A stretch of 55,347 bases of DNA from assembly GCF_017811755.1 (NCBI RefSeq), contig NZ_JADDJF010000021.1, positions 1 through 55,347 on the forward strand, written 5' to 3'. The position numbers and the translations under genes were made by a program. The notes beneath the pieces were generated by a model that worked only from the letters and a program-made list of their open reading frames with translations, did not search any database and was not told where the DNA came from. Shown piece by piece: positions 1 through 55,347 of this stretch. Source of the stretch: Pararhodobacter sp. SW119 (GTDB taxonomy: Bacteria > Pseudomonadota > Alphaproteobacteria > Rhodobacterales > Rhodobacteraceae). The number at the start of each line of letters is the position of its first letter. The stretch's first letter is position 1.

Positions 1-175
1 GGATCAGGGTGGGGGTTTCTGAGACTGGTTCGCATTGGTCTGACAGCACAATCTCGTCGAAGATGGAATCCGCTTCGAGCGAGTTTCGGGTGGTACCTAT
101 GCTATCGGAAGCGCCTTCCAGAGCGCTGGCGACGGGGCCGGGAGGCTGCAAGGTGAGCTCCGGAAATTCTGGTCA

Positions 176-1075
176 TTGGACAGGGAACTGCCGGTGCGCC
201 TATGGTTGCACCGCAAGGGTTTCTCGCCGAACAAGCGGTATGTATTCCTGTTCGCGAAGCGCGGCGCACCGCATCTGCAGAAGGCGCATCACTTCACTTC
301 CATCCTCACCTGGCGACTCCTGGCGGACAAGATCCGCGCGGAAACCGACATCATCCCGGTTGCCGTTGGCGACGATATCGGCCTCAAGACCTCTCCCAGC
401 CTGGTCGCTTTCTGGGACGACCAGGGTTGGAAGGACGCTTTTGACGGCAAGCCGACCCGGCGAGATCAGCTTGGCCTTTGGGCGTACTTCGCACAGAATT
501 ATCATAGCTGTTCTATCCTCGGAATGCGAAGCGGGATGATCGAAGTGCCCGCTCTGCTGGGAATTCGCACGCGGTATATCGAAGAGCGTGGAAACAAGCA
601 GGCTGAACGGATGGAATCCTGGCTGGGCAAGGTACCGGGTTGGAGCCGGCAGATCGTCGAGCGCACGCCGGGTATTGCGCAACAGAAATACATGGCCGAG
701 TACAAGCATACCCGTCAACCGACGGCGGAAGAGCAATCTCGGGCAGCTGCCCTCAGGTACACGCTGCCAAAGTCCACGATCGGAACGCGGTCAGGGCAGA
801 AATTCGATCAAGACGCGTTTCGCAAGAAGATCAATGCGGTCTTTGGAGACAAGCCGCTCGAAGGCGAGACACGCGTAGACCCGACGCAGTTCATGATTCG
901 ACCTGGGGAGTTCGACGAGATTCTGAACTGGATCAAGCAGGCGCCTGACGGCGGATCGGGGGCTACGCTTCGCCAGCCGGAACCGCGCGAGGACATCTCA
1001 ATGGGCAATGCGCTGGAGCAATCGATGGCTGCGATGCGCGAACGTGTGGCCGTGCGCGACTGGAGCGAGCTTTAG
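176..1075 (+). CDS. Uncharacterised protein, 5' end uncertain, possibly glycosyltransferase-like
   Basis: I do not recognise this protein firmly. The first usable start in frame is TTG at 176, but the frame is open from position 44 and reads like protein upstream of 176 with no ATG or GTG. The true N-terminus is therefore probably lost by a frameshift near 40-45 or lies outside the window. The product (299 aa from the TTG) is soluble, with a basic N-terminal part and a segment GMRSGMIEVPALLGI at about residues 116-130, followed by RTRYIEE. This loosely recalls the nucleotide-sugar end of fucosyltransferase-like proteins. The next gene belongs to exopolysaccharide assembly, which fits a sugar-transfer role, but that is inference only. 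Codon use is less GC-biased than in most neighbours, so it may be acquired DNA. Confidence 0.5.
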   Translation: MDRELPVRLWLHRKGFSPNKRYVFLFAKRGAPHLQKAHHFTSILTWRLLADKIRAETDIIPVAVGDDIGLKTSPSLVAFWDDQGWKDAFDGKPTRRDQLGLWAYFAQNYHSCSILGMRSGMIEVPALLGIRTRYIEERGNKQAERMESWLGKVPGWSRQIVERTPGIAQQKYMAEYKHTRQPTAEEQSRAAALRYTLPKSTIGTRSGQKFDQDAFRKKINAVFGDKPLEGETRVDPTQFMIRPGEFDEILNWIKQAPDGGSGATLRQPEPREDISMGNALEQSMAAMRERVAVRDWSEL

Positions 1076-1206
1076 GCCAGGAGCATGTTCGCGGGGCAAG
1101 CATGATGCAGTTTCCAATCGGGCAAAGACACGGCCCTGTCCGAACGCAAATGCCGGTCAGTCGAGGGGAAAAGACCTGCGGCGCCTAGCCTTAGCTCGAG
1201 CCTAGT

Positions 1207-2643
1207 TTAGTACGCCATGGGATTGCGCACCAGGCTCAGCGGGGTGCGCAAGAGGATCTTCAGGTCCAGCCAGATCGACCAGTTCTCGATATAGTAGAGG
1301 TCGTGCTCGAACCGGTCGCGCAGTTTGCCGGGGACGTCGACTTCGCCGCGGTGGCCGTGGATCTGCGCCCATCCGGTGATCCCCGGCGGCAGGCGGTGGC
1401 GGGCGGAGTAGTCGTCGACGATATTGGTAAAACGCTCCTGCCGGCTGGACAGCGCGTCGATGGCGTGGGGGCGGGGTCCGACCATCGAGAGCCCGCCGCG
1501 CAGGACGTTGAAGAGTTGCGGCAGCTCGTCGATGGAGCTCCGCCGCAGGATCCGGCCGACGCGCGTGACCCGCGGGTCATGGCGGGTGACGACGCGGCGC
1601 GCGGTGGGGTCCATCGCCTCGGGGTACATCGAGCGGAACTTCAGCACGTCGATGACGCGGTCGTTGTAGCCGTGCCGCTTCTGCCGGAAGAACACCGGGC
1701 CGCCGGATTCCAGCCGGATCGCGATCGCCGCGGCCAGCATCACCGGCCAGACGAGCAGCAGGGCGAGGGTGGCAAAGACGATGTCGAAGGCCCGCTTCAT
1801 CAGCCGCCGTTCCGGGGCGAAGGTGCCGCGGATGGCCGAGATCAGCGGGTCGCGCGTGCTGGGCGGAAAGGCGTAGTCGGCGCTGAAGGCCGAGAGCCGC
1901 ACCTCGACCGGCAGGACCTTCAGCTTGGCGAGCAGCCAGTTGATCCGCTCCTCGGCGTCGAGCGGCAGGGAGATGATCACCATGTCGACCTCGGAGCGCC
2001 GGATGAAGCCGACCAGATCGTCGTAGTCGCCGATCTTCGGCACCCCGAGGACCTGCGGCGGCGAGCGCAGATCGTCGCGGTCGTCGAAGATCCCGTAGAG
2101 GCGCACGTCGGTGCCGCTGCGCGCGGCCAGTCCGCGGATCAGCCGTTCGGCATGTTCGCCGCCCCCGGCGATGACGGCGCGGCGCTGGATCAAGCCGGTG
2201 TCGACGATCCAGGCGACGACGTGGGATTCGACGACGCGCAGGGGGATCACGCCAGCGGCCAGCGCTAGAGCCGCGGCGCCTAGAAGATCGGACGGCTCGC
2301 CCTGGGCCAGCAGGAATGCGGCCACCAGGACCGCTGGCGCCAGGGCCAATGCCGTCCGCAGGATCGCGCGCCAGGGCCTGCGCAACAGGTCCGGCGCGTA
2401 GCCGCCCCCCAGCGCCAGCAGCCCCGTCGCCACGGCCGCAACGATCAGCGCCGCCCCCGCCGCGGCGCGCGGATCGAAGCCTGGCGCCGGCAGAGCGGCA
2501 TATTGGGCGAACCAAAATGCGGCGGCAAATACCGGCAGGTCGAGGCAGCCGACGAGGACCGCAAGCCAGACCGGGGCCAAAGCCGGGCGCTGCAGGCCGG
2601 TCGCGACATTCGCGGCGGCCTCGTTCAATCCGTTCTCGTTCAT
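1207..2643 (-). CDS. Polyprenyl-phosphate hexose-1-phosphate transferase (exopolysaccharide initiation)
   Basis: This is a 478-aa inner-membrane enzyme of the WcaJ/undecaprenyl-phosphate glucose phosphotransferase family. It moves a sugar phosphate from a UDP-sugar to the lipid carrier to start exopolysaccharide assembly. The N-terminal part has several hydrophobic segments. A central CoA-binding-like domain contains AVIAGGGEHAERLI. The C-terminal bacterial sugar transferase domain begins at KRAFDIVFATLALLL, a membrane hairpin, and carries the hallmarks GGPVFFRQKRHG, DVLKFRSM, RRSSIDELPQLFNVLRG and MVGPRP. The ATG at 2643 is chosen because the upstream extension is low-complexity, Arg-rich and unlike the family. 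No other capsule genes follow on this side except possibly the gene at 176. Confidence 0.9.
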   Translation of the reverse strand: MNENGLNEAAANVATGLQRPALAPVWLAVLVGCLDLPVFAAAFWFAQYAALPAPGFDPRAAAGAALIVAAVATGLLALGGGYAPDLLRRPWRAILRTALALAPAVLVAAFLLAQGEPSDLLGAAALALAAGVIPLRVVESHVVAWIVDTGLIQRRAVIAGGGEHAERLIRGLAARSGTDVRLYGIFDDRDDLRSPPQVLGVPKIGDYDDLVGFIRRSEVDMVIISLPLDAEERINWLLAKLKVLPVEVRLSAFSADYAFPPSTRDPLISAIRGTFAPERRLMKRAFDIVFATLALLLVWPVMLAAAIAIRLESGGPVFFRQKRHGYNDRVIDVLKFRSMYPEAMDPTARRVVTRHDPRVTRVGRILRRSSIDELPQLFNVLRGGLSMVGPRPHAIDALSSRQERFTNIVDDYSARHRLPPGITGWAQIHGHRGEVDVPGKLRDRFEHDLYYIENWSIWLDLKILLRTPLSLVRNPMAY

Positions 2644-2860
2644 GAAGGAAGATCGCCTTTTCCGCGTTGAATGGGCCCGTTTTAGGGGCGGCGCGCTTAA
2701 ACTTTCGCTAAGCGACACCGGCACGCCCTGACCTTTGGCGCGAAGGCACCCCCGACCGGCGCGTTCGGCACGGGCCGGGGGCCGGCGCGCGGGCACCGGC
2801 CCCTCTGGCCCACCAAGTCGCAGCGGGCCGCGGTTCAGTCGCTGGAGGTGTCAAGCGGCG

Positions 2861-3280
2861 TCAGAGCCAGTAGGGCGAAACGCCGTAATGCTGGTGCGAG
2901 CGTTCCTGCCATTCGCGGTCGTGGTACCAGTCGTCGTCGTGGCGCGGCGCGTTTTCCAGCTGCTCTTTCGTCAGGTCGGTCGTGTAGCCTTCGCGCGCGC
3001 TGTCGTACTGCAGGCGGGCAAAGGGGATCGGGTGATAGTCCGAGCCCATGCCCATGAACCCGCCGAATTGCAGCACGCCATAGACGATCCGGCCCGACGT
3101 CGGATCGATCATCACGTCGTCGATCTGGCCGAGTTCCTCGCCCGCGGGGCTGTAGACGGTGGTGCCCTGGACCCGGCTGCCCGAAATCAGGCGGCTGTGA
3201 TCGGCGTTGGTGCCGCTGGAGGTGGTGATCGGACCCGGTACATCGGGCGCGTGGTCGGTGGTCTGGTCAGGGGTTCTCAT
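2861..3280 (-). CDS. PRC-barrel domain protein
   Basis: This is a 139-aa soluble protein with one PRC-barrel, roughly residues 34-100: SRVQGTTVYSPAGEELGQID, then DPTSGRIVYGVLQFGG and a GMGSDYHPIPFARL strand. Small PRC-barrel proteins of this type are common in alphaproteobacteria and often stress-induced; their biochemical role is unclear. The ATG at 3280 has a good ribosome binding site (AGGAGAG). It is divergent from the YihY/BrkB gene. A near-perfect EcfG-type promoter (GGAAC-N17-CGTT) lies about 54 bp upstream, so general-stress control is likely. The C-terminus is rich in His, Asp and Trp, and its role is unknown. Confidence 0.88.
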   Translation of the reverse strand: MRTPDQTTDHAPDVPGPITTSSGTNADHSRLISGSRVQGTTVYSPAGEELGQIDDVMIDPTSGRIVYGVLQFGGFMGMGSDYHPIPFARLQYDSAREGYTTDLTKEQLENAPRHDDDWYHDREWQERSHQHYGVSPYWL

Positions 3281-3333
3281 GGCTCTCTCCTGTGTCGCGT
3301 CAAGGGTCGGCGGATGCGCCCTTTGGGAAATTC

Positions 3334-3359
3334 AACGCCCCGAATGGCCTTGGCGTTCC
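3334..3359 (-). promoter_or_regulatory. EcfG-type general stress promoter for the PRC-barrel gene
   Basis: On the minus strand GGAAC (3359-3355) is followed after exactly 17 bp by CGTT (3337-3334). This matches the alphaproteobacterial general-stress sigma consensus GGAAC-N16/17-CGTT. It lies 54 bp upstream of the PRC-barrel start. Confidence 0.65.
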
Positions 3360-3379
3360 CACGGTCGGCGGCCATCGGC

Positions 3380-3405
3380 GGAACCTGGCGCGTGCGTCGC
3401 GGGTT
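3380..3405 (+). promoter_or_regulatory. EcfG-like promoter for the YihY/BrkB gene
   Basis: GGAAC (3380-3384) is followed after 17 bp by GGTT (3402-3405) on the plus strand, one mismatch from the EcfG -10. It lies 65 bp upstream of the YihY/BrkB start and back-to-back with the promoter facing the PRC-barrel gene. Confidence 0.45.
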
Positions 3406-3469
3406 GGTCGTGAACTGACCGGGTAATGCGCGCGACAGGCCGCATTCCGGGTGTCGAGACAGGATCAGG

Positions 3470-4480
3470 ATGACGGCAGCAGGACAATCGCAGGACAGGC
3501 CAAGCGACGCTTCCGGAACGGAGGCGGACGCCGCGCGCGGCACGGATGCGCGCGCGCCCACGCAACTGCCGCCCCCTGCCTGGCGCGCGATCCTGTGGCG
3601 GGTGAAGGACGAGATCGCGCGCGACCGGGTGCTGATCGTCGCCGGCGGGGTCACCTTCTACGTCATCCTGTCGCTGGTGCCGCTGCTGACCGCCTTTGTC
3701 GCGCTCTACGGCCTGTTCGCCGACCGCGGGAGTGTCACGCGCCTGCTCGACGGGGTCGAGGGGGCGGTGCCGCCGGAGATGATGACGCTGATCTCGGACC
3801 AGTTGGACCGGCTGCTGTCGGTCGAGCCGGGCACGCTGACACTGACCTCGATCATCGCGCTCCTGATCGCGTTCTGGAGCGCGAATGGCGGCGTGAAGGG
3901 CCTGATCGAGGCGATGAACGTCGCCTATGACGAGCAGGAGGCGCGCAGCTTCGTGAAGCGGAACCTGGTGGCGATGTCGATGACGCTGGGCGGCATGGCG
4001 CTGGTGGCGGTGCTGATCGCGCTGAGCGCGGTGGTGCCGGCCGTGGTGGCGTTGTTTCCCGGCAGCGGGCTGCGCGATGCGGTGCTGATGTGGGGGCGCT
4101 GGCCGGTGATGGCGGCGCTTCTGATCCTGACACTGGCGGTGCTCTACCGCTTCGGCCCCGACCGGCGGTCGGCGAAATGGCGCTGGATCACGCCGGGCGC
4201 GATGGTCGCGGCGGTGGGGATGATCGCGGTCTCGGCCGGATTTTCGTTCTACACGGCGAATTTCGCGGCTTACGGGGACACCTACGGATCGCTGGGCGCG
4301 GTGATCGTGGCGATGATGTGGTTCTGGCTCAACTCCATCGTCTTGATCGTCGGGGCCGAGATCAATGCCGAGATCGAGCACCAAACCGCGCAGGACTCCA
4401 CCGTCGGTCCCGACCGGCCGATGGGCGAACGCGAAGCCGTCATGGCCGACAAGGTGGCGCCCCCGCTCTCCGACTCGTGA
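3470..4480 (+). CDS. YihY/virulence factor BrkB family inner-membrane protein
   Basis: This is a 336-aa integral membrane protein of the YihY/BrkB family, once thought to be RNase BN and now of unsettled function. A hydrophilic Ala/Asp-rich N-terminus of about 40 residues precedes the family core. The first membrane segment contains the diagnostic VTFYVILSLVPLLTAFVALYG. The core also contains FWSANGGVKGLIEAMNVAYDE, and near the end AAYGDTYGSLGAVIVAMMWFWL and LIVGAEINAEIEHQ. About six membrane helices are visible. The length is usual for the family. It is divergent from the PRC-barrel gene and has an EcfG-like promoter, which suggests an envelope stress role. Confidence 0.92.
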   Translation: MTAAGQSQDRPSDASGTEADAARGTDARAPTQLPPPAWRAILWRVKDEIARDRVLIVAGGVTFYVILSLVPLLTAFVALYGLFADRGSVTRLLDGVEGAVPPEMMTLISDQLDRLLSVEPGTLTLTSIIALLIAFWSANGGVKGLIEAMNVAYDEQEARSFVKRNLVAMSMTLGGMALVAVLIALSAVVPAVVALFPGSGLRDAVLMWGRWPVMAALLILTLAVLYRFGPDRRSAKWRWITPGAMVAAVGMIAVSAGFSFYTANFAAYGDTYGSLGAVIVAMMWFWLNSIVLIVGAEINAEIEHQTAQDSTVGPDRPMGEREAVMADKVAPPLSDS

Positions 4481-4537
4481 GCGCAGGAACGCGGCGGAAA
4501 ACTTGTCATCGGCGCGGCGTGAACATATGAAGAACAT

Positions 4538-5767
4538 ATGGTCAAGCGCACCCTTCCCCAGAAACTGGAAATCCTGGCCGATGCGGCCAAGTACGACGCC
4601 TCCTGCGCGTCGAGCGGGGGCGAGCGGCGGGGGTCGCGCCAGGGCGACGGGCTGGGATCGACCACCGGGTCGGGGATCTGCCACGCCTATGCGCCAGACG
4701 GGCGGTGCATCAGCCTGCTGAAGATCCTGATGACGAATTTCTGCATCTACGATTGCGCCTATTGCATCAATCGCGCTTCATCCGGGGTCGAGCGCGCGCG
4801 CTTCACGGTCGAGGAGGTCGTGAAACTGACAGTCGAGTTCTACCGGCGGAATTATATCGAGGGGTTGTTCCTGTCCTCGGGCATCATCCGCTCGCCCGAC
4901 GACACGATGGCCGACATGGTCCAGATCGCCCGCACCCTGCGCGAGCGCGAGCGATTTCGCGGCTACATCCACCTGAAGACCATCCCCGACGCCGACCCCC
5001 TGCTGGTCGAGGAGGCCGGGCGGTATGCCGACCGGCTGTCGATCAACGTGGAACTGCCGACGCCGGCGGGCATGGCGGAACTGGCGCCCGAAAAGGACCC
5101 GCGCCAGATCCGGCGGGCGATGGCCGATGTCTCGGTCCTGCGGGCCGCGGCGCGCGAGCGCAGCCATACCGGAAAGCGACCCGCGCGCTTTGCGCCGGCC
5201 GGGCATTCGACGCAGATGATCGTCGGCGCGGACGGGGCGGACGATGCGACGATCCTGCAAAGCAGCGCCACGCTCTATGCCGGCTACAAGCTGTCGCGGG
5301 TCTATTACTCGGCTTTCTCGCCGATCCCCGACCCCTCGGCCCGGCTGCCGCTGGCCGCGCCGCCGCTGAGGCGCGAACACCGGCTCTATCAGGCCGACTG
5401 GCTGATGCGGTTCTACGGGTTCGACGCGCCCGAGATCGCGGGACGCTCGGGCATGCTGGATCTGGAGATCGACCCCAAGCTGGCCTGGGCGCTCTCGCAT
5501 CGCGCGGCGTTTCCGGTCGACGTGAACCGCGCCGCGCGCGAGGTGCTGTTGCGCGTGCCGGGGTTCGGCACGAAGACGGTGCAGCGCATCCTTGCCGCGC
5601 GCCGCCACGGCGCGCTGCGGTTCGAGGATCTGCAGGCGATGGGCGCGGCGATGGGCCGGGCGCGCGCCTTCGTCACGCTGCCGGGCTGGACGCCGCGCGG
5701 GATGCTCGACGCCGAAAGCCTGCGCGCCCGCTTCGCCCCGCCGCCCGAGCAACTGGCGCTCTTCTGA
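4538..5767 (+). CDS. Putative DNA modification/repair radical SAM protein
   Basis: This 409-aa protein belongs to the radical SAM family that is almost always encoded beside UdgX. The [4Fe-4S]/SAM cluster motif CIYDCAYC is at Cys69, Cys73 and Cys76. The radical SAM barrel follows (EGLFLSSGI, LSINVELPT). A helix-hairpin-helix DNA-binding motif lies near the C-terminus (REVLLRVPGFGTKTVQRIL), as expected for a nucleic-acid-acting enzyme. Its stop codon overlaps the next start by one base (TGATG), so translation is coupled to the UdgX gene. A photoproduct-lyase-like or base-modification reaction is often proposed, but the substrate is not established. Confidence 0.9.
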   Translation: MVKRTLPQKLEILADAAKYDASCASSGGERRGSRQGDGLGSTTGSGICHAYAPDGRCISLLKILMTNFCIYDCAYCINRASSGVERARFTVEEVVKLTVEFYRRNYIEGLFLSSGIIRSPDDTMADMVQIARTLRERERFRGYIHLKTIPDADPLLVEEAGRYADRLSINVELPTPAGMAELAPEKDPRQIRRAMADVSVLRAAARERSHTGKRPARFAPAGHSTQMIVGADGADDATILQSSATLYAGYKLSRVYYSAFSPIPDPSARLPLAAPPLRREHRLYQADWLMRFYGFDAPEIAGRSGMLDLEIDPKLAWALSHRAAFPVDVNRAAREVLLRVPGFGTKTVQRILAARRHGALRFEDLQAMGAAMGRARAFVTLPGWTPRGMLDAESLRARFAPPPEQLALF

Positions 5768-7212
5768 TGGCGGTGGAGGTGCTGCCGGTCGTCGGCACCG
5801 TCGGCGCCTGGCGCGCCGCGGTGCGCCGGCTGGCCGCGGCGGGCACCCCACCCGAGGCCGTGACCTGGTCGGTGGGCAGCGCCCAGCCCGACCTGCTGTC
5901 GGCCCTGCCCGCCGCCCCCGCCCGCGCCCAGCCGATCCGGCTTTCGCGCGAGGCCGTGGCGGGGCTGGAACAGGCGATGCTGCACCGCGACCCGGAACGG
6001 TTCGCGCTGGGGCATGCGGCGGTGCTGCGGCTCTCAACCGGCAGCCTGCGCTGGGGCGACCGTTCTGACCCCGCGATGCGGCGTCTGCTGGCGATGGGAT
6101 CGGCGGTGCGGCGCGACATCCACAAGATGCACGCCTTCGTGCGCTTCCGCGAAGTGCCGCAGGATGGCGCGCGCCGGCGTTTCTGCGCCTGGTTCGAGCC
6201 CGAGCATCCGATTGCCGAGGCCACCGGCCCTTTCTTCGCGCGCCGCTTCGGCGACATGGACTGGGCGATCGCAACGCCGGAGGTCACGCTGGTCTTTCAG
6301 GCGGGCAACCTCGCCTGCCATCCGACCGAGGCGCCGCCGCCCGAGGCCCGCGATGCGACCGAGGATCTATGGCGGACCTATTTCGCCGCGATCTTCAACC
6401 CGGCGCGGCTGAACACCCGGGCGATGCAGTCCGAGATGCCGGTGAAGTACTGGAAGAACCTGCCCGAAGCGCAGATCATCCCCGACCTGGTGCGCGGCGC
6501 GCCCGAGGCCGTGGCGCGGATGCACGCCGCCGCCGCCTCCGCGGCGCCGCCGGCCTGGCAGGCGCGCGCCGCCCGGGCCCGCGCCGCCTTGCCGGCCCGT
6601 GCGGGCGCCCCGGCAACCCTGGCCGAGGCCGCACAGGCGGCGCGCGACTGCGCCCGCTGCCCGCTCCACGGTCCTGCGACGCAGACCGTCTGGGGCGAGG
6701 GGCCGGAAGATGCCGCGCTGATGATCGTGGGCGAGGCGCCCGGCGATGCCGAGGATCTGCGCGGTCGCCCCTTCGTCGGCCCGGCGGGGCAGGTGCTGGA
6801 CCGCGCGCTGGCGACCAACGGGATCGACCGCGCCACCGTCTACCTGACCAACGCGATCAAGCATTTCCGCTTCCAGCCGCGCGGCAAGCGGCGGCTGCAC
6901 CAGAATCCCGATGCAGGCCATGTCGAGCATTGCCGCTGGTGGCTGGACCTGGAGCGCCGGCTGGTGCGCCCCCGCGTGATCCTGGGGCTGGGCGCGGTCG
7001 CGGCGATGGCGATCAGCGGCTCGGGCACGCGGCTGATGGCGCGGCGCGGGCGGGCCGAGGCGCTGCCCGACGGTGCGGTTTTCGTGCCGACGCTGCACCC
7101 GGCGCATGTGTTGCGCAACCCCGACCCGGCCGGCCGCGACGCTGCACAACAGGCGCTGGCGCAGGACCTGGCGCTGGCGCATCGGCTGTCGCTCGCGCGG
7201 GCCGGGGGCTGA
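5767..7212 (+). CDS. UdgX-family uracil-DNA glycosylase with N-terminal DUF4130 domain
   Basis: This is a 481-aa two-domain protein. Residues 1 to about 240 form the DUF4130 domain (MHAFVRFREV, WFEPEHPIAEATGPFFARRF, YWKNLPEA) that is fused to UdgX in many bacteria. Residues from about 280 form the UDG domain. Visible there are cluster cysteines Cys295 and Cys298 (CARC), motif A GEAPGD at 322-327, the UdgX-specific loop GKRRLH with His378, and LHPAHVL with His444. In studied UdgX proteins the loop His attacks the deoxyribose after uracil excision and leaves the enzyme covalently bound to DNA. The preserved KRRxH loop predicts the same behaviour here. The ATG overlaps the radical SAM stop. Confidence 0.93.
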   Translation: MAVEVLPVVGTVGAWRAAVRRLAAAGTPPEAVTWSVGSAQPDLLSALPAAPARAQPIRLSREAVAGLEQAMLHRDPERFALGHAAVLRLSTGSLRWGDRSDPAMRRLLAMGSAVRRDIHKMHAFVRFREVPQDGARRRFCAWFEPEHPIAEATGPFFARRFGDMDWAIATPEVTLVFQAGNLACHPTEAPPPEARDATEDLWRTYFAAIFNPARLNTRAMQSEMPVKYWKNLPEAQIIPDLVRGAPEAVARMHAAAASAAPPAWQARAARARAALPARAGAPATLAEAAQAARDCARCPLHGPATQTVWGEGPEDAALMIVGEAPGDAEDLRGRPFVGPAGQVLDRALATNGIDRATVYLTNAIKHFRFQPRGKRRLHQNPDAGHVEHCRWWLDLERRLVRPRVILGLGAVAAMAISGSGTRLMARRGRAEALPDGAVFVPTLHPAHVLRNPDPAGRDAAQQALAQDLALAHRLSLARAGG

Positions 7213-7225
7213 CGGGGGCGGGCAA

Positions 7226-7250
7226 GGAACCACCGCCCGCTTCGCCGGTT
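7226..7250 (+). promoter_or_regulatory. EcfG-like promoter upstream of catalase
   Basis: GGAAC (7226-7230) is followed after 16 bp by GGTT (7247-7250), close to the EcfG consensus GGAAC-N16/17-CGTT. It lies about 130 bp upstream of the catalase start. HPII catalases are often general-stress genes. Confidence 0.4.
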
Positions 7251-7378
7251 GAAGGTTCAGCGCGCCGCAGACATTCCCTTCGGGGTGCCCGGGAGGCAGG
7301 ACGCGCTGCCCTGCGATGTCCGGCGACGGCCCGCAGTGCCCGAGCCAAGCCCGGCGCCCCGCACAGAGGAGAGCCCCC

Positions 7379-9493
<2,115 letters not shown>

Positions 9494-9545
9494 CGCCCGC
9501 GCACAAAGAAGCGTGGGCTGAGCCTGCGCATCGGCGGGCGGGGGA

Positions 9546-10913
9546 TCAGCCCCCCGCCCGCATCGCCCCCAGCCGATCCAGCAGCGCAGCACCGGTGCGG
9601 ATACCGGCGTGAAAAAGCTTCAACTCGATGTTCTCGTTCGGGGCGTGGTTGGCCTCGTCAGCATTGGCATAGGGCGTGACGAAGGCCGGCAGGCCCAGCG
9701 TCTTGGTGAACACGTAATCCGGCAGACTGCCGCCCATCGACGGGTAGAGGTAAGGGTCCTCTCCGCGCGCGGTGCGGATCGCCTCGACAATCGGCGCGGT
9801 GAAGCGCGAATCGATGGGCGTGCGCGACGGCAGCATGCCGCCACGCCCGATCACCTCGACCTCCGGCGCGTGGCGGGCGACATGGGCGCGCACGCAGTCG
9901 AGCACCTGATCGGGCGTCATGTCGGGCACGAGGCGAATGTCGCATTTCGCCACCGCCGCGCAGGGCAGCACGGTCTTCGACCCGGGTCCGTCGTAGCCGC
10001 CGTGCAGGCCGTTGATCGTCAGCGTCGGGTGGAACATCAATCGGTCGTGGAAGGGCCGGTCGGCGGGCGCGTCGAGCCTCTCCAGCCCCATCTCGGCCAG
10101 GTAGCCCGGCGCGTCGACGGGCAGCGCGGCGGCGGCGTCGCGTTCGGCCGGGCCGGGCGGCACGATCGGATCGTGCAGCCCGTCGAGGGTGATCCGGCCG
10201 TCGGGCGCCTTCATCGTCGACAGCAGATGCACCAGCGTCCAGATCGCGTTGGGCATCGTGCCGCCGTGGTTGCCCGAGTGCGCATCCGTGCGCCCGGTGC
10301 GCACGACCAGGTCGAACCCCGCCATGCCGCGCACCCCGAAGGTGACGATGGGCCGGCCCGACGCGTGCAGCGGCCCGTCGGCGGTGACCACCAGATCGGC
10401 CTTCAGCCGGTCGGCATTGTCGCGCACGAATTCGGCGATGCGCGGGCTGCCGATCTCCTCCTCGCCTTCCAGCAGGACGATGACGTTGCAGGGCAGCTTG
10501 CCGTGGACCGCCAGATGCGCCTCGATTGCCAGAAGCTGGGCGAAATGCTGGCCCTTGTTGTCACCGGCACCACGGGCAAAAAGCCGCCCATCGCGGATCG
10601 TCGGCTCGAAGGGCGGGCTGATCCAGGCCTCCAGCGGGTCGGGGGGCTGGACGTCGTAGTGGCCGTAAAGCAGCACCGTCGGCGCGCCCGGCACGTCCGA
10701 CCGCCGGCCCAGCACCATCGGATGACCCGCGGTCGGCACCGCCTCGGCCTCCATTCCCAGTTCCCGAAGCTTTTCGACCAGCATCGCCGCGACCTCGCGG
10801 ATGCCGATGTCGTGCGCGCTGATGCTGGGATGCCGCACGTAGTCGCACAGCCGGTCGACATAGCTGTCGCGGTTGGTGTCGATATGGGCAAGCACCCGGT
10901 CGAGATCGCTCAT
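9546..10913 (-). CDS. M20 family metallopeptidase (dipeptidase)
   Basis: This 455-aa cytosolic zinc peptidase is related to carnosinase-like dipeptidases and ArgE/DapE. Metal-site motifs are YGHYDVQPPDPLEAW (His and Asp), RGAGDNKGQ (the bridging Asp) and LLEGEEEIGSP (catalytic Glu pair). The dimerisation domain carries GRTDAHSGNHGG. The ATG at 10913 is chosen because upstream in-frame sequence is not protein-like. It is the last gene behind a Dpp/Opp-type ABC operon on the same strand, separated by 101 bp. The inferred role is cleavage of small peptides or N-acyl amino acids imported by that transporter. Confidence 0.93.
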   Translation of the reverse strand: MSDLDRVLAHIDTNRDSYVDRLCDYVRHPSISAHDIGIREVAAMLVEKLRELGMEAEAVPTAGHPMVLGRRSDVPGAPTVLLYGHYDVQPPDPLEAWISPPFEPTIRDGRLFARGAGDNKGQHFAQLLAIEAHLAVHGKLPCNVIVLLEGEEEIGSPRIAEFVRDNADRLKADLVVTADGPLHASGRPIVTFGVRGMAGFDLVVRTGRTDAHSGNHGGTMPNAIWTLVHLLSTMKAPDGRITLDGLHDPIVPPGPAERDAAAALPVDAPGYLAEMGLERLDAPADRPFHDRLMFHPTLTINGLHGGYDGPGSKTVLPCAAVAKCDIRLVPDMTPDQVLDCVRAHVARHAPEVEVIGRGGMLPSRTPIDSRFTAPIVEAIRTARGEDPYLYPSMGGSLPDYVFTKTLGLPAFVTPYANADEANHAPNENIELKLFHAGIRTGAALLDRLGAMRAGG

Positions 10914-11014
10914 CTGTCCGCCTTTGCCATTGCATCTTCGCGCCGCCCGCGGCGACGCGGCCCCAACCGGCCGCAGGAAGCTGCGGATGTCAAGCAGCCT
11001 GCCCGCGCGCTGGT

Positions 11015-11743
11015 CTAGCCCCCGGCGCTGCGCGCGACCAGTTCGCGGCCATAGGCGCTGTACAACTGCCCTGTGCGGAGTTCGGCAACCTCGCTGATTT
11101 CCTCCAGCCGGCCCAAACGCAGCACGCCCAACCGGTCGCAGAGGAAGGAGACGATGGGCAGGTCGTGCGTCACCAGCAGGTAGGTCAGCCCGCGTTCGGC
11201 GCGCAGGTCGGCGAGCAGGTTCAGGATCTCGGCCTGCACCGACACGTCCAGCGCCGAGGTCGGTTCGTCGAGCAGCAGCACCCCCGGCTCCAGCATCAGG
11301 GCGCGGGCGATGGCGACGCGCTGGCGCTGGCCGCCTGACAGCTGGTGCGGCAGGCGAAACCGGAACCGGCGCGACAGGCCGACGGCATCGAGCATCGCCA
11401 GAACCTTGCCGTCGCGCCCGGCGATACGGTGCACCGCCAGCGGCTCCGACAGCGTATCGTCGACCGTGCGCCGCGGATGGAGCGAGCCGTAGGGATCCTG
11501 AAACACCATCTGCACGCGGCGCACGAAGGCCGCATCGCGCCGCCGGCCCATTGCGTCGCCACCGACGCGGATGCTGCCGGTCCATTCATGCGCCTGACCG
11601 GCGATCGCCTTCAGGATCGTCGACTTGCCCGACCCGGATTCGCCCACCAGCGCGAAGCTTTCGCCCCGGCCCACCTGAAAGCTGACGCCATGCACCACGG
11701 GCGTGCCGTTGAAGGAGACCGTCAGATCCTCGATCCCGATCAT
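11015..11743 (-). CDS. ABC transporter ATP-binding protein, DppF/OppF type
   Basis: This 242-aa ATPase is the second of the paired nucleotide-binding subunits of a peptide/opine/nickel (PepT) family importer. The Walker A motif is GESGSGKST, the signature is LSGGQRQRVAIARAL, Walker B is [11 protein letters not shown], and the H-loop is VTHDL. The ATG at 11743 overlaps the stop of the upstream ATPase gene by four bases (ATGA), showing coupling. It is shorter than typical OppF, ending soon after the H-loop and lacking the long oligopeptide-transporter C-terminal extension. Confidence 0.93.
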   Translation of the reverse strand: MIGIEDLTVSFNGTPVVHGVSFQVGRGESFALVGESGSGKSTILKAIAGQAHEWTGSIRVGGDAMGRRRDAAFVRRVQMVFQDPYGSLHPRRTVDDTLSEPLAVHRIAGRDGKVLAMLDAVGLSRRFRFRLPHQLSGGQRQRVAIARALMLEPGVLLLDEPTSALDVSVQAEILNLLADLRAERGLTYLLVTHDLPIVSFLCDRLGVLRLGRLEEISEVAELRTGQLYSAYGRELVARSAGG

Positions 11744-12573
11744 GTGCCGGCCCCGATGGCGTCGCGGTCCAGCACCGGCAGGCGCGTGCGCGTCTCGTTC
11801 AGTTGCGGGACCGAGGCGAGGAGGCCGCGCGTGTAGGGATGGGTCGCCGCGTGCAGATCGCCGGCCGCGCATTCCTCGACCACCTTGCCGGCATACATGA
11901 CCAGGATCCGGTCGCACCAGCGCGCCACCATGTCGAGGTCGTGGCTGATCAGGATCAGCCCCATCCCCCGCCGGCGCACCAGATCGTCCAGGATCTCCAG
12001 CACCGTCGCGCGGACCGAGACATCCAGCGCCGAGGTGGGTTCATCCGCGATCATCAGGTCGGGCTGCAGCACCACCATCATGGCGATCATCACCCGCTGG
12101 CCCATCCCGCCCGACACCTCGTGCGGGTACAGCCGGTAGACGCGCTCGGGGTCGTTGATGCGCACGGCCTCCAGCACCTCCATCACCGCGCGGCGGCGGG
12201 CGCGGGCGGGCAGGCGCTGGTGGAACTGCAGTGCCTCGCCGATCTGCTCGCCGATGCGGATGACGGGATTGAGGCTGAACTTGGGGTCCTGCATGACCAT
12301 CGACATGCGTGCCCCGCGCAGCTTACGAAAGCCGGATTCGGACAGCCCGCGCAGGTCGATCCCGTCGAACTCCAGCCGGTCCGCTGTCACCCGCCCCGGC
12401 GGGCCGATCAGCCCCATCAGCGCGCGCCCGGTCATCGACTTGCCCGACCCGCTTTCGCCCACGATCCCTAGCCGCTCGCGCCCCAGATCGATACTCAGAC
12501 CCTTCACCACCTCGACCTCGCCCTGATCGGTCGGAAACCGGACGCGCAGGTTCTCGACGCGCAGCAGGCTCAT
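11740..12573 (-). CDS. ABC transporter ATP-binding protein, DppD/OppD type
   Basis: This is a 277-aa ATPase subunit of the same importer. Walker A is [11 protein letters not shown], the signature is [14 protein letters not shown], Walker B is [12 protein letters not shown], and the H-loop is [15 protein letters not shown]-terminal piece ([19 protein letters not shown]) matches the oligopeptide-transporter C-terminal region. The ATG at 12573 overlaps the preceding permease stop by four bases. The start lies at the expected [11 protein letters not shown] family N-terminus. Confidence 0.94.
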
Positions 12574-13478
12574 GATTTCACCTTCTGCTTGGGGTCGAGC
12601 ACGTCGCGCAGCCCGTCCCCGAAGAGGCAAAAGCCGAGCGACACGATGACGATGGCGAAGCCCGGCATGGTCGCGACCCACCACTGGTCGAGGATGAAGG
12701 CCCGCCCGCGCGAGATCATCGCCCCCCATTCCGGCATCGGCGGCTGCGCGCCGAGGCCCAGAAAGCCCAAGCCCGCCGCGGTGAGAATGATGCCCGCCAT
12801 GTCCAGCGTCACCCGGACGATGGTCGAGGAGAGGCAAAGCGGGATGACATGCCGCCATATGACGCGGGCGTGGCTGGCGCCCTGCATCTGCACCGCGGCG
12901 ATGAACTCGGCGGTGCGAAAGGTCAGCGTCTCGGCCCGCGCGATGCGGGCGTAGACGGGCCAGGCGGTGATGGCGATGGCGATGACCGCATTCTCGATCC
13001 CCGGGCCCAGGGCCGCGACGAAGGCCAGCGCCAGGATCAGCCGCGGCATCGACAGGAAGACATCGGTCACCCCCATCAGCACCCGGTCCACCCAGCCGCC
13101 GAAATAGCCCGACACCGCGCCGACGATCAGCCCCAGTGGCGCCGCGATCACCGCCACCAGCAGCACGATCATCAGCGTGATGCGCGCGCCGTGGATCACC
13201 CGGCTGTAGATGTCGCGGCCCAGCTCGTCCGTGCCCATCCAGTGCGCGACAGACGGCGGCTGCAGTCGGTTCTGCAGGCTGCCCTCAAACGGCGAATAGG
13301 GCGCGATCCAGGACGCGAAGGCGGCGACCAGCAACAAAGCTATGATGATCGCCAGCCCCACCATCGCCAGCGGGTTGCGCGACAGCGCGCGCACCACGCG
13401 GTAGAACTGCCCCAGCTTCGCCTGTGCCCGCGTCTCGGGGTCCTCGCTGAGCAGCCAGTCGCGGGACAGGACGTTCAT
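12570..13478 (-). CDS. ABC transporter permease, DppC/OppC type
   Basis: This is a 302-aa inner-membrane permease. An N-terminal helix (LAMVGLAIIIALLLVAAF) is followed by the DppC periplasmic loop with HWMGTDELGRDIYSRVIHGAR. Five more helices follow, carrying the EAA-type cytoplasmic coupling loop (GASHARVIWRHVIP). It overlaps the DppB-like gene upstream and the ATPase gene downstream by four bases each. It pairs with the next permease to form the transmembrane channel. The substrate cannot be read from the permease. Confidence 0.94.
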   Translation of the reverse strand: MNVLSRDWLLSEDPETRAQAKLGQFYRVVRALSRNPLAMVGLAIIIALLLVAAFASWIAPYSPFEGSLQNRLQPPSVAHWMGTDELGRDIYSRVIHGARITLMIVLLVAVIAAPLGLIVGAVSGYFGGWVDRVLMGVTDVFLSMPRLILALAFVAALGPGIENAVIAIAITAWPVYARIARAETLTFRTAEFIAAVQMQGASHARVIWRHVIPLCLSSTIVRVTLDMAGIILTAAGLGFLGLGAQPPMPEWGAMISRGRAFILDQWWVATMPGFAIVIVSLGFCLFGDGLRDVLDPKQKVKS

Positions 13479-14521
13479 GCGCGCGCCCTCGGGTCGAGCA
13501 GCCGGTAGAGCAGGTCCGACCCCTTGTTGATGCCGATGAAGACCGCGCCGATCACCAGCGTCGCGCCCAGAACCGCGTTCATGTCCGCGTTCAGCAGCGC
13601 CGTGGTCAGGTAGTTCCCGATCCCGGGCCAGGAAAACACCGTCTCGATCATCACCGACCCTTCCAGCAGCCCCGCGTAGCTGAGCCCGATCACCGTGATC
13701 AGCTGTACCCGGATGGGGCGGAAGGCGTGGCGCCAGATGATCACGCGCTCCGGCGCGCCCTTGACCCGCGCGGTGATGATGTATTCCTGACCCAACTGCT
13801 CCAGCATGAAGCTGCGGGTCATCCGGGCGATGTAGGCCAGACTGAAGAACCCCAGGATCGTCGCCGGCAGCACGATATGCGAGAAGGCGGAGCGGAAGGC
13901 CCGCATGTCGCCCGCGATCAGGCTGTCGATCAGCAAAAGCCCGGTGCGCACCGGCACCATCCCGTCCATGAAGATGTCGATCCGCCCCGGCCCGCCGACC
14001 AGCCGGAACTTGGCGTAGAAGATCACCAGACCGACCAGCCCCAACCAGAACGCGGGGATCGCATAGCCCGCCAGCCCCAGCACGCGGATCACCTGATCGA
14101 TCCACGTCCCCTGCCGCGCCGCCGCGATCACCCCCATCGGCACCCCGACGACGACCCCGATGATGATGCCCAGCGTCGCCATTTCCAGCGTCGCCGGAAA
14201 GACGCGGGCCAGATCCTCGGCCACCGGGCGGCCGGTACCGACCGAGCGGCCAAGGTCGCCCTGCACCACATCGAGGACATAGCGGGCGAACTGCACGATC
14301 ATCGGATCGTCGAGTCCCATCGCCAGCCGCGCGGCCTCGTAGGTCTCGCGGCTGGCGCGGTCGCCGACGACGGCCAGCACCGGGTCGATCGGCACGACGC
14401 GTCCAATCACGAAGGTGATCGCCAGCAGGCCGAGAAAGGTGAAGGCGACTGTCACCACCAGCCAGAAAAGCGGCGCGGCGCGGCTGGCGAAGGGGCCAAT
14501 CCGGCGAAGGGCGTCGGCCAT
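13475..14521 (-). CDS. ABC transporter permease, DppB/OppB type
   Basis: This is a 348-aa inner-membrane permease and the first gene of the four-gene minus-strand operon. Six hydrophobic segments are visible, with the DppB features MGLDDPMIVQFARY, GDLGRSVGTGRPV and the coupling loop VKGAPERVIIWRHAFRP. The ATG at 14521 has a strong purine-rich site (GAGGAGGAG) immediately upstream, which decides the start over an in-frame ATG further 5'. The promoter is shared with the divergent XRE-cupin regulator, so the whole importer, including the substrate-binding protein on the other strand, is probably controlled from that one intergenic region. Confidence 0.93.
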   Translation of the reverse strand: MADALRRIGPFASRAAPLFWLVVTVAFTFLGLLAITFVIGRVVPIDPVLAVVGDRASRETYEAARLAMGLDDPMIVQFARYVLDVVQGDLGRSVGTGRPVAEDLARVFPATLEMATLGIIIGVVVGVPMGVIAAARQGTWIDQVIRVLGLAGYAIPAFWLGLVGLVIFYAKFRLVGGPGRIDIFMDGMVPVRTGLLLIDSLIAGDMRAFRSAFSHIVLPATILGFFSLAYIARMTRSFMLEQLGQEYIITARVKGAPERVIIWRHAFRPIRVQLITVIGLSYAGLLEGSVMIETVFSWPGIGNYLTTALLNADMNAVLGATLVIGAVFIGINKGSDLLYRLLDPRARA

Positions 14522-14569
14522 GCGTCTCCTCCTCGGGGCGGGTTCGGGGCGAGGGCTGGACATGGCTCT

Positions 14570-14599
14570 ATCAAAATTTCTTTGACTGATCAAAAATTT
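14570..14599. promoter_or_regulatory. Probable operator/divergent promoter: A+T-rich direct repeat
   Basis: Two near-identical A+T-rich boxes, ATCAAAATTT (14570-14579) and ATCAAAAATTT (14589-14599), are spaced 19 bp start to start, about two helical turns. They lie in the 124-bp gap between the DppB-like gene and the XRE-cupin gene. A TTGACT hexamer (14582-14587) between them could be a -35 element. This is a likely binding site of the adjacent XRE regulator, by inference. Confidence 0.5.
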
Positions 14600-14645
14600 T
14601 TTACTAGCTTCGGGACCGAAAGATGCAGGCCCAGCAAGGAGCGTC

Positions 14646-15296
14646 ATGTCCGAACTGCTGCGACAGACCGATGCGACCGCCGCGCAGGCCCCGCAGTTCG
14701 GCGGCCGCATCCGCGAATTGCGCCGCAAGGCCGGTCTGACGCTGCAGGCCTTGGCCGACGAGGCCGGGATCTCGGTCGGTTTCCTCAGCCAGGTGGAACG
14801 CAACAAGGCGACACCGTCGCTGGGCACGCTGGCCAGCCTCGCCACCGCGCTGGAGGCCGAGATCGACTGGTTCGTCGCCACCCCGCAACCCGCCGACGCC
14901 GTCACACGGGCGGGCGAGCGGGTGCTCTTTTCCATCGCCGACAGCTCGCTGGGGTACGAGCGGCTGGATACGCGCCTGCCCGGCGGCACGCTCTCGTCGC
15001 TGATCATCCACATCCCCGAAGGCTATGCCTCGGAACTCACCCGCCACACGGGCGAGGAGTTGATCGTCGTCCTCGACGGCTGCCTGCGCCAGACCCTGGG
15101 CGACGCGGTGATCGACCTCAATCCCGGCGATTCGCTGCATTTCATGGGCGATACGCCGCATGCCTTCGCCAATGTCGGCGCCGGCCCGGCCCGGCTTCTG
15201 TGGACCGGAACCTCGCCGCGCCTCATCGGCAACGCGTCCGACCGCAACCAGGCGGGACAACCCGCCGCACCTTCCGAAGACAGGAGAGGACCATGA
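14646..15296 (+). CDS. XRE-family transcriptional regulator with C-terminal cupin domain
   Basis: This is a 216-aa DNA-binding regulator. The helix-turn-helix lies at about residues 20-75 (IRELRRKAGLTLQALADEAG, then FLSQVERNKATPSLGTLASL). The cupin sensor domain covers about 110-195 (HTGEELIVVLDGCLRQTLGD, NPGDSLHFMGDTPHAFANV). This architecture usually senses a small metabolite. The stop overlaps the start of the substrate-binding protein gene by four bases (ATGA), so regulator and binding protein are translationally coupled. It is divergent from the rest of the importer, and repeated A+T-rich boxes sit in the shared promoter. Confidence 0.93.
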   Translation: MSELLRQTDATAAQAPQFGGRIRELRRKAGLTLQALADEAGISVGFLSQVERNKATPSLGTLASLATALEAEIDWFVATPQPADAVTRAGERVLFSIADSSLGYERLDTRLPGGTLSSLIIHIPEGYASELTRHTGEELIVVLDGCLRQTLGDAVIDLNPGDSLHFMGDTPHAFANVGAGPARLLWTGTSPRLIGNASDRNQAGQPAAPSEDRRGP

Positions 15297-16879
15297 AGTT
15301 ACTGAGAACCACCCTGGCCGTCAGCCTTCTGGCGCTGGCCACCGCCCCGGCACTGGCCGCGACGCCCGACAACGCGCTGGTCATCGCGCAGAACATCGAC
15401 GACATCGTGACCATCGACCCGGCGACGGCCTACGAGTTCTCCTCGGGCGAATACGTCACCAACACCTACGACCAGCTGGTGCAATACGACGCCACCGACA
15501 CCGAGACGCTGGCCCCCGGCCTCGCAACGGAATGGGAGATCGACGCCGAGAACCGCACGATCACCTTCACCCTGCGCGAGGGCGTGACCTTCCATTCCGG
15601 CAACCCGCTACGGGCCGAAGACGTGGTGGGCAGCTGGCGCCGCGTCATGGTGCTGGACCGCGCGCCCGCGTTCATCCTGGGCAACCTCGGCTGGAACGCC
15701 GACAATATCGACGAGATGGCGACCGCCGACGGCAACACCGTGACCATCCGCTGGGAAGGCGACTATGCGCCGTCCTTCGTGATGAACGTGCTGGCCTCGC
15801 GCCCGGCTTCGGTCGTCGACATGGAAACCGTCATGAGCCACGAGGTCGACGGCGACATGGGCCATGACTGGCTCAACCAGAACAGCGCCGGCACCGGCCC
15901 CTTCACCCTGCGCACCTTCCGCCCGGGCGAGGTGCTGATGCTCGACGCCAACCCCGACTATTTCGGCGGCGCCCCGGCGATGGAGCAGATCCTGATCCGC
16001 CACGTCGCCGAAGCCTCGACCCAGCGGCTGTTGCTGGAATCCGGCGATGTGGACATGGCCAAGAACCTGACGCCCGACCAGGTCGCGGGGCTGGAAGGCA
16101 ATGACGACATCCGCATCGAGACCTTCCCGCAGGCCGCCGTCCACTGGTTCTCCTTCAACCAGAAGACCGAGAGCCTGACCAATCCCGCTCTCTGGCACGC
16201 CGCGCGCTATCTGGTCGATTACGAGGGGATGGCCGATAGCTTCCTCAAGGGGCAGATGCAGGTGCATCAGGCGTTCTGGCCCGCGGGTTTCCCCGGCGCG
16301 CTGACCGACACGCCCTTCACCTACGACCCCGAGCGTGCGCGCGAGATCCTCGAGGAAGGCGGGGTGGAACTGCCGATCACCGTCACGCTGGACGTGATCA
16401 ACGCCAACCCCTTCAACGACATGGCGCAGTCGCTGCAGCAGACCTTCGCCGAGGCCGGAATCAACTTCGAGATCCTGCCGGGCACCGGCGCGCAGGTCAT
16501 CACCAAGTACCGCGCCCGCACGCACGAGGCGATGCTGCTCTACTGGGGGCCGGACTTCATGGACCCGCATTCGAACGCCAAGGCGTTCGCCTACAACGCC
16601 GACAACTCGGACGACGCCTATGTCTCGACCACGACCTGGCGCAACGCCTGGATGCCGCCCGAGGAGATCAACGAGCTGACCATGGCCGCGCTGGCCGAGC
16701 AGGACACCGACCGCCGCAACGAGATGTATCTGGAACTGCAGCGCGAGATGCAGCGCGAGGCGCCCTTCGTGATCATGTTCCAGGCGGTCAAGCAGGTCGC
16801 CATGGCCGACAATGTGCAGGGCTTCGTCAACGGCTCGAACTCGGACTTCGTCTACTACCGGCTGGTCGAAAAGAACTGA
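15293..16879 (+). CDS. ABC transporter substrate-binding protein, SBP_bac_5 (Dpp/Opp) family
   Basis: This is a 528-aa periplasmic binding protein. A clear Sec signal peptide (KLLRTTLAVSLLALATAPALA) is followed by the family 5 features DPATAYEF, YDQLVQYD, LAPGLATEWEID and ITFTLREGVTFHSGNP. The C-terminal part has YWGPDFMDPHSNAKAFAYN and REAPFVIMFQ. Periplasmic peptides, opines or similar compounds are the expected ligands. Its partner permeases and ATPases lie divergently. The ATG at 15293 overlaps the regulator stop. Confidence 0.94.
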   Translation: MKLLRTTLAVSLLALATAPALAATPDNALVIAQNIDDIVTIDPATAYEFSSGEYVTNTYDQLVQYDATDTETLAPGLATEWEIDAENRTITFTLREGVTFHSGNPLRAEDVVGSWRRVMVLDRAPAFILGNLGWNADNIDEMATADGNTVTIRWEGDYAPSFVMNVLASRPASVVDMETVMSHEVDGDMGHDWLNQNSAGTGPFTLRTFRPGEVLMLDANPDYFGGAPAMEQILIRHVAEASTQRLLLESGDVDMAKNLTPDQVAGLEGNDDIRIETFPQAAVHWFSFNQKTESLTNPALWHAARYLVDYEGMADSFLKGQMQVHQAFWPAGFPGALTDTPFTYDPERAREILEEGGVELPITVTLDVINANPFNDMAQSLQQTFAEAGINFEILPGTGAQVITKYRARTHEAMLLYWGPDFMDPHSNAKAFAYNADNSDDAYVSTTTWRNAWMPPEEINELTMAALAEQDTDRRNEMYLELQREMQREAPFVIMFQAVKQVAMADNVQGFVNGSNSDFVYYRLVEKN

Positions 16880-16944
16880 CCGGGCCGACGCGACCACAGT
16901 CGGGCGGCGGCGTCGCGGCCGCCCGATCCCCTGAGGGAACCCCC

Positions 16945-17415
16945 ATGACTCCTGCCGATCCCGAGGCGGTCTTTGCCGCCCTTCACCGCGCCGCGCAGGA
17001 CGCCTGCGGCGCGCGGCTTTTCACCGTGACCGTGCTCGACCCCGCCGCGGGGCTGGCGCGGCGGGCCTATACCTCGCATCCGGCGGATTACCCGACCTCG
17101 GGGACGAAGCCGATCCAGCCCAACGCCTGGACCGCGCAGGTGATCGAGGGCGGGCGCAGTTTCGTGGCCAACAGCACCGCGGAATTCGCCCCCTATTTCG
17201 GCGACCACGAACTGATCAACCGACTGGGCTGCGAGGCGGCGATGAACATCCCGGTCAGGGACGACACGGGCCGGGTCGTGGCGACCGTGAACATCCTCGA
17301 CGCGGCCGGGCATTTCACGCCCGCGCGCGCTGCCGGGCTGGAGGGGCTGGTCGCCTCCCATCGCGGCGATCTTCTGGCGGCGATGGCGGCCGTCCCGATG
17401 GGGCCGCCGGCCTGA
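16945..17415 (+). CDS. GAF domain-containing protein
   Basis: This 156-aa soluble protein is essentially one GAF domain (LHRAAQDACGARLFTVTVLD, RRAYTSHPADYPTSGTKPI, NRLGCEAAMNIPV, VATVNILD). Free-standing GAF proteins may bind small ligands. It lies 65 bp downstream of the substrate-binding protein gene on the same strand and probably belongs to the same transcript. The family is sometimes encoded with amidase/hydrolase uptake operons, but no specific ligand can be inferred. It is convergent with the FAD monooxygenase gene. Confidence 0.88.
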   Translation: MTPADPEAVFAALHRAAQDACGARLFTVTVLDPAAGLARRAYTSHPADYPTSGTKPIQPNAWTAQVIEGGRSFVANSTAEFAPYFGDHELINRLGCEAAMNIPVRDDTGRVVATVNILDAAGHFTPARAAGLEGLVASHRGDLLAAMAAVPMGPPA

Positions 17416-17420
17416 AGGGC

Positions 17421-17434
17421 GTGCACGCGTGCAC
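17421..17434. repeat. 14-bp perfect palindrome between convergent genes
   Basis: GTGCACGCGTGCAC sits six bases after the GAF gene stop, in the 116-bp convergent gap. It has no T-tract, so it is not an obvious terminator, and its function is unknown. Confidence 0.4.
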
Positions 17435-17531
17435 ACTTTGGCAAGCCGTTGAAATCACACGCGTAATCTGCGCCGTTAACCGCAATGAAACTTCTGGCGC
17501 GGGAACCGGGTGCCCGCCGCGTCCCCCGCGC

Positions 17532-18779
17532 TCAGGACACGACGCGCAGCGACTCGACCCGGTCGAACCCCGCCGTGCGGGCATAGCCGCCGACCAGCGC
17601 CGCGCGTTCCGACGCCGGCAGCACCGCGTCGATGTCGTCGAACCCGGCCGGCGCGCGCTTCTCGACCTCGTCGATGACGCGCTCGGGCCCGCCCTTGCGG
17701 TTCAGCGCCACCACCTCGGCGGTGACGGCCAGGCGTTCGGCCTCGTAGCGGGCCAGGGCGGCGCGCGGATGCTCGGCTTCCGCCAGCCGGTCGGCCAGGC
17801 AACGCGCATCGAGGATCGCCTGGCTCGCCCCGTTCGACCCGACCGGGTACATCGGATGCGCCGCGTCGCCCAGAAGCGTGACCAGCCCGAAGGTCCAGCG
17901 CGGCAGCGGGTCGCGATCGGCCATCGGGTATTCGTAGATCGACGGCGTGGCGCGCACCAGCGCGGCGATATCGACCCCGGGCACGGTGAAGCGCCGCGCA
18001 TAGGGCAAGACCTGCGCCAGCGAGGCCGGGCGCGACCAGTTGTCGGGCGGCGGCGGCGCAACCGCCGGGTCCTTGGTGCGGATGTTGACCACCCAGTTCA
18101 TCAATTGCCGCCCGCCCTCGACCGGGGTGATCGGATAGAGGACCAGCTTGCCGCCCATGCCCCCGGCGATCGCCATGGTCAGCCCGTCCTGCCAGACCGG
18201 CCAGTCGGCGGCGCCGCGCCACATGACGACGCCGTTCCAGCTGGGCGCGCCCTCGTCGGGATAGAACTTCCGGCGGCCCACCGAATGGATGCCGTCGGCG
18301 CAGATCAGGACCGCGCCGCGCACGGTTTCCGCGGCACCGCCTTCGGCGGCGTCAAGGAACTGCGCGGTCACCCCGCCCTCGTCCTGCACGAACCCGGCCA
18401 GCCGCCGGCCGGTGCGCACCGCGCCCGGCCCCATGCGGTTCAGCACCGCCTGATAGAGCATGTTCTGCAACCGCCCGCGATGGATCGAGAATTGCGGCAG
18501 GTCGTGCCCGGCATCGAGCCCGCGCGGCTCGCGCCAGACTTCCTGCCCGGTGCGCGTCAGATAGCGCAGTTCGCGCGTGCGGATGGCGATGGAATCGAGC
18601 ATCGGCAGCAGGCCCAGCCCGTCCAGTTCGCGGATCGCATGGGGCAGGACGTTGATGCCGACCCCGACCTCGCGCACCCTCGTCGCGGCCTCGTAGATGC
18701 GCACCGGGATGCCCCGCGCGTGCAGCATCAGCGCGGTGGTCAGCCCGCCGATTCCGGCGCCTGCGACGATGACGGTCAT
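17532..18779 (-). CDS. FAD-dependent aromatic monooxygenase (salicylate hydroxylase-like)
   Basis: This is a 415-aa class A flavoprotein monooxygenase using NAD(P)H and oxygen. FAD-binding motifs are GAGIGGL (residues 7-13), the central CADGIHS, and GDAAHPMYPVGSNGASQA at about 304-321. The overall length and motif order resemble salicylate or 3-hydroxybenzoate 6-hydroxylases. It is the last gene of the Liv-type ABC operon and lies three bases after the cupin stop, so co-expression is very likely. The inference is that the importer brings in an aromatic or heteroaromatic acid that this enzyme hydroxylates. The real substrate is unknown. Confidence 0.88.
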   Translation of the reverse strand: MTVIVAGAGIGGLTTALMLHARGIPVRIYEAATRVREVGVGINVLPHAIRELDGLGLLPMLDSIAIRTRELRYLTRTGQEVWREPRGLDAGHDLPQFSIHRGRLQNMLYQAVLNRMGPGAVRTGRRLAGFVQDEGGVTAQFLDAAEGGAAETVRGAVLICADGIHSVGRRKFYPDEGAPSWNGVVMWRGAADWPVWQDGLTMAIAGGMGGKLVLYPITPVEGGRQLMNWVVNIRTKDPAVAPPPPDNWSRPASLAQVLPYARRFTVPGVDIAALVRATPSIYEYPMADRDPLPRWTFGLVTLLGDAAHPMYPVGSNGASQAILDARCLADRLAEAEHPRAALARYEAERLAVTAEVVALNRKGGPERVIDEVEKRAPAGFDDIDAVLPASERAALVGGYARTAGFDRVESLRVVS

Positions 18780-18782
18780 GCC

Positions 18783-19241
18783 TCAACCCTCCTCTGGCGG
18801 GGGCAGGAAGTCGACCTCGTGCTGCGCCGACAGCGCGACCACGTCGGCCGGATTCGGGTTCGGCCCCAGATTGTGAATGCCCCAGAACAGATCATAGAGC
18901 CGGCCGGTCGGCGCAACCCAGAAGAGACACTTGATCGTGCGATCCGACTTGTTGAAGATGCCATGCGGTATCCCCATTGGCAACCGCACCAGGTCGCCGG
19001 GGGTGGCGCGGGCCTCCTTGCCGTCGAGCGTGAAGTCGAACTCGCCCTCGAGGATATAGAGGAACTCGTCCTGCGTCGGGTGGATATGCGGCGGCACGAA
19101 GGTGCCCGGCGGAAAGGTCGCGTGCCAGGAAAAGGAGTTCTCGGACTTCTGCTTCGGCACGTAGATCTGGCCCAGGATGTTCCATTCGATACCGTCCATC
19201 CCCTGCCCCATCGGGGTCACGCCGGCGGTCATGGTGGTCAT
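18783..19241 (-). CDS. Cupin domain protein
   Basis: This 152-aa single-domain cupin has motif 1 PPHIHPTQDEFLYILEGEFDF (two His and Glu for a metal) and motif 2 PGDLVRLPMGIPHGIFN (His). The full metal set appears present, so it may be a dioxygenase-like enzyme or isomerase rather than a structural cupin. It sits between the LivF-like ATPase (37-bp gap) and the FAD monooxygenase (3-bp gap). A step next to the hydroxylation in the same pathway is inferred. Confidence 0.85.
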   Translation of the reverse strand: MTTMTAGVTPMGQGMDGIEWNILGQIYVPKQKSENSFSWHATFPPGTFVPPHIHPTQDEFLYILEGEFDFTLDGKEARATPGDLVRLPMGIPHGIFNKSDRTIKCLFWVAPTGRLYDLFWGIHNLGPNPNPADVVALSAQHEVDFLPPPEEG

Positions 19242-19278
19242 GTGTCCTACTCCTCTGTCGGTGGTGCGGGTCCTTGCG

Positions 19279-19967
<689 letters not shown>

Positions 19968-19974
<7 letters not shown>

Positions 19975-20741
19975 CCCGCAGCCCCCGAAGCAGTGGTTTC
20001 TTCCTCGCCCAGGTAGGCGCCGCGCACTTCGGCATTGGCGCGGATCTCGTCGGGGGTGCCGGTGGCGATGATCTGGCCGTAGACCAGCACCGAGACCCGG
20101 TCGGCCAGCGCGAAGACGGCGTTCATGTCATGCTCGACCAGCAGGATGGTCTGCGTGCCCTTGATCTGCTGCATCAGGTCCAGCAGTTGCGCGGCCTCCT
20201 CGCGGCCGGTGCCGGCAAAGGGCTCGTCCAGCAGCAGAAGCCGCGGCGCGGTGGCCAGGGCGATGGCGAATTCCAGCTGCCGATGCTCGCCATGCGAGAG
20301 GTTGCGCGCGATGTCCTGCGCGCGGTCGGCCAGCCCGACCTGGCGCAGGAACACCATCGCCGCATCGTTCAGCCCCGCCTCGGCATCGGCGCGGCCGAAA
20401 AAGCGAAAGCTCGACCCGCTGCGCGCCTGCACCGCCAGCGCGACGTTCTGCAGCACCGTGAAGCCGTGCAGGATGGTGGTGATCTGGAACGACCGCGCCA
20501 TGCCCCGGCGCACCCGCCCGGCCATGTCCAGATGCGTGATGTCCTGCCCGTCGTAGACCACCTGCCCGGCATCGGGGCGCAACTGGCCCGACAGCTGCGA
20601 GACCAGCGTCGTCTTGCCCGCGCCGTTCGGCCCGATGACCGCGTGCAACTCGCCCGGCGCGATATCGAGGCTGATGCCATCGGTCACCGCCAGCGCGCCG
20701 AAACGCTTCTGCAGGTCGCGGATTTCCAGCCGCGCGCTCAT
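19968..20741 (-). CDS. Branched-chain-type ABC transporter ATP-binding protein (LivG family)
   Basis: This 257-aa ATPase has Walker A GPNGAGKTT, the signature LSHGEHRQLEFAIAL (the SHGE form seen in many LivG relatives), Walker B LLLLDEPFAGTG and the H-loop VEHDM. The ATG at 20741 overlaps the LivM stop by four bases. It is the second nucleotide-binding subunit of the importer. Confidence 0.94.
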
Positions 20742-21727
20742 TTGCGCGGCCCGAACACGCGTTCGAAGATCCCGCCGATCCCCTTGGGCGAAAACAGCAC
20801 GACCAGGATCAGCAGCAGGCCCAGCCCCATCCGCCAGTGGGTGGTGAAGATCGACAGCCACTCCTCCAGCAGCAGCACGACCACGGCGCCGACGATCCCG
20901 CCCAGCAGCGTGCCCACCCCGCCCAGGATCACCATCACGATCAGCTCGCCCGACCGGTGCCAGGACATGTAGGCGGGGGACACGAACTCGGCCTGGTTGG
21001 CCAGCAGCACCCCGGCGACCGAGGCCATGCAGCCCGCGATCATGAAGGCCGCCAGTTGGTAGCGGAACGGGCGAAAGCCGATCGCCTGCATGCGCAGCGC
21101 ATCCTCGCGCGTGCCCTGCAGCACCCGGCCGAAACGGGAATTCACGATCGCGGTCGCCATCAGATAGAGCCCGACCAGCGTGCCCAGCGTGACGTAGAAC
21201 AGCACCAGATTGCTTTCCAGCACATCGCTGCCCAGCACGGTGGAGCGGTTCTGCAACGACATCCCGTCGTCGCCGCCATAGGCCGAGAGCGAGGTGAAGA
21301 AGAAATACGCCATCTGCCCGAAGGCCAGCGTGATCATGATGAAATAGACCCCGCGCGTGCGCAGCGCGATGGCGCCGGTGATCGCTGCAAAGACCGCCGA
21401 GAGGCCGATGGCGCAGGCCAGTTGCACGAAGATGTCGGTCACCCCGTGGCGCATCAGCACCCCCACGGCATAGGCGCCGAAGCCGACATAGGCGGCATGG
21501 CCGAACGACACCAGCGCCCCGAAGCCCAGGATCAGGTCCAGCGAAAGGGCGGCGATGGCGAAGACCAGGATGCGGGTGAAGGCCAGCGTCAGGAACGGGT
21601 CGTCGGACAGATGCGAGACGACCGGGATCAGCGCCATCAGCACGAAGATCGCGCTCGCCGCCACTGTGCGCGACAGAAGCCGCACGCGCGGCGCGGTTGG
21701 CTCGGTGGCGGAGGAGGCCGCGCTCAT
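20738..21727 (-). CDS. Branched-chain-type ABC transporter permease (LivM family)
   Basis: This is a 329-aa multi-helix inner-membrane permease. LivM features include LDLILGFGALVSFGHAAYVGFGAYA, LRTRGVYFIMITLAFGQM and a conserved late segment VMVILGGVGTLLGGIVGA. The ATG at 21727 overlaps the LivH stop by four bases, and its own stop overlaps LivG. Together with LivH it forms the channel. Confidence 0.94.
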   Translation of the reverse strand: MSAASSATEPTAPRVRLLSRTVAASAIFVLMALIPVVSHLSDDPFLTLAFTRILVFAIAALSLDLILGFGALVSFGHAAYVGFGAYAVGVLMRHGVTDIFVQLACAIGLSAVFAAITGAIALRTRGVYFIMITLAFGQMAYFFFTSLSAYGGDDGMSLQNRSTVLGSDVLESNLVLFYVTLGTLVGLYLMATAIVNSRFGRVLQGTREDALRMQAIGFRPFRYQLAAFMIAGCMASVAGVLLANQAEFVSPAYMSWHRSGELIVMVILGGVGTLLGGIVGAVVVLLLEEWLSIFTTHWRMGLGLLLILVVLFSPKGIGGIFERVFGPRK

Positions 21728-22647
21728 GCCGCCCCCCGGCGTCCAAACAGGCCGCTCGGCCGGATCGCCAGCACCAGCGCCATCAGGATGTAGATCAGCA
21801 TCGGCGCCAGCGTCCGCCCGGTCTGCGATGCCGCCGACGGGTCCAGCACCATCTGCAGCAGGATCGGCCCGAAGGTGCGCCCCATCGTGTCCACGACGCC
21901 GACCACGATGGCCGCGACGAATGCCCCCTTGACCGACCCGATGCCGCCGATCACCACCACCACGAAGGCCAGGATCAGCACGCTCTCGCCCATGCCCGGA
22001 TCGACCGACAGCACCGGCGCGACCATCGCCCCGGCAAAGCCCGCCAGCATCGCGCCAAAGGCAAAGACCGCCGCGAACAGCCAGGTGATGTTCACCCCCA
22101 GCGCCGACACCATCGGCCGGTTCGACGCCCCGGCGCGCAAGAGCATCCCGGCCCGCGTGTGGCTGATCAGCACGTATAGCCCGATGGCCACGGCAAAGCC
22201 CGCCGCGATGATCGCGATGCGGTAGACCGGATAATTGATGATCCCCAGCAGCCGGATCGACCCCGACAGCGCGTCCGGCACCGGCACGAAGATCGGGCTG
22301 GAGCCCCAGATCATCCGCACCCCCTCGGTCAGGATCAGCATCAGCCCGAAGGTCGCCAACACCTGGTCCAGATGCGAGCGGTCATAAAGCCGTCGGAACA
22401 GGAAGAATTCCAGAAAGAGCCCGAAGGCCACCACCGCCGGCAGCGCGATCAGCAGCCCCAGCCAGAAGGTCCCGGTCATCGCCGCGAAGGTCGCCACCAG
22501 GTAGGCGCCGACCATGTAAAGGACGCCATGCGCGATGTTGATGAAGTCCATGATGCCGAAGATCAGCGTCAGCCCGGCCGCCACCAGGAACAGCAGAATG
22601 CCAAGCTGCACGCCGTTCAGCAGCTGCAGCAGGAAAAGATTGGTCAT
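21724..22647 (-). CDS. Branched-chain-type ABC transporter permease (LivH family)
   Basis: This is a 307-aa inner-membrane permease. Its N-terminus LLQLLNGVQLGILLFLVAAGLTLIFGIMDFINIAHG is diagnostic of LivH, and GGIGSVKGAFVAAIVVGVVDT closes the conserved core. It lies 73 bp downstream of the binding protein gene, and the remaining importer genes follow with overlaps. Confidence 0.94.
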   Translation of the reverse strand: MTNLFLLQLLNGVQLGILLFLVAAGLTLIFGIMDFINIAHGVLYMVGAYLVATFAAMTGTFWLGLLIALPAVVAFGLFLEFFLFRRLYDRSHLDQVLATFGLMLILTEGVRMIWGSSPIFVPVPDALSGSIRLLGIINYPVYRIAIIAAGFAVAIGLYVLISHTRAGMLLRAGASNRPMVSALGVNITWLFAAVFAFGAMLAGFAGAMVAPVLSVDPGMGESVLILAFVVVVIGGIGSVKGAFVAAIVVGVVDTMGRTFGPILLQMVLDPSAASQTGRTLAPMLIYILMALVLAIRPSGLFGRRGAA

Positions 22648-22720
22648 GCCGGGTGCCTTGCCGAACCGGTGCGGGCCCAGCCGGCCCGCACCGCATTGTC
22701 AGTGCCGCGAAAGCGGTGGC

Positions 22721-23890
22721 TCACCACTCCATCTCGCAGGCGTCGGCATAGTAGTCGGCGTAATCCTCGAAGATCTTTTCCAGGATCGAGGTGTGAAAGG
22801 CGCCGTCGTCGCGCTGCACCACGCCGGTCAGGTAGAAGTCCTGGATCGGATAGTGGTTGTGGTTGAAGCGGAAGTTGCCGCGCAGGCTGTCGAAATCGGC
22901 CTGCCGCAGCGCGTCGCGCAGCGCGTCCATGTCCGACAGGTCGCCGTCCACCGCGCGGATCGCCGAATCGATCAGCATCGCTGCGTCATAGGCCTGCATC
23001 GCATAGGTGCCGGGGATCGCGCCGTAGCGTTCCTCGTAGGCGGCGACGAATTCGCGCGAATGGTCGCTGTCGAAATCCGGCGCCCAGTTTGCGCCGGCCA
23101 GCTTGCCCAGCGCCGCGGCCTGCTGGCCCGAGAGGGTGCTTTCATCGACGGTAAAGGCCGACAGGAACGGGATCTCGCCCAGGCCCGCCTGCTCGTACTG
23201 GCGCACCAGGTTCACGCCCATGCCACCCGGCATGAAGGCAAAGACCGCGTCGGGCTGCAGCGCGGCGATCTGCGCCAGCTCGCCCGAAAAGTCCAGCTGG
23301 CCCAGCGGCGTGTAGGTCTCGCTCAGCACCGTGCCGCTGAACTGCCGCTTGACCCCGGCCAGCGAATCGCGCCCGGCCTGATAGTTCGGCGCCAGCAGGA
23401 AGATCGACTCGAACCCCTCGCGCTCGGCATAGGCGCCCATGACCTCGTGGCTCTGGTCGTTCTGGTACGAGGTGACGAAGAAGTTCTCGTTGCACTCCGC
23501 CCCGGCGTAGTTCGACGTGCCGGCGTTGGGGCTGATCATGAAGGCGCCGCCATCCAGCGCCGGGCGCATGATCGCCTGCAGGATGTTGGAAAAGATCGGC
23601 CCGACGATGAACTGCTTTTCCTCGCGTTGCACCAGTTCGCGCACGCGGCCGGCGGCCACGTCGGGCTGCTGTTCGTCGTCGACCTCGCTGATCGTGGCCT
23701 CCAGCCCGCCCAGGCCGCCCAGTTGCTCGACCGCCAGCATGAAGCCGTTGCGCCCCTGCTCGCCCAGCGCCGCCGCCGGTCCCGAAAGGGTGAAGACCAG
23801 CCCCACCTTCACATCCTGCGCCTGCGCGGTTCCCGCCACCAGTGCCGTGCTCGCTGCCAGCGCCGCGAGTGTCTGCCATGCTGTCCGCAT
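22721..23890 (-). CDS. ABC transporter substrate-binding protein (Liv/HAAT type)
   Basis: This is a 389-aa periplasmic binding protein of the Leu/Ile/Val family. The signal peptide is [20 protein letters not shown], ending AQAQD. The mature part has [39 protein letters not shown] and [24 protein letters not shown]. The ATG at 23890 is preferred over an in-frame upstream ATG because it gives a clean signal peptide. It is the first gene of the seven-gene operon. Many family members bind aromatic acids rather than branched-chain amino acids, and the monooxygenase neighbour favours such a ligand here. Confidence 0.93.
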
Positions 23891-23947
23891 GATCCATTCT
23901 CCCTGTCGGCCGCGGCCGTGTCCCGCGGTTCTGATACGTTTCACCCG

Positions 23948-23988
23948 TTTTCGCGCCGCACGGCAACCTGCCGCCCGATGCGCGAAAA
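23948..23988. promoter_or_regulatory. Inverted repeat in the divergent promoter region; rest of the 313-bp gap
   Basis: TTTTCGCGC (23948-23956) and GCGCGAAAA (23980-23988) form 9-bp inverted arms 23 bp apart. They lie between the Liv-type operon and the proline-racemase-superfamily gene, a possible regulator-binding site. I see no gene in the rest of the gap (23891-24203), which becomes strongly GC-rich towards the plus-strand gene. Confidence 0.35.
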
Positions 23989-24203
23989 TGTTTCAGGCTT
24001 CAAACAATAACGGGCCAGAAGGTGAGTCTGTCAAGTTCTTTCCGGGCGCGGCGCGGCCGATTTCCGCAAATGACCGGGCGGTCCGCCCAAGGCGGCGACT
24101 CGCGCGGCGCCCGTCTCAGCCGGGGCGTGCGGCGTACAACCGCCGCGCCCTTTCCAACCGCGCCGGATCGCGCCACAACGGGGACAGCAGGGGGGGTGCA
24201 GTC

Positions 24204-25232
24204 ATGCGCAGCAGCAAGACGATTCACGTCATCTCGGCCCATGCCGAGGGCGAGGTGGGCGATGTCATCGTCGGCGGCGTCGCCCCGCCCCCCGGCGCCA
24301 CGATCTGGGAGCAGAGCCGCTTCATCGCCCGCGACCAGACCCTGCGCAACTTCGTTTTGAACGAACCCCGCGGCGGCGTCTTTCGCCACGTCAACCTGCT
24401 GGTGCCGCCAAAGCACCCCGAGGCCGCCGCCGCCTTCATCATCATGGAGCCCGAGGATACGCCGCCGATGTCGGGCTCGAACGCGATCTGCGTCGCGACC
24501 GTGCTGCTGGATGGCGGCATCATCCCGATGCAGGAGCCCGTGACCGAATTCACCCTCGAAGCCCCGGGCGGGCTGGTGCGCATCCGCGCCGAGTGCCGCG
24601 ATGGCAAGGCCGAACGCATCTTCGTGCAGAACCTGCCCAGCTTCGCCCAGCACCTCGACACCCCGCTCGAGGTCGCGGGGCTGGGCACGCTGCGCGTCGA
24701 CACGGCCTTTGGCGGCGACAGTTTCGTGATCGTCGACGCCGCCGCGCTCGGCCTCGACCTGGTCCCGGACGAGGCGCACACGATCGCCAAGCTGGGCGCC
24801 CAGATCGCCCGCGCCGCGACCGAGGCGCTGGGATTTCACCACCCCACCAACCCCGACTGGCGCCACATCTCGTTCTGCCTTTTCGCCGGGGCGGTGACGC
24901 GCGGGGCGGACGGCCTGCACGCGCGCTCGGCGGTGGCGATCCAGCCGGGCAAGGTCGACCGCTCGCCCACCGGTACGGCGCTGTCGGCGCGGATGGCGGT
25001 GCTGCATGCGCGCGGGCAGATGGGGCTGGACGACCGGCTGACCGCCACGTCGCTGATCGGATCGACCTTCACCGGGCGGATCGTGGCGACGACCACGCTG
25101 GGCGACACCACGGCCATCACGCCCGAGATCAGCGGCCGCGCCTGGATCACCGGCACGCACCAGCACATGCTCGACCCCGCCGACCCCTGGCCGCAGGGCT
25201 ACCGGCTCAGCGACACCTGGGGCGCGCGATAG
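24204..25232 (+). CDS. Proline racemase superfamily protein with Ser/Thr active-site pair
   Basis: This 342-aa protein has the proline racemase/hydroxyproline epimerase fold. At the first catalytic position, where racemases have Cys, the motif [17 protein letters not shown] has Ser90. At the second, [14 protein letters not shown] has Thr256 instead of Cys. Family members with Thr at the second site are trans-3-hydroxy-L-proline dehydratases, which normally keep Cys at the first. The Ser/Thr pair makes racemisation by the classical two-thiol mechanism unlikely. The ATG at 24204 starts the conserved region directly. It is divergent from the Liv-type operon, and the 313-bp shared promoter suggests a common inducer. 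The exact reaction is unknown. Confidence 0.85.
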
Positions 25233-25268
25233 GGCGGGCGGAGCTCGCAAGACCCCCGCCCCCCACCG

Positions 25269-27749
25269 TCAGCGCATTTGCGTGAAGCGCGCGCCGGACG
25301 CCTTGTCCGCCGGCCCGGCCATCGCCGCCGCGCGCCCCGCAGCCCAGGTCAGCAGCGGCCCGGTCACCAGCAGCGACGACGCCGTGGCGATCACCACGCC
25401 TGCGATCATCGGCCAGGCAAAGCCCGACACCGCCGCCCCGCCCCAAAGCGCCATCGGCAACAGCGCCGCCAGCGTCGTGGCCGAGGTGAAGATGCACCGC
25501 GCCAGCACCTGGTTAAGGCTGCGCTCGACCACGCCGGCGAAATCGCCGTCGGGGTCGGCACGCCGGTTCTCGCGCACCCGGTCGCAGACCACCACCTTGT
25601 CGTTCACCGAATAGCCGATCAGCGTCAGCATCGCGACCAGCGTCGGCAGGTTCACCTCCCACCCGATCAGCGCGACCACGCCCAGCGTCTTGGTCACATC
25701 CAGCGCCAGCACGATCATCGCCACCGCCGCGAAATGCCCCTCGAAGCGCAGCCACAGATAGACCAGCATCGCCAGCACCGCCGCCGCCATCGCGATCGCC
25801 CCGGTCTGCAGCAACTCGCCGCTGATCGTCGGCCCGACAAGGTCGATGGAACTGGCCACCGCCCCCGGCACCACCGTCCGCACCGCCGCCTGCAGCGCGT
25901 TCAGCGTCGCGGTATCGGCCGCGCCCTGCAGCCGCAGCAGCACCTCGTTGGCGGTGCCGAAGCCTTGCAGCGTCGCGTCGCCCAGCCCGGCGATTGCCGC
26001 GCGCAACTCGGCCATCGGGATCGCGCCGTCGGCGCCCAGCGTCATCTGGATACCGCCGGTAAAGTCGATCCCCCACTGCGGCCCCGGCCAGACCAGCGCC
26101 GCCAGCGCCAGGACCGACAGCACCGCCGAACCCGCCAGCGCCACCCGCCCGTGGCGCAGGAACGGCAGCGCCCCCGGCCGCGGCACCCCACCAAACAATG
26201 GCGGCACCTCCAGCCGCTTCAGCCGCCGCCCGCGGGCCACCGCCTCCATCACGATCCGCATCAGCGTGATCGCCGTGAACATCGAGATCAGGATGCCCAG
26301 GCTCATCGTCACCGCAAAGCCACGGATCGCCCCCGCGCCCAGCGTGAACAGCAGCACCATCGCCAGCAGCGTGGTGACGTTCGCGTCCAGGATCGTGCCC
26401 CAGGCGCGCGCATAACCCTGCGCCAGCGCCTTCATCGCGCCCGCGCCGCGCGCGGTTTCCTCGCGGATGCGGCTGAAGATCAGGATGTTGGCGTCGACCG
26501 CGATCCCCAGACACAGGATGATCCCGGCGATCCCCGGCAGCGTCAGCGTCGCCCCGATCAGGCCCAGCGCGGCCAGCGTCAGCGCCACGTTCAACCCCAA
26601 CACGGCCGAGGCCAGCAGCCCCCACGCCCCGTAAAGCCCGACCATCATCACCACCACCAGCCCCAGCCCGACCGCCCCGGCGATCAGCCCGGCGCGGATC
26701 GAATCCGCGCCCAGCGCGGCGCCGACCGTGCGTTCCTCGATCACCTCCAGCGACGCCGGCAGCGCGCCCGAGTTCAGCAGCACCGCCAGCGTCTGCGCCT
26801 CCTCGGGCGTGAACTGGCCGCTGATCTGGCCCTGCCCGCCCAGGATCGGCTCGCGGATCACCGGCGCGGTCAGCACCTGCCCGTCCAGCACGATGGCAAA
26901 GGGCTGGCCGACGTTTTCCGCGGTGATCTCGCCGAAGATCCGCGCCCCCTCGCTGTCCAGCCGGAACGACACGACCGGCCGCCCGGTCTGGTCGTCAAAG
27001 GCGAGCGCGGCGCTCGACAGATGCGTGCCGGCCAGCGCCACGCGGTCCTGCACGGCGATCTGCCCGCCGTCGCGCATCGGCAGCACACGGCTCCCCGGTG
27101 CCACATCGCCCCCCTCGGGCGCGACCAGATGAAAGCTCATCTGCGCCGTCGCGCCCAGAAGTTCGCGCAGCTGGCCGGGATCGTCGACGCCGGGCAATTG
27201 CACCAGGATACGGTCCTGTCCCACCCGACTCAGCTGCGGCTCGCTCACGCCCACGGCGTCGATCCGGTGGCGAATGACCTCCAGGCTTTTCTGCGCGGCC
27301 TCGGCGGCGATGCGGTCCAGCACGACCTCGCCGGTCGCCACCCGCAGACGCTCGCCGTCGCGCGCCACGGTGAACGACGCCGGCGCGCCCGGCGCACCCT
27401 CCTCGGTCGCCAGCCGCTTCAGCAATGCCTCGGCGGCGTCGCTGGCCGGCAGGGTGACGGCCGCGCCCTCGATGCGCAGGCCCTCCGCCGGCAGCCCCTC
27501 GGCCGCCAGCGCATCGGTAATGCGCCCGCGCAGGTCCTTCGTCACCGCCTCGGCCAGCGCCGGACGGTCGACGGCCAGCAACAGATGCGCGCCGCCCTGC
27601 AGGTCCAGCCCCAGGGCGACGGTCTGTTCGGTCAGCATATCGGGAAGTTTCGCCCGCGTCTCGGCGGGCAGGAAGTTCGGGACAGCAATCGCCAGCCCCA
27701 GGATCAGAAGCAGGGCATAGGTCGCAAGGACCCAGAATGGTCTGCGCAT
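25269..27749 (-). CDS. secDF: Fused protein translocase subunit SecDF
   Basis: This is an 826-aa RND-type membrane protein that uses the proton motive force to pull secreted proteins out of SecYEG. The SecD half (about 1-510) starts with one helix and ALGLDLQGGAHLLLAVD (DLQGG at 49-53), then a large periplasmic domain and the five-helix bundle. The SecF half (from about 530) repeats the plan, with GIDFTGGIQM at about 560-568 and GYSVNDKVVVCDRVRENRR. ATG 27749 is preferred to an upstream TTG at 27779. There is no yajC next to it, and alphaproteobacteria usually have separate secD and secF, so this may be an additional copy. Confidence 0.93.
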   Translation of the reverse strand: MRRPFWVLATYALLLILGLAIAVPNFLPAETRAKLPDMLTEQTVALGLDLQGGAHLLLAVDRPALAEAVTKDLRGRITDALAAEGLPAEGLRIEGAAVTLPASDAAEALLKRLATEEGAPGAPASFTVARDGERLRVATGEVVLDRIAAEAAQKSLEVIRHRIDAVGVSEPQLSRVGQDRILVQLPGVDDPGQLRELLGATAQMSFHLVAPEGGDVAPGSRVLPMRDGGQIAVQDRVALAGTHLSSAALAFDDQTGRPVVSFRLDSEGARIFGEITAENVGQPFAIVLDGQVLTAPVIREPILGGQGQISGQFTPEEAQTLAVLLNSGALPASLEVIEERTVGAALGADSIRAGLIAGAVGLGLVVVMMVGLYGAWGLLASAVLGLNVALTLAALGLIGATLTLPGIAGIILCLGIAVDANILIFSRIREETARGAGAMKALAQGYARAWGTILDANVTTLLAMVLLFTLGAGAIRGFAVTMSLGILISMFTAITLMRIVMEAVARGRRLKRLEVPPLFGGVPRPGALPFLRHGRVALAGSAVLSVLALAALVWPGPQWGIDFTGGIQMTLGADGAIPMAELRAAIAGLGDATLQGFGTANEVLLRLQGAADTATLNALQAAVRTVVPGAVASSIDLVGPTISGELLQTGAIAMAAAVLAMLVYLWLRFEGHFAAVAMIVLALDVTKTLGVVALIGWEVNLPTLVAMLTLIGYSVNDKVVVCDRVRENRRADPDGDFAGVVERSLNQVLARCIFTSATTLAALLPMALWGGAAVSGFAWPMIAGVVIATASSLLVTGPLLTWAAGRAAAMAGPADKASGARFTQMR

Positions 27750-27791
27750 GGGAATATCCGCGAATTCAGGTTTCGGCAAAAGGGGGTGAGG

Positions 27792-28112
27792 TCAGCCGAG
27801 ACCTGCGGGCGGCGCCCGCGCAAAGGGGGTGCGATACTCCGGTCCGACCGGCACCGCGCGGTCGGGCCTTGCCGCCGCCGCGCCGCGCGCGCCTGCGGAC
27901 GTTAGACCGCTCCGCGCTGGCAGCGCCGCGCCCTCGGGCGCGTCCGGTATGATTTCCTCGACCGGCAGCGCGGCAAGCGTCGCGGTCAGCGCCTCGACCG
28001 CGGGCCCCGTGCGCTCCGGCCCGGCGGGGCCTGCGCCGCCCGAAAAACCGAAGCCCAGGCCAAAACCCAGCAGCAGCCCGAAAGCGACCAGAAGGCGCGC
28101 GATCCGGCTCAT
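27792..28112 (-). CDS. Small hypothetical membrane-anchored protein
   Basis: This 106-aa protein is not recognised. One N-terminal hydrophobic segment (ARLLVAFGLLLGFGLGFGF) acts as a signal or anchor. It is followed by a low-complexity Ala/Pro/Arg-rich tail containing ALTATLAALPVEEIIPDAPEG. The start overlaps the stop of the exchanger gene by four bases (ATGA), which is the main support for its being translated. SecDF begins 42 bp further on. It could be a lineage-specific small protein of the operon, and a function should not be assigned. Confidence 0.5.
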   Translation of the reverse strand: MSRIARLLVAFGLLLGFGLGFGFSGGAGPAGPERTGPAVEALTATLAALPVEEIIPDAPEGAALPARSGLTSAGARGAAAARPDRAVPVGPEYRTPFARAPPAGLG

Positions 28113-29029
28113 CCCTGCGCCGCCCAGACATAGACGCCATAGGCCGCCAGCAGCGCCAGCCCGCTGGCGCGGCCGATGGCCGGACGCAGCAGCAAAAGCC
28201 CCGCCAGCAGCACCGACGCCGCGATCATCACCGGCAGGTCGAAGCCCAGGAACCGCGACGCCACCGGGATCGGCGCGACCAGCGCGGTCGCCCCAAGGAT
28301 GCCCAGCACGTTGAAGATGTTCGATCCGATGATGTTGCCGATGGCGATCTCGGACTGCCGGCGAAACGCCGCGATCAGCGAGGTCGCCAGTTCCGGCAGC
28401 GACGTGCCGATGGCGACGATGGTCAGTCCGATGAACGCCTCGGACACGCCGAAACCGCGCGCCAAGGCGACCGAGGCATCGACCAGCCAGCGCGCCCCCA
28501 GCATCAGCGCGGCCAGCCCGACCGCCACCCAGACCAGCGACTGCCACAGCGGGCGCGGCGCCACGCCTCCGTCCCCGGCCCCGCCGCGGCCCTGCAGATA
28601 GGCCCAGGCCAGATAGCCCGCCAGCGCCGCCAGCAGCACGCCGCCCGCCGGCCGGCCCAGCGTGCCCAGCCAGAAAAGCGGCACCAGCGCCAGCGCCGCG
28701 GCGATCATCACCGCGCTGTCGCGGCGCAAGGTCGCGCCCGCCACGCGGATCGGCCAGACCAGCGCCGCGATGCCGACGATCAGAAGGATGTTGCCGATGT
28801 TCGATCCGACGACATTGCCGATGGCGATGTCCGGCACGCCGCGCAGCGCCGCATCGACCGAAACCAGCAGTTCGGGGGTCGAGGTGCCGAAGCCGACCAC
28901 CGTCAGCCCGATCAGCAGGGGCGGCATCGCCAGCCGGTGGGCAATGCCGACCGCGCCGCGCACCAGCGCCTCGCCCCCGGCGAACAGCCCGGCCAGACCC
29001 AGCGCCAGGAACAGGTACTCCACGCTCAT
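28109..29029 (-). CDS. Calcium/sodium antiporter (CaCA family, YrbG-like)
   Basis: This 306-aa inner-membrane exchanger has about ten helices arranged as two homologous halves. The alpha-1 repeat reads GLTVVGFGTSTPELLVSVDAAL with GNVVGSNIGNILLIVG. The alpha-2 repeat reads GLTIVAIGTSLPELATSLIAAF with GNIIGSNIFNVLGILG. Both conserved Glu residues of the ion-binding GT(S)xPE motifs are present. The ATG at 29029 is chosen over an upstream Arg-rich extension. It overlaps the small gene downstream and the stop of the gene upstream by four bases each. Confidence 0.94.
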   Translation of the reverse strand: MSVEYLFLALGLAGLFAGGEALVRGAVGIAHRLAMPPLLIGLTVVGFGTSTPELLVSVDAALRGVPDIAIGNVVGSNIGNILLIVGIAALVWPIRVAGATLRRDSAVMIAAALALVPLFWLGTLGRPAGGVLLAALAGYLAWAYLQGRGGAGDGGVAPRPLWQSLVWVAVGLAALMLGARWLVDASVALARGFGVSEAFIGLTIVAIGTSLPELATSLIAAFRRQSEIAIGNIIGSNIFNVLGILGATALVAPIPVASRFLGFDLPVMIAASVLLAGLLLLRPAIGRASGLALLAAYGVYVWAAQG

Positions 29030-29361
29030 CGCTCCCCGTTGCCGCCGGTCCCGCCGTCTTTCCCGCCCCGGCGCCACCACAGCGACCAGCGCCGCCGCCC
29101 GCGGATCATCAGGCTCGAGACGCCGGGGCGCAACAGCGGCAGGTCGATGGCCAGGATCAGCAGCCCCAGGGGCAGCATCCAGAAACCCAGGACCGGCAGG
29201 AACCCCAGCAGACCGCCCGCCATCAGCAGCACAGCCAGCGGCACGCGCAACAGCACGCCGGGCCGCGTCTCGATCGCGGCGATGGGGGCTTTCAGCAGCG
29301 GAAACCGGCGGCTGATCGCCTCGAACTGCCGGTTCAGCCGGCGGCGCTGGCGGTCAGGCAT
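29026..29361 (-). CDS. Small hypothetical membrane protein
   Basis: This 111-aa protein has a basic N-terminus (MPDRQRRRLNRQFEAIS), a core with two closely packed hydrophobic segments (VLLRVPLAVLLMAGGLLGFLPVLG and MLPLGLLILAIDL), and a basic Gly-rich tail. It resembles short uncharacterised membrane proteins widespread in Rhodobacterales, but no function is known. Its stop overlaps the exchanger start by four bases, so it heads the small-membrane-protein/exchanger/SecDF-side transcript. Confidence 0.7.
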   Translation of the reverse strand: MPDRQRRRLNRQFEAISRRFPLLKAPIAAIETRPGVLLRVPLAVLLMAGGLLGFLPVLGFWMLPLGLLILAIDLPLLRPGVSSLMIRGRRRWSLWWRRGGKDGGTGGNGER

Positions 29362-29628
29362 GCGCACTCCCGCCTTCGGGCTGGGGCAGGGCGTGGCAAG
29401 GGGGCAGGGGCGGGGACAGGAAAGACGCAGGCATGGGCGACACCGATGAACCCGGATGCGCGTGCCGGTCCGGCAATTCACACCCGTGGCGGTCCGACAT
29501 CGCGACACCATGTCGCCAGAGGGGCCCGTCCCGCAGCCCGCATGTGTGGGGCGCGCGGGCGCTTTGCAAGGGCGCGCGCGCAATATCGCGGGCGCGCGCC
29601 GCGGCGCCACACCCCCCGCGCGGGACGG

Positions 29629-29659
29629 AAAACGCGCCGGATGCAGGGCACCCGGCGCG
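29629..29659 (-). terminator. Rho-independent terminator after the DUF4394 gene; remainder of the gap
   Basis: On the minus strand the stem CGCGCCGG / CCGGCGCG (29659-29652 with 29640-29633) and an 11-base loop are followed by TTTT (29632-29629), just downstream of the DUF4394 stop. The rest of the 321-bp gap (29362-29682) is GC-rich, and I see no gene in it. Confidence 0.7.
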
Positions 29660-29682
29660 CGTGGCTCGACCCCAAGGTCGGA

Positions 29683-30456
29683 TCAGTCGGCGGCCATCAC
29701 CGTCAGGTCGCGCAGGACCACGTCGAGCCCGTCGATCTGCCAGGAATTGGTGATCGTCGCCTCCTCCAGCGACACCGTATGCAGCGCGCCGTTGGCGGCC
29801 AGCCAGGCGGTGTTCATGCCCTCGGCGTCGGTCACGATGTCAAACGCCACCGGCCCGTCGAACATCACCCCCAGATCGCCGACCAGGCTGTTGTCGCCGT
29901 CGTTCGGCGCGGTCTGGCGCAGCAGCGCGCCGCGCTCGGCGTCGATGTTGTACATCGCCGTCGATTCCGGCCGCCCGTGGGAATTGCTGTAGGCCGTGCC
30001 GCCGACCATCGGCATGCCCTCGGTGCCGTCGGTAAAGGTCAACTCGCCGTCGACCATCACCGCGCCGCTCGACAGGTTCACGCGGTGGTTGGTGGTCCCC
30101 GACATGAAGCGCAGCGCATCCGCCGCCGGGTTGATGTCGACGATCACCGCCGCGCCGTCCCTGATCTCCATCTCGGTGTCCATCGCCACGATCAGCGACC
30201 AGGCGCCGGTCTCGGGGTCGATCTCGACCACCTCGAAACTCTGCGTCACGCCGATCAGGCTGTCGGTCGCCGGACGGTAGTCGATGCCGTGAAGGCGCCC
30301 GTCATAGTCGACCTCGGTCATGCCGGTGACCATCCCCGTCTCCAGGTCGATCCTCACCAGCGTCCGGTCGCCAGCAAGGCCGATGGCGGTATCGGCGACG
30401 GCGGGCAGGGCGAAGGCGGTGGCCAGCGCGGCGGGAAGTGCGAATTTCGTCAGCAT
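29683..30456 (-). CDS. DUF4394 domain secreted protein
   Basis: This 257-aa exported protein has the signal peptide MLTKFALPAALATAFALPAVA. The rest is one DUF4394 domain with repeated beta-propeller-like strands (TAIGLAGDRTLVRIDLETG, GRLHGIDYRPATDSLIGV, ADALRFMSGTTNHRVN). The ATG at 30456 follows a good ribosome binding site (GGAG); another in-frame ATG at 30468 is possible. The gene is divergent from the ECF sigma gene and carries the same TGAAAC-N17-CGTCC promoter as the fasciclin gene on the other side of the sigma/anti-sigma pair. It is therefore a probable member of that sigma factor's regulon. The molecular role is unknown. Confidence 0.88.
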   Translation of the reverse strand: MLTKFALPAALATAFALPAVADTAIGLAGDRTLVRIDLETGMVTGMTEVDYDGRLHGIDYRPATDSLIGVTQSFEVVEIDPETGAWSLIVAMDTEMEIRDGAAVIVDINPAADALRFMSGTTNHRVNLSSGAVMVDGELTFTDGTEGMPMVGGTAYSNSHGRPESTAMYNIDAERGALLRQTAPNDGDNSLVGDLGVMFDGPVAFDIVTDAEGMNTAWLAANGALHTVSLEEATITNSWQIDGLDVVLRDLTVMAAD

Positions 30457-30504
30457 GGTTTTCTCCATCCGTTGCAGGGGCCCGTTCGGACCCGACCCCG
30501 GCAA

Positions 30505-30532
30505 GGACGGACCCCACGGCAGGGAAGTTTCA
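30505..30532 (-). promoter_or_regulatory. Probable ECF sigma-dependent promoter of the DUF4394 gene
   Basis: On the minus strand TGAAAC (30532-30527) is followed after 17 bp by CGTCC (30509-30505), 49 bp before the start codon. The same element at the same spacing stands upstream of the fasciclin gene. The -10 CGTC is typical of ECF sigma factors. Confidence 0.65.
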
Positions 30533-30597
30533 GCCCGCCGCTGACGTTTTCGTGATCGCATCCGCCGCGCCCCGCCCCCGCGCCCGCACGGCCTCGG

Positions 30598-30626
30598 TTG
30601 ACATCCCCGCGCCCTGCGGAAACTCT
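30598..30626 (+). promoter_or_regulatory. Probable housekeeping-type promoter of the sigma/anti-sigma operon
   Basis: A consensus -35 TTGACA (30598-30603) is followed after 17 bp by AACTCT (30621-30626), a weak -10. Its position argues against translation starting at the TTG that forms this same -35, and for the GTG at 30658. Confidence 0.45.
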
Positions 30627-30657
30627 GGTGCGGCAACAAGGCAGGCGCAGCCCCCCC

Positions 30658-31236
30658 GTGTCCGACGACACCTTGACCCGATCGCTGCAGAAGGTGGCCC
30701 GGCAGGACCGGCCCGCCTTCCGTCAGGTCTATTCGCTCAGCGCGGCGAAACTTGCCGGCGTCCTCACCCGTATGCTCCGCGACAGGGCCGAGGTCGAGGA
30801 TGCGCTTCAGGATGTCTACATCAAGGTCTGGCAGCGCGCCGCGCAGTTCGACGCCGCCCGCGGCGAGGCGATGGGCTGGCTCGTCGCCATCGCCCGCAAC
30901 GTCGCCCTCGACCGGCTGCGCACCCGGCCCGAATCGCGCGGCTTCTCGCATGTCTCGCCGCGCCCCGGCGCCGATGCCGACGCGCCCGACCCCACCGCCA
31001 GCCTGCCCGCCCAGGGCCCCAGCGCCGAGGGGCGCCTGATGGCCGGGGACCAGGCCCGCCGCATCGTCGACTGTTTCGACGAGCTGGAAACCGACCGCGC
31101 CGAGGCGGTGCGCGGCGCCTATCTGCAGGGCCTCAGCTATCAGGACCTCGCCCAGCGCCACGCCGTGCCGCTCAACACCATGCGCACCTGGTTGCGCCGC
31201 AGCCTCGCGCGCCTGAAGGAGTGTCTGGATGAGTGA
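30658..31236 (+). CDS. ECF-type RNA polymerase sigma factor
   Basis: This is a 192-aa sigma-70 family factor with only regions 2 and 4. Region 2 includes FRQVYSLSAAKLAGVLTRML, AEVEDALQDVYIKVWQ and GEAMGWLVAIARNVALDRLR. Region 4 is YLQGLSYQDLAQRHAVPLNTMRTWLRRSLARLKE. The start GTG 30658 (SDDTLTRSLQ) is preferred; the frame is open further 5', but that stretch holds a TTGACA promoter. It overlaps the anti-sigma gene by eight bases. It resembles the SigK/RskA type of ECF pair. The probable targets are the flanking DUF4394 and fasciclin genes. Confidence 0.92.
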   Translation: MSDDTLTRSLQKVARQDRPAFRQVYSLSAAKLAGVLTRMLRDRAEVEDALQDVYIKVWQRAAQFDAARGEAMGWLVAIARNVALDRLRTRPESRGFSHVSPRPGADADAPDPTASLPAQGPSAEGRLMAGDQARRIVDCFDELETDRAEAVRGAYLQGLSYQDLAQRHAVPLNTMRTWLRRSLARLKECLDE

Positions 31237-31918
31237 TCCGACACATCCCGACGATTTCGGCCCCGAGGAGCGTGACGAGCTTCTCGCCGCCGAATACGTC
31301 CTGGGCCTGCTGCCGGCCGAGGAACACCGCGCCGCCGGCGACCGGGTCGCGGTCGACGGCGCCTTCGCCGAACGCGTCCGCCAGTGGGAGGCGCGCCTGT
31401 CACCGCTCAACGCGGGGTTCGAGGAGGTGCCGATCCCCGACCTGCTGCCCCGGATCGAGGCGCGGCTCTTCCGCCAGACCGAGGCCTTCGCGCCGAAGCG
31501 GCGCTTCGCCTTCGGCTGGGGCGCGGGCACGCTGGCGGCGGCGGCGATGGCGGCGGTCGTGTTCCTGGCCGTCACGCTCTGGCCGCCGGGGCCGGCGCCG
31601 GTCGTCCTGCAGGCCGATCTGGCGGCCGAAGACGCGGAGCTGCGCTTCGCCGCGCGCTGGGACGGCGCCGCCGGCCAGCTGGAACTGACCCGCACCGCCG
31701 GCACCGCCGCGCCGGCAGGCCAGGACTACGAACTCTGGCTGATCGACGACAGCGGCGTGCCACGCTCGCTGGGGCTTCTGCGCGATCCGGTGACACAGCT
31801 TGCCGCGGTGCTGCAGGCCGGCCAGACGCTGGCCGTCAGCCTGGAGCCCGAAGGCGGCTCGCCCGGCGACGCGCCGACCGGCCCGGTGCTGGCCGCCGCG
31901 CCGCTGGATGACGCCTGA
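31229..31918 (+). CDS. Anti-sigma factor, RskA family
   Basis: This is a 229-aa membrane-spanning regulator that holds the adjacent sigma factor inactive. The cytoplasmic N-terminal part (1 to about 90, ELLAAEYVLGLLPAEEHRAA) is the sigma-binding region. One transmembrane helix lies at about 97-118 (WGAGTLAAAAMAAVVFLAVTLW). The periplasmic RskA domain follows, with YELWLIDDSGVPRSLGLL and AVSLEPEGGSPGDAPTGPVLA. No zinc-binding HxxxCxxC motif is seen, as in RskA. The start overlaps the sigma gene, showing translational coupling. Regulated proteolysis of the periplasmic part is the usual release mechanism in this family. Confidence 0.92.
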   Translation: MSDPTHPDDFGPEERDELLAAEYVLGLLPAEEHRAAGDRVAVDGAFAERVRQWEARLSPLNAGFEEVPIPDLLPRIEARLFRQTEAFAPKRRFAFGWGAGTLAAAAMAAVVFLAVTLWPPGPAPVVLQADLAAEDAELRFAARWDGAAGQLELTRTAGTAAPAGQDYELWLIDDSGVPRSLGLLRDPVTQLAAVLQAGQTLAVSLEPEGGSPGDAPTGPVLAAAPLDDA

Positions 31919-31957
31919 GGCGATAACGCCCTCGTGATCGCCCGATCTCGGCCCGCC

Positions 31958-31985
31958 TGAAACTTTCCGCCTCTTCCCTCCGTCC
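31958..31985 (+). promoter_or_regulatory. Probable ECF sigma-dependent promoter of the fasciclin gene
   Basis: TGAAAC (31958-31963) is followed after 17 bp by CGTCC (31981-31985). The two matches, TGAAACTT and TCCGTCC, are spaced exactly as at the DUF4394 promoter. The leader to the fasciclin ATG is long (about 168 bp). Confidence 0.65.
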
Positions 31986-32153
31986 CTCGATCATGGGCCG
32001 CGCACTGCGTCCCGCAACCAAGGACGGAGAGATCCCATGCCGCCCAGCCGCGCCGCGCAAAGCCCCCACCTGCGCCGCCCCGGTCCCGGCGTGGCATCGC
32101 CCCGGCCATCCCCGCCCGCGCCACCAAGGCTGCGGCACAACTCGGAGGCTCTA

Positions 32154-32705
32154 ATGTTCACTAAAACCCGAATTTCTATTCTCGCCCTCGCCCTCGGCCT
32201 GTCCCCGGCGCTGGCGATGGAAAACCCGATGGTCGGCGGCGCGGCGATGTTCGCCGATCGCAACATCGTCGAGAACGCCGTCAACTCGGCCGACCACACC
32301 ACCCTGGTCGCCGCCGTGCAGGCCGCCGACCTGGTCGAGGCGCTGCAGGGCGACGGCCCGCTGACCGTCTTCGCCCCGGTCAACGCCGCGTTCGTGGCGC
32401 TGCCGGCGGGCACCGTCGAGACCCTGCTGCAGCCGGAAAACAAGCCGATGCTGCAGCGCATCCTCACCTCGCATGTGGTCGCCGGAAACCTGAGCGGGGC
32501 CGAGATCATGCGCCGCGCCCGCGCCAATGGCGACGGCTTCTTCCACATGCAGACGCTTTCCGGCGCGCCGCTCAGCGCGCAGGTCCGGGGCGGCAGCCTC
32601 TGGATCTACGACCAGTCAGGGAATGCCGGGCGGGTCACGATCAGCGATGTTAACCAGTCCAACGGCGTGATCCACGTCGTTGATAGCGTACTCCTTCCGC
32701 GCTGA
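32154..32705 (+). CDS. Fasciclin (FAS1) domain secreted protein
   Basis: This 183-aa exported protein has the signal peptide MFTKTRISILALALGLSPALA, then one FAS1 domain: NIVENAVNSADHTTLVAAVQAA, the H1 motif LTVFAPVNAAFVALPAGT, ILTSHVVAG and the H2-like VIHVVDSVLLP. FAS1 proteins mediate adhesion or surface interactions. The ATG at 32154 has a strong site (CGGAGG). An in-frame ATG at 32037 also has a GGAG site but would bury the signal peptide behind 39 Pro/Arg-rich residues. Mycobacterial SigK/RskA controls FAS1 proteins, which makes control by the adjacent sigma pair plausible. Confidence 0.92.
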   Translation: MFTKTRISILALALGLSPALAMENPMVGGAAMFADRNIVENAVNSADHTTLVAAVQAADLVEALQGDGPLTVFAPVNAAFVALPAGTVETLLQPENKPMLQRILTSHVVAGNLSGAEIMRRARANGDGFFHMQTLSGAPLSAQVRGGSLWIYDQSGNAGRVTISDVNQSNGVIHVVDSVLLPR

Positions 32706-32719
32706 TCGCCCCCGGCGGG

Positions 32720-32747
32720 CCAGCCGGGCGCCCCCGCGCCCGGCTGG
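32720..32747 (+). terminator. Strong terminator hairpin after the fasciclin gene
   Basis: A perfect 12-bp stem, CCAGCCGGGCGC (32720-32731) with GCGCCCGGCTGG (32736-32747), encloses a CCCC loop and is followed by TCTTGTCATT. It lies 15 bp after the fasciclin stop. Confidence 0.8.
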
Positions 32748-32773
32748 TCTTGTCATTCCGGCCCGCCCCCTGG

Positions 32774-32789
32774 TTTCCCCGCGGGGAAA
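32774..32789. repeat. Palindrome copy 1 (TTTCCCCGCGGGGAAA), candidate ParB-like binding site
   Basis: This is a perfect 16-bp palindrome in the gap between the fasciclin terminator and the DUF1801 gene end. Identical cores occur at 33305-33320 and 34422-34437, bracketing the ParB-like gene. Confidence 0.65.
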
Positions 32790-32810
32790 TCGCAATAGCC
32801 GGGCGGTCGG

Positions 32811-33203
32811 CTAGACCAACCGCTCCAGCCGGCCCTTGCGCTTCACGATGTTCTTGTAGTCCCACTGGATGCCGCGCGCTTCCTGCAGCCATGCCTGCAG
32901 GCGGTCGCTGTCGATCTCGGTGGGGGACGTGTACCGAACCTCCGCCGCCTTGAACTTGCCCTCGGGCGCCAGTCCCGGCGTCTGGAAGGACTGCCCGCTC
33001 CAGAACAGCAGGCGAATGCAGGACTTCAGCTTGCTGTAGCCGACGATCGGGTTGCCCGCCAGAAACCAGACCGGATGGGCGTGCCAGATCTTGCTTTCCG
33101 CCTCGGGCAGGGCGCGGTCGATCTGCTGGCGCAGCACCTCGCAGATGCGCCGGTCCTCCGGCGTTTGAGAGGCGTTGAAGTCGTCGATGTTGTCGCCGGT
33201 CAT
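32811..33203 (-). CDS. DUF1801 domain protein
   Basis: This 130-aa soluble protein has the DUF1801 (YdhG/frataxin-like fold) domain: FNASQTPEDRRICEVLRQQIDRALPEAESKIWHAHPVWFLAG, then GYSKLKSCIRLLFWSGQSF. Some family members are discussed as iron chaperones or DNA-context proteins, but the function here is unknown. The gene lies between two copies of the 16-bp palindrome and downstream of the ParB-like gene on the same strand (125 bp). Confidence 0.85.
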   Translation of the reverse strand: MTGDNIDDFNASQTPEDRRICEVLRQQIDRALPEAESKIWHAHPVWFLAGNPIVGYSKLKSCIRLLFWSGQSFQTPGLAPEGKFKAAEVRYTSPTEIDSDRLQAWLQEARGIQWDYKNIVKRKGRLERLV

Positions 33204-33302
33204 GCGGCGATCCTAGCACGCCGGGCGGTTTCCCAGAAGCCACCACCCCCGGAAACGGCAAAGCGCGGCGAGCCCGCCGCGCTGCAATCGTTAACAACCC
33301 GT

Positions 33303-33322
33303 GATTTCCCCGCGGGGAAATC
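33303..33322. repeat. Palindrome copy 2 (20-bp version), just after the ParB-like stop
   Basis: GATTTCCCCGCGGGGAAATC is a perfect 20-bp palindrome, the longest of the three copies. It begins seven bases beyond the ParB-like stop codon. It has no loop and no T-tract, so it is a better protein-binding site than a terminator. Confidence 0.7.
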
Positions 33323-33328
33323 GGCGCC

Positions 33329-34294
33329 TCAGCGCGCGTGGTCCAGCGCGTCCATGAAGGCCGCGACGGCGGCGCGCAGGCGGGCGCGGTCGGTTGTTGT
33401 CAGGTCGCGCGCCAGGTGCAGTTCGACCCGGCCGGGGGTGGCGATCACTTCCACCGCCTCGCCGTCGCGCATCAGGTGCAGGCGGGTCCGGGCGCGCGGG
33501 GCCGCCGGGCGGCCGCGACCGGGTTTCGGCGCAAGAGCCACCGCGCCGCCTTCGCTCCCGTCGGCGAACTGGCGCAGGATCGACAGTTCCTGCTCGGGGC
33601 TGCGGCCCGGGGCTTCCTGCAGCGCGCGCGACAGCCGCGGCATCAGGTCCGGCCGTTCGTCCAGCCGGTTCGCCAGCGACATGCCCAGCGCGCGGGGGAT
33701 CGCCTCGGGGTGTTCGAGGTGCTTGTCGAAGCGCGACAGCAGCCAGGCGAAACGGCGGATATAGCTGCGCTTCTGCGCACCCGCCGAGGCGAAGAGCAGG
33801 TTCACCGCGTCGTCCAGATCGATATCCTCGCCGCTCAGTTCGGCCTGATCGACATAGCCGCGCGCCAGGTTCGCCATCTCGGCGAAGGATATGTCCTTGC
33901 GCACCATGTTCTCGTCGACCATCTGCCGGTAGAGCACCGCCAAGGCCGCGCCGCCCGGCATCAGCCGGGCGGGGATGCGGGCAAAGCGCGCCTCGCCGGT
34001 TTCGGCCAGAAGCGCGCGAAACGCGCTGAGCCGCCGCCAGCCCTGCACTAGTTCATACCGCTGCTGCGCGATCGCCTGCACCCGGATCGGGTTCGACAGC
34101 CCCAGATCGCGGATCGAGGCCTTCAGATCGCCCAGATCGTCATCCAGCCGCCGGGCGCGGTCGCGCAGAAGCAGGCCGATCTGCACCGCGTCCAGCGGGA
34201 TCATGTCGACCACCGTCACCGCCTCGGCGCCCGGCGGGGGGTCCGGCTGCGGGGCGGCGGGCGGGTTGGTGTCGAAAGAGGGGTCGAAGGTCAT
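33329..34294 (-). CDS. ParB/RepB-like DNA-binding protein
   Basis: This 321-aa protein has a ParB N-terminal domain at about 28-145: VDMIPLDAVQIG, LSNPIRVQ, then GWRRLSAFRAL (box I, with GWRR at 85-88 where GERR is usual) and ENMVRKDISFAEMANLARGY (box II, 128-147). A central helix-turn-helix region (about 165-215) and a basic Pro/Arg-rich linker lead to a C-terminal part (residues 270-321). No parA or replication gene is nearby, so this is an orphan ParB-like protein rather than a plasmid partition operon. Three identical palindromes around the gene are likely binding sites, suggesting autoregulation or a centromere-like cluster. Confidence 0.85.
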   Translation of the reverse strand: MTFDPSFDTNPPAAPQPDPPPGAEAVTVVDMIPLDAVQIGLLLRDRARRLDDDLGDLKASIRDLGLSNPIRVQAIAQQRYELVQGWRRLSAFRALLAETGEARFARIPARLMPGGAALAVLYRQMVDENMVRKDISFAEMANLARGYVDQAELSGEDIDLDDAVNLLFASAGAQKRSYIRRFAWLLSRFDKHLEHPEAIPRALGMSLANRLDERPDLMPRLSRALQEAPGRSPEQELSILRQFADGSEGGAVALAPKPGRGRPAAPRARTRLHLMRDGEAVEVIATPGRVELHLARDLTTTDRARLRAAVAAFMDALDHAR

Positions 34295-34420
34295 CGCGCG
34301 GTCATCCTGTGCGGTTCAAGCCGGGGGCGACCCTAGGGCGGGAACCTTGCCGAAGACCTCGGACAACGTGCGCTCAGGCGGGGGTTGGCGCGCCGGGGCG
34401 TGGAAGGCCGGCTGCGCGGC

Positions 34421-34438
34421 ATTTCCCCGCGGGGAAAT
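34421..34438. repeat. Palindrome copy 3 (18-bp version), upstream of the ParB-like gene
   Basis: ATTTCCCCGCGGGGAAAT lies 127 bp upstream of the ParB-like start and 36 bp after the 2-hydroxyacid dehydrogenase stop. This position suits autoregulation. Confidence 0.7.
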
Positions 34439-34473
34439 CGGGCCTTGGCCGATCCCCCGTGATGGGCTTGGGG

Positions 34474-35412
34474 TCAGGCGTTGACGGGGGTGACGGCGGG
34501 GCGGCCGGCGAGCATTTCGTGCAGGTTCTTGCGCTGCAGCACACCCATGTCGTTGCGGGTTTCCACCGTGGCGGTGCCGATATGCGGCAGCGGCAGGACG
34601 TTCTTCATCGACGCCAGGCGCGGGTCGACATGCGGTTCGTTGAGGAACACGTCGAGCGCGGCGGCGCGGATCACGCCGCCTTCCAGCGCGGCGATCAGCG
34701 CCTCCTCGTCCACGACGCTGCCGCGCGAGATGTTGACGAAGATCCCGTCCGGCCCCAGCGCGCGCAGCATCTCGGCGGTGACCAGCTTTTCGGTCTCGCG
34801 CCCGCCGGGGACGGCGACGATCAGGTCGTCGACGGCTTCGGCCAGCGCCATCGGGTCGTCGTGGTACGTCCAGCCCGGCGTGTCGCGGGGGCTGCGGGCG
34901 AAATAGTCGATGCGGCACTTGAAGGCGACCAGCCGGTCCGCGATCTCGCGCCCGATGCGCCCGAGGCCGAGGATGCCGACGCGCCGGCCCGAGACCTTGT
35001 GCGCCAAGGGCGGGCCCGAGCGCGCCCAGCTGCCGCTGCGCACGGCGTTGATGCCGGCTTCCATCTCGCGGCCGGCGGCGATCCACATGCCGACGGTCAG
35101 GTCGGCGACATCGTCGCTGAGCACGTCGGGCGTGTTGGTCACCACGATGCCGCGTTCGGTGGCGGAATCGACGTCGATGGAATCGTAACCGACCCCGTAT
35201 TTCGCGATAAGTCGAAGATTTGGCAGCAGGTCCATCATCTCGCCGGTGAACTGCAGGTGCCCCTTGTAGGCGACGCCGAGGATTTTCGCGCGGGTGGCTT
35301 CGCCGAGGGGCGGCAGCTGCTTCAGCGAGCGAATGGCGAGCGCGTCGAGTTCCGCGCTCAGCGCGGCCTCGTCCATGCCGTGATACGTGCCGATGGCCAT
35401 GATCTGCGTCAT
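34474..35412 (-). CDS. D-isomer-specific 2-hydroxyacid dehydrogenase
   Basis: This is a 312-aa NAD(P)-dependent reductase/dehydrogenase interconverting 2-oxo and D-2-hydroxy acids. The Rossmann motif is GRRVGILGLGRIGREIA (about residues 145-161). The catalytic Arg/Glu/His system is visible as VNISRGSVVDEEALI, LDVFLNEPHVDP and LPHIGTATVETR. It is the fifth and last gene of the minus-strand operon that begins with the TPP-dependent enzyme. Glyoxylate, hydroxypyruvate or a sugar-derived 2-oxoacid are candidate substrates, inferred from the context. Confidence 0.93.
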   Translation of the reverse strand: MTQIMAIGTYHGMDEAALSAELDALAIRSLKQLPPLGEATRAKILGVAYKGHLQFTGEMMDLLPNLRLIAKYGVGYDSIDVDSATERGIVVTNTPDVLSDDVADLTVGMWIAAGREMEAGINAVRSGSWARSGPPLAHKVSGRRVGILGLGRIGREIADRLVAFKCRIDYFARSPRDTPGWTYHDDPMALAEAVDDLIVAVPGGRETEKLVTAEMLRALGPDGIFVNISRGSVVDEEALIAALEGGVIRAAALDVFLNEPHVDPRLASMKNVLPLPHIGTATVETRNDMGVLQRKNLHEMLAGRPAVTPVNA

Positions 35413-35433
35413 CTGGGGTCCTTTCGGTGCGCC

Positions 35434-36186
35434 TCAGCCGCGGCCGACGAAGGGCATGTTGGTGGCCATGACGGTGACGAACTGCACGTTCGCGCCGTCG
35501 GGCAGGGTGGCCATGTGGTAGACGGTGTCGGCGACGGTGGCGACATCCATCATCGCCTCGGCGCGGATGGAGCCGTCGGCCTGCGTCACGCCACGGGCCA
35601 TGCGTTCGGCCATCTCGGTCACGGCGTTGCCGATGTCGATCTGCCCGCAGGCGATGCCAAAGGGGCGCCCGTCGAGCGAGACGGTCTTGGTGATCCCGGT
35701 CACCGCGTGTTTCGAGGCGGTGTAGGCGATGGAGCCGGGGCGCGGCGCATGGGCCGAGATCGAGCCGTTGTTGATGATCCGCCCGCCCTGCGGGTCCTGC
35801 GCGCGCATCTGCGCGAAGGCGGCGCGCGCGCAGTTGAAGACGCCGTTGACGTTGACATCGATCACCGCCCGAAACCCCTCGGGGTCGATCAGGTCGGGGG
35901 TGTCGGCGCCGAGGTTGCGACCGGCGTTGTTGAAGACCACGTCGATCCGGCCCCAGGTGGTGGCGGCCTTGGCAAAGGCCGCGTCGACGGCGGCGGCATC
36001 GGTCACGTCGCAGGGCAGGACGAGCGCGAGGTCCGACCCGCCGGCGGTTTCGGCCAGCGCGTCGGCGCGCCGGCCGACAAGGCCCACGCGCCAGCCGGCG
36101 TCAAGGAAACGCCGGGCGGTGGCGCGGCCGATGCCGCTTCCGGCGCCGGTGATGAGGATGGTTTGCGGCATGGGTTGCGCGCTCAT
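35434..36186 (-). CDS. SDR family NAD(P)-dependent oxidoreductase
   Basis: This is a 250-aa classical short-chain dehydrogenase. The cofactor motif is TGAGSGIGRATARRFLDAG (about 13-31), then NNAGRN, the catalytic Ser in NNGSISAHAP and the active-site YTASKHAV (Tyr and Lys). Glyceraldehyde, 3-hydroxyacid or similar small polar substrates are typical of near relatives, but specificity is not visible. The start overlaps the GST stop by four bases (ATGA), and it is 21 bp from the 2-hydroxyacid dehydrogenase. Confidence 0.93.
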   Translation of the reverse strand: MSAQPMPQTILITGAGSGIGRATARRFLDAGWRVGLVGRRADALAETAGGSDLALVLPCDVTDAAAVDAAFAKAATTWGRIDVVFNNAGRNLGADTPDLIDPEGFRAVIDVNVNGVFNCARAAFAQMRAQDPQGGRIINNGSISAHAPRPGSIAYTASKHAVTGITKTVSLDGRPFGIACGQIDIGNAVTEMAERMARGVTQADGSIRAEAMMDVATVADTVYHMATLPDGANVQFVTVMATNMPFVGRG

Positions 36187-36815
36187 TCGGGCATCGGGAT
36201 CGGGCCGGCATCCGCCGGGACCTGATAGCCGCGCTGCACCGCCGGGCGGTCGGCGAGTTCACGGTACCAGCGCAGGACGTTGGGAAATTCGCGCAGGTCG
36301 ACCTCGTGCCAGTCGTGGCGGGCGATCCAGGGAAAGCAGGCCATGTCGGCGATGGAATAGTCGGGGCCGAGGTAGTGCGAGTCGGTCAGGTGGCGGTCCA
36401 TGACTCCGTAGAGGCGCTGGGTTTCCTTGGCGAAGCGTTCCTCGGCCGGTTGCGACAGGCCCTTGTTGTTGCGCAGGAAGAAATGCGCCTGCCCCAGCAT
36501 CGGGCCGAGGCCGCCCATCTGCCACATCAGCCACTGCATGACCTGCGCGCGTGGCGCCGTCTCGGTCGGCAGGAAGCGGCCGGTGCGTTCGGCGAGGTAA
36601 ACCATGATCGCGCCGGATTCGAAGATCGAGAGGTCGGTGTCGTGGTCGACGATGGCGGGGATCTTGTTGTTGGGCGAGATCTTCAGGAAGTCGGGGGCGT
36701 TCTGTTCGCCCTTGCCGATATGGATCGGGATGGCCTTGTAGGGCAGCTCCAGTTCCTCGAGCATGATCGAGACCTTGCGGCCGTTGGGCGTGGTCCAGGT
36801 GTAGAGGTCGATCAT
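36183..36815 (-). CDS. Glutathione S-transferase family protein (Nu-class-like)
   Basis: This 210-aa GST has the N-terminal thioredoxin domain DLYTWTTPNGRKVSIMLEELELPY, whose TPNGRK motif is typical of the Nu class (YfcG/YghU, disulfide-bond reductase type). The GSH-site motif is NNKIPAIVDHD with FESGAIMVYLAE. The helical C-terminal domain has YSIADMACFPWIARH. The ATG at 36815 gives the family start. It lies 29 bp after the flavin dehydrogenase stop and overlaps the SDR start. Inferred role: protection from reactive aldehydes or thiol adducts made by the pathway. Confidence 0.92.
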   Translation of the reverse strand: MIDLYTWTTPNGRKVSIMLEELELPYKAIPIHIGKGEQNAPDFLKISPNNKIPAIVDHDTDLSIFESGAIMVYLAERTGRFLPTETAPRAQVMQWLMWQMGGLGPMLGQAHFFLRNNKGLSQPAEERFAKETQRLYGVMDRHLTDSHYLGPDYSIADMACFPWIARHDWHEVDLREFPNVLRWYRELADRPAVQRGYQVPADAGPIPMPE

Positions 36816-36844
36816 TCGCGTCTCCTTCGGGGTCAGCGCCGGGG

Positions 36845-38260
36845 TCAGCGCAGGGCCAGGACCTTGCCGGGGTTCATCAGCCCCAGCGGATCGATGGCGG
36901 TTTTCAGCACGTAGCACAGGTCGAGGGCCACGGGGTCCTTGTAGCGGGGCAGCTCGTCCCGCTTGGCGAGACCGATCCCGTGTTCGGCAGAGATGGAGCC
37001 GCCCATCGCGGCGACAAGGTCGTGGACGATCCGGTTGAAGCGGCCGTAATGCGCCAGGAAGTCGGCATCGGACATGGCATTGGGCCGGGTCAGGTTGAAG
37101 TGGATGTTGCCGTCGCCGAAATGGCCGAAGGGGCAGGCGCGCACGTCGGGCATATGCTGGGTGCAGGCGGCGACGCCGCGGGTGATGAAGTCGGCCACGC
37201 TGGAGACCGGCACGGAAACGTCGTGCTTGATCGAGGCGCCGGCGTGTTTCTGCATGTCGGACATGCTTTCGCGCAGCGACCAGAGGGCGGCGTTCTGCGC
37301 CTCGGAGCCCGCGATCACCGCGTCGGGGACAAGGTCGCGCTCCATCGCCTCGGCCAGGGCGGATTCGAGGCGTTCAGAGAGGTTGGCGTCGGGGTCGGGC
37401 GAGGAAAGCTCGATCAGCGCATAGGCGGGCCAGGGGGCGGCCAGCGGGTCGCGGGCGCCGGGCAGGTGGTCGAGGACCATCTGCAGGCCGAAGCGTTCGA
37501 GGTATTCGAACGCGACCAGCGTCTCGCCGCAGCGGCTGCGCAGGATGTCGAAAAGCGCCAGCGCATCGGCGGGGCCGGCGCAGGCGGCGAAGGCGGTGAC
37601 GGTGCGCGCGGGTTTGGGGAAAAGCTTCAGCACCGCGGCGGTGATGATGCCCAGCGTGCCCTCGGCCCCGATCAGCAGGTCCTTGAGCGCGTAGCCGGTA
37701 TTGTCCTTGCGCAGGCCGGAAAGGGCGTTCAGCACCTCGCCCGAGGGCAGAACGGCCTCCAGCCCCAGGGTCAGGTCGCGCATGGTGCCGTAGCGCAGGA
37801 CGGCGGTGCCGCCGGCGTTGGTCGAGAGGTTGCCGCCGATCTGCGCGGTCCCCTCGGAGGCGAGCGAGAGGGGGAAGAGGCGGTCGGCGTCGTCGGCGGC
37901 GGCCTGCACCTGGGCCAATGTGCAGCCGGCCTCGACCGTCATCGTGGCGTTGAGGGGATCGAGCGCGCGGATGCGGTTCATCCGGCCGGTGGCGATGACG
38001 ATGCCGCCCGACGGGACGCCCCCGCCGACCAGCCCGGTATTGCCGCCCTGCGGGACCATCGGCACGCGCGCCGCGGTGCAGAGGCGGACGACCGCGGCCA
38101 ACTGATCGGTCGAGGCGGGGCGGACGACGGCGTCGGCGGTGCCGGTCCAGCGCCCGCGATCCTCGCGCAGCGAGGGCGCGATTCGCTCGGCGTCGGTCCA
38201 GACATGGTCGTCGCCGACGGCCCGGCGCAGGTCGGCGATCAGGCTGGGCGGAACGGTCAC
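36845..38260 (-). CDS. FAD-binding oxidoreductase (GlcD/D-2-hydroxyacid dehydrogenase family)
   Basis: This 471-aa flavoenzyme oxidises a D-2-hydroxy acid and passes electrons to the respiratory chain or an electron carrier. The FAD_binding_4 domain (about 35-215) has MVPQGGNTGLVGGGVP, NLSTNAGGTAVLRYG and GAEGTLGIITAAVLKLFP. The C-terminal domain has the metal-site FGHFGDGNIHFNL and the end motif SISAEHGIGLAKRDEL, with GLMNPGKVL at the C-terminus. The GTG start at 38260 overlaps the TPP enzyme stop (GTGA), so the two are coupled. Lactate, glycolate, 2-hydroxyglutarate or an aldonate-like acid are all possible substrates. Confidence 0.93.
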   Translation of the reverse strand: MTVPPSLIADLRRAVGDDHVWTDAERIAPSLREDRGRWTGTADAVVRPASTDQLAAVVRLCTAARVPMVPQGGNTGLVGGGVPSGGIVIATGRMNRIRALDPLNATMTVEAGCTLAQVQAAADDADRLFPLSLASEGTAQIGGNLSTNAGGTAVLRYGTMRDLTLGLEAVLPSGEVLNALSGLRKDNTGYALKDLLIGAEGTLGIITAAVLKLFPKPARTVTAFAACAGPADALALFDILRSRCGETLVAFEYLERFGLQMVLDHLPGARDPLAAPWPAYALIELSSPDPDANLSERLESALAEAMERDLVPDAVIAGSEAQNAALWSLRESMSDMQKHAGASIKHDVSVPVSSVADFITRGVAACTQHMPDVRACPFGHFGDGNIHFNLTRPNAMSDADFLAHYGRFNRIVHDLVAAMGGSISAEHGIGLAKRDELPRYKDPVALDLCYVLKTAIDPLGLMNPGKVLALR

Positions 38261-39948
38261 GAGGCCTTCTGCGCGGCCTCGCGCAGGCGGGTGATGGTGG
38301 TGCGGGTCGAGATCTGCTCGGGGTCGGTGACCAGTTCCAGCACGGCGGGGCGGCCGGCAGCGCGAGCGCGGGCCAGGGCCGGGGCAAAATCCTCGGTCCG
38401 GGTGACGCGTTCGGCGTGGCAGCCGTAGCCCTCGGCCATCTTGCAGAAGTCGTGCGTCTTCAGCGTGGTGCCCGACAGCCGGCCGGGGTGGTCGCGTTCC
38501 TGGTGCATGCGGATGGTGCCGTAGATGCCGTTGTTGAAGAGAAGCACGATGGGCGCGACCCCGTATTGCGCGGCGGTGGCCAGTTCCTGCCCGCTCATCA
38601 TGAAGCCGCCGTCGCCGACCATCGACAGGACCAGCCGGTCGGGGTGGCGCACCGCGGCGGCGACCGCGGCGGGGACCGAATAGCCCATCGAGCCGCAGGT
38701 CGAGCCGACCTCGCGCCCCGGGCGGCCGAAGCGCAGGTAGCGCTGCGCCCAGCCGGTGTGGTTGCCCGCGTCCAGCGTCACGATCATGTCGGCGGGCAGG
38801 TCGTCGCGCAGCGCGCAGAAGGCCTGCCCCATGTCGAGCGTCCAGCCCTGATCCGCGGGCGCGGCGGTGTCGTCGAGGTATTCCTGCCGCAATGCCTCGG
38901 CCCAGTCCTGCCAGGCGGCGCGGCGGCCCAGGTCGCGCCCGGCCAGCGCTGCGGCGATCTGCGGCATGTCGGCGGCGAAGCCCAGGTCGGGGCCGTAGAC
39001 GCGGCCGATCTCGTCGGCGTCCTGATGGACATGGACCAGCGTCTGGCGGACCTGCGGCGGCTCCAGCGCGGTGTAGCCCTTGGTCGTCATTTCGCCCAGC
39101 CGGGCGCCGAGGACGACCAGCAGATCGGCCTCGGCCAGACGCTGGATCAGCTTGCCGCTGGTCGAGGTGCCGAAATCGCCGACATAGGCCGGCGAGCGGT
39201 TGTCGAGCGCGTCCTGCCGGCGGAATGAGGTGGTGACGGGCAGGCCGTTCTTTTCGGCGAACTGGCGGATGTCGGCGGCGGCGCGGTCGGTCCAGCCCGA
39301 CCCGCCAAGCAGCAGCAGCGGCCGTTCCGCCCCGGCCAGAAGGTCGGCCAGCTTGTCGACCGAGGCGGGCGAAACCTCGGCCCTTGTAGCGGTGTAGGGG
39401 CGGGCGTCGGCGACCTCGACCACGGTGGTCAGCATGTCCTCCGGCAGGGCGAGGACCACGGGGCCGGGTCGGCCCGAGGTGGCGACGCGGAAGGCGCGGG
39501 CGATGTATTCGGGCACGCGCTCGGGCACGTCGATCTGCGCCACCCACTTCGCCAGCCCGCCGAACATGGCGCGATAGTCGACTTCCTGAAACGCCTCGCG
39601 GTCGGTCATGTCGCGGGCGACCTGGCCGATGAGCAGGATCATCGGCGTGCTGTCCTGCTGGGCGATATGCACGCCGATGGAGGCGTGGCAGGCACCGGGG
39701 CCGCGGGTAACCATGCAGATGCCGGGCTTGCCGGTCAGCTTGCCGTAGGCTTCGGCCATGTTGGCGGCACCCGCTTCGTGCCGGGCGTTGTAGAGCTTGA
39801 AGCGGTTGGAAACGTCGTGCAGCGCATCCAGCACCTCAAGATAGCTTTCGCCGGGCACGCAGAAGGCGGTGTCGGCGCCGTGGATCAGAAGCTGGTCGAC
39901 CAGGACCTTGCCGGCGGTCCGCGCCGGAAGTGGGGTGGCGTCTGACAT
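38257..39948 (-). CDS. Thiamine-diphosphate-dependent enzyme (acetolactate synthase-like)
   Basis: This 563-aa ThDP enzyme has the three usual domains. The catalytic Glu lies in AFCVPGESYLEVLDAL near residue 40. The central domain follows (LADLLAGAERPLLLLGGSGW). The ThDP/metal motif is GDGGFMMSGQELATAAQYGV ending in NNGIYG. Relatives include acetolactate synthase, benzoylformate-type decarboxylases and sulfoacetaldehyde-type enzymes. No small regulatory IlvN subunit gene is present, which argues against a biosynthetic acetolactate synthase. It is first in the five-gene operon (AAGGAG site), and a GntR-type operator lies 48 bp upstream. Decarboxylation or carboligation of a 2-oxoacid from the pathway is inferred. 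Confidence 0.9.
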   Translation of the reverse strand: MSDATPLPARTAGKVLVDQLLIHGADTAFCVPGESYLEVLDALHDVSNRFKLYNARHEAGAANMAEAYGKLTGKPGICMVTRGPGACHASIGVHIAQQDSTPMILLIGQVARDMTDREAFQEVDYRAMFGGLAKWVAQIDVPERVPEYIARAFRVATSGRPGPVVLALPEDMLTTVVEVADARPYTATRAEVSPASVDKLADLLAGAERPLLLLGGSGWTDRAAADIRQFAEKNGLPVTTSFRRQDALDNRSPAYVGDFGTSTSGKLIQRLAEADLLVVLGARLGEMTTKGYTALEPPQVRQTLVHVHQDADEIGRVYGPDLGFAADMPQIAAALAGRDLGRRAAWQDWAEALRQEYLDDTAAPADQGWTLDMGQAFCALRDDLPADMIVTLDAGNHTGWAQRYLRFGRPGREVGSTCGSMGYSVPAAVAAAVRHPDRLVLSMVGDGGFMMSGQELATAAQYGVAPIVLLFNNGIYGTIRMHQERDHPGRLSGTTLKTHDFCKMAEGYGCHAERVTRTEDFAPALARARAAGRPAVLELVTDPEQISTRTTITRLREAAQKAS

Positions 39949-39995
39949 GATACGCTCCTTCGCTGCCGTTCACTCTGTGGCCCGAACTGGACAAG

Positions 39996-40016
39996 CTTGT
40001 CAACAAAGTTTACAAG
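39996..40016. promoter_or_regulatory. Operator copy 1 (CTTGTCAA-N5-TTTACAAG), probable GntR/FCD site
   Basis: This imperfect inverted repeat lies in the divergent gap between the TPP enzyme gene and larE. Half-sites are CTTGTCAAC and GTTTACAAG, with AAA at the centre. The left half read on the minus strand contains TTGACA, a consensus -35 facing the TPP operon. A second copy with identical 8-bp outer arms lies at 52598-52618 upstream of the TRAP genes. Confidence 0.72.
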
Positions 40017-40067
40017 ATGTCGCCGGGGATGCATGATCCGCGCCGGGCCTTATGGGAGGGCATGCCG

Positions 40068-40862
40068 ATGCTGCTGGCCGCTTTGCGCAGGGTGCTGGAC
40101 ACCGAGGGCGCGCTGACCGTCGCGGTCAGCGGCGGGGTTGACAGCCTGACGCTGGCGGCGGCGGCCGCGGCGCTGCGGCCGGCGGGGGCGACGACGCTCT
40201 GCCATGCGCAATCGCCGGCGGTGCCGTCCGATGCGCTGGGGCGCGTGCAGGCGATGGCGGCGCGCACCGGGCTGGCGCTGCGGATCGTCGATGCCGGCGA
40301 GTTCGGCGATGCGCGATATCGCGCGAATCCGGTCAACCGCTGCTATTTCTGCAAGTCGAACCTTTACGCCACGCTGGCGGCGATGGGGGGATGCGTCGCC
40401 TCGGGCACCAACCTGGACGATCTGGGCGATTACCGGCCGGGGCTGGAGGCCGCGCGCGAACACGGCGTGCGCCATCCCTTTGTCGAGGCCGGTCTGCGCA
40501 AGGCCGATGTGCGGGCGCTGGCGCGGGAGTTGGGCCTGGGGGCGCTGGCCGAACTGCCGGCCTCGCCCTGCCTGTCGAGCCGGGTGCGCACCGGGCTGCG
40601 GATCGAACCCGACGCGCTGCGGCGCATCGACCGGATCGAGGCGGCGCTGCGCGACGAGTTTGGCGCGGTTCCGCTGCGCTGCCGGCAGGAGCCCGCGGGG
40701 CTGGCGATCGAACTGGACGCGGGCGTGCTGGACGGGCTGGGGGCGGCGGGGCGCGCGCGGGTGCAGGCGCTGGTCGCCGGGCAACTGGCGCGCGACGGGC
40801 TGGCGCAGGCAACGGTCCCGCTGCGCCCCTACCGGATGGGGAGCGCGTTCGTTCATGGCTGA
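40068..40862 (+). CDS. larE: LarE, ATP-dependent sulfur transferase for the Ni-pincer cofactor
   Basis: This 264-aa PP-loop enzyme adds sulfur to the pyridinium-3,5-bis-carboxylate mononucleotide made by LarB. The ATP-binding motif SGGVDSLTLA lies about 20 residues from the N-terminus. Further features are NRCYFCKSNLYATL and ASPCLSSRVRTG, where the Cys corresponds to the family's sulfur-donating or cluster Cys. ATG 40068 is chosen because GGAGG is eight bases upstream and it gives the usual N-terminal length; an in-frame ATG at 40017 abuts the operator and has no ribosome site. Its stop overlaps larB by eight bases. It is divergent from the TPP operon. Confidence 0.93.
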   Translation: MLLAALRRVLDTEGALTVAVSGGVDSLTLAAAAAALRPAGATTLCHAQSPAVPSDALGRVQAMAARTGLALRIVDAGEFGDARYRANPVNRCYFCKSNLYATLAAMGGCVASGTNLDDLGDYRPGLEAAREHGVRHPFVEAGLRKADVRALARELGLGALAELPASPCLSSRVRTGLRIEPDALRRIDRIEAALRDEFGAVPLRCRQEPAGLAIELDAGVLDGLGAAGRARVQALVAGQLARDGLAQATVPLRPYRMGSAFVHG

Positions 40863-41550
40863 CCCTTTCGGCGCGGTCCCGCACCTGACCTTCGACGCCG
40901 ACCGCGCCGCGCGGATCGGCCTGGAAGAGGTGGTGCTGGCCGAAAGCAAACCGCTGCCGCTGCTGGCCGGCCTGCTGGAAGCCGCGCAGCGCGAGGGGCG
41001 GCGGCTGCTGTGCACCCGCCTGACCGAGGCGCAGCACGCGGGCCTGCCGGAGACGGTGCGTGCGGCGATGGACTATTGCATGATCTCGCGCACCGGCTGG
41101 CTGGGGGCGCCGGCGGCGGTCGAGGGCGGCGCGGATGTGGTCGTGGTCACCGCCGGCACCTCGGACGCGGGGCCGGCGACCGAGGCGGTGCGCGTGCTGC
41201 GCTGGTCGGGGGTCGAGGGCGAACTGGTCGCCGATGTCGGCGTTGCCGGGCTGTGGCGCCTGCTGCGCTGGGCGGAGCGGTTGCAGGCGGCCGACGTTGT
41301 GATCGTCTGCGCCGGCATGGACGCGGCGCTGCCCAGCGTGGTCGCGGGGCTGGTCGGCGGCGTGGTGATCGCGGTGCCGACCTCGGCCGGGTACGGGGTC
41401 GCGGCGGGGGGGCGCACGGCGCTGAACGCGGCGCTGGCCAGCTGCGCGCCGGGCGTCGTGGTGGTCAATATCGACAACGGCTACGGCGCGGCCTGCGCGG
41501 CGCTGCGGGTGACCGCGCGCCTGCGCCGCCAGCACGGAGTCCCGCGATGA
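40855..41550 (+). CDS. larB: LarB, nicotinic acid adenine dinucleotide carboxylase/hydrolase
   Basis: This 231-aa enzyme starts synthesis of the nickel-pincer nucleotide by carboxylating nicotinic acid adenine dinucleotide and cleaving its phosphoanhydride. The fold is PurE-like: VVTAGTSDAGPATEAVRVL, VCAGMDAALPSVVAGLVGG, AVPTSAGYG, and the strongly conserved NAALASCAPGVVVVNIDNGYGAA with Cys197 at the position expected for substrate attachment. The ATG at 40855 overlaps larE, and its stop overlaps the GntR gene start by four bases (ATGA), so larE-larB-gntR are one coupled transcript. Confidence 0.94.
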   Translation: MADPFGAVPHLTFDADRAARIGLEEVVLAESKPLPLLAGLLEAAQREGRRLLCTRLTEAQHAGLPETVRAAMDYCMISRTGWLGAPAAVEGGADVVVVTAGTSDAGPATEAVRVLRWSGVEGELVADVGVAGLWRLLRWAERLQAADVVIVCAGMDAALPSVVAGLVGGVVIAVPTSAGYGVAAGGRTALNAALASCAPGVVVVNIDNGYGAACAALRVTARLRRQHGVPR

Positions 41551-42287
41551 GTCCGCCGCCCGACACCGACGACCCGCTGCTGAACGCCCCGATCCGCAAG
41601 CGCGAGACGCTCGCCGACCAGATCTACGGGCGCATCCTGGAACTGATCGCGGCGGGGCAGCTGGCCGAGGGCGAGAAGCTGCCGTCCGAACACCAGATCA
41701 GCGCGCGGTTCTCGGTCTCGCGCCCCGTGGTGCGCGAGGCACTGGCGCGGCTGCGCGACGACGGCATCGTGATCGCCCGCCACGGGATCGGCAGCTTCGT
41801 GCGCCGCCGCCCGCCGCAGGGGCTGATGCAGCACGCGCGCGCCGGCGATGTCGCGGGTCTGATGCGCTGCATGGAGGCGCGGATCGCGCTGGAGCCGGCG
41901 GCGGCGCGGTACGCTGCGCTGCGCGCCAACCCGCGCGACCTGGAGCGGATCGAGGCGGCGCTGCAGACGATGGAGACGACGATGCGCGCCCGCCAGCCGC
42001 TGCACGAGGCAGATTTCGATTTCCACATGGCGGTCGCCGTGGCCAGCGGCAACCAGGTCTTCTGCGACATGCTGAACGCGACGCGGCCGGTCATGCTGCA
42101 GGCGATCTCGGTCGCGCAGAAGCTGACCAGCGCCGGCACCAGCGAGCGGATCGAGGTGGTGCTGGCCGAGCATCGCCAGATCCTGGAGGCGATCCGCGGC
42201 CACGACGCCGAGGGCGCGGGCCTTCTGATGAGCTATCATCTGGTGCAGGCCCGCCAGCGCGTCACCGATCAGGAGCGCAAGACGTGA
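41547..42287 (+). CDS. GntR-family transcriptional regulator with FCD ligand domain
   Basis: This is a 246-aa regulator. The winged helix-turn-helix is at about 20-80 (LADQIYGRILELIAAG, EGEKLPSEHQISARFSVSRPVVREAL, VIARHGIGSFV). The all-helical FCD effector domain is at about 95-230, with the metal-binding pattern DFDFHMAVAVASGN, then EHRQILEAIRGHD and MSYHL. FCD regulators typically repress organic-acid or sugar-acid catabolic genes until a pathway intermediate binds. It is cotranscribed with larE-larB. The two CTTGTCAA-N5-TTTACAAG repeats in the window fit the size and symmetry of a GntR site and are its probable operators. Confidence 0.94.
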   Translation: MSPPPDTDDPLLNAPIRKRETLADQIYGRILELIAAGQLAEGEKLPSEHQISARFSVSRPVVREALARLRDDGIVIARHGIGSFVRRRPPQGLMQHARAGDVAGLMRCMEARIALEPAAARYAALRANPRDLERIEAALQTMETTMRARQPLHEADFDFHMAVAVASGNQVFCDMLNATRPVMLQAISVAQKLTSAGTSERIEVVLAEHRQILEAIRGHDAEGAGLLMSYHLVQARQRVTDQERKT

Positions 42288-42301
42288 TCCGGCGCGTGCT
42301 T

Positions 42302-43060
42302 TCAGGCCTTCACGGCGGCGATCAGGGCGTCCATCTGGCGGGCCAGCAGCCAGTTGTCCCCGGCGATGGCGACAAAGCCGAAGCCGCGGTCGAAATAGCC
42401 GCGCGCCGGTTCCGCGCCGTAGCCCAGGATGCCGGCGGGCTTGCCGGCGGCGGCGATGGCGGCCTGCGCGCGGTCTATCAGGGCCTGCACCTCGGGCGCT
42501 GCGGGGTTGCCCAGATGGCCCATCGCAGCGGCCAGATCGCCCGGTCCGACGAAGACGGCATCCACCCCCTCGACCGCGGCGATCTGCGGAATGGCGGCGA
42601 CGGCGGCGGGGGTTTCGACCTGCACGATCACGCACAGGTCCGCGACGTGGCGGCGCAGGTATTCCGCGTCGCGCCCGTAGTTGTTGGCCCGCGTCGTGGC
42701 CGAGATGCCGCGGATGCCGTGCGGCGGATAGCGTGTCCAGCCGACGACCTGGCGCGCCTGCTCGGCGCTTTCGATCATCGGAAACATCAGGCTGCGCGCG
42801 CCCAGATCGAGCAGGCGCTTGACCATCACCGGCTCGGCCTGCGGCACGCGCACCAGCGTCTCGACCGGCGCGCCGGCGGCGGCGCGCAGGTGATCGCCGA
42901 TGCCCGACAGCGGCGTCGGCGAATGTTCCATGTCGACCAGAAGCCAGTCGATGCCCGAATGCGCCGCCATTTCGGTGATCGCGGGGGTGTCGAGCGACAG
43001 CCAGAAGCCCGCCATGCGGCGGCCCTGCGCCAGACCCTGCTTGAGACGGTTTTCGGTCAT
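42302..43060 (-). CDS. HpcH/HpaI family aldolase
   Basis: This is a 252-aa metal-dependent class II pyruvate aldolase. Visible features are GFWLSLDTPAITEMAAHSGIDWLLVDMEHSP (base-bearing His and acidic region), LVRVPQAEPVMVKRLLDLGA (substrate Arg), metal ligand Glu in VQVETPAAV, and Asp in VGPGDLAAAMG. Relatives cleave 2-keto-3-deoxy or 4-hydroxy-2-oxo acids to pyruvate plus an aldehyde. The GAAGGAG site fixes the start at 43060. It is divergent from the dehydratase gene and convergent with gntR (14-bp gap). Confidence 0.92.
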   Translation of the reverse strand: MTENRLKQGLAQGRRMAGFWLSLDTPAITEMAAHSGIDWLLVDMEHSPTPLSGIGDHLRAAAGAPVETLVRVPQAEPVMVKRLLDLGARSLMFPMIESAEQARQVVGWTRYPPHGIRGISATTRANNYGRDAEYLRRHVADLCVIVQVETPAAVAAIPQIAAVEGVDAVFVGPGDLAAAMGHLGNPAAPEVQALIDRAQAAIAAAGKPAGILGYGAEPARGYFDRGFGFVAIAGDNWLLARQMDALIAAVKA

Positions 43061-43200
43061 GGAAACTCCTTCAACCCTGGGGGTGGGCAACACCGCCCGC
43101 CCGTCGCGCACAGACCTATCCGGTCGCGCCGCGCGCGGCCAGCCCCCCGCTTGGCCGGGACAGACGGACACCTGAAATTGCCTGGAAAAGGAACACCCGC

Positions 43201-44931
43201 ATGAAGAAGAAAGCCGCCGACCTCCGCTCCGCCCGCTGGTTCGCGCCGGACGATCTGCGCAGTTTCGGGCACCGGTCGCGGATGATGCAGCTGGGCTATT
43301 CCGAGGCGGATTTCGTCGGCAAGCCGATCATCGGGGTGCTGAACACCTGGTCCGAGCTGAATTCCTGCCACGGCCATTTCCGCGAGCGGGCGCAGGACGT
43401 CAAGCGCGGCGTGGCGCAGGCCGGGGGTTTCGCGGTCGAGCTGCCCTCGATCTCGGTCGACGAAAGCTTCACCAAGCCGACTTCGATGCTCTATCGCAAC
43501 CTGCTGGCGATGGAGACCGAGGAACAGATCCGCGCGCATCCGCTGGACGGCGTGGTCCTGATGGGCGGTTGCGACAAGACCACGCCGGGGCTGATCATGG
43601 GGGCGCTGACCGCCGGCGTGCCGATGATCTACCTGCCCGCCGGGCCGATGCTGCGCGGGCATTACGCCGGCAAGATCCTGGGGTCGGGGTCGGATGCGTG
43701 GAAATACTGGGACGAGCGCCGCGCCGGCAACATCACCGACGAGGAATGGCTGGGCATCCAGGGCGGCATCGCGCGCTCGGTCGGGACCTGCATGACGATG
43801 GGCACCGCCAGCACGATGACCGCCATCGCCGACGCGGTGGGCCTGACGCTGCCCGGCGCCTCGTCGATCCCGGCGGCGGATGCGGGCCACCAGCGCATGG
43901 GGGCCGATTGCGGGCGGCGCATCGTCGACATGGTGTGGGAGGACCTGACCCCCGACCGGATCGTCACCGACGCGTCGGTTAAGAACGCGGCCATCGTCGC
44001 CATGGCCACCGGCTGTTCGACCAACGCGGTGGTGCATCTGATCGCGATGGCGCGGCGCGCGGGCGTCGATCTGACGCTCGATGATCTGGACGCGCTGGGC
44101 CGGGTGACGCCGCTGATCGCCAATGTCCGCCCGGCCGGCAAGGACTACCTGATGGAGGATTTCTTCTATGCCGGGGGGCTGCGCGCGCTGATGGCGCAGC
44201 TGAAGGACCGGCTGGACCTGTCCTGCCTGACGGTCAGCGGCAAGACCATGGGCGAGAACCTGGAAGGCGCGCAGGTCTGGAACGACGACGTGATCCGCCC
44301 GCTTTCGAACCCGGTCTACCACGAAGGCTCGCTGGCCGTGCTGCGCGGCAACCTCTGCCCCGACGGGGCGGTGATCAAGCCCGCCGCCTGCGACCCGAAG
44401 TTCCATGTCCATGAAGGCCCGGCGCTGGTCTTCGACAGCTATCCCGACATGAAGAAGGCCGTCGATGACGAGGATCTGGACATCACGCCCGACCATGTGA
44501 TGGTCCTGCGCAACGCGGGGCCGCTGGGCGGGCCGGGCTTCCCCGAATGGGGGATGCTGCCGATCCCCAAGGCGCTGATCAAGCAGGGCCACCGCGACAT
44601 GCTGCGCATCTCGGACGCGCGGATGTCGGGGACGTCCTACGGGGCTTGCGTCCTGCATGTCGCGCCCGAAGCCTTCACCGGCGGGCCGCTGGCGCTGCTC
44701 AAGACCGGCGATATCGTGCGCCTGGACCTGCCCAACCGGCGGCTGGACATGCTGGTCGACGAGGCGGAGCTGGAGCGCCGCCGCGCCGCCTGGACCCCGC
44801 CCGAACCGCGTTATGCGCGCGGCTGGGGGTGGATGTTCTCGCGCCATGTGACGCAGGCCGACAAGGGCTGCGATTTCGACTACCTCGAACGCGGTTTTGG
44901 CGCGGCCGCGGGCGAACCTGACATCTTCTGA
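43201..44931 (+). CDS. IlvD/Edd family sugar-acid dehydratase (aldonate dehydratase-like)
   Basis: This 576-aa [Fe-S] dehydratase converts an aldonic acid (or a dihydroxy acid) to a 2-keto-3-deoxy acid. Cluster cysteines are visible at Cys56 (NSCHGHF), Cys124 (MGGCDKTTPG) and Cys197 (GTCMTMGTAST). The catalytic Ser lies in SDARMSGTSYG. Spacing and motifs resemble pentonate dehydratases such as L-arabinonate dehydratase rather than branched-chain IlvD. It leads the plus-strand operon dehydratase-dapA-like-rraA-like-larA-like-larC. Position next to a Ni-dependent epimerase suggests the dehydratase acts on one C2 epimer that the epimerase supplies. Confidence 0.92.
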   Translation: MKKKAADLRSARWFAPDDLRSFGHRSRMMQLGYSEADFVGKPIIGVLNTWSELNSCHGHFRERAQDVKRGVAQAGGFAVELPSISVDESFTKPTSMLYRNLLAMETEEQIRAHPLDGVVLMGGCDKTTPGLIMGALTAGVPMIYLPAGPMLRGHYAGKILGSGSDAWKYWDERRAGNITDEEWLGIQGGIARSVGTCMTMGTASTMTAIADAVGLTLPGASSIPAADAGHQRMGADCGRRIVDMVWEDLTPDRIVTDASVKNAAIVAMATGCSTNAVVHLIAMARRAGVDLTLDDLDALGRVTPLIANVRPAGKDYLMEDFFYAGGLRALMAQLKDRLDLSCLTVSGKTMGENLEGAQVWNDDVIRPLSNPVYHEGSLAVLRGNLCPDGAVIKPAACDPKFHVHEGPALVFDSYPDMKKAVDDEDLDITPDHVMVLRNAGPLGGPGFPEWGMLPIPKALIKQGHRDMLRISDARMSGTSYGACVLHVAPEAFTGGPLALLKTGDIVRLDLPNRRLDMLVDEAELERRRAAWTPPEPRYARGWGWMFSRHVTQADKGCDFDYLERGFGAAAGEPDIF

Positions 44932-44949
44932 ACATAAGGCACGGAACCC

Positions 44950-45849
44950 ATGACGACGAAACTTGACGCGGCGCTGACCGGGATCTCGGGCATACTGGTC
45001 ACGCCCTATGACGCGGCGGGCGAGATCGCGCCGGACCGGCTGCCGGCGATCATCGACCGCGCGCTGGGGGCGGGGATGCACATGCCCGTCGTCAACGGCA
45101 ATACCGGCGAGTTCTACGCGCTCACCACCGACGAGGCCTGCGCCATGGCGCGCGAGGTGGTGGCGATGGTGGGCGACCGCGCACCCGTCCTGGCCGGGGT
45201 CGGGCGGGCGCTGCCCGATGCCTGCCGCTTGGCACGCGCCTCGGCCGATGCCGGGGCGGCGGCTCTGATGGTGCATCAGCCGCCCGACCCCTTCGTCGCC
45301 CCGCGAGGCATCGCCAAGTATCTGCGCGCAGTCGCTGATGCCTCGGGCGGGCTGCCAATGATGCTCTATTTGCGCAATGACGCGATCGGGACCGGGGCCA
45401 TTGCCGATCTGTGCGCCGTGCCGGGCGTCAAGGGTGTCAAATGGGCCACCCCCAACCCTCTGAAACTGGCCGAGGCGATGGATGCTTGTGACCCGGCAAT
45501 CACCTGGGTCTGCGGCCTGGCTGAGGTCTGGGCGCCGCCGCTCTATGCGGTAGGGGCGCGGGGCTTCACGTCCGGACTTATCAACGTCTGGCCCGAACGG
45601 TCGCTGGCCATCCATGCCGCGCTCGACGGGGGCGACTACGCCCGCGCGAACGCCCTCATCGCCGGGATGCGCGCGTTCGAGGATATCCGCGCCGAAGAAA
45701 TGAACGGCACCAACGTCACCGGCGTGAAGGCGGCACTACAGTTGCAGGGGCACGATTGCGGCCCCACGCGCCCGCCCTCGGCCTGGCCGCTGACCTCGGC
45801 GCAGCAGACGATGCTGCAGGATTTCATGACCCGCAACGACCTGGCCTGA
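44950..45849 (+). CDS. DapA/NAL-family aldolase or dehydratase
   Basis: This is a 299-aa class I (Schiff-base) enzyme of the dihydrodipicolinate synthase family. The carboxylate-binding loop is GNTGEF (50-55). The catalytic Tyr140 is in MMLYLRND and the Schiff-base Lys164 is in KGVKWATPN. DapA for lysine biosynthesis is unlikely here. Within sugar-acid operons such proteins are 2-keto-3-deoxy-acid aldolases or 2-keto-3-deoxy-acid dehydratases, which fits its place 18 bp behind the IlvD/Edd dehydratase. Specificity cannot be read from sequence. Confidence 0.92.
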   Translation: MTTKLDAALTGISGILVTPYDAAGEIAPDRLPAIIDRALGAGMHMPVVNGNTGEFYALTTDEACAMAREVVAMVGDRAPVLAGVGRALPDACRLARASADAGAAALMVHQPPDPFVAPRGIAKYLRAVADASGGLPMMLYLRNDAIGTGAIADLCAVPGVKGVKWATPNPLKLAEAMDACDPAITWVCGLAEVWAPPLYAVGARGFTSGLINVWPERSLAIHAALDGGDYARANALIAGMRAFEDIRAEEMNGTNVTGVKAALQLQGHDCGPTRPPSAWPLTSAQQTMLQDFMTRNDLA

Positions 45850-45874
45850 GGCCGCGATATCGAAGGAGAAGCAG

Positions 45875-46585
45875 ATGGACGAGACCCTGCGCGAGAAGCT
45901 GATGGGCGTGTCGGTGGCGACGCTGGCGACCGCGCTCTACAAGCGGGGCCTACGCAGCCAGGTGATCCAGTCGGTGCGGCCGGTGGCACCGAAGGGGCGC
46001 AACATGGTCGGCCCGGCCTATACCCTGCGCTACATCCCCGCGCGCGAGGACCGCAACGGGATCGAGGTCTTTCGCAACCCCGATCATCCGCAGCGGGTGG
46101 CGATGGAATCCTGCCCGGCCGGCCATGTTCTGGTCATGGACAGCCGCAAGGACGCGCGCGCGGCCTCGGCGGGGGATATCCTGATCACGCGACTGATGAT
46201 GCGTGGTGCGGCGGGCGTGGTCACCGATGGCGGCTTCCGCGACGCGATGGAGATCGGCGCGATGGATTTCCACGCCTACCATTCCCGCCCCTCCAGCCCG
46301 ACCAACCTGACCCTGCACGAGGCCTACGATCTGAACGTGCCCATCGGCTGCGGCGATGCCCCGGTCTTTCCCGGCGACATCCTGGTCGGCGACGACGACT
46401 GCGTGATCGTCATCCCGCACGAGATCGCCGAGGAGGTGGCGGATGAGGCGGTCGAGATGACCGTCTACGAGGATTTCGTGATCGAGCAGGTGCGCAGCGG
46501 CGCGGCGATCATCGGCCTCTATCCCGGGACCAAGCCCGAACATGCCGAGGCCTTCGCCCGCTGGCGCAAGGAACGAGGCCGCTGA
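45875..46585 (+). CDS. RraA-like protein (HMG/CHA aldolase-type fold)
   Basis: This is a 236-aa protein of the RraA/4-hydroxy-4-methyl-2-oxoglutarate aldolase superfamily. Features are VSVATLATALYKRGLR, GPAYTLRYIPARED, GDILITRLMMRGAAGVVTDGGFRD (the GxxxxxxRxxGxxGxVxDGxxRD-like region with Arg and Asp for substrate and metal) and GDILVGDDDCVIVIP. In catabolic operons these act as pyruvate-releasing aldolases or oxaloacetate-decarboxylase-like enzymes; the RNase-regulator role is unlikely. It has a strong AAGGAGAA site and is 11 bp from the LarA-family gene. Confidence 0.9.
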   Translation: MDETLREKLMGVSVATLATALYKRGLRSQVIQSVRPVAPKGRNMVGPAYTLRYIPAREDRNGIEVFRNPDHPQRVAMESCPAGHVLVMDSRKDARAASAGDILITRLMMRGAAGVVTDGGFRDAMEIGAMDFHAYHSRPSSPTNLTLHEAYDLNVPIGCGDAPVFPGDILVGDDDCVIVIPHEIAEEVADEAVEMTVYEDFVIEQVRSGAAIIGLYPGTKPEHAEAFARWRKERGR

Positions 46586-46596
46586 GGAGCACGCCG

Positions 46597-47925
46597 ATGG
46601 CCGACACCCTTCCCAACTACGTCCGGCTGGTCGCGGACACGCCGCTGCCCCGCATCGCGCTTTGCCGGCAGCGGTTCGACGCGGCGCGGATCGACGACCC
46701 GGCCGCCGCAGTGGCGGACGCGATGGGCGCGCCCTGCGTCGCGGAGCGCGTGAAGCCCGGGATGCGCATCGCGGTGACGGCAGGCAGCCGGGGGCTGGCG
46801 AGTTTCCCCGAATTGCTGACCGCGATCATCCGCGAGTTGCAGGCACGCGGGGCGCAGCCCTTCGTGGTGCCGTCAATGGGCAGCCACGGCGGCGCGACCG
46901 CCGAAGGGCAGCGCGCGGTCCTGGCCAAGCTGGGCGTCACCGAGGACGTGATCGGCTGCCCCATCGAAAGCAGCATGGAAACGGTCGAGGTGGGCCGGCT
47001 GGAGAACGGCATGTCGGTGCAGATGGACCGGCTGGCGCAGGAGGCCGACGGGATCGTGCTCTTCAACCGGATCAAGCCGCACACCTCGTTCCGGGCGCCG
47101 CTGGAAAGCGGGGTGGCGAAGATGCTGGCGATCGGGCTGGGCAAGCAGTCCGGCGCCGAGGCCTGCCATTCGCGCGGGATCGACCGGGTCGGCGAGTTCG
47201 TGGCGCTGATGGCGCGGATGAAGTTGGAACGCTGCAAGGTCCTCTTCGCCATCGGCACGATCGAGAATGCCTATGACCAGCTGTCGCGCGTCGTCGTGCT
47301 GGACCGCGACGGCATGATGGACGCCGAGGTGCCGCTGCTGCGCGAGGCGATGGCGAACATGCCGCGCCTGCCGCTGGGCGACCCGGCGGCGCCGCTGGCG
47401 AACGGGCCGCTGGACGTGCTCGTGGTCGATGAGATCGGCAAGGAATTCTCCGGCACCGGGATGGACCCCAACATCACCGGCCGCTTTTCCTCGCCGCGGA
47501 TGACCGGCGGGCCCGAGATCTCGCGGCTGGCGGTGCTGGGACTGTCCGAGCGTACCGCCGGCAACGGCAATGGTGCCGCGCGGGCCGACGTGGTGACGCA
47601 GCGCCTGGCCGACGCCTTCGACCGCGAGCCGGTCTATGCCAACGCGCTGACCTCGACCGTGCTGACGCAGGCGGCGCTGCCGATGGTGATGCCCGACGAC
47701 CGTACGGCGATCCAGACCGTCGTGCGCACCTGCCTGGCCGAGGATCCGGCGCGCCCGCGACTGCTTCGCATCGCGAACACGCTTCAGCTGGAATGGCTCT
47801 ACGCGTCCGAGGCGATGCTGCCGGAACTGGCGGCGCGCCCGGGCATCGAGGTCGTGGGCGAGTTGGAGGAACTGCGGTTCGAGGGCGGGCGGCTGGTCAA
47901 TCCCTGGCCCGGGCATGATGCATGA
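46597..47925 (+). CDS. LarA-family nickel-pincer racemase/epimerase, substrate unknown
   Basis: This 442-aa protein belongs to the lactate racemase (DUF2088) superfamily. Candidate cofactor and catalytic residues are His97 (SMGSHGGAT), His162 (RIKPHTSF), Lys175 (SGVAKMLAIG, the expected covalent pincer Lys) and His191 (EACHSRG, the expected Ni ligand). Lys175-to-His191 spacing (16) equals that of lactate racemase, but His162-to-Lys175 is 13 rather than 10, so this is a different clade. Genes for LarB, LarC and LarE are all nearby, supporting a nickel-dependent enzyme. With an aldonate dehydratase in the operon, a sugar-acid C2 epimerase is the best inference. It overlaps larC by four bases. 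Confidence 0.88.
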   Translation: MADTLPNYVRLVADTPLPRIALCRQRFDAARIDDPAAAVADAMGAPCVAERVKPGMRIAVTAGSRGLASFPELLTAIIRELQARGAQPFVVPSMGSHGGATAEGQRAVLAKLGVTEDVIGCPIESSMETVEVGRLENGMSVQMDRLAQEADGIVLFNRIKPHTSFRAPLESGVAKMLAIGLGKQSGAEACHSRGIDRVGEFVALMARMKLERCKVLFAIGTIENAYDQLSRVVVLDRDGMMDAEVPLLREAMANMPRLPLGDPAAPLANGPLDVLVVDEIGKEFSGTGMDPNITGRFSSPRMTGGPEISRLAVLGLSERTAGNGNGAARADVVTQRLADAFDREPVYANALTSTVLTQAALPMVMPDDRTAIQTVVRTCLAEDPARPRLLRIANTLQLEWLYASEAMLPELAARPGIEVVGELEELRFEGGRLVNPWPGHDA

Positions 47926-49121
47926 GCGGCGACGGGGCGGGGGGCGGCGACGGGCTGCACCTGCATTTCGACCCGCAGGGCGGGGTGGCGGGCGACATGT
48001 TCGTGGCGGCGCTGCTGCATGCGCGGCCCGACCTGATCGACCGGGTGCTGGCCGATGTCGCCGCCGTCTTGCCCGAGGCCGCGGGGCGCGCGGAGTTGTC
48101 GACCGTGCAGAAGGGCGGGATCGACAGCCGCGGCTTCCGACTGGTGCGCGGCCCGGCCGAGCCCCGGCGCGGGCACGAGACGACCTATCTGGGCATGCGC
48201 GAGACGATCGAGGGCGCGGCCCTGTCGCCGGGCACCGCCCGCCACGCCAGCGCGATCCTGCACCGCATCGCCGAGGCGGAAAGCGCGATCCATGCCATGC
48301 CCATTGAGCGCGTGCATTTTCACGAGATCGCGGACTGGGACGCGCTGATGGATGTCACTGCCGCCGGCAGTCTTGCCGCGGCGCTGGAAGGCGCAAGCTA
48401 TTCGCTCGCGCCCCTGCCGCTGGGCGGTGGGCAGGTGAAGACGGCGCATGGACTTCTGGCGGTGCCGGCGCCCGCGACGCTGCGCATTCTCGAAGGGTTC
48501 GACTGGGTCGACGACGGGATCGGCGGCGAGCGGGTCACGCCGACCGGCGCCGCCATCCTCGCGCATGTGCTGGACGGCCCGCCCGAGGCGCGGCGCCCGC
48601 CGGGGCGGCTGCTGGCGACGGGCTACGGCGCCGGAACGCGGGACCTGCCCGGCATCGCCAATGTTCTGCGCGTCACGCTGACCGAAAGTCGTGCTGCGGA
48701 CCCGGACTACGCGGCGGACGACCGCGTGCTGGTGCTGGTCTGCGACGTGGACGACATGACGGGCGAGGAGATCGCGGTCGCCGCCGACCACCTGCGCCGG
48801 GTGGAGGGGGTGCTGGATGTGACGACCCTGGCCCTTTCGGGCAAGAAGGGCCGGCCGGCGACGCGGTTCGAACTGCTCGCCCGGCCCGAGGCCCGCGCGC
48901 GCTGCACCGAGGCGGTCTTCGCGCAGACCTCGACCATCGGGCTGCGGTGGGGCGAGATGGCGCGGGTCGTCCTGCACCGACGCATGGATGCCGACGCCGG
49001 TGGCCGCCCCGTCAAGGTGGTCGCCCGACCCGGCGGCAGGCACAGCGCCAAGGTCGAAAGCGACGCGCTGGCGGACCTGCCTACGCTGGCGGAACGGCGG
49101 CGGGCGGCGCGGTCGGACTGA
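47922..49121 (+). CDS. larC: LarC, CTP-dependent nickel insertase for the pincer cofactor
   Basis: This 399-aa protein inserts nickel into the LarB/LarE-made organic cofactor. The family motifs are HFDPQGGVAGDMFVAALL (about 15-32), HFHEIADWDALMDV (132-145), TPTGAAILAH and a C-terminal RNA-binding-like half with DVDDMTGEEIAVAADHLR and GRPATRFELL. In the lactobacillus prototype larC is split and joined by ribosomal frameshifting; here it is one continuous reading frame. ATGA overlap couples it to the LarA-family gene. The His-rich stretch typical of some LarC N-terminal halves is absent, and residues 1-10 are Gly/Asp-rich. Confidence 0.94.
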   Translation: MSGDGAGGGDGLHLHFDPQGGVAGDMFVAALLHARPDLIDRVLADVAAVLPEAAGRAELSTVQKGGIDSRGFRLVRGPAEPRRGHETTYLGMRETIEGAALSPGTARHASAILHRIAEAESAIHAMPIERVHFHEIADWDALMDVTAAGSLAAALEGASYSLAPLPLGGGQVKTAHGLLAVPAPATLRILEGFDWVDDGIGGERVTPTGAAILAHVLDGPPEARRPPGRLLATGYGAGTRDLPGIANVLRVTLTESRAADPDYAADDRVLVLVCDVDDMTGEEIAVAADHLRRVEGVLDVTTLALSGKKGRPATRFELLARPEARARCTEAVFAQTSTIGLRWGEMARVVLHRRMDADAGGRPVKVVARPGGRHSAKVESDALADLPTLAERRRAARSD

Positions 49122-49484
49122 TCCCGGAAGCGCTGGCGGGTCTTGCCGACACGGCAGCGCGGCGCCGCCGGCCGGCGCGGAAGACCCCGGGAAGCCCCCT
49201 CGAGTCGCCTGTTCTGCATGCATGAACAGGGAAATTGCCGTGGATTCGGCACCAAGGCATACCATATCCGGTATGTAAAAGTGGCTCAGCCACAAAAATG
49301 CCCGAAAAGCGTGCAGAAATCCAGGTCAGAATAACGACGTTTCTTTTCACTTTTCGAGCCGGATGCGTTCTTTCTTTTCACTTCCAGGTCGAAATCCTGA
49401 AAAATGTGACGGTTTTTGCCCGTGAGGGCGCGGTTGCTCAAGCTTGAGCACCCGCTCCCGTTTCGACGCGCCCGCGCGCAAGCA
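49122..49484. other. A+T-richer convergent gap with palindromes
   Basis: This stretch is less GC-rich than its surroundings, and I see no gene in it. It holds an inverted repeat CATACC-N6-GGTATG (49258-49275), a perfect palindrome TGCTCAAGCTTGAGCA (49435-49450), and a 13-bp direct repeat TTTCTTTTCACTT at 49340-49352 and 49371-49383. TCCAGGTC also occurs twice, near 49319 and 49383. It lies between larC and the TRAP permease, which are convergent. These may be operator remnants, an sRNA locus or the scar of an insertion; none can be confirmed. Confidence 0.4.
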
Positions 49485-49512
49485 AAAGGCCCCCGCCGGA
49501 ACGGGGGCCTTT
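49485..49512. terminator. Bidirectional Rho-independent terminator
   Basis: A perfect 11-bp stem, AAAGGCCCCCG (49485-49495) with CGGGGGCCTTT (49502-49512), has a 6-base loop. A- and T-flanks on both strands suit termination of the TRAP transcript and of any read-through from larC. Confidence 0.8.
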
Positions 49513-49530
49513 GCATCAATGGGCGTGCGA

Positions 49531-51450
49531 TCAGGTCCCGGTTCCGCCGGTCCGGCGCGCGTCTTCCGGCGGGGCGGTGTCGCTGGTCGGCACCGGCGTC
49601 ATCTCGTCCTCGACGATCTGGTCCGGCTCGCGGCTGTTGAGCAGCGCCGCCAGCGCCCCCAACGCGATCCCGACCGTGTCGGTGATCAGTCCCGGGTTGA
49701 TCATCGTGAACGCCGCCGCGATCAGCAACCCGCGCACGATCAGCCCGGCGGGTCGCATCAGGTAGCCGGCCAGCCCCGCCGCGAGGAAGGTCACCCCGAT
49801 CCCTGCGGTGATCGCCGTGGTGATCACCTGCTGCCAGGTCCCGATCATCAAGAGCGACGGGCCGAAGACGAACATGAAGGGAATGATGTACCCCGTCAGC
49901 CCCAGCCGCACCGCGATGAACGAGGTGCTCATCACCGGACTTCGCGCGATGCCGCAGGCCGCATAGGCGGCGATGGCCACCGGTGGTGTGATCGACGACA
50001 GGATCGCGTAGTAGAAGACGAACATGTGCGCCGCCGGGATCGGCACGCCCAACCGCACCAGCGCCGGCACCAGCAGGGCGACCTGCACGATATAGGCCGG
50101 CGTCGTCGGCATCCCCATGCCCAGGATGATGCCGGCCATCATGGTCAGGACCAGGGCCAGGAGCAGCGTATGCCCCGCCGCCGTGCGCACAAGCCCGGTG
50201 AAGGTCAGCCCCAGCCCGGTCTGCGCGATCACCCCGATCACGATGCCGGCGCTGGCGCAGGCCAGCGCGACGGTGACCGAGTTGACGGCGCCGGCCCTAA
50301 GCGCGTCGATCAGCTTCTCGATCGAGAATTCCCCGCGCGTGGTCTTGCGCAGCAGGACGACCGGCACGACCGACAGGATCCCGGCCAGCGCCGAGAAGGG
50401 GGCGGAATAGCCGCTCATCAGCGCGCCGATGATGATGACGAGCGGCAGGAAGAGGTGCCCCTCGTTCACCAGGACAGAACCCAGCCGGGGCAGGTCGGCG
50501 CGCGGAATGCCCTTCATGCCGCGCTTGCGCGCCTCGAAATGGACGGCAAGGAAGACGGCCAGGAAATAGAGAAGTGCGGGCAGCAGCGCGTAGCCCGCCA
50601 CGCTCAGGTAGCTGACCCCCATGAACTCGGCCATGACGAAGGCGGCGGCGCCCATGATCGGCGGCATGATCTGCCCGCCGGTGGAGGCGACGGCCTCGAC
50701 CGCGCCGGCGAACTGCGGGCGGTAGCCGATGCGTTTCATCAGCGGGATGGTGAAGGTGCCGGTGGTCATCACGTTCGCCACCGCCGAGCCCGAGACCGAC
50801 CCGAAGAGACCGGAGGAGAGGACCGCCACCTTCGCCGGCCCGCCCGCCGTGTGGCCGGTCAGAGCCAGCGCGAAGTCCATGAAGAGCTTGCCCACGCCGA
50901 AGCGTTCGGCCAGCGCGCCGAAGATCACGAAGAGCACCACGTAGGTGGCCGAGACCTGCGCCGGGATACCGAACAGCGCGTCGGTCGTCATGTACTGGTA
51001 TTCCAGCAAGCGCATGATGTCGGCGCCCTGGATGAAGATCTGGTAGGACAGGAAGGCCATCGCGGTGATCGGCAGGATGATCCCGATCGCGCGGCGCGTC
51101 GCCTCCAGCACGGTGACGATCATCATCACCGCGAAGACCTGGTCCATCACCGACACCGGCCCGACATAGGCCATGCGGGTGTTGAAATAGGTCTGGTTGA
51201 TGATCGGATAGCTCGCCGCGGCCAGCGCCGCGATCATGAACAGGATGTCGATGATCCCCGGCGGCTTGCCCTCGCGTTTAGCGGTCATCGGCAGGGCGAG
51301 GTAGGCCAGCGCCAGCGCGAAACCGAAGTGGGTCGCCCGTAGCGTGAAGGCATTGGGCGGGCCGTACCACGCGACGTATATGTGAAACAGACTCATCGAT
51401 ACCGCGACGGCGGTCGTCAGGTATCGCAGCCAGACGCTCACTGCCAGCAT
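49531..51450 (-). CDS. TRAP transporter fused permease (TAXI type, 4TM-12TM)
   Basis: This 639-aa membrane protein combines the small Q-like and large M-like TRAP subunits. The N-terminal helices (to about residue 120) are the Q-like part. The DctM-like core follows, with GSVSGSAVANVMTTGTFTIPLMKRIGY, VEAVASTGGQIMPPIMGAAAF and GIILGMGMPTTPAYIVQVALL. It drives uptake with an ion gradient, likely sodium. The C-terminal 40 residues are hydrophilic and Asp/Thr/Pro-rich. It is cotranscribed with the TAXI binding protein (68-bp gap) and shares a GntR-type operator with the TPP/lar divergent promoter. Confidence 0.94.
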   Translation of the reverse strand: MLAVSVWLRYLTTAVAVSMSLFHIYVAWYGPPNAFTLRATHFGFALALAYLALPMTAKREGKPPGIIDILFMIAALAAASYPIINQTYFNTRMAYVGPVSVMDQVFAVMMIVTVLEATRRAIGIILPITAMAFLSYQIFIQGADIMRLLEYQYMTTDALFGIPAQVSATYVVLFVIFGALAERFGVGKLFMDFALALTGHTAGGPAKVAVLSSGLFGSVSGSAVANVMTTGTFTIPLMKRIGYRPQFAGAVEAVASTGGQIMPPIMGAAAFVMAEFMGVSYLSVAGYALLPALLYFLAVFLAVHFEARKRGMKGIPRADLPRLGSVLVNEGHLFLPLVIIIGALMSGYSAPFSALAGILSVVPVVLLRKTTRGEFSIEKLIDALRAGAVNSVTVALACASAGIVIGVIAQTGLGLTFTGLVRTAAGHTLLLALVLTMMAGIILGMGMPTTPAYIVQVALLVPALVRLGVPIPAAHMFVFYYAILSSITPPVAIAAYAACGIARSPVMSTSFIAVRLGLTGYIIPFMFVFGPSLLMIGTWQQVITTAITAGIGVTFLAAGLAGYLMRPAGLIVRGLLIAAAFTMINPGLITDTVGIALGALAALLNSREPDQIVEDEMTPVPTSDTAPPEDARRTGGTGT

Positions 51451-51518
51451 CGCGCGTATCCGATCAATAGGGGAAGGTCTGGGGCTGACCCGAGGGTCAG
51501 CCCGCAGGTTGGATCAGC

Positions 51519-52451
51519 TTACTCGCTGGCGTGATCTTCGTAGAAGGCGCGCGCGGCGTCATGCAGAGGCACGCCCCCTTCATCCGACATCGACTCGATC
51601 GTCATGTCGGCCATCACCGCGTTGATCGACGCCAGATCTTCCTTGTTGTTCCAGATCTTGTCGAGCAGCGTGCTGACGACGTTGTCGTCCAGGTCGCAGC
51701 GGCCGATCAGCTGGGTCTGGTAGCCGACGACGATCACGTCCTCGTCCTGGCCGGGATAGCTGCCGCCGGGAACAATGAGCGAGGCGTAGCCCGGATTGAT
51801 CTCCTGCTGCATCTGGTTGATGAACTCCTCGGTCAGCGGCACGAGCGTGATCCGCGTGGAGTTGGCGAGATCCATGATCGACGAGGCCGGGACCGTCGTG
51901 CCCAGCGTGAAGACCTCGGCGTTGCCGTCCTGCAGCAGTCCGACCGCGTCGGAATAGGACACGTAGTCGACGCCGCGCATGTCATCGTAGCTGAGCCCGG
52001 CGGTCTGCAGGACTGCGCGCGTCACCTGTTCGGCGGTGTTGCCGACCGGCTGGGTGACGATGCGCTTGCCGTCCAGATCCTCGATCGACTGCACGCCGCT
52101 GGCTGCGGTTGCGACGATCTGGAAGTACTGCGGATAGAGGGTGCCGAGCAGGCAGATGTTGTCGGCGCGCCCCTCGAAGGGTTCGCGCCCCTCCAGCGCG
52201 TCGACGACCGAGATCGAGTTGCCGAACGCCAGGTCGGCCTGACCGCCCTGCACGCCCTGGGCATTGGCGACGCCGCCACCGGGCAGGACTTGTGCGCCGA
52301 TGCCTTCGTCGCCGAGCATGGCCTGCATCGCCCCGCCCAGCGGGTACCAGGCACCGCCCTGCGGGCCGGTCATGATCCGCAGTTGCTGTGCATCCGCCTG
52401 TCCAACGGTCGCCGCCACGGCAACCAGTCCCGTCAAGATAATTCCACGCAT
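51519..52451 (-). CDS. TAXI-family TRAP transporter solute-binding protein
   Basis: This is a 310-aa periplasmic binding protein. The signal peptide is MRGIILTGLVAVAATVGQADA. The mature part starts QQLRIMTGPQGGAWYPLGGAMQ, the TAXI family signature, and has LPGGGVANAQGVQGGQADLAFGNS and IVTQPVGNTAEQVTRAVL. The ATG at 52451 has a GGGAGG site. TAXI proteins bind organic and amino acids, among others. The operator 147 bp upstream matches that of the lar/TPP operons, so the natural ligand is probably the acid that the nickel-dependent pathway degrades. Confidence 0.94.
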   Translation of the reverse strand: MRGIILTGLVAVAATVGQADAQQLRIMTGPQGGAWYPLGGAMQAMLGDEGIGAQVLPGGGVANAQGVQGGQADLAFGNSISVVDALEGREPFEGRADNICLLGTLYPQYFQIVATAASGVQSIEDLDGKRIVTQPVGNTAEQVTRAVLQTAGLSYDDMRGVDYVSYSDAVGLLQDGNAEVFTLGTTVPASSIMDLANSTRITLVPLTEEFINQMQQEINPGYASLIVPGGSYPGQDEDVIVVGYQTQLIGRCDLDDNVVSTLLDKIWNNKEDLASINAVMADMTIESMSDEGGVPLHDAARAFYEDHASE

Positions 52452-52597
52452 GTTGGTCCTCCCTGATGATGCGTCGTGTTCGCTATGCCCCGGATTTTGC
52501 GCGCCGCGCGTTTTCGCGGCCAGCGTTTTCCGTGTGCTGGAACCCATTCCTCTTCTATGGATCCTGAACGCATATCACATCAACAGATCGCGGTTGG

Positions 52598-52618
52598 CTT
52601 GTCAATTTTATTTACAAG
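52598..52618. promoter_or_regulatory. Operator copy 2 (CTTGTCAA-N5-TTTACAAG), upstream of the TRAP genes
   Basis: The 8-bp outer arms CTTGTCAA and TTTACAAG are identical to copy 1 at 39996-40016, with a different 5-bp A+T centre (TTTTA). On the minus strand the half-site contains TTGACA, a consensus -35 facing the TRAP binding-protein gene, so a repressor here would cover the promoter. Confidence 0.72.
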
Positions 52619-53483
52619 ATGGGCGGGAAGGCTGATGTCGGCATGGGCTGGGGCGGACCTCGAAAAGCGCAAAGGCGGTGCTGTCACTGGGCTTTGGGAG
52701 ACTCTGATCGCCGCCCAAGCCCCCTTTCCAAGTGGAGATAGTCAGGGTGGTAAGTAGCCGGAAAGGAGAGGCTTGCGAAACCTCGTTCTGAAATGCGGAG
52801 GGATTTCTTCTGCTATAGGGAACTTGTTCTTCCACCGCGCGAAGGTCCGTTGCCTGAGGAAAGATCGGGAGAAGGACGCTGGCATCGTGTGGTCCGAACT
52901 TCGGGCAGGCGTCGGCGTTGAAGGAAGTGGGGAACATCTCGGCGGACAATCGCCGTTGCGCGATGCGCGAGACGACATCGCTGTCCAAGACGCTGGCGAT
53001 TCTGCGGCTGGCCGCCAGGCACACATGGCGCGGCGCCTGAGCGGGCGTTTTTCGGCGGGCATGACCGACCCTCTGGCAGACAGGTCGCCGTTGGGTTCCT
53101 GACCCTCGACGCTCGGGATGGGCCGGGTGTTCGCATGCGAACAATTCTTCCCGCAGGTCGCGAGGTCGGCATCTTTCAGCCATGTTGAGGTGCGCGCGAT
53201 GAGTTTAACTTGTATATGCAATTTATTATTGCTAGGCACTATTCTGGGGCGATTCCGAGGGAGGAGTGAGTGCACCGATCCGGAGTGCAGAACCCTGCGG
53301 CCAAGATGTCGCGTCGCACGACGCGGCGGGGCTGGGCGGTCTAGATGCATGCGACGTGCGTGCGCCATTTGGAAAGCGGCGCGCCGATGACCAGCGACAC
53401 GGTCTTCACCGCAGCCTCCCTCGGCAAGGCGGGCGCTGTCGCCGCTGATACAACGCGAGCTACCATGGAAAGTGAGGGATGAG
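52619..53483. other. Gene-poor stretch, no recognisable coding gene
   Basis: Reading frames over this interval on both strands give Ser/Arg/Pro-rich, mutually overlapping translations with no recognisable domain and no convincing start. At 53195-53240 there is a short A+T-rich patch (TTAACTTGTATATGCAATTT) that looks like a promoter or A+T-rich island. A 30-codon frame, 53388-53480, starts with ATG and ends just before the VOC gene; it may be a gene remnant. The stretch may be decayed mobile or acquired DNA. A structured RNA cannot be excluded by eye. Confidence 0.45.
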
Positions 53484-53921
53484 ATGACCGAAACAGCCAC
53501 CGAGACCCGCCCCGACGCCTCCGTCATGCGGGGGGTGATCCCCTATATCGGCTACGGCGGCCGCGCCAATGAGGCCGCGGATTTCTACGCCAGGGCCTTT
53601 GGCGCGATCGACCTTGGGCGGATGCCGGATGGCGAGAGGCCGGAGCGGCTGATGCATGCGCAGGTCGAAATCAACGGAGGGGCGCTGATGATGACCGACA
53701 TGGGTTGCGAGGATGTCGCGGATCCCGACCGCCTGAACCGCGCCCATATGCAACTTGTCGTCGCCGACGGTCGCGCTTGGTGGGACCGCGCGGTTGCCGC
53801 GGGCTGCACCGTCGTCATGCCCTACGAGCGGCAGTTCTGGGGTGATGACTGGGGCTTGGTCGAGGATCCCTTCGGCATACAATGGGCGATCCTGCAGCCG
53901 GGCGCTGAGCACGAGGTATGA
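53484..53921 (+). CDS. VOC family protein (glyoxalase/PhnB-like)
   Basis: This 145-aa protein has a single VOC unit pair: VIPYIGYGGRANEAADFYARAFGAIDL, then LMHAQVEINGGALMMTDMG and a closing LVEDPFGIQWAILQP. Members isomerise, conjugate or bind small molecules; PhnB-like ones are mostly uncharacterised. ATG 53484 is preferred to GTG 53472 because GAGGGA precedes it at suitable spacing. The DUF1428 gene follows 64 bp later on the same strand, a common pairing of small uncharacterised metabolite-binding folds. Confidence 0.88.
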   Translation: MTETATETRPDASVMRGVIPYIGYGGRANEAADFYARAFGAIDLGRMPDGERPERLMHAQVEINGGALMMTDMGCEDVADPDRLNRAHMQLVVADGRAWWDRAVAAGCTVVMPYERQFWGDDWGLVEDPFGIQWAILQPGAEHEV

Positions 53922-53985
53922 GTCCCGGAGGGTCGGCGGCGAGGCCGCGGCCCGTTCGTACGCACAGTAGGAAAGGAGATTTCAG

Positions 53986-54699
53986 GTGACCTGCATCCAG
54001 GGCTTCATTTGCGCGGTGCCGACGGCGAACCGCACAGCCTTCATCGCGCACGCGGGGAAGGCGGCGGCGGCGTTCCGCGATCAGGGCTGTCTGTCCGCGG
54101 TCGAGTGCTGGGGCGACGACGTGCCGGGTGGCGAAGTGACCTCGTTTCCCGCCGCGGTGAAGGCCGGGGAGGAGGATACGGTGGTCTTTTCCTGGTATGT
54201 CTGGCCGTCGAAGGCGGTCCACGACAAGGTGATGCAGGGGCCGATGGACGACCCGCGCCTGAGCCCGGAGACGAATCCGATGCCGTTCGACGGCAAGCGC
54301 GTGGTCTTCGGCGCGTTCGAGCCGGTGCTGGAACTGGGCGCGCCGCGACCGGGCGGCTATGTCGATGGCTTCGTCGTTCCGGTGCCGCGACACCGCCGGG
54401 ACGAATTCGTGGCCTTTGCCGAGGCCTGCGATCCGGTCTTCATGGACCATGGGGCAAGCTGGATCATGGAGGCCTGGGGGTTGGACGTGCCCGAGGGCAA
54501 GCTGACGGATTTCCGCCGCGCGGTGCAGGCCGGGGAGGACGAGGAGGTGGTCTTTTCCTGGGTCCAGTGGCCCGACCGCGCAGCGCGCGACGCCGGCAAC
54601 GCGAAGATCATGAGCGACCCGCGCCTGGCGGACAAGGAGATGCCCTTCGACGGAAAGCGGTTGATCTTTGGCGGGTTCGAGCCGGTCGTCGAGGTCTGA
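53986..54699 (+). CDS. Tandem DUF1428 domain protein
   Basis: This 237-aa protein is made of two copies of the roughly 115-residue DUF1428 (ferredoxin-like, dimeric alpha-beta barrel) domain. Copy 1 runs about 1-117 and copy 2 about 119-237. Each copy carries an ECWGDDVP/EAWGLDVP segment, TVVFSWYVWPSKA/EVVFSWVQWPDRA, a DPRL segment and MPFDGKRVVFGAFEPV/MPFDGKRLIFGGFEPV. DUF1428 proteins are usually one domain, so this is a fused duplication. The GTG start at 53986 follows GGAGAT at good spacing. The function is unknown. Confidence 0.88.
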   Translation: MTCIQGFICAVPTANRTAFIAHAGKAAAAFRDQGCLSAVECWGDDVPGGEVTSFPAAVKAGEEDTVVFSWYVWPSKAVHDKVMQGPMDDPRLSPETNPMPFDGKRVVFGAFEPVLELGAPRPGGYVDGFVVPVPRHRRDEFVAFAEACDPVFMDHGASWIMEAWGLDVPEGKLTDFRRAVQAGEDEEVVFSWVQWPDRAARDAGNAKIMSDPRLADKEMPFDGKRLIFGGFEPVVEV

Positions 54700-54939
54700 T
54701 GCCAGCGGGGTTGTGCCGCGGCCTTCGGGGTCGGAAACGCGGGCGGGCGGGGTGGTTGACGAAAGCTTGACGCGGCGCAGGCGGGCGGTTGGCCCGGCGC
54801 GGCGGCGTTTGGGTCTATATGTCTGAAATCGCGTGATTTGTACCTGCCAGAAAGTGGCTGGCCACACTACACGACACTGGTCTGGCTGAGGGGGTGAAGA
54901 GGTGGTTTTCTGGTCGACTCCGACCAAGGAAGCGACCCG

Positions 54940-55347
54940 ATGTCCCGACGCACCGTCACCGCCCTCGAGATCTTTCTGCGCCCGCATTTGGGTTTGAGCA
55001 AGAGCCGTCTCGAGACGCTCTGCCTGCTGCTGGTGGGCATGATCAGCGCCCGCACCGTCAATCTCGGACATATCGCCTGCGAGCGGGAGGGGAGAGCGCT
55101 CACTGCCTCGACCTACCGCCGGCTCCAGCGGTTCTTCCAGCACGTCCGTCTGGGCCGGGACTGGGCGCTGCCGCTCGTGGCGGGGCTGCTCGGGCCGGAT
55201 CGGCGCTGGACGCTGGTGCTCGACCGGACGCAATGGGCGATCGGCAAGCGGGAGGTGAACTACCTGGTGTTGGCGGTGGTGACGCGCCACTTCCGGGTGC
55301 CTATCCTGTGGACGCTCCTGCCGCGCAGCGGCAACAGCGGCACGGCG
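54940..55347 (+). CDS. IS4-like transposase, N-terminal part (cut by window end)
   Basis: Only the first 136 codons are inside the window, without a stop. The protein starts MSRRTVTALEIFLRPHLGLSKSR and continues CLLLVGMISARTVNLGHIA, then TYRRLQRFFQ. A likely first catalytic Asp lies in the segment TLVLDRTQWAIGKREVNYLVLAVV, which resembles the DDE transposases of the IS4 group. The frame is intact as far as it can be read. Confidence 0.85.
   Translation, partial: MSRRTVTALEIFLRPHLGLSKSRLETLCLLLVGMISARTVNLGHIACEREGRALTASTYRRLQRFFQHVRLGRDWALPLVAGLLGPDRRWTLVLDRTQWAIGKREVNYLVLAVVTRHFRVPILWTLLPRSGNSGTA
54940..55347 (+). mobile_element. Insertion sequence, IS4-like, partial
   Basis: The element continues past the window. 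Its left terminal inverted repeat is not resolved. The 240-bp gap before the transposase (54700-54939) holds a short inverted repeat GTGGC-TG-GCCAC (54854-54865), which may lie near the end, but no gene is seen there. Confidence 0.6.

Follow-up and report, generated by a model that had tools for sequence, protein, structure and literature searches.

Gene content of the island

In the window, which is the whole 55 347-nucleotide stretch of Pararhodobacter sp. SW119 DNA that was analysed, Pfam and NCBIfam scans place larE, larB, a larA-like gene and larC together with 12 other genes between positions 34474 and 52451, which mark the outer limits of the two outermost genes of the island. All of the genes named in a preliminary description of this DNA are present. 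Judged by its reading frames and family matches, the island is a real gene set and chance is excluded, because the frames are open over their full length, most scores exceed the curated cut-offs and the same genes are found together in other genera. The genes are listed below, with percentages giving the sequence identity to the corresponding genes of L069, a cluster in a genome of the same family.

34474..35412, − strand: D-isomer-specific 2-hydroxyacid dehydrogenase (Pfam 2-Hacid_dh_C, 145.8 bits; 59%)
35434..36186, − strand: short-chain dehydrogenase/reductase, SDR (Pfam adh_short, 158.9 bits; 77%)
36183..36815, − strand: GST family protein, nearest to GSH-dependent disulfide-bond oxidoreductase (Pfam GST_N; PRK13972, 214 bits, below the cut-off of 332; 78%)
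36845..38260, − strand: FAD-linked oxidase of the GlcD/D-2-hydroxyglutarate dehydrogenase kind (Pfam FAD-oxidase_C, 168.8 bits; top NCBIfam match GlcD, 257.4 bits, below the cut-off of 567.9; 79%)
38257..39948, − strand: TPP enzyme, PRK08199 subfamily (NF006052, 806 bits, cut-off 539; 79%)
40017..40862, + strand: LarE, sulfur transferase of NPN synthesis (TIGR00268, 235.9 bits, cut-off 150)
40855..41550, + strand: LarB, nickel-pincer cofactor biosynthesis (NF033503, 231 bits, cut-off 175)
about 41547..42287, + strand: GntR/FCD transcription regulator (Pfam FCD and GntR, scanned from 41550; 82%)
42302..43057, − strand: HpcH/HpaI-type aldolase (Pfam, 159.9 bits; TIGR02311, 265.4 bits, below the cut-off of 368.8; 72%)
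43201..44931, + strand: IlvD/Edd-type dehydratase (NF009559, 1112 bits, cut-off 882; C-terminus ...EPDIF)
44950..45849, + strand: DapA-superfamily enzyme, apparently a KdgD-like dehydratase rather than an aldolase (best NCBIfam match KdgD-type PRK03620, 130.5 bits, below the cut-off of 278)
45875..46585, + strand: RraA-like putative aldolase/decarboxylase (PRK08245, 329 bits, cut-off 208; 85%)
46597..47925, + strand: LarA-family nickel-pincer isomerase, group 22 (NF052515, 481.7 bits, cut-off 400)
47922..49121, + strand: LarC, nickel insertion, both domains in one frame (TIGR00299 for LarC1, 162.3 bits, cut-off 90; NF052512 for LarC2, 96 bits, cut-off 50)
49531..51450, − strand: TRAP transporter fused permease (TIGR02123, 635.7 bits, cut-off 320.65; 80%)
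51519..52451, − strand: TAXI-type TRAP solute-binding protein (TIGR02122, 212.2 bits, cut-off 84.35, scanned to 52547; 67%)

The LarE/LarB, LarB/GntR and LarA/LarC frames overlap by a few bases; larB starts within the end of larE and the ATG of the GntR gene overlaps the larB stop codon. Relative to L069, the TAXI protein is more diverged than the permease. The top PDB matches of the FAD-linked oxidase are 3pm9 (a putative oxidoreductase) and 6lpn (D-2-hydroxyglutarate dehydrogenase), and the nearest solved structures for the TPP enzyme include acetolactate synthases. The TPP enzyme was also considered as a glyoxylate carboligase, because aldolase cleavage could yield glycolaldehyde; this assignment was set aside, as the protein reads RHEAGAA, with Glu at the position where glyoxylate carboligase has Val, and NCBIfam places it in PRK08199.

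The LarA-like protein and the cofactor genes

The LarA-like protein matches the NCBIfam entry 'nickel pincer cofactor-dependent isomerase, group 22' and also Pfam Lar_N (36.9 bits, cut-off 23.3). It is the single Lar_N match in its own assembly, which likewise contains a single LarC (Ni_insertion) match, and both are in the island. A phmmer search of the PDB gave a best E value of 0.51 and a family profile run against PDB sequences gave no match at 0.01, so the equivalences with LarA were set by motif and spacing and not by structure alignment. The equivalents of the NPN-binding residues R75, K184 and H200 (R65, K175 and H191) and of the catalytic H174 (H162) are invariant in 21 of 21 aligned rows, and that of the catalytic H108 (H97) is present in 20 of the 21, with Tyr in L062. 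The spacing between the Lys and His is 16 residues, the same as in LarA; the stretch from the second catalytic His to the NPN Lys is longer by three residues. The invariant K282 is a candidate equivalent of K298, placed independently of a residue alignment to LarA. At the position of D72 (R65 minus 3) the window protein has Ala, and none of the 21 group-22 rows has an acidic residue there. In the available parts of the respective sources, D72 is described as catalytic (PMC7583248) and the matching Asp as ribose-associated (PMC12611868). By alignment, the missing Asp sets the protein apart from the characterised LarA members; the curated group-22 match stands.

An AlphaFold model, built with 11 close sequences, has a mean pLDDT of 53.6, with the C-terminal domain mostly below 50. 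The top 17 PDB matches of a fold search with this low-confidence model are all LarA-family chains (E values of 5.6e-10 to 5.3e-7), with TM-scores of ∼0.4 that were used for fold membership only, and the protein is predicted on this basis to have the LarA fold. Its likeness to the superfamily thus comprises the fold match, the NPN-binding and catalytic residues and the presence of larB, larC and larE in the same island. The nearest members in function are the D-gluconate 2-epimerases GntE1 and GntE2, for which the available part of PMC7583248 reports aldonate substrates and a signature in which the second catalytic His is followed by Glu and next by Val or Ser; this signature is absent from the window protein, which has Thr-Ser after H162. 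The portion of the same paper that was available includes a Table 1 without a group-22 entry. The group numbering of nine LarA proteins is not given in the available part of PMC11770544. Asn-type LarA proteins of Blautia and Streptococcus, as presented in the available part of PMC12611868, are similarly LarA-like, with no assigned substrate and carbohydrate-type neighbourhoods, but lack the second catalytic His that the window protein retains. No reaction assigned to group 22 was found in the available parts of the openly licensed PMC papers.

LarE has no Pfam match and was identified by NCBIfam. It contains SGGVDS, a CxxC motif (CYFC) and, further on, a Cys in SPCLSS, and this pattern (SGGxDS with CxxC-C) is reported for [4Fe-4S] LarE in the available part of PMC9283937; by motif, the protein is predicted to be of the [4Fe-4S] kind.

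The dehydratase and associated enzymes

The best PDB matches of the IlvD/Edd protein are 8ej0 and 9evv, that is, PuDHT and the L-arabinonate dehydratase of R. leguminosarum. A C-terminal His is reported, in the part of PMC11316719 available, to be fully conserved in the sugar-acid dehydratase subfamily, whereas the window protein ends in Phe. Of 36 aligned rows, 26 have an identity of at least 68%, and their last residue is Phe in 19, Tyr in three and Asn in four; among the ten more distant rows, four end in His and six do not. The automatic label 'L-arabinonate dehydratase' is doubtful for the island protein, because its clade lacks the C-terminal His, and the comparison suggests that the name is unsafe for an IlvD clade that is widespread in the bacterial family of the host.

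The DapA-type protein contains the motifs GNTGEFY, YLR and SGLIN, comparable with the TGEF, Tyr-x-Arg and Ser/Asn features given for KdgD in the available part of PMC13398020; much of the same pattern is present in 3d0c and 3e96, which are named only as dihydrodipicolinate synthase. The FKIE motif of the KdaD type is absent and the protein reads VKWAT, as read without alignment to KdaD from a source available in part. By these motifs, a dehydratase of the KdgD kind seems likelier than an aldolase. An aldehyde dehydrogenase (ALDH) gene is present in 12 of 20 DapA-centred stretches and absent from this cluster. Another contig of the same genome carries an ALDH gene orthologous to that of the relatives, at 70% identity and in an uninterrupted frame; the idea that it is a pseudogene was rejected, since the flagged TGA is the last of 505 codons, where the frame naturally stops, and the frame is intact.

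The island resembles two groups of known routes. The non-phosphorylative sugar-acid pathways combine an IlvD-type pentonate dehydratase, a DapA-type dehydratase and a semialdehyde dehydrogenase (PMC6336799, available in part), and the order IlvD-DapA-ALDH occurs in the relatives L069, L071 and L076. The island departs from them in an IlvD protein that ends in Phe and not His, in a DapA protein with KdgD-like motifs and no FKIE, and in the addition of TPP, FAD, GST, HpaI and RraA proteins, the TAXI-TRAP importer and the lar genes. With respect to the galactarate/glucarate pathway (GarD, GarL and KdgD), the HpaI protein is 43% identical to Escherichia coli GarL, the best NCBIfam match of the DapA protein is of the KdgD type, and a UxaA protein of relatives matches UxaA (35%) and the compared part of GarD (32%), although the GarL-, KdgD- and UxaA-type scores are all below the curated cut-offs. 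The Pararhodobacter genome itself contains no UxaA/GarD-family match, the island dehydratase being of the IlvD type. A sulfolactate route (UxaA-like sulfo-lyase and racemase) was considered as well, SuyAB being placed in the superfamily of the UxaA-like protein in the literature available in part; it was set aside, as no sulfite gene occurs among the annotated Sulfitobacter neighbours and the genome under study lacks a UxaA-family match.

Recurrence and a cluster without lar genes

The gene set was found in other genomes, including those of other genera. In Sulfitobacter, the neighbourhood runs through TAXI-TRAP, GntR, LarE, LarB, GntR, NIPSNAP, HADH and ALDH to HpaI, IlvD, DapA, RraA, GntR, UxaA, LarA and LarC. 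The LarA gene of Sporomusa adjoins a split UxaA, and the order in Paenibacillus is uxaC-larA-SDR-larE-larB-larC. L069 contains 12 of the 12 non-lar genes in the same order, at 59–85% identity, and no lar genes; its genome has no Lar_N match anywhere (genome-wide absence was checked in G222, G384, G161, G263 and G239 only). Since all 12 other genes occur there without them, the nickel genes are, as far as gene content tells, an add-on to the pathway, and the expectation that the pathway is nickel-dependent as such is contradicted. Of 39 DapA-positive genomes of the family, 35 lack a group-22 LarA (at most six candidates were scored per genome), so the pathway does not need LarA; the enzyme seems to be an accessory through which a wider range of stereochemistry is accepted.

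Of the 39 loci in the LarA tree, 19 have a sugar-acid dehydratase of the IlvD/Edd or UxaA/GarD type near the group-22 LarA. The fetched stretches of the other 20 contain no IlvD or UxaA; included here is each of the 11 from the class's other families, and three of these are shorter than 11 kb. No dehydratase and no larB, larC or larE was recognised in the 11. The 38 neighbourhoods fetched besides the window span 4.8 to 29 kb, and a missing neighbour says little where the stretch is short. In eight of 21 genomes an IlvD gene is found no more than 10 kb from LarA, against 0.41 expected (22 genomes have a group-22 match; G618 was left out).

In the two trees, the IlvD of L057 groups with that of the window and its LarA falls in another LarA clade; by this comparison, the IlvD/LarA pairings differ between the trees, beyond common descent. 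LarA linkage is also clustered on the IlvD tree (four changes, against a shuffled mean of 11.2), so part of the pairing is inherited. The outgroup rows L004b and L012b are labelled LarA-negative in this count although they lie ∼7–8 kb from LarA; without both, there are three changes. LarA-negative here means no LarA in the fetched stretch (20 kb at most): the genomes of L077, L078 and L079, so labelled, carry a group-22 LarA elsewhere, and the stretches of L073, L079 and L084 meet contig ends. The partial IlvD of L008 was omitted from the tree by the coverage filter. Loci L002–L012 were chosen by similarity to the window LarA and are thus biased towards its clade, and L007 and L058 are from the same species.

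Proposed function

Gene content, families, residues, recurrence, the lar-less version and the IlvD/LarA pairings are read from the sequences; all reactions, the order in which they follow, the imported compound and the class of substrate we infer. We propose, with a probability of about 0.58, that the island is a sugar-acid transport and catabolism cluster with an added NPN cassette, in which LarA inverts C2 and gives the epimer that IlvD dehydrates. The cluster probably degrades a sugar acid, and the nickel enzyme perhaps lets a second form of the same acid be used. The TAXI-TRAP system would import a polyhydroxy (sugar) acid; LarB, LarE and LarC would make the NPN cofactor, with which the group-22 LarA would invert C2 of the imported acid by proton-coupled hydride transfer. 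The IlvD/Edd enzyme would dehydrate the accepted epimer to a 2-keto-3-deoxy acid, which would pass to central metabolism either through the KdgD-like DapA protein and the ALDH encoded elsewhere in the genome or through the HpaI/RraA aldolases. Relatives that lack lar genes would feed the dehydratable epimer straight into the pathway, and LarA would widen the range of usable stereoisomers.

The preliminary description had already suggested that the nickel enzyme supplies the dehydratable epimer, and the dehydratases near LarA, the IlvD co-location and the pairing in L057 lend this part some support. Its suggestion that three aldolases handle the products is tentative: the DapA-type protein is more likely a dehydratase, and the HpaI, RraA, TPP, FAD, GST and SDR proteins may or may not act on one compound. 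Its remark that no described pathway has this gene set agrees with searches of the main texts of openly licensed PMC papers.

LarA might instead serve the FAD oxidase and the TPP enzyme, as a 2-hydroxyacid racemase followed by a D-specific flavin dehydrogenase and a 2-oxoacid decarboxylase or lyase, an order in the style of the mandelate pathway. Such a route would suit the nearest named PDB match of the oxidase, the membership of the TPP enzyme in the acetolactate-synthase/decarboxylase superfamily and the loci of Salipiger and Halovulum, where LarA occurs with TPP and TAXI-TRAP genes (and in Salipiger with an FAD oxidase) and the stretch contains no dehydratase. We consider it unlikely, however, as L069 has the FAD oxidase and TPP genes without LarA, and L036, L037, L041, L043, L044, L045 and Sporomusa have LarA with IlvD or UxaA and without the TPP/FAD pair. 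We would give still less weight to an incidental association, in which two or more independent catabolic operons lie side by side and rely on one transporter, with a LarA substrate unrelated to IlvD. The gene content around group-22 LarA is indeed highly variable: L042 has a gluconokinase together with an SDR resembling gluconate 5-dehydrogenase, L038 has a 2-dehydro-3-deoxy-6-phosphogalactonate aldolase, and the 11 stretches from other families have no recognised dehydratase, larB, larC or larE, but the co-location is far above the IlvD gene density of the genomes and the IlvD/LarA combinations in the two trees are not explained by common descent.

It is also conceivable, though quite improbable, that the group-22 protein carries out another hydride-transfer reaction and not C2 inversion, or is not loaded with NPN. 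Its remoteness from characterised LarA in the PDB searches and the missing acidic residue at the D72 position are in keeping with this, as is the proposal, in the available part of PMC7583248, that groups without the catalytic residues might perform other hydride-mediated reactions. Conservation of both catalytic His residues and of the NPN-holding Lys and His argues against it, as do larB, larE and larC in the same island, LarC having no second copy in the assembly.

A place in metabolism is known for few nickel-pincer enzymes. Under the preferred reading of C2 inversion ahead of the dehydratase, the same 12 genes with and without lar genes form a natural comparison and a direct test of the nickel step, and this comparison points to group 22 as sugar-acid epimerases. 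More tentatively, and at less than even odds, group-22 LarA with LarB, LarC and LarE may be a portable nickel cassette, joined on more than one occasion to Fe–S sugar-acid dehydratase pathways (IlvD/Edd, UxaA), making the wrong C2 epimer usable; here it would serve an IlvD clade without a terminal His, on an acid without a described catabolic pathway.

No substrate is named because the hints conflict: uxaC in Paenibacillus, the gluconokinase in L042 and the galactonate-type aldolase in L038 hint at a hexonate, whereas the GarL and KdgD likenesses hint at an aldarate. One COG2721 (UxaA-family) enzyme is reported to be a D-arabinonate dehydratase in the available part of PMC6336799.

Gene content

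The segment at 34474–52451 holds sixteen genes, and checking with curated models and Pfam upheld the gene set and arrangement given in the preliminary description. Three members are located as follows.

43201–44931: IlvD/Edd-type dehydratase (IlvD)
46597–47925 (+): LarA-family protein (LarA)
51519–52451: TAXI-type binding protein

Scores exceed the NCBIfam cut-offs for LarE, LarB, LarC, the LarA-family protein, the IlvD/Edd dehydratase, the RraA-like protein, the TPP enzyme and the two transporter components. Pfam firmly assigns the 2-hydroxyacid dehydrogenase, SDR, GST, FAD oxidase, GntR, HpaI and DapA proteins, with none above cut-off among the NCBIfam matches listed (at most 25 each for SDR and GntR). 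Starts and stops overlap in larE/larB, larB/gntR and larA/larC, which suggests co-transcription. The assembly contains one match to Lar_N and one to LarC, both within the window; on this evidence, the nickel-pincer nucleotide (NPN) cofactor is thus made for a single enzyme, the window LarA. Elsewhere in the window, a proline racemase family gene (23517–25232; 433 bits) lies within an over-long open frame, its true start probably being downstream, and the protein at 53986–54699 has two DUF1428-matched stretches.

Distribution

LarA matches the NCBIfam group 22 model with 481.7 bits (cut-off 400); we infer that the name 'group 22' follows the numbering of PMC7583248. Of 394 genomes in the family sample, 11 carry group 22, as do 11 of 385 in the class sample (own genome counted in each) and 3 of 398 in the phylum sample (own genome and one family-sample genome counted). 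The gene set recurs elsewhere, for example on a Sulfitobacter dubius plasmid and at L057, a locus from another class.

Gene content of two loci in other genomes
S. dubius plasmid, in order: TRAP permease, TAXI, GntR, LarE, LarB, GntR, NIPSNAP, HADH, ALDH, HpaI, IlvD, DapA, RraA, GntR, UxaA, LarA, LarC
L057, matches: ALDH, RraA, IlvD, HpaI, LarB, LarE, LarC, GntR, LarA, HADH, TAXI, TRAP, TPP, FAD oxidase, SDR, UxaA

Among eleven named relatives, picked by protein similarity, the fetched stretch carries IlvD in seven and IlvD or UxaA in nine. LarA adjoins a split UxaA in Sporomusa, and Paenibacillus has the run uxaC–larA–SDR–larE–larB–larC. On an archaeal Salinigranum plasmid (L062, 9971–13082), a group-22-like LarA gene, whose product has Tyr where the first catalytic His would stand, is followed by an SDR gene, a cupin gene and the nickel regulator nikR. 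Searches of openly licensed papers, covering their main text, yielded no description of this gene set, in keeping with the earlier remark that no described pathway is known to have it. Around a close LarA relative in genome G152 (L042, 1041–10616), the dehydratase cluster is replaced by TRAP genes, a gluconokinase gene and an SDR resembling gluconate 5-dehydrogenase.

The cluster without nickel genes

DapA orthologues (E below 1e-70) are present in 39 of 394 family genomes, four of which (the window's own genome G000, G152, G300 and G383, all among the family sample's 11 group-22 genomes) have a group-22 LarA; the other 35 have none. In stretch L069 of a same-family genome, G384, each of the window's twelve non-lar genes has a counterpart at 59–85% identity, and the gene order is conserved. 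Within L069, LarA has no match at E 1 and LarB, LarC and LarE match only at E 0.076 or weaker, and a genome-wide Lar_N search gave no match in G384, G222 (same genus), G161, G263 or G239. Compared with L069, the window has larE–larB in the TPP/GntR gap and larA–larC in the RraA/TRAP gap, and is without the ALDH gene that L069 has between DapA and RraA; an ALDH orthologue (70%, intact frame) lies on a separate contig of the own genome (G000:C57:64464–65978; L087 9465–10979). The nickel genes are therefore judged an accessory, since the twelve-gene set also occurs on its own. The binding proteins (L069 14737–15762 versus the window) are 67% identical and the permeases 80%, a greater divergence that might fit a different imported epimer.

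Relation of LarA to the dehydratase

In our preferred reading, to which we assign a probability of about 0.58 and whose reaction steps are all inferred, the group-22 LarA would be an NPN-dependent C2 epimerase that inverts C2 of an acid, and the product would feed the IlvD dehydratase. The preliminary proposal of a nickel epimerase feeding a dehydratase survives as the best available reading, but with an optional nickel step, given the lar-less cluster of G384.

A group-22 gene is present in 22 genomes, and linkage was counted in 21 of them, which together hold 78 IlvD/Edd matches in 79.6 Mb. IlvD lies within 10 kb of LarA in 8 of the 21, own included, versus 0.41 expected by chance (7 of 20 with the own genome left out, binomial 7e-8), and UxaA in 3 of 21 versus 0.14 expected; because the genomes are related, these figures overstate independence. 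Counting against the link, neither IlvD nor UxaA was matched at any of 11 loci from the class's other families (stretch fetched), where larB, larC and larE also had no match, and both dehydratases are absent from the fetched stretch at 20 of 39 LarA-tree loci. On the IlvD tree (33 rows), LarA linkage changes at least four times, the starred branches forcing four and bootstrap trees agreeing, or three times without the two outgroup rows and still three without uncertain-label rows, gain and loss being indistinguishable in these counts. Shuffling the label gives a mean of 11.2 changes; the label is therefore clustered, and much of the linkage is inherited. The window IlvD belongs to a starred group of 11 rows, the other ten coming from stretches without LarA. 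On the LarA tree (quick method), the L057 LarA groups with those of loci L041, L043, L044 and L045, which adjoin a different IlvD clade, and the L057 IlvD groups with the window IlvD. Thus more than one LarA–IlvD combination occurs, and this speaks for the two enzymes working together.

The nickel enzyme and LarE

LarA scores 36.9 bits against Pfam Lar_N, its best match among PDB sequences has E 0.51, and a profile search of PDB sequences with its family gave no match at 0.01; by sequence, it is remote from characterised LarA proteins. Equivalents of R75, K184, H200 and H174 (characterised LarA numbering, matched by motif and spacing) are invariant in all 21 aligned group-22 rows, the H108 equivalent is present in 20, and the K-to-H spacing is 16, as in LarA. 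Unlike LarA, group 22 is non-acidic at the D72 position (21/21 rows) and has three extra residues in the segment that separates the second catalytic His from the NPN lysine. Directly after that His, the window protein has the small polar pair Thr-Ser, whereas the published residue roles place two Phe there in lactate racemases and Glu-Val/Ser in gluconate epimerases. The predicted structure is of low confidence (mean pLDDT 53.6); in a PDB fold search with it, the top 17 hits were LarA-family chains, with TM-scores of ∼0.4. The window LarE has SGGVDS and CxxC plus a third Cys, the same pattern that PMC9283937 reports (SGGxDS for the first motif) for the [4Fe-4S] LarE type keeping its cysteine sulfur.

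Substrate indications

IlvD passes the NCBIfam L-arabinonate dehydratase model, but its clade is without the C-terminal histidine reported in PMC11316719 as fully conserved in sugar-acid dehydratases: the 26 of 36 rows at ≥68% identity have Phe (19), Tyr (3) or Asn (4) as their last residue. His ends four of the ten more distant rows, and the six without it are the LarA-linked ones. In the same source, PuDHT with a C-terminal Phe has its preference shifted towards shorter acids, so the window IlvD may act on a substrate other than L-arabinonate. The window DapA lacks the KdaD glutamate motif and has KdgD-like motifs, scoring below the KdgD cut-off, and the HpaI protein shares 43% identity with E. 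coli GarL; together, the KdgD-like and GarL-like proteins hint at an aldarate. Other group-22 members have uxaC, gluconokinase or galactonate-type genes in their neighbourhood, which hint at hexonates.
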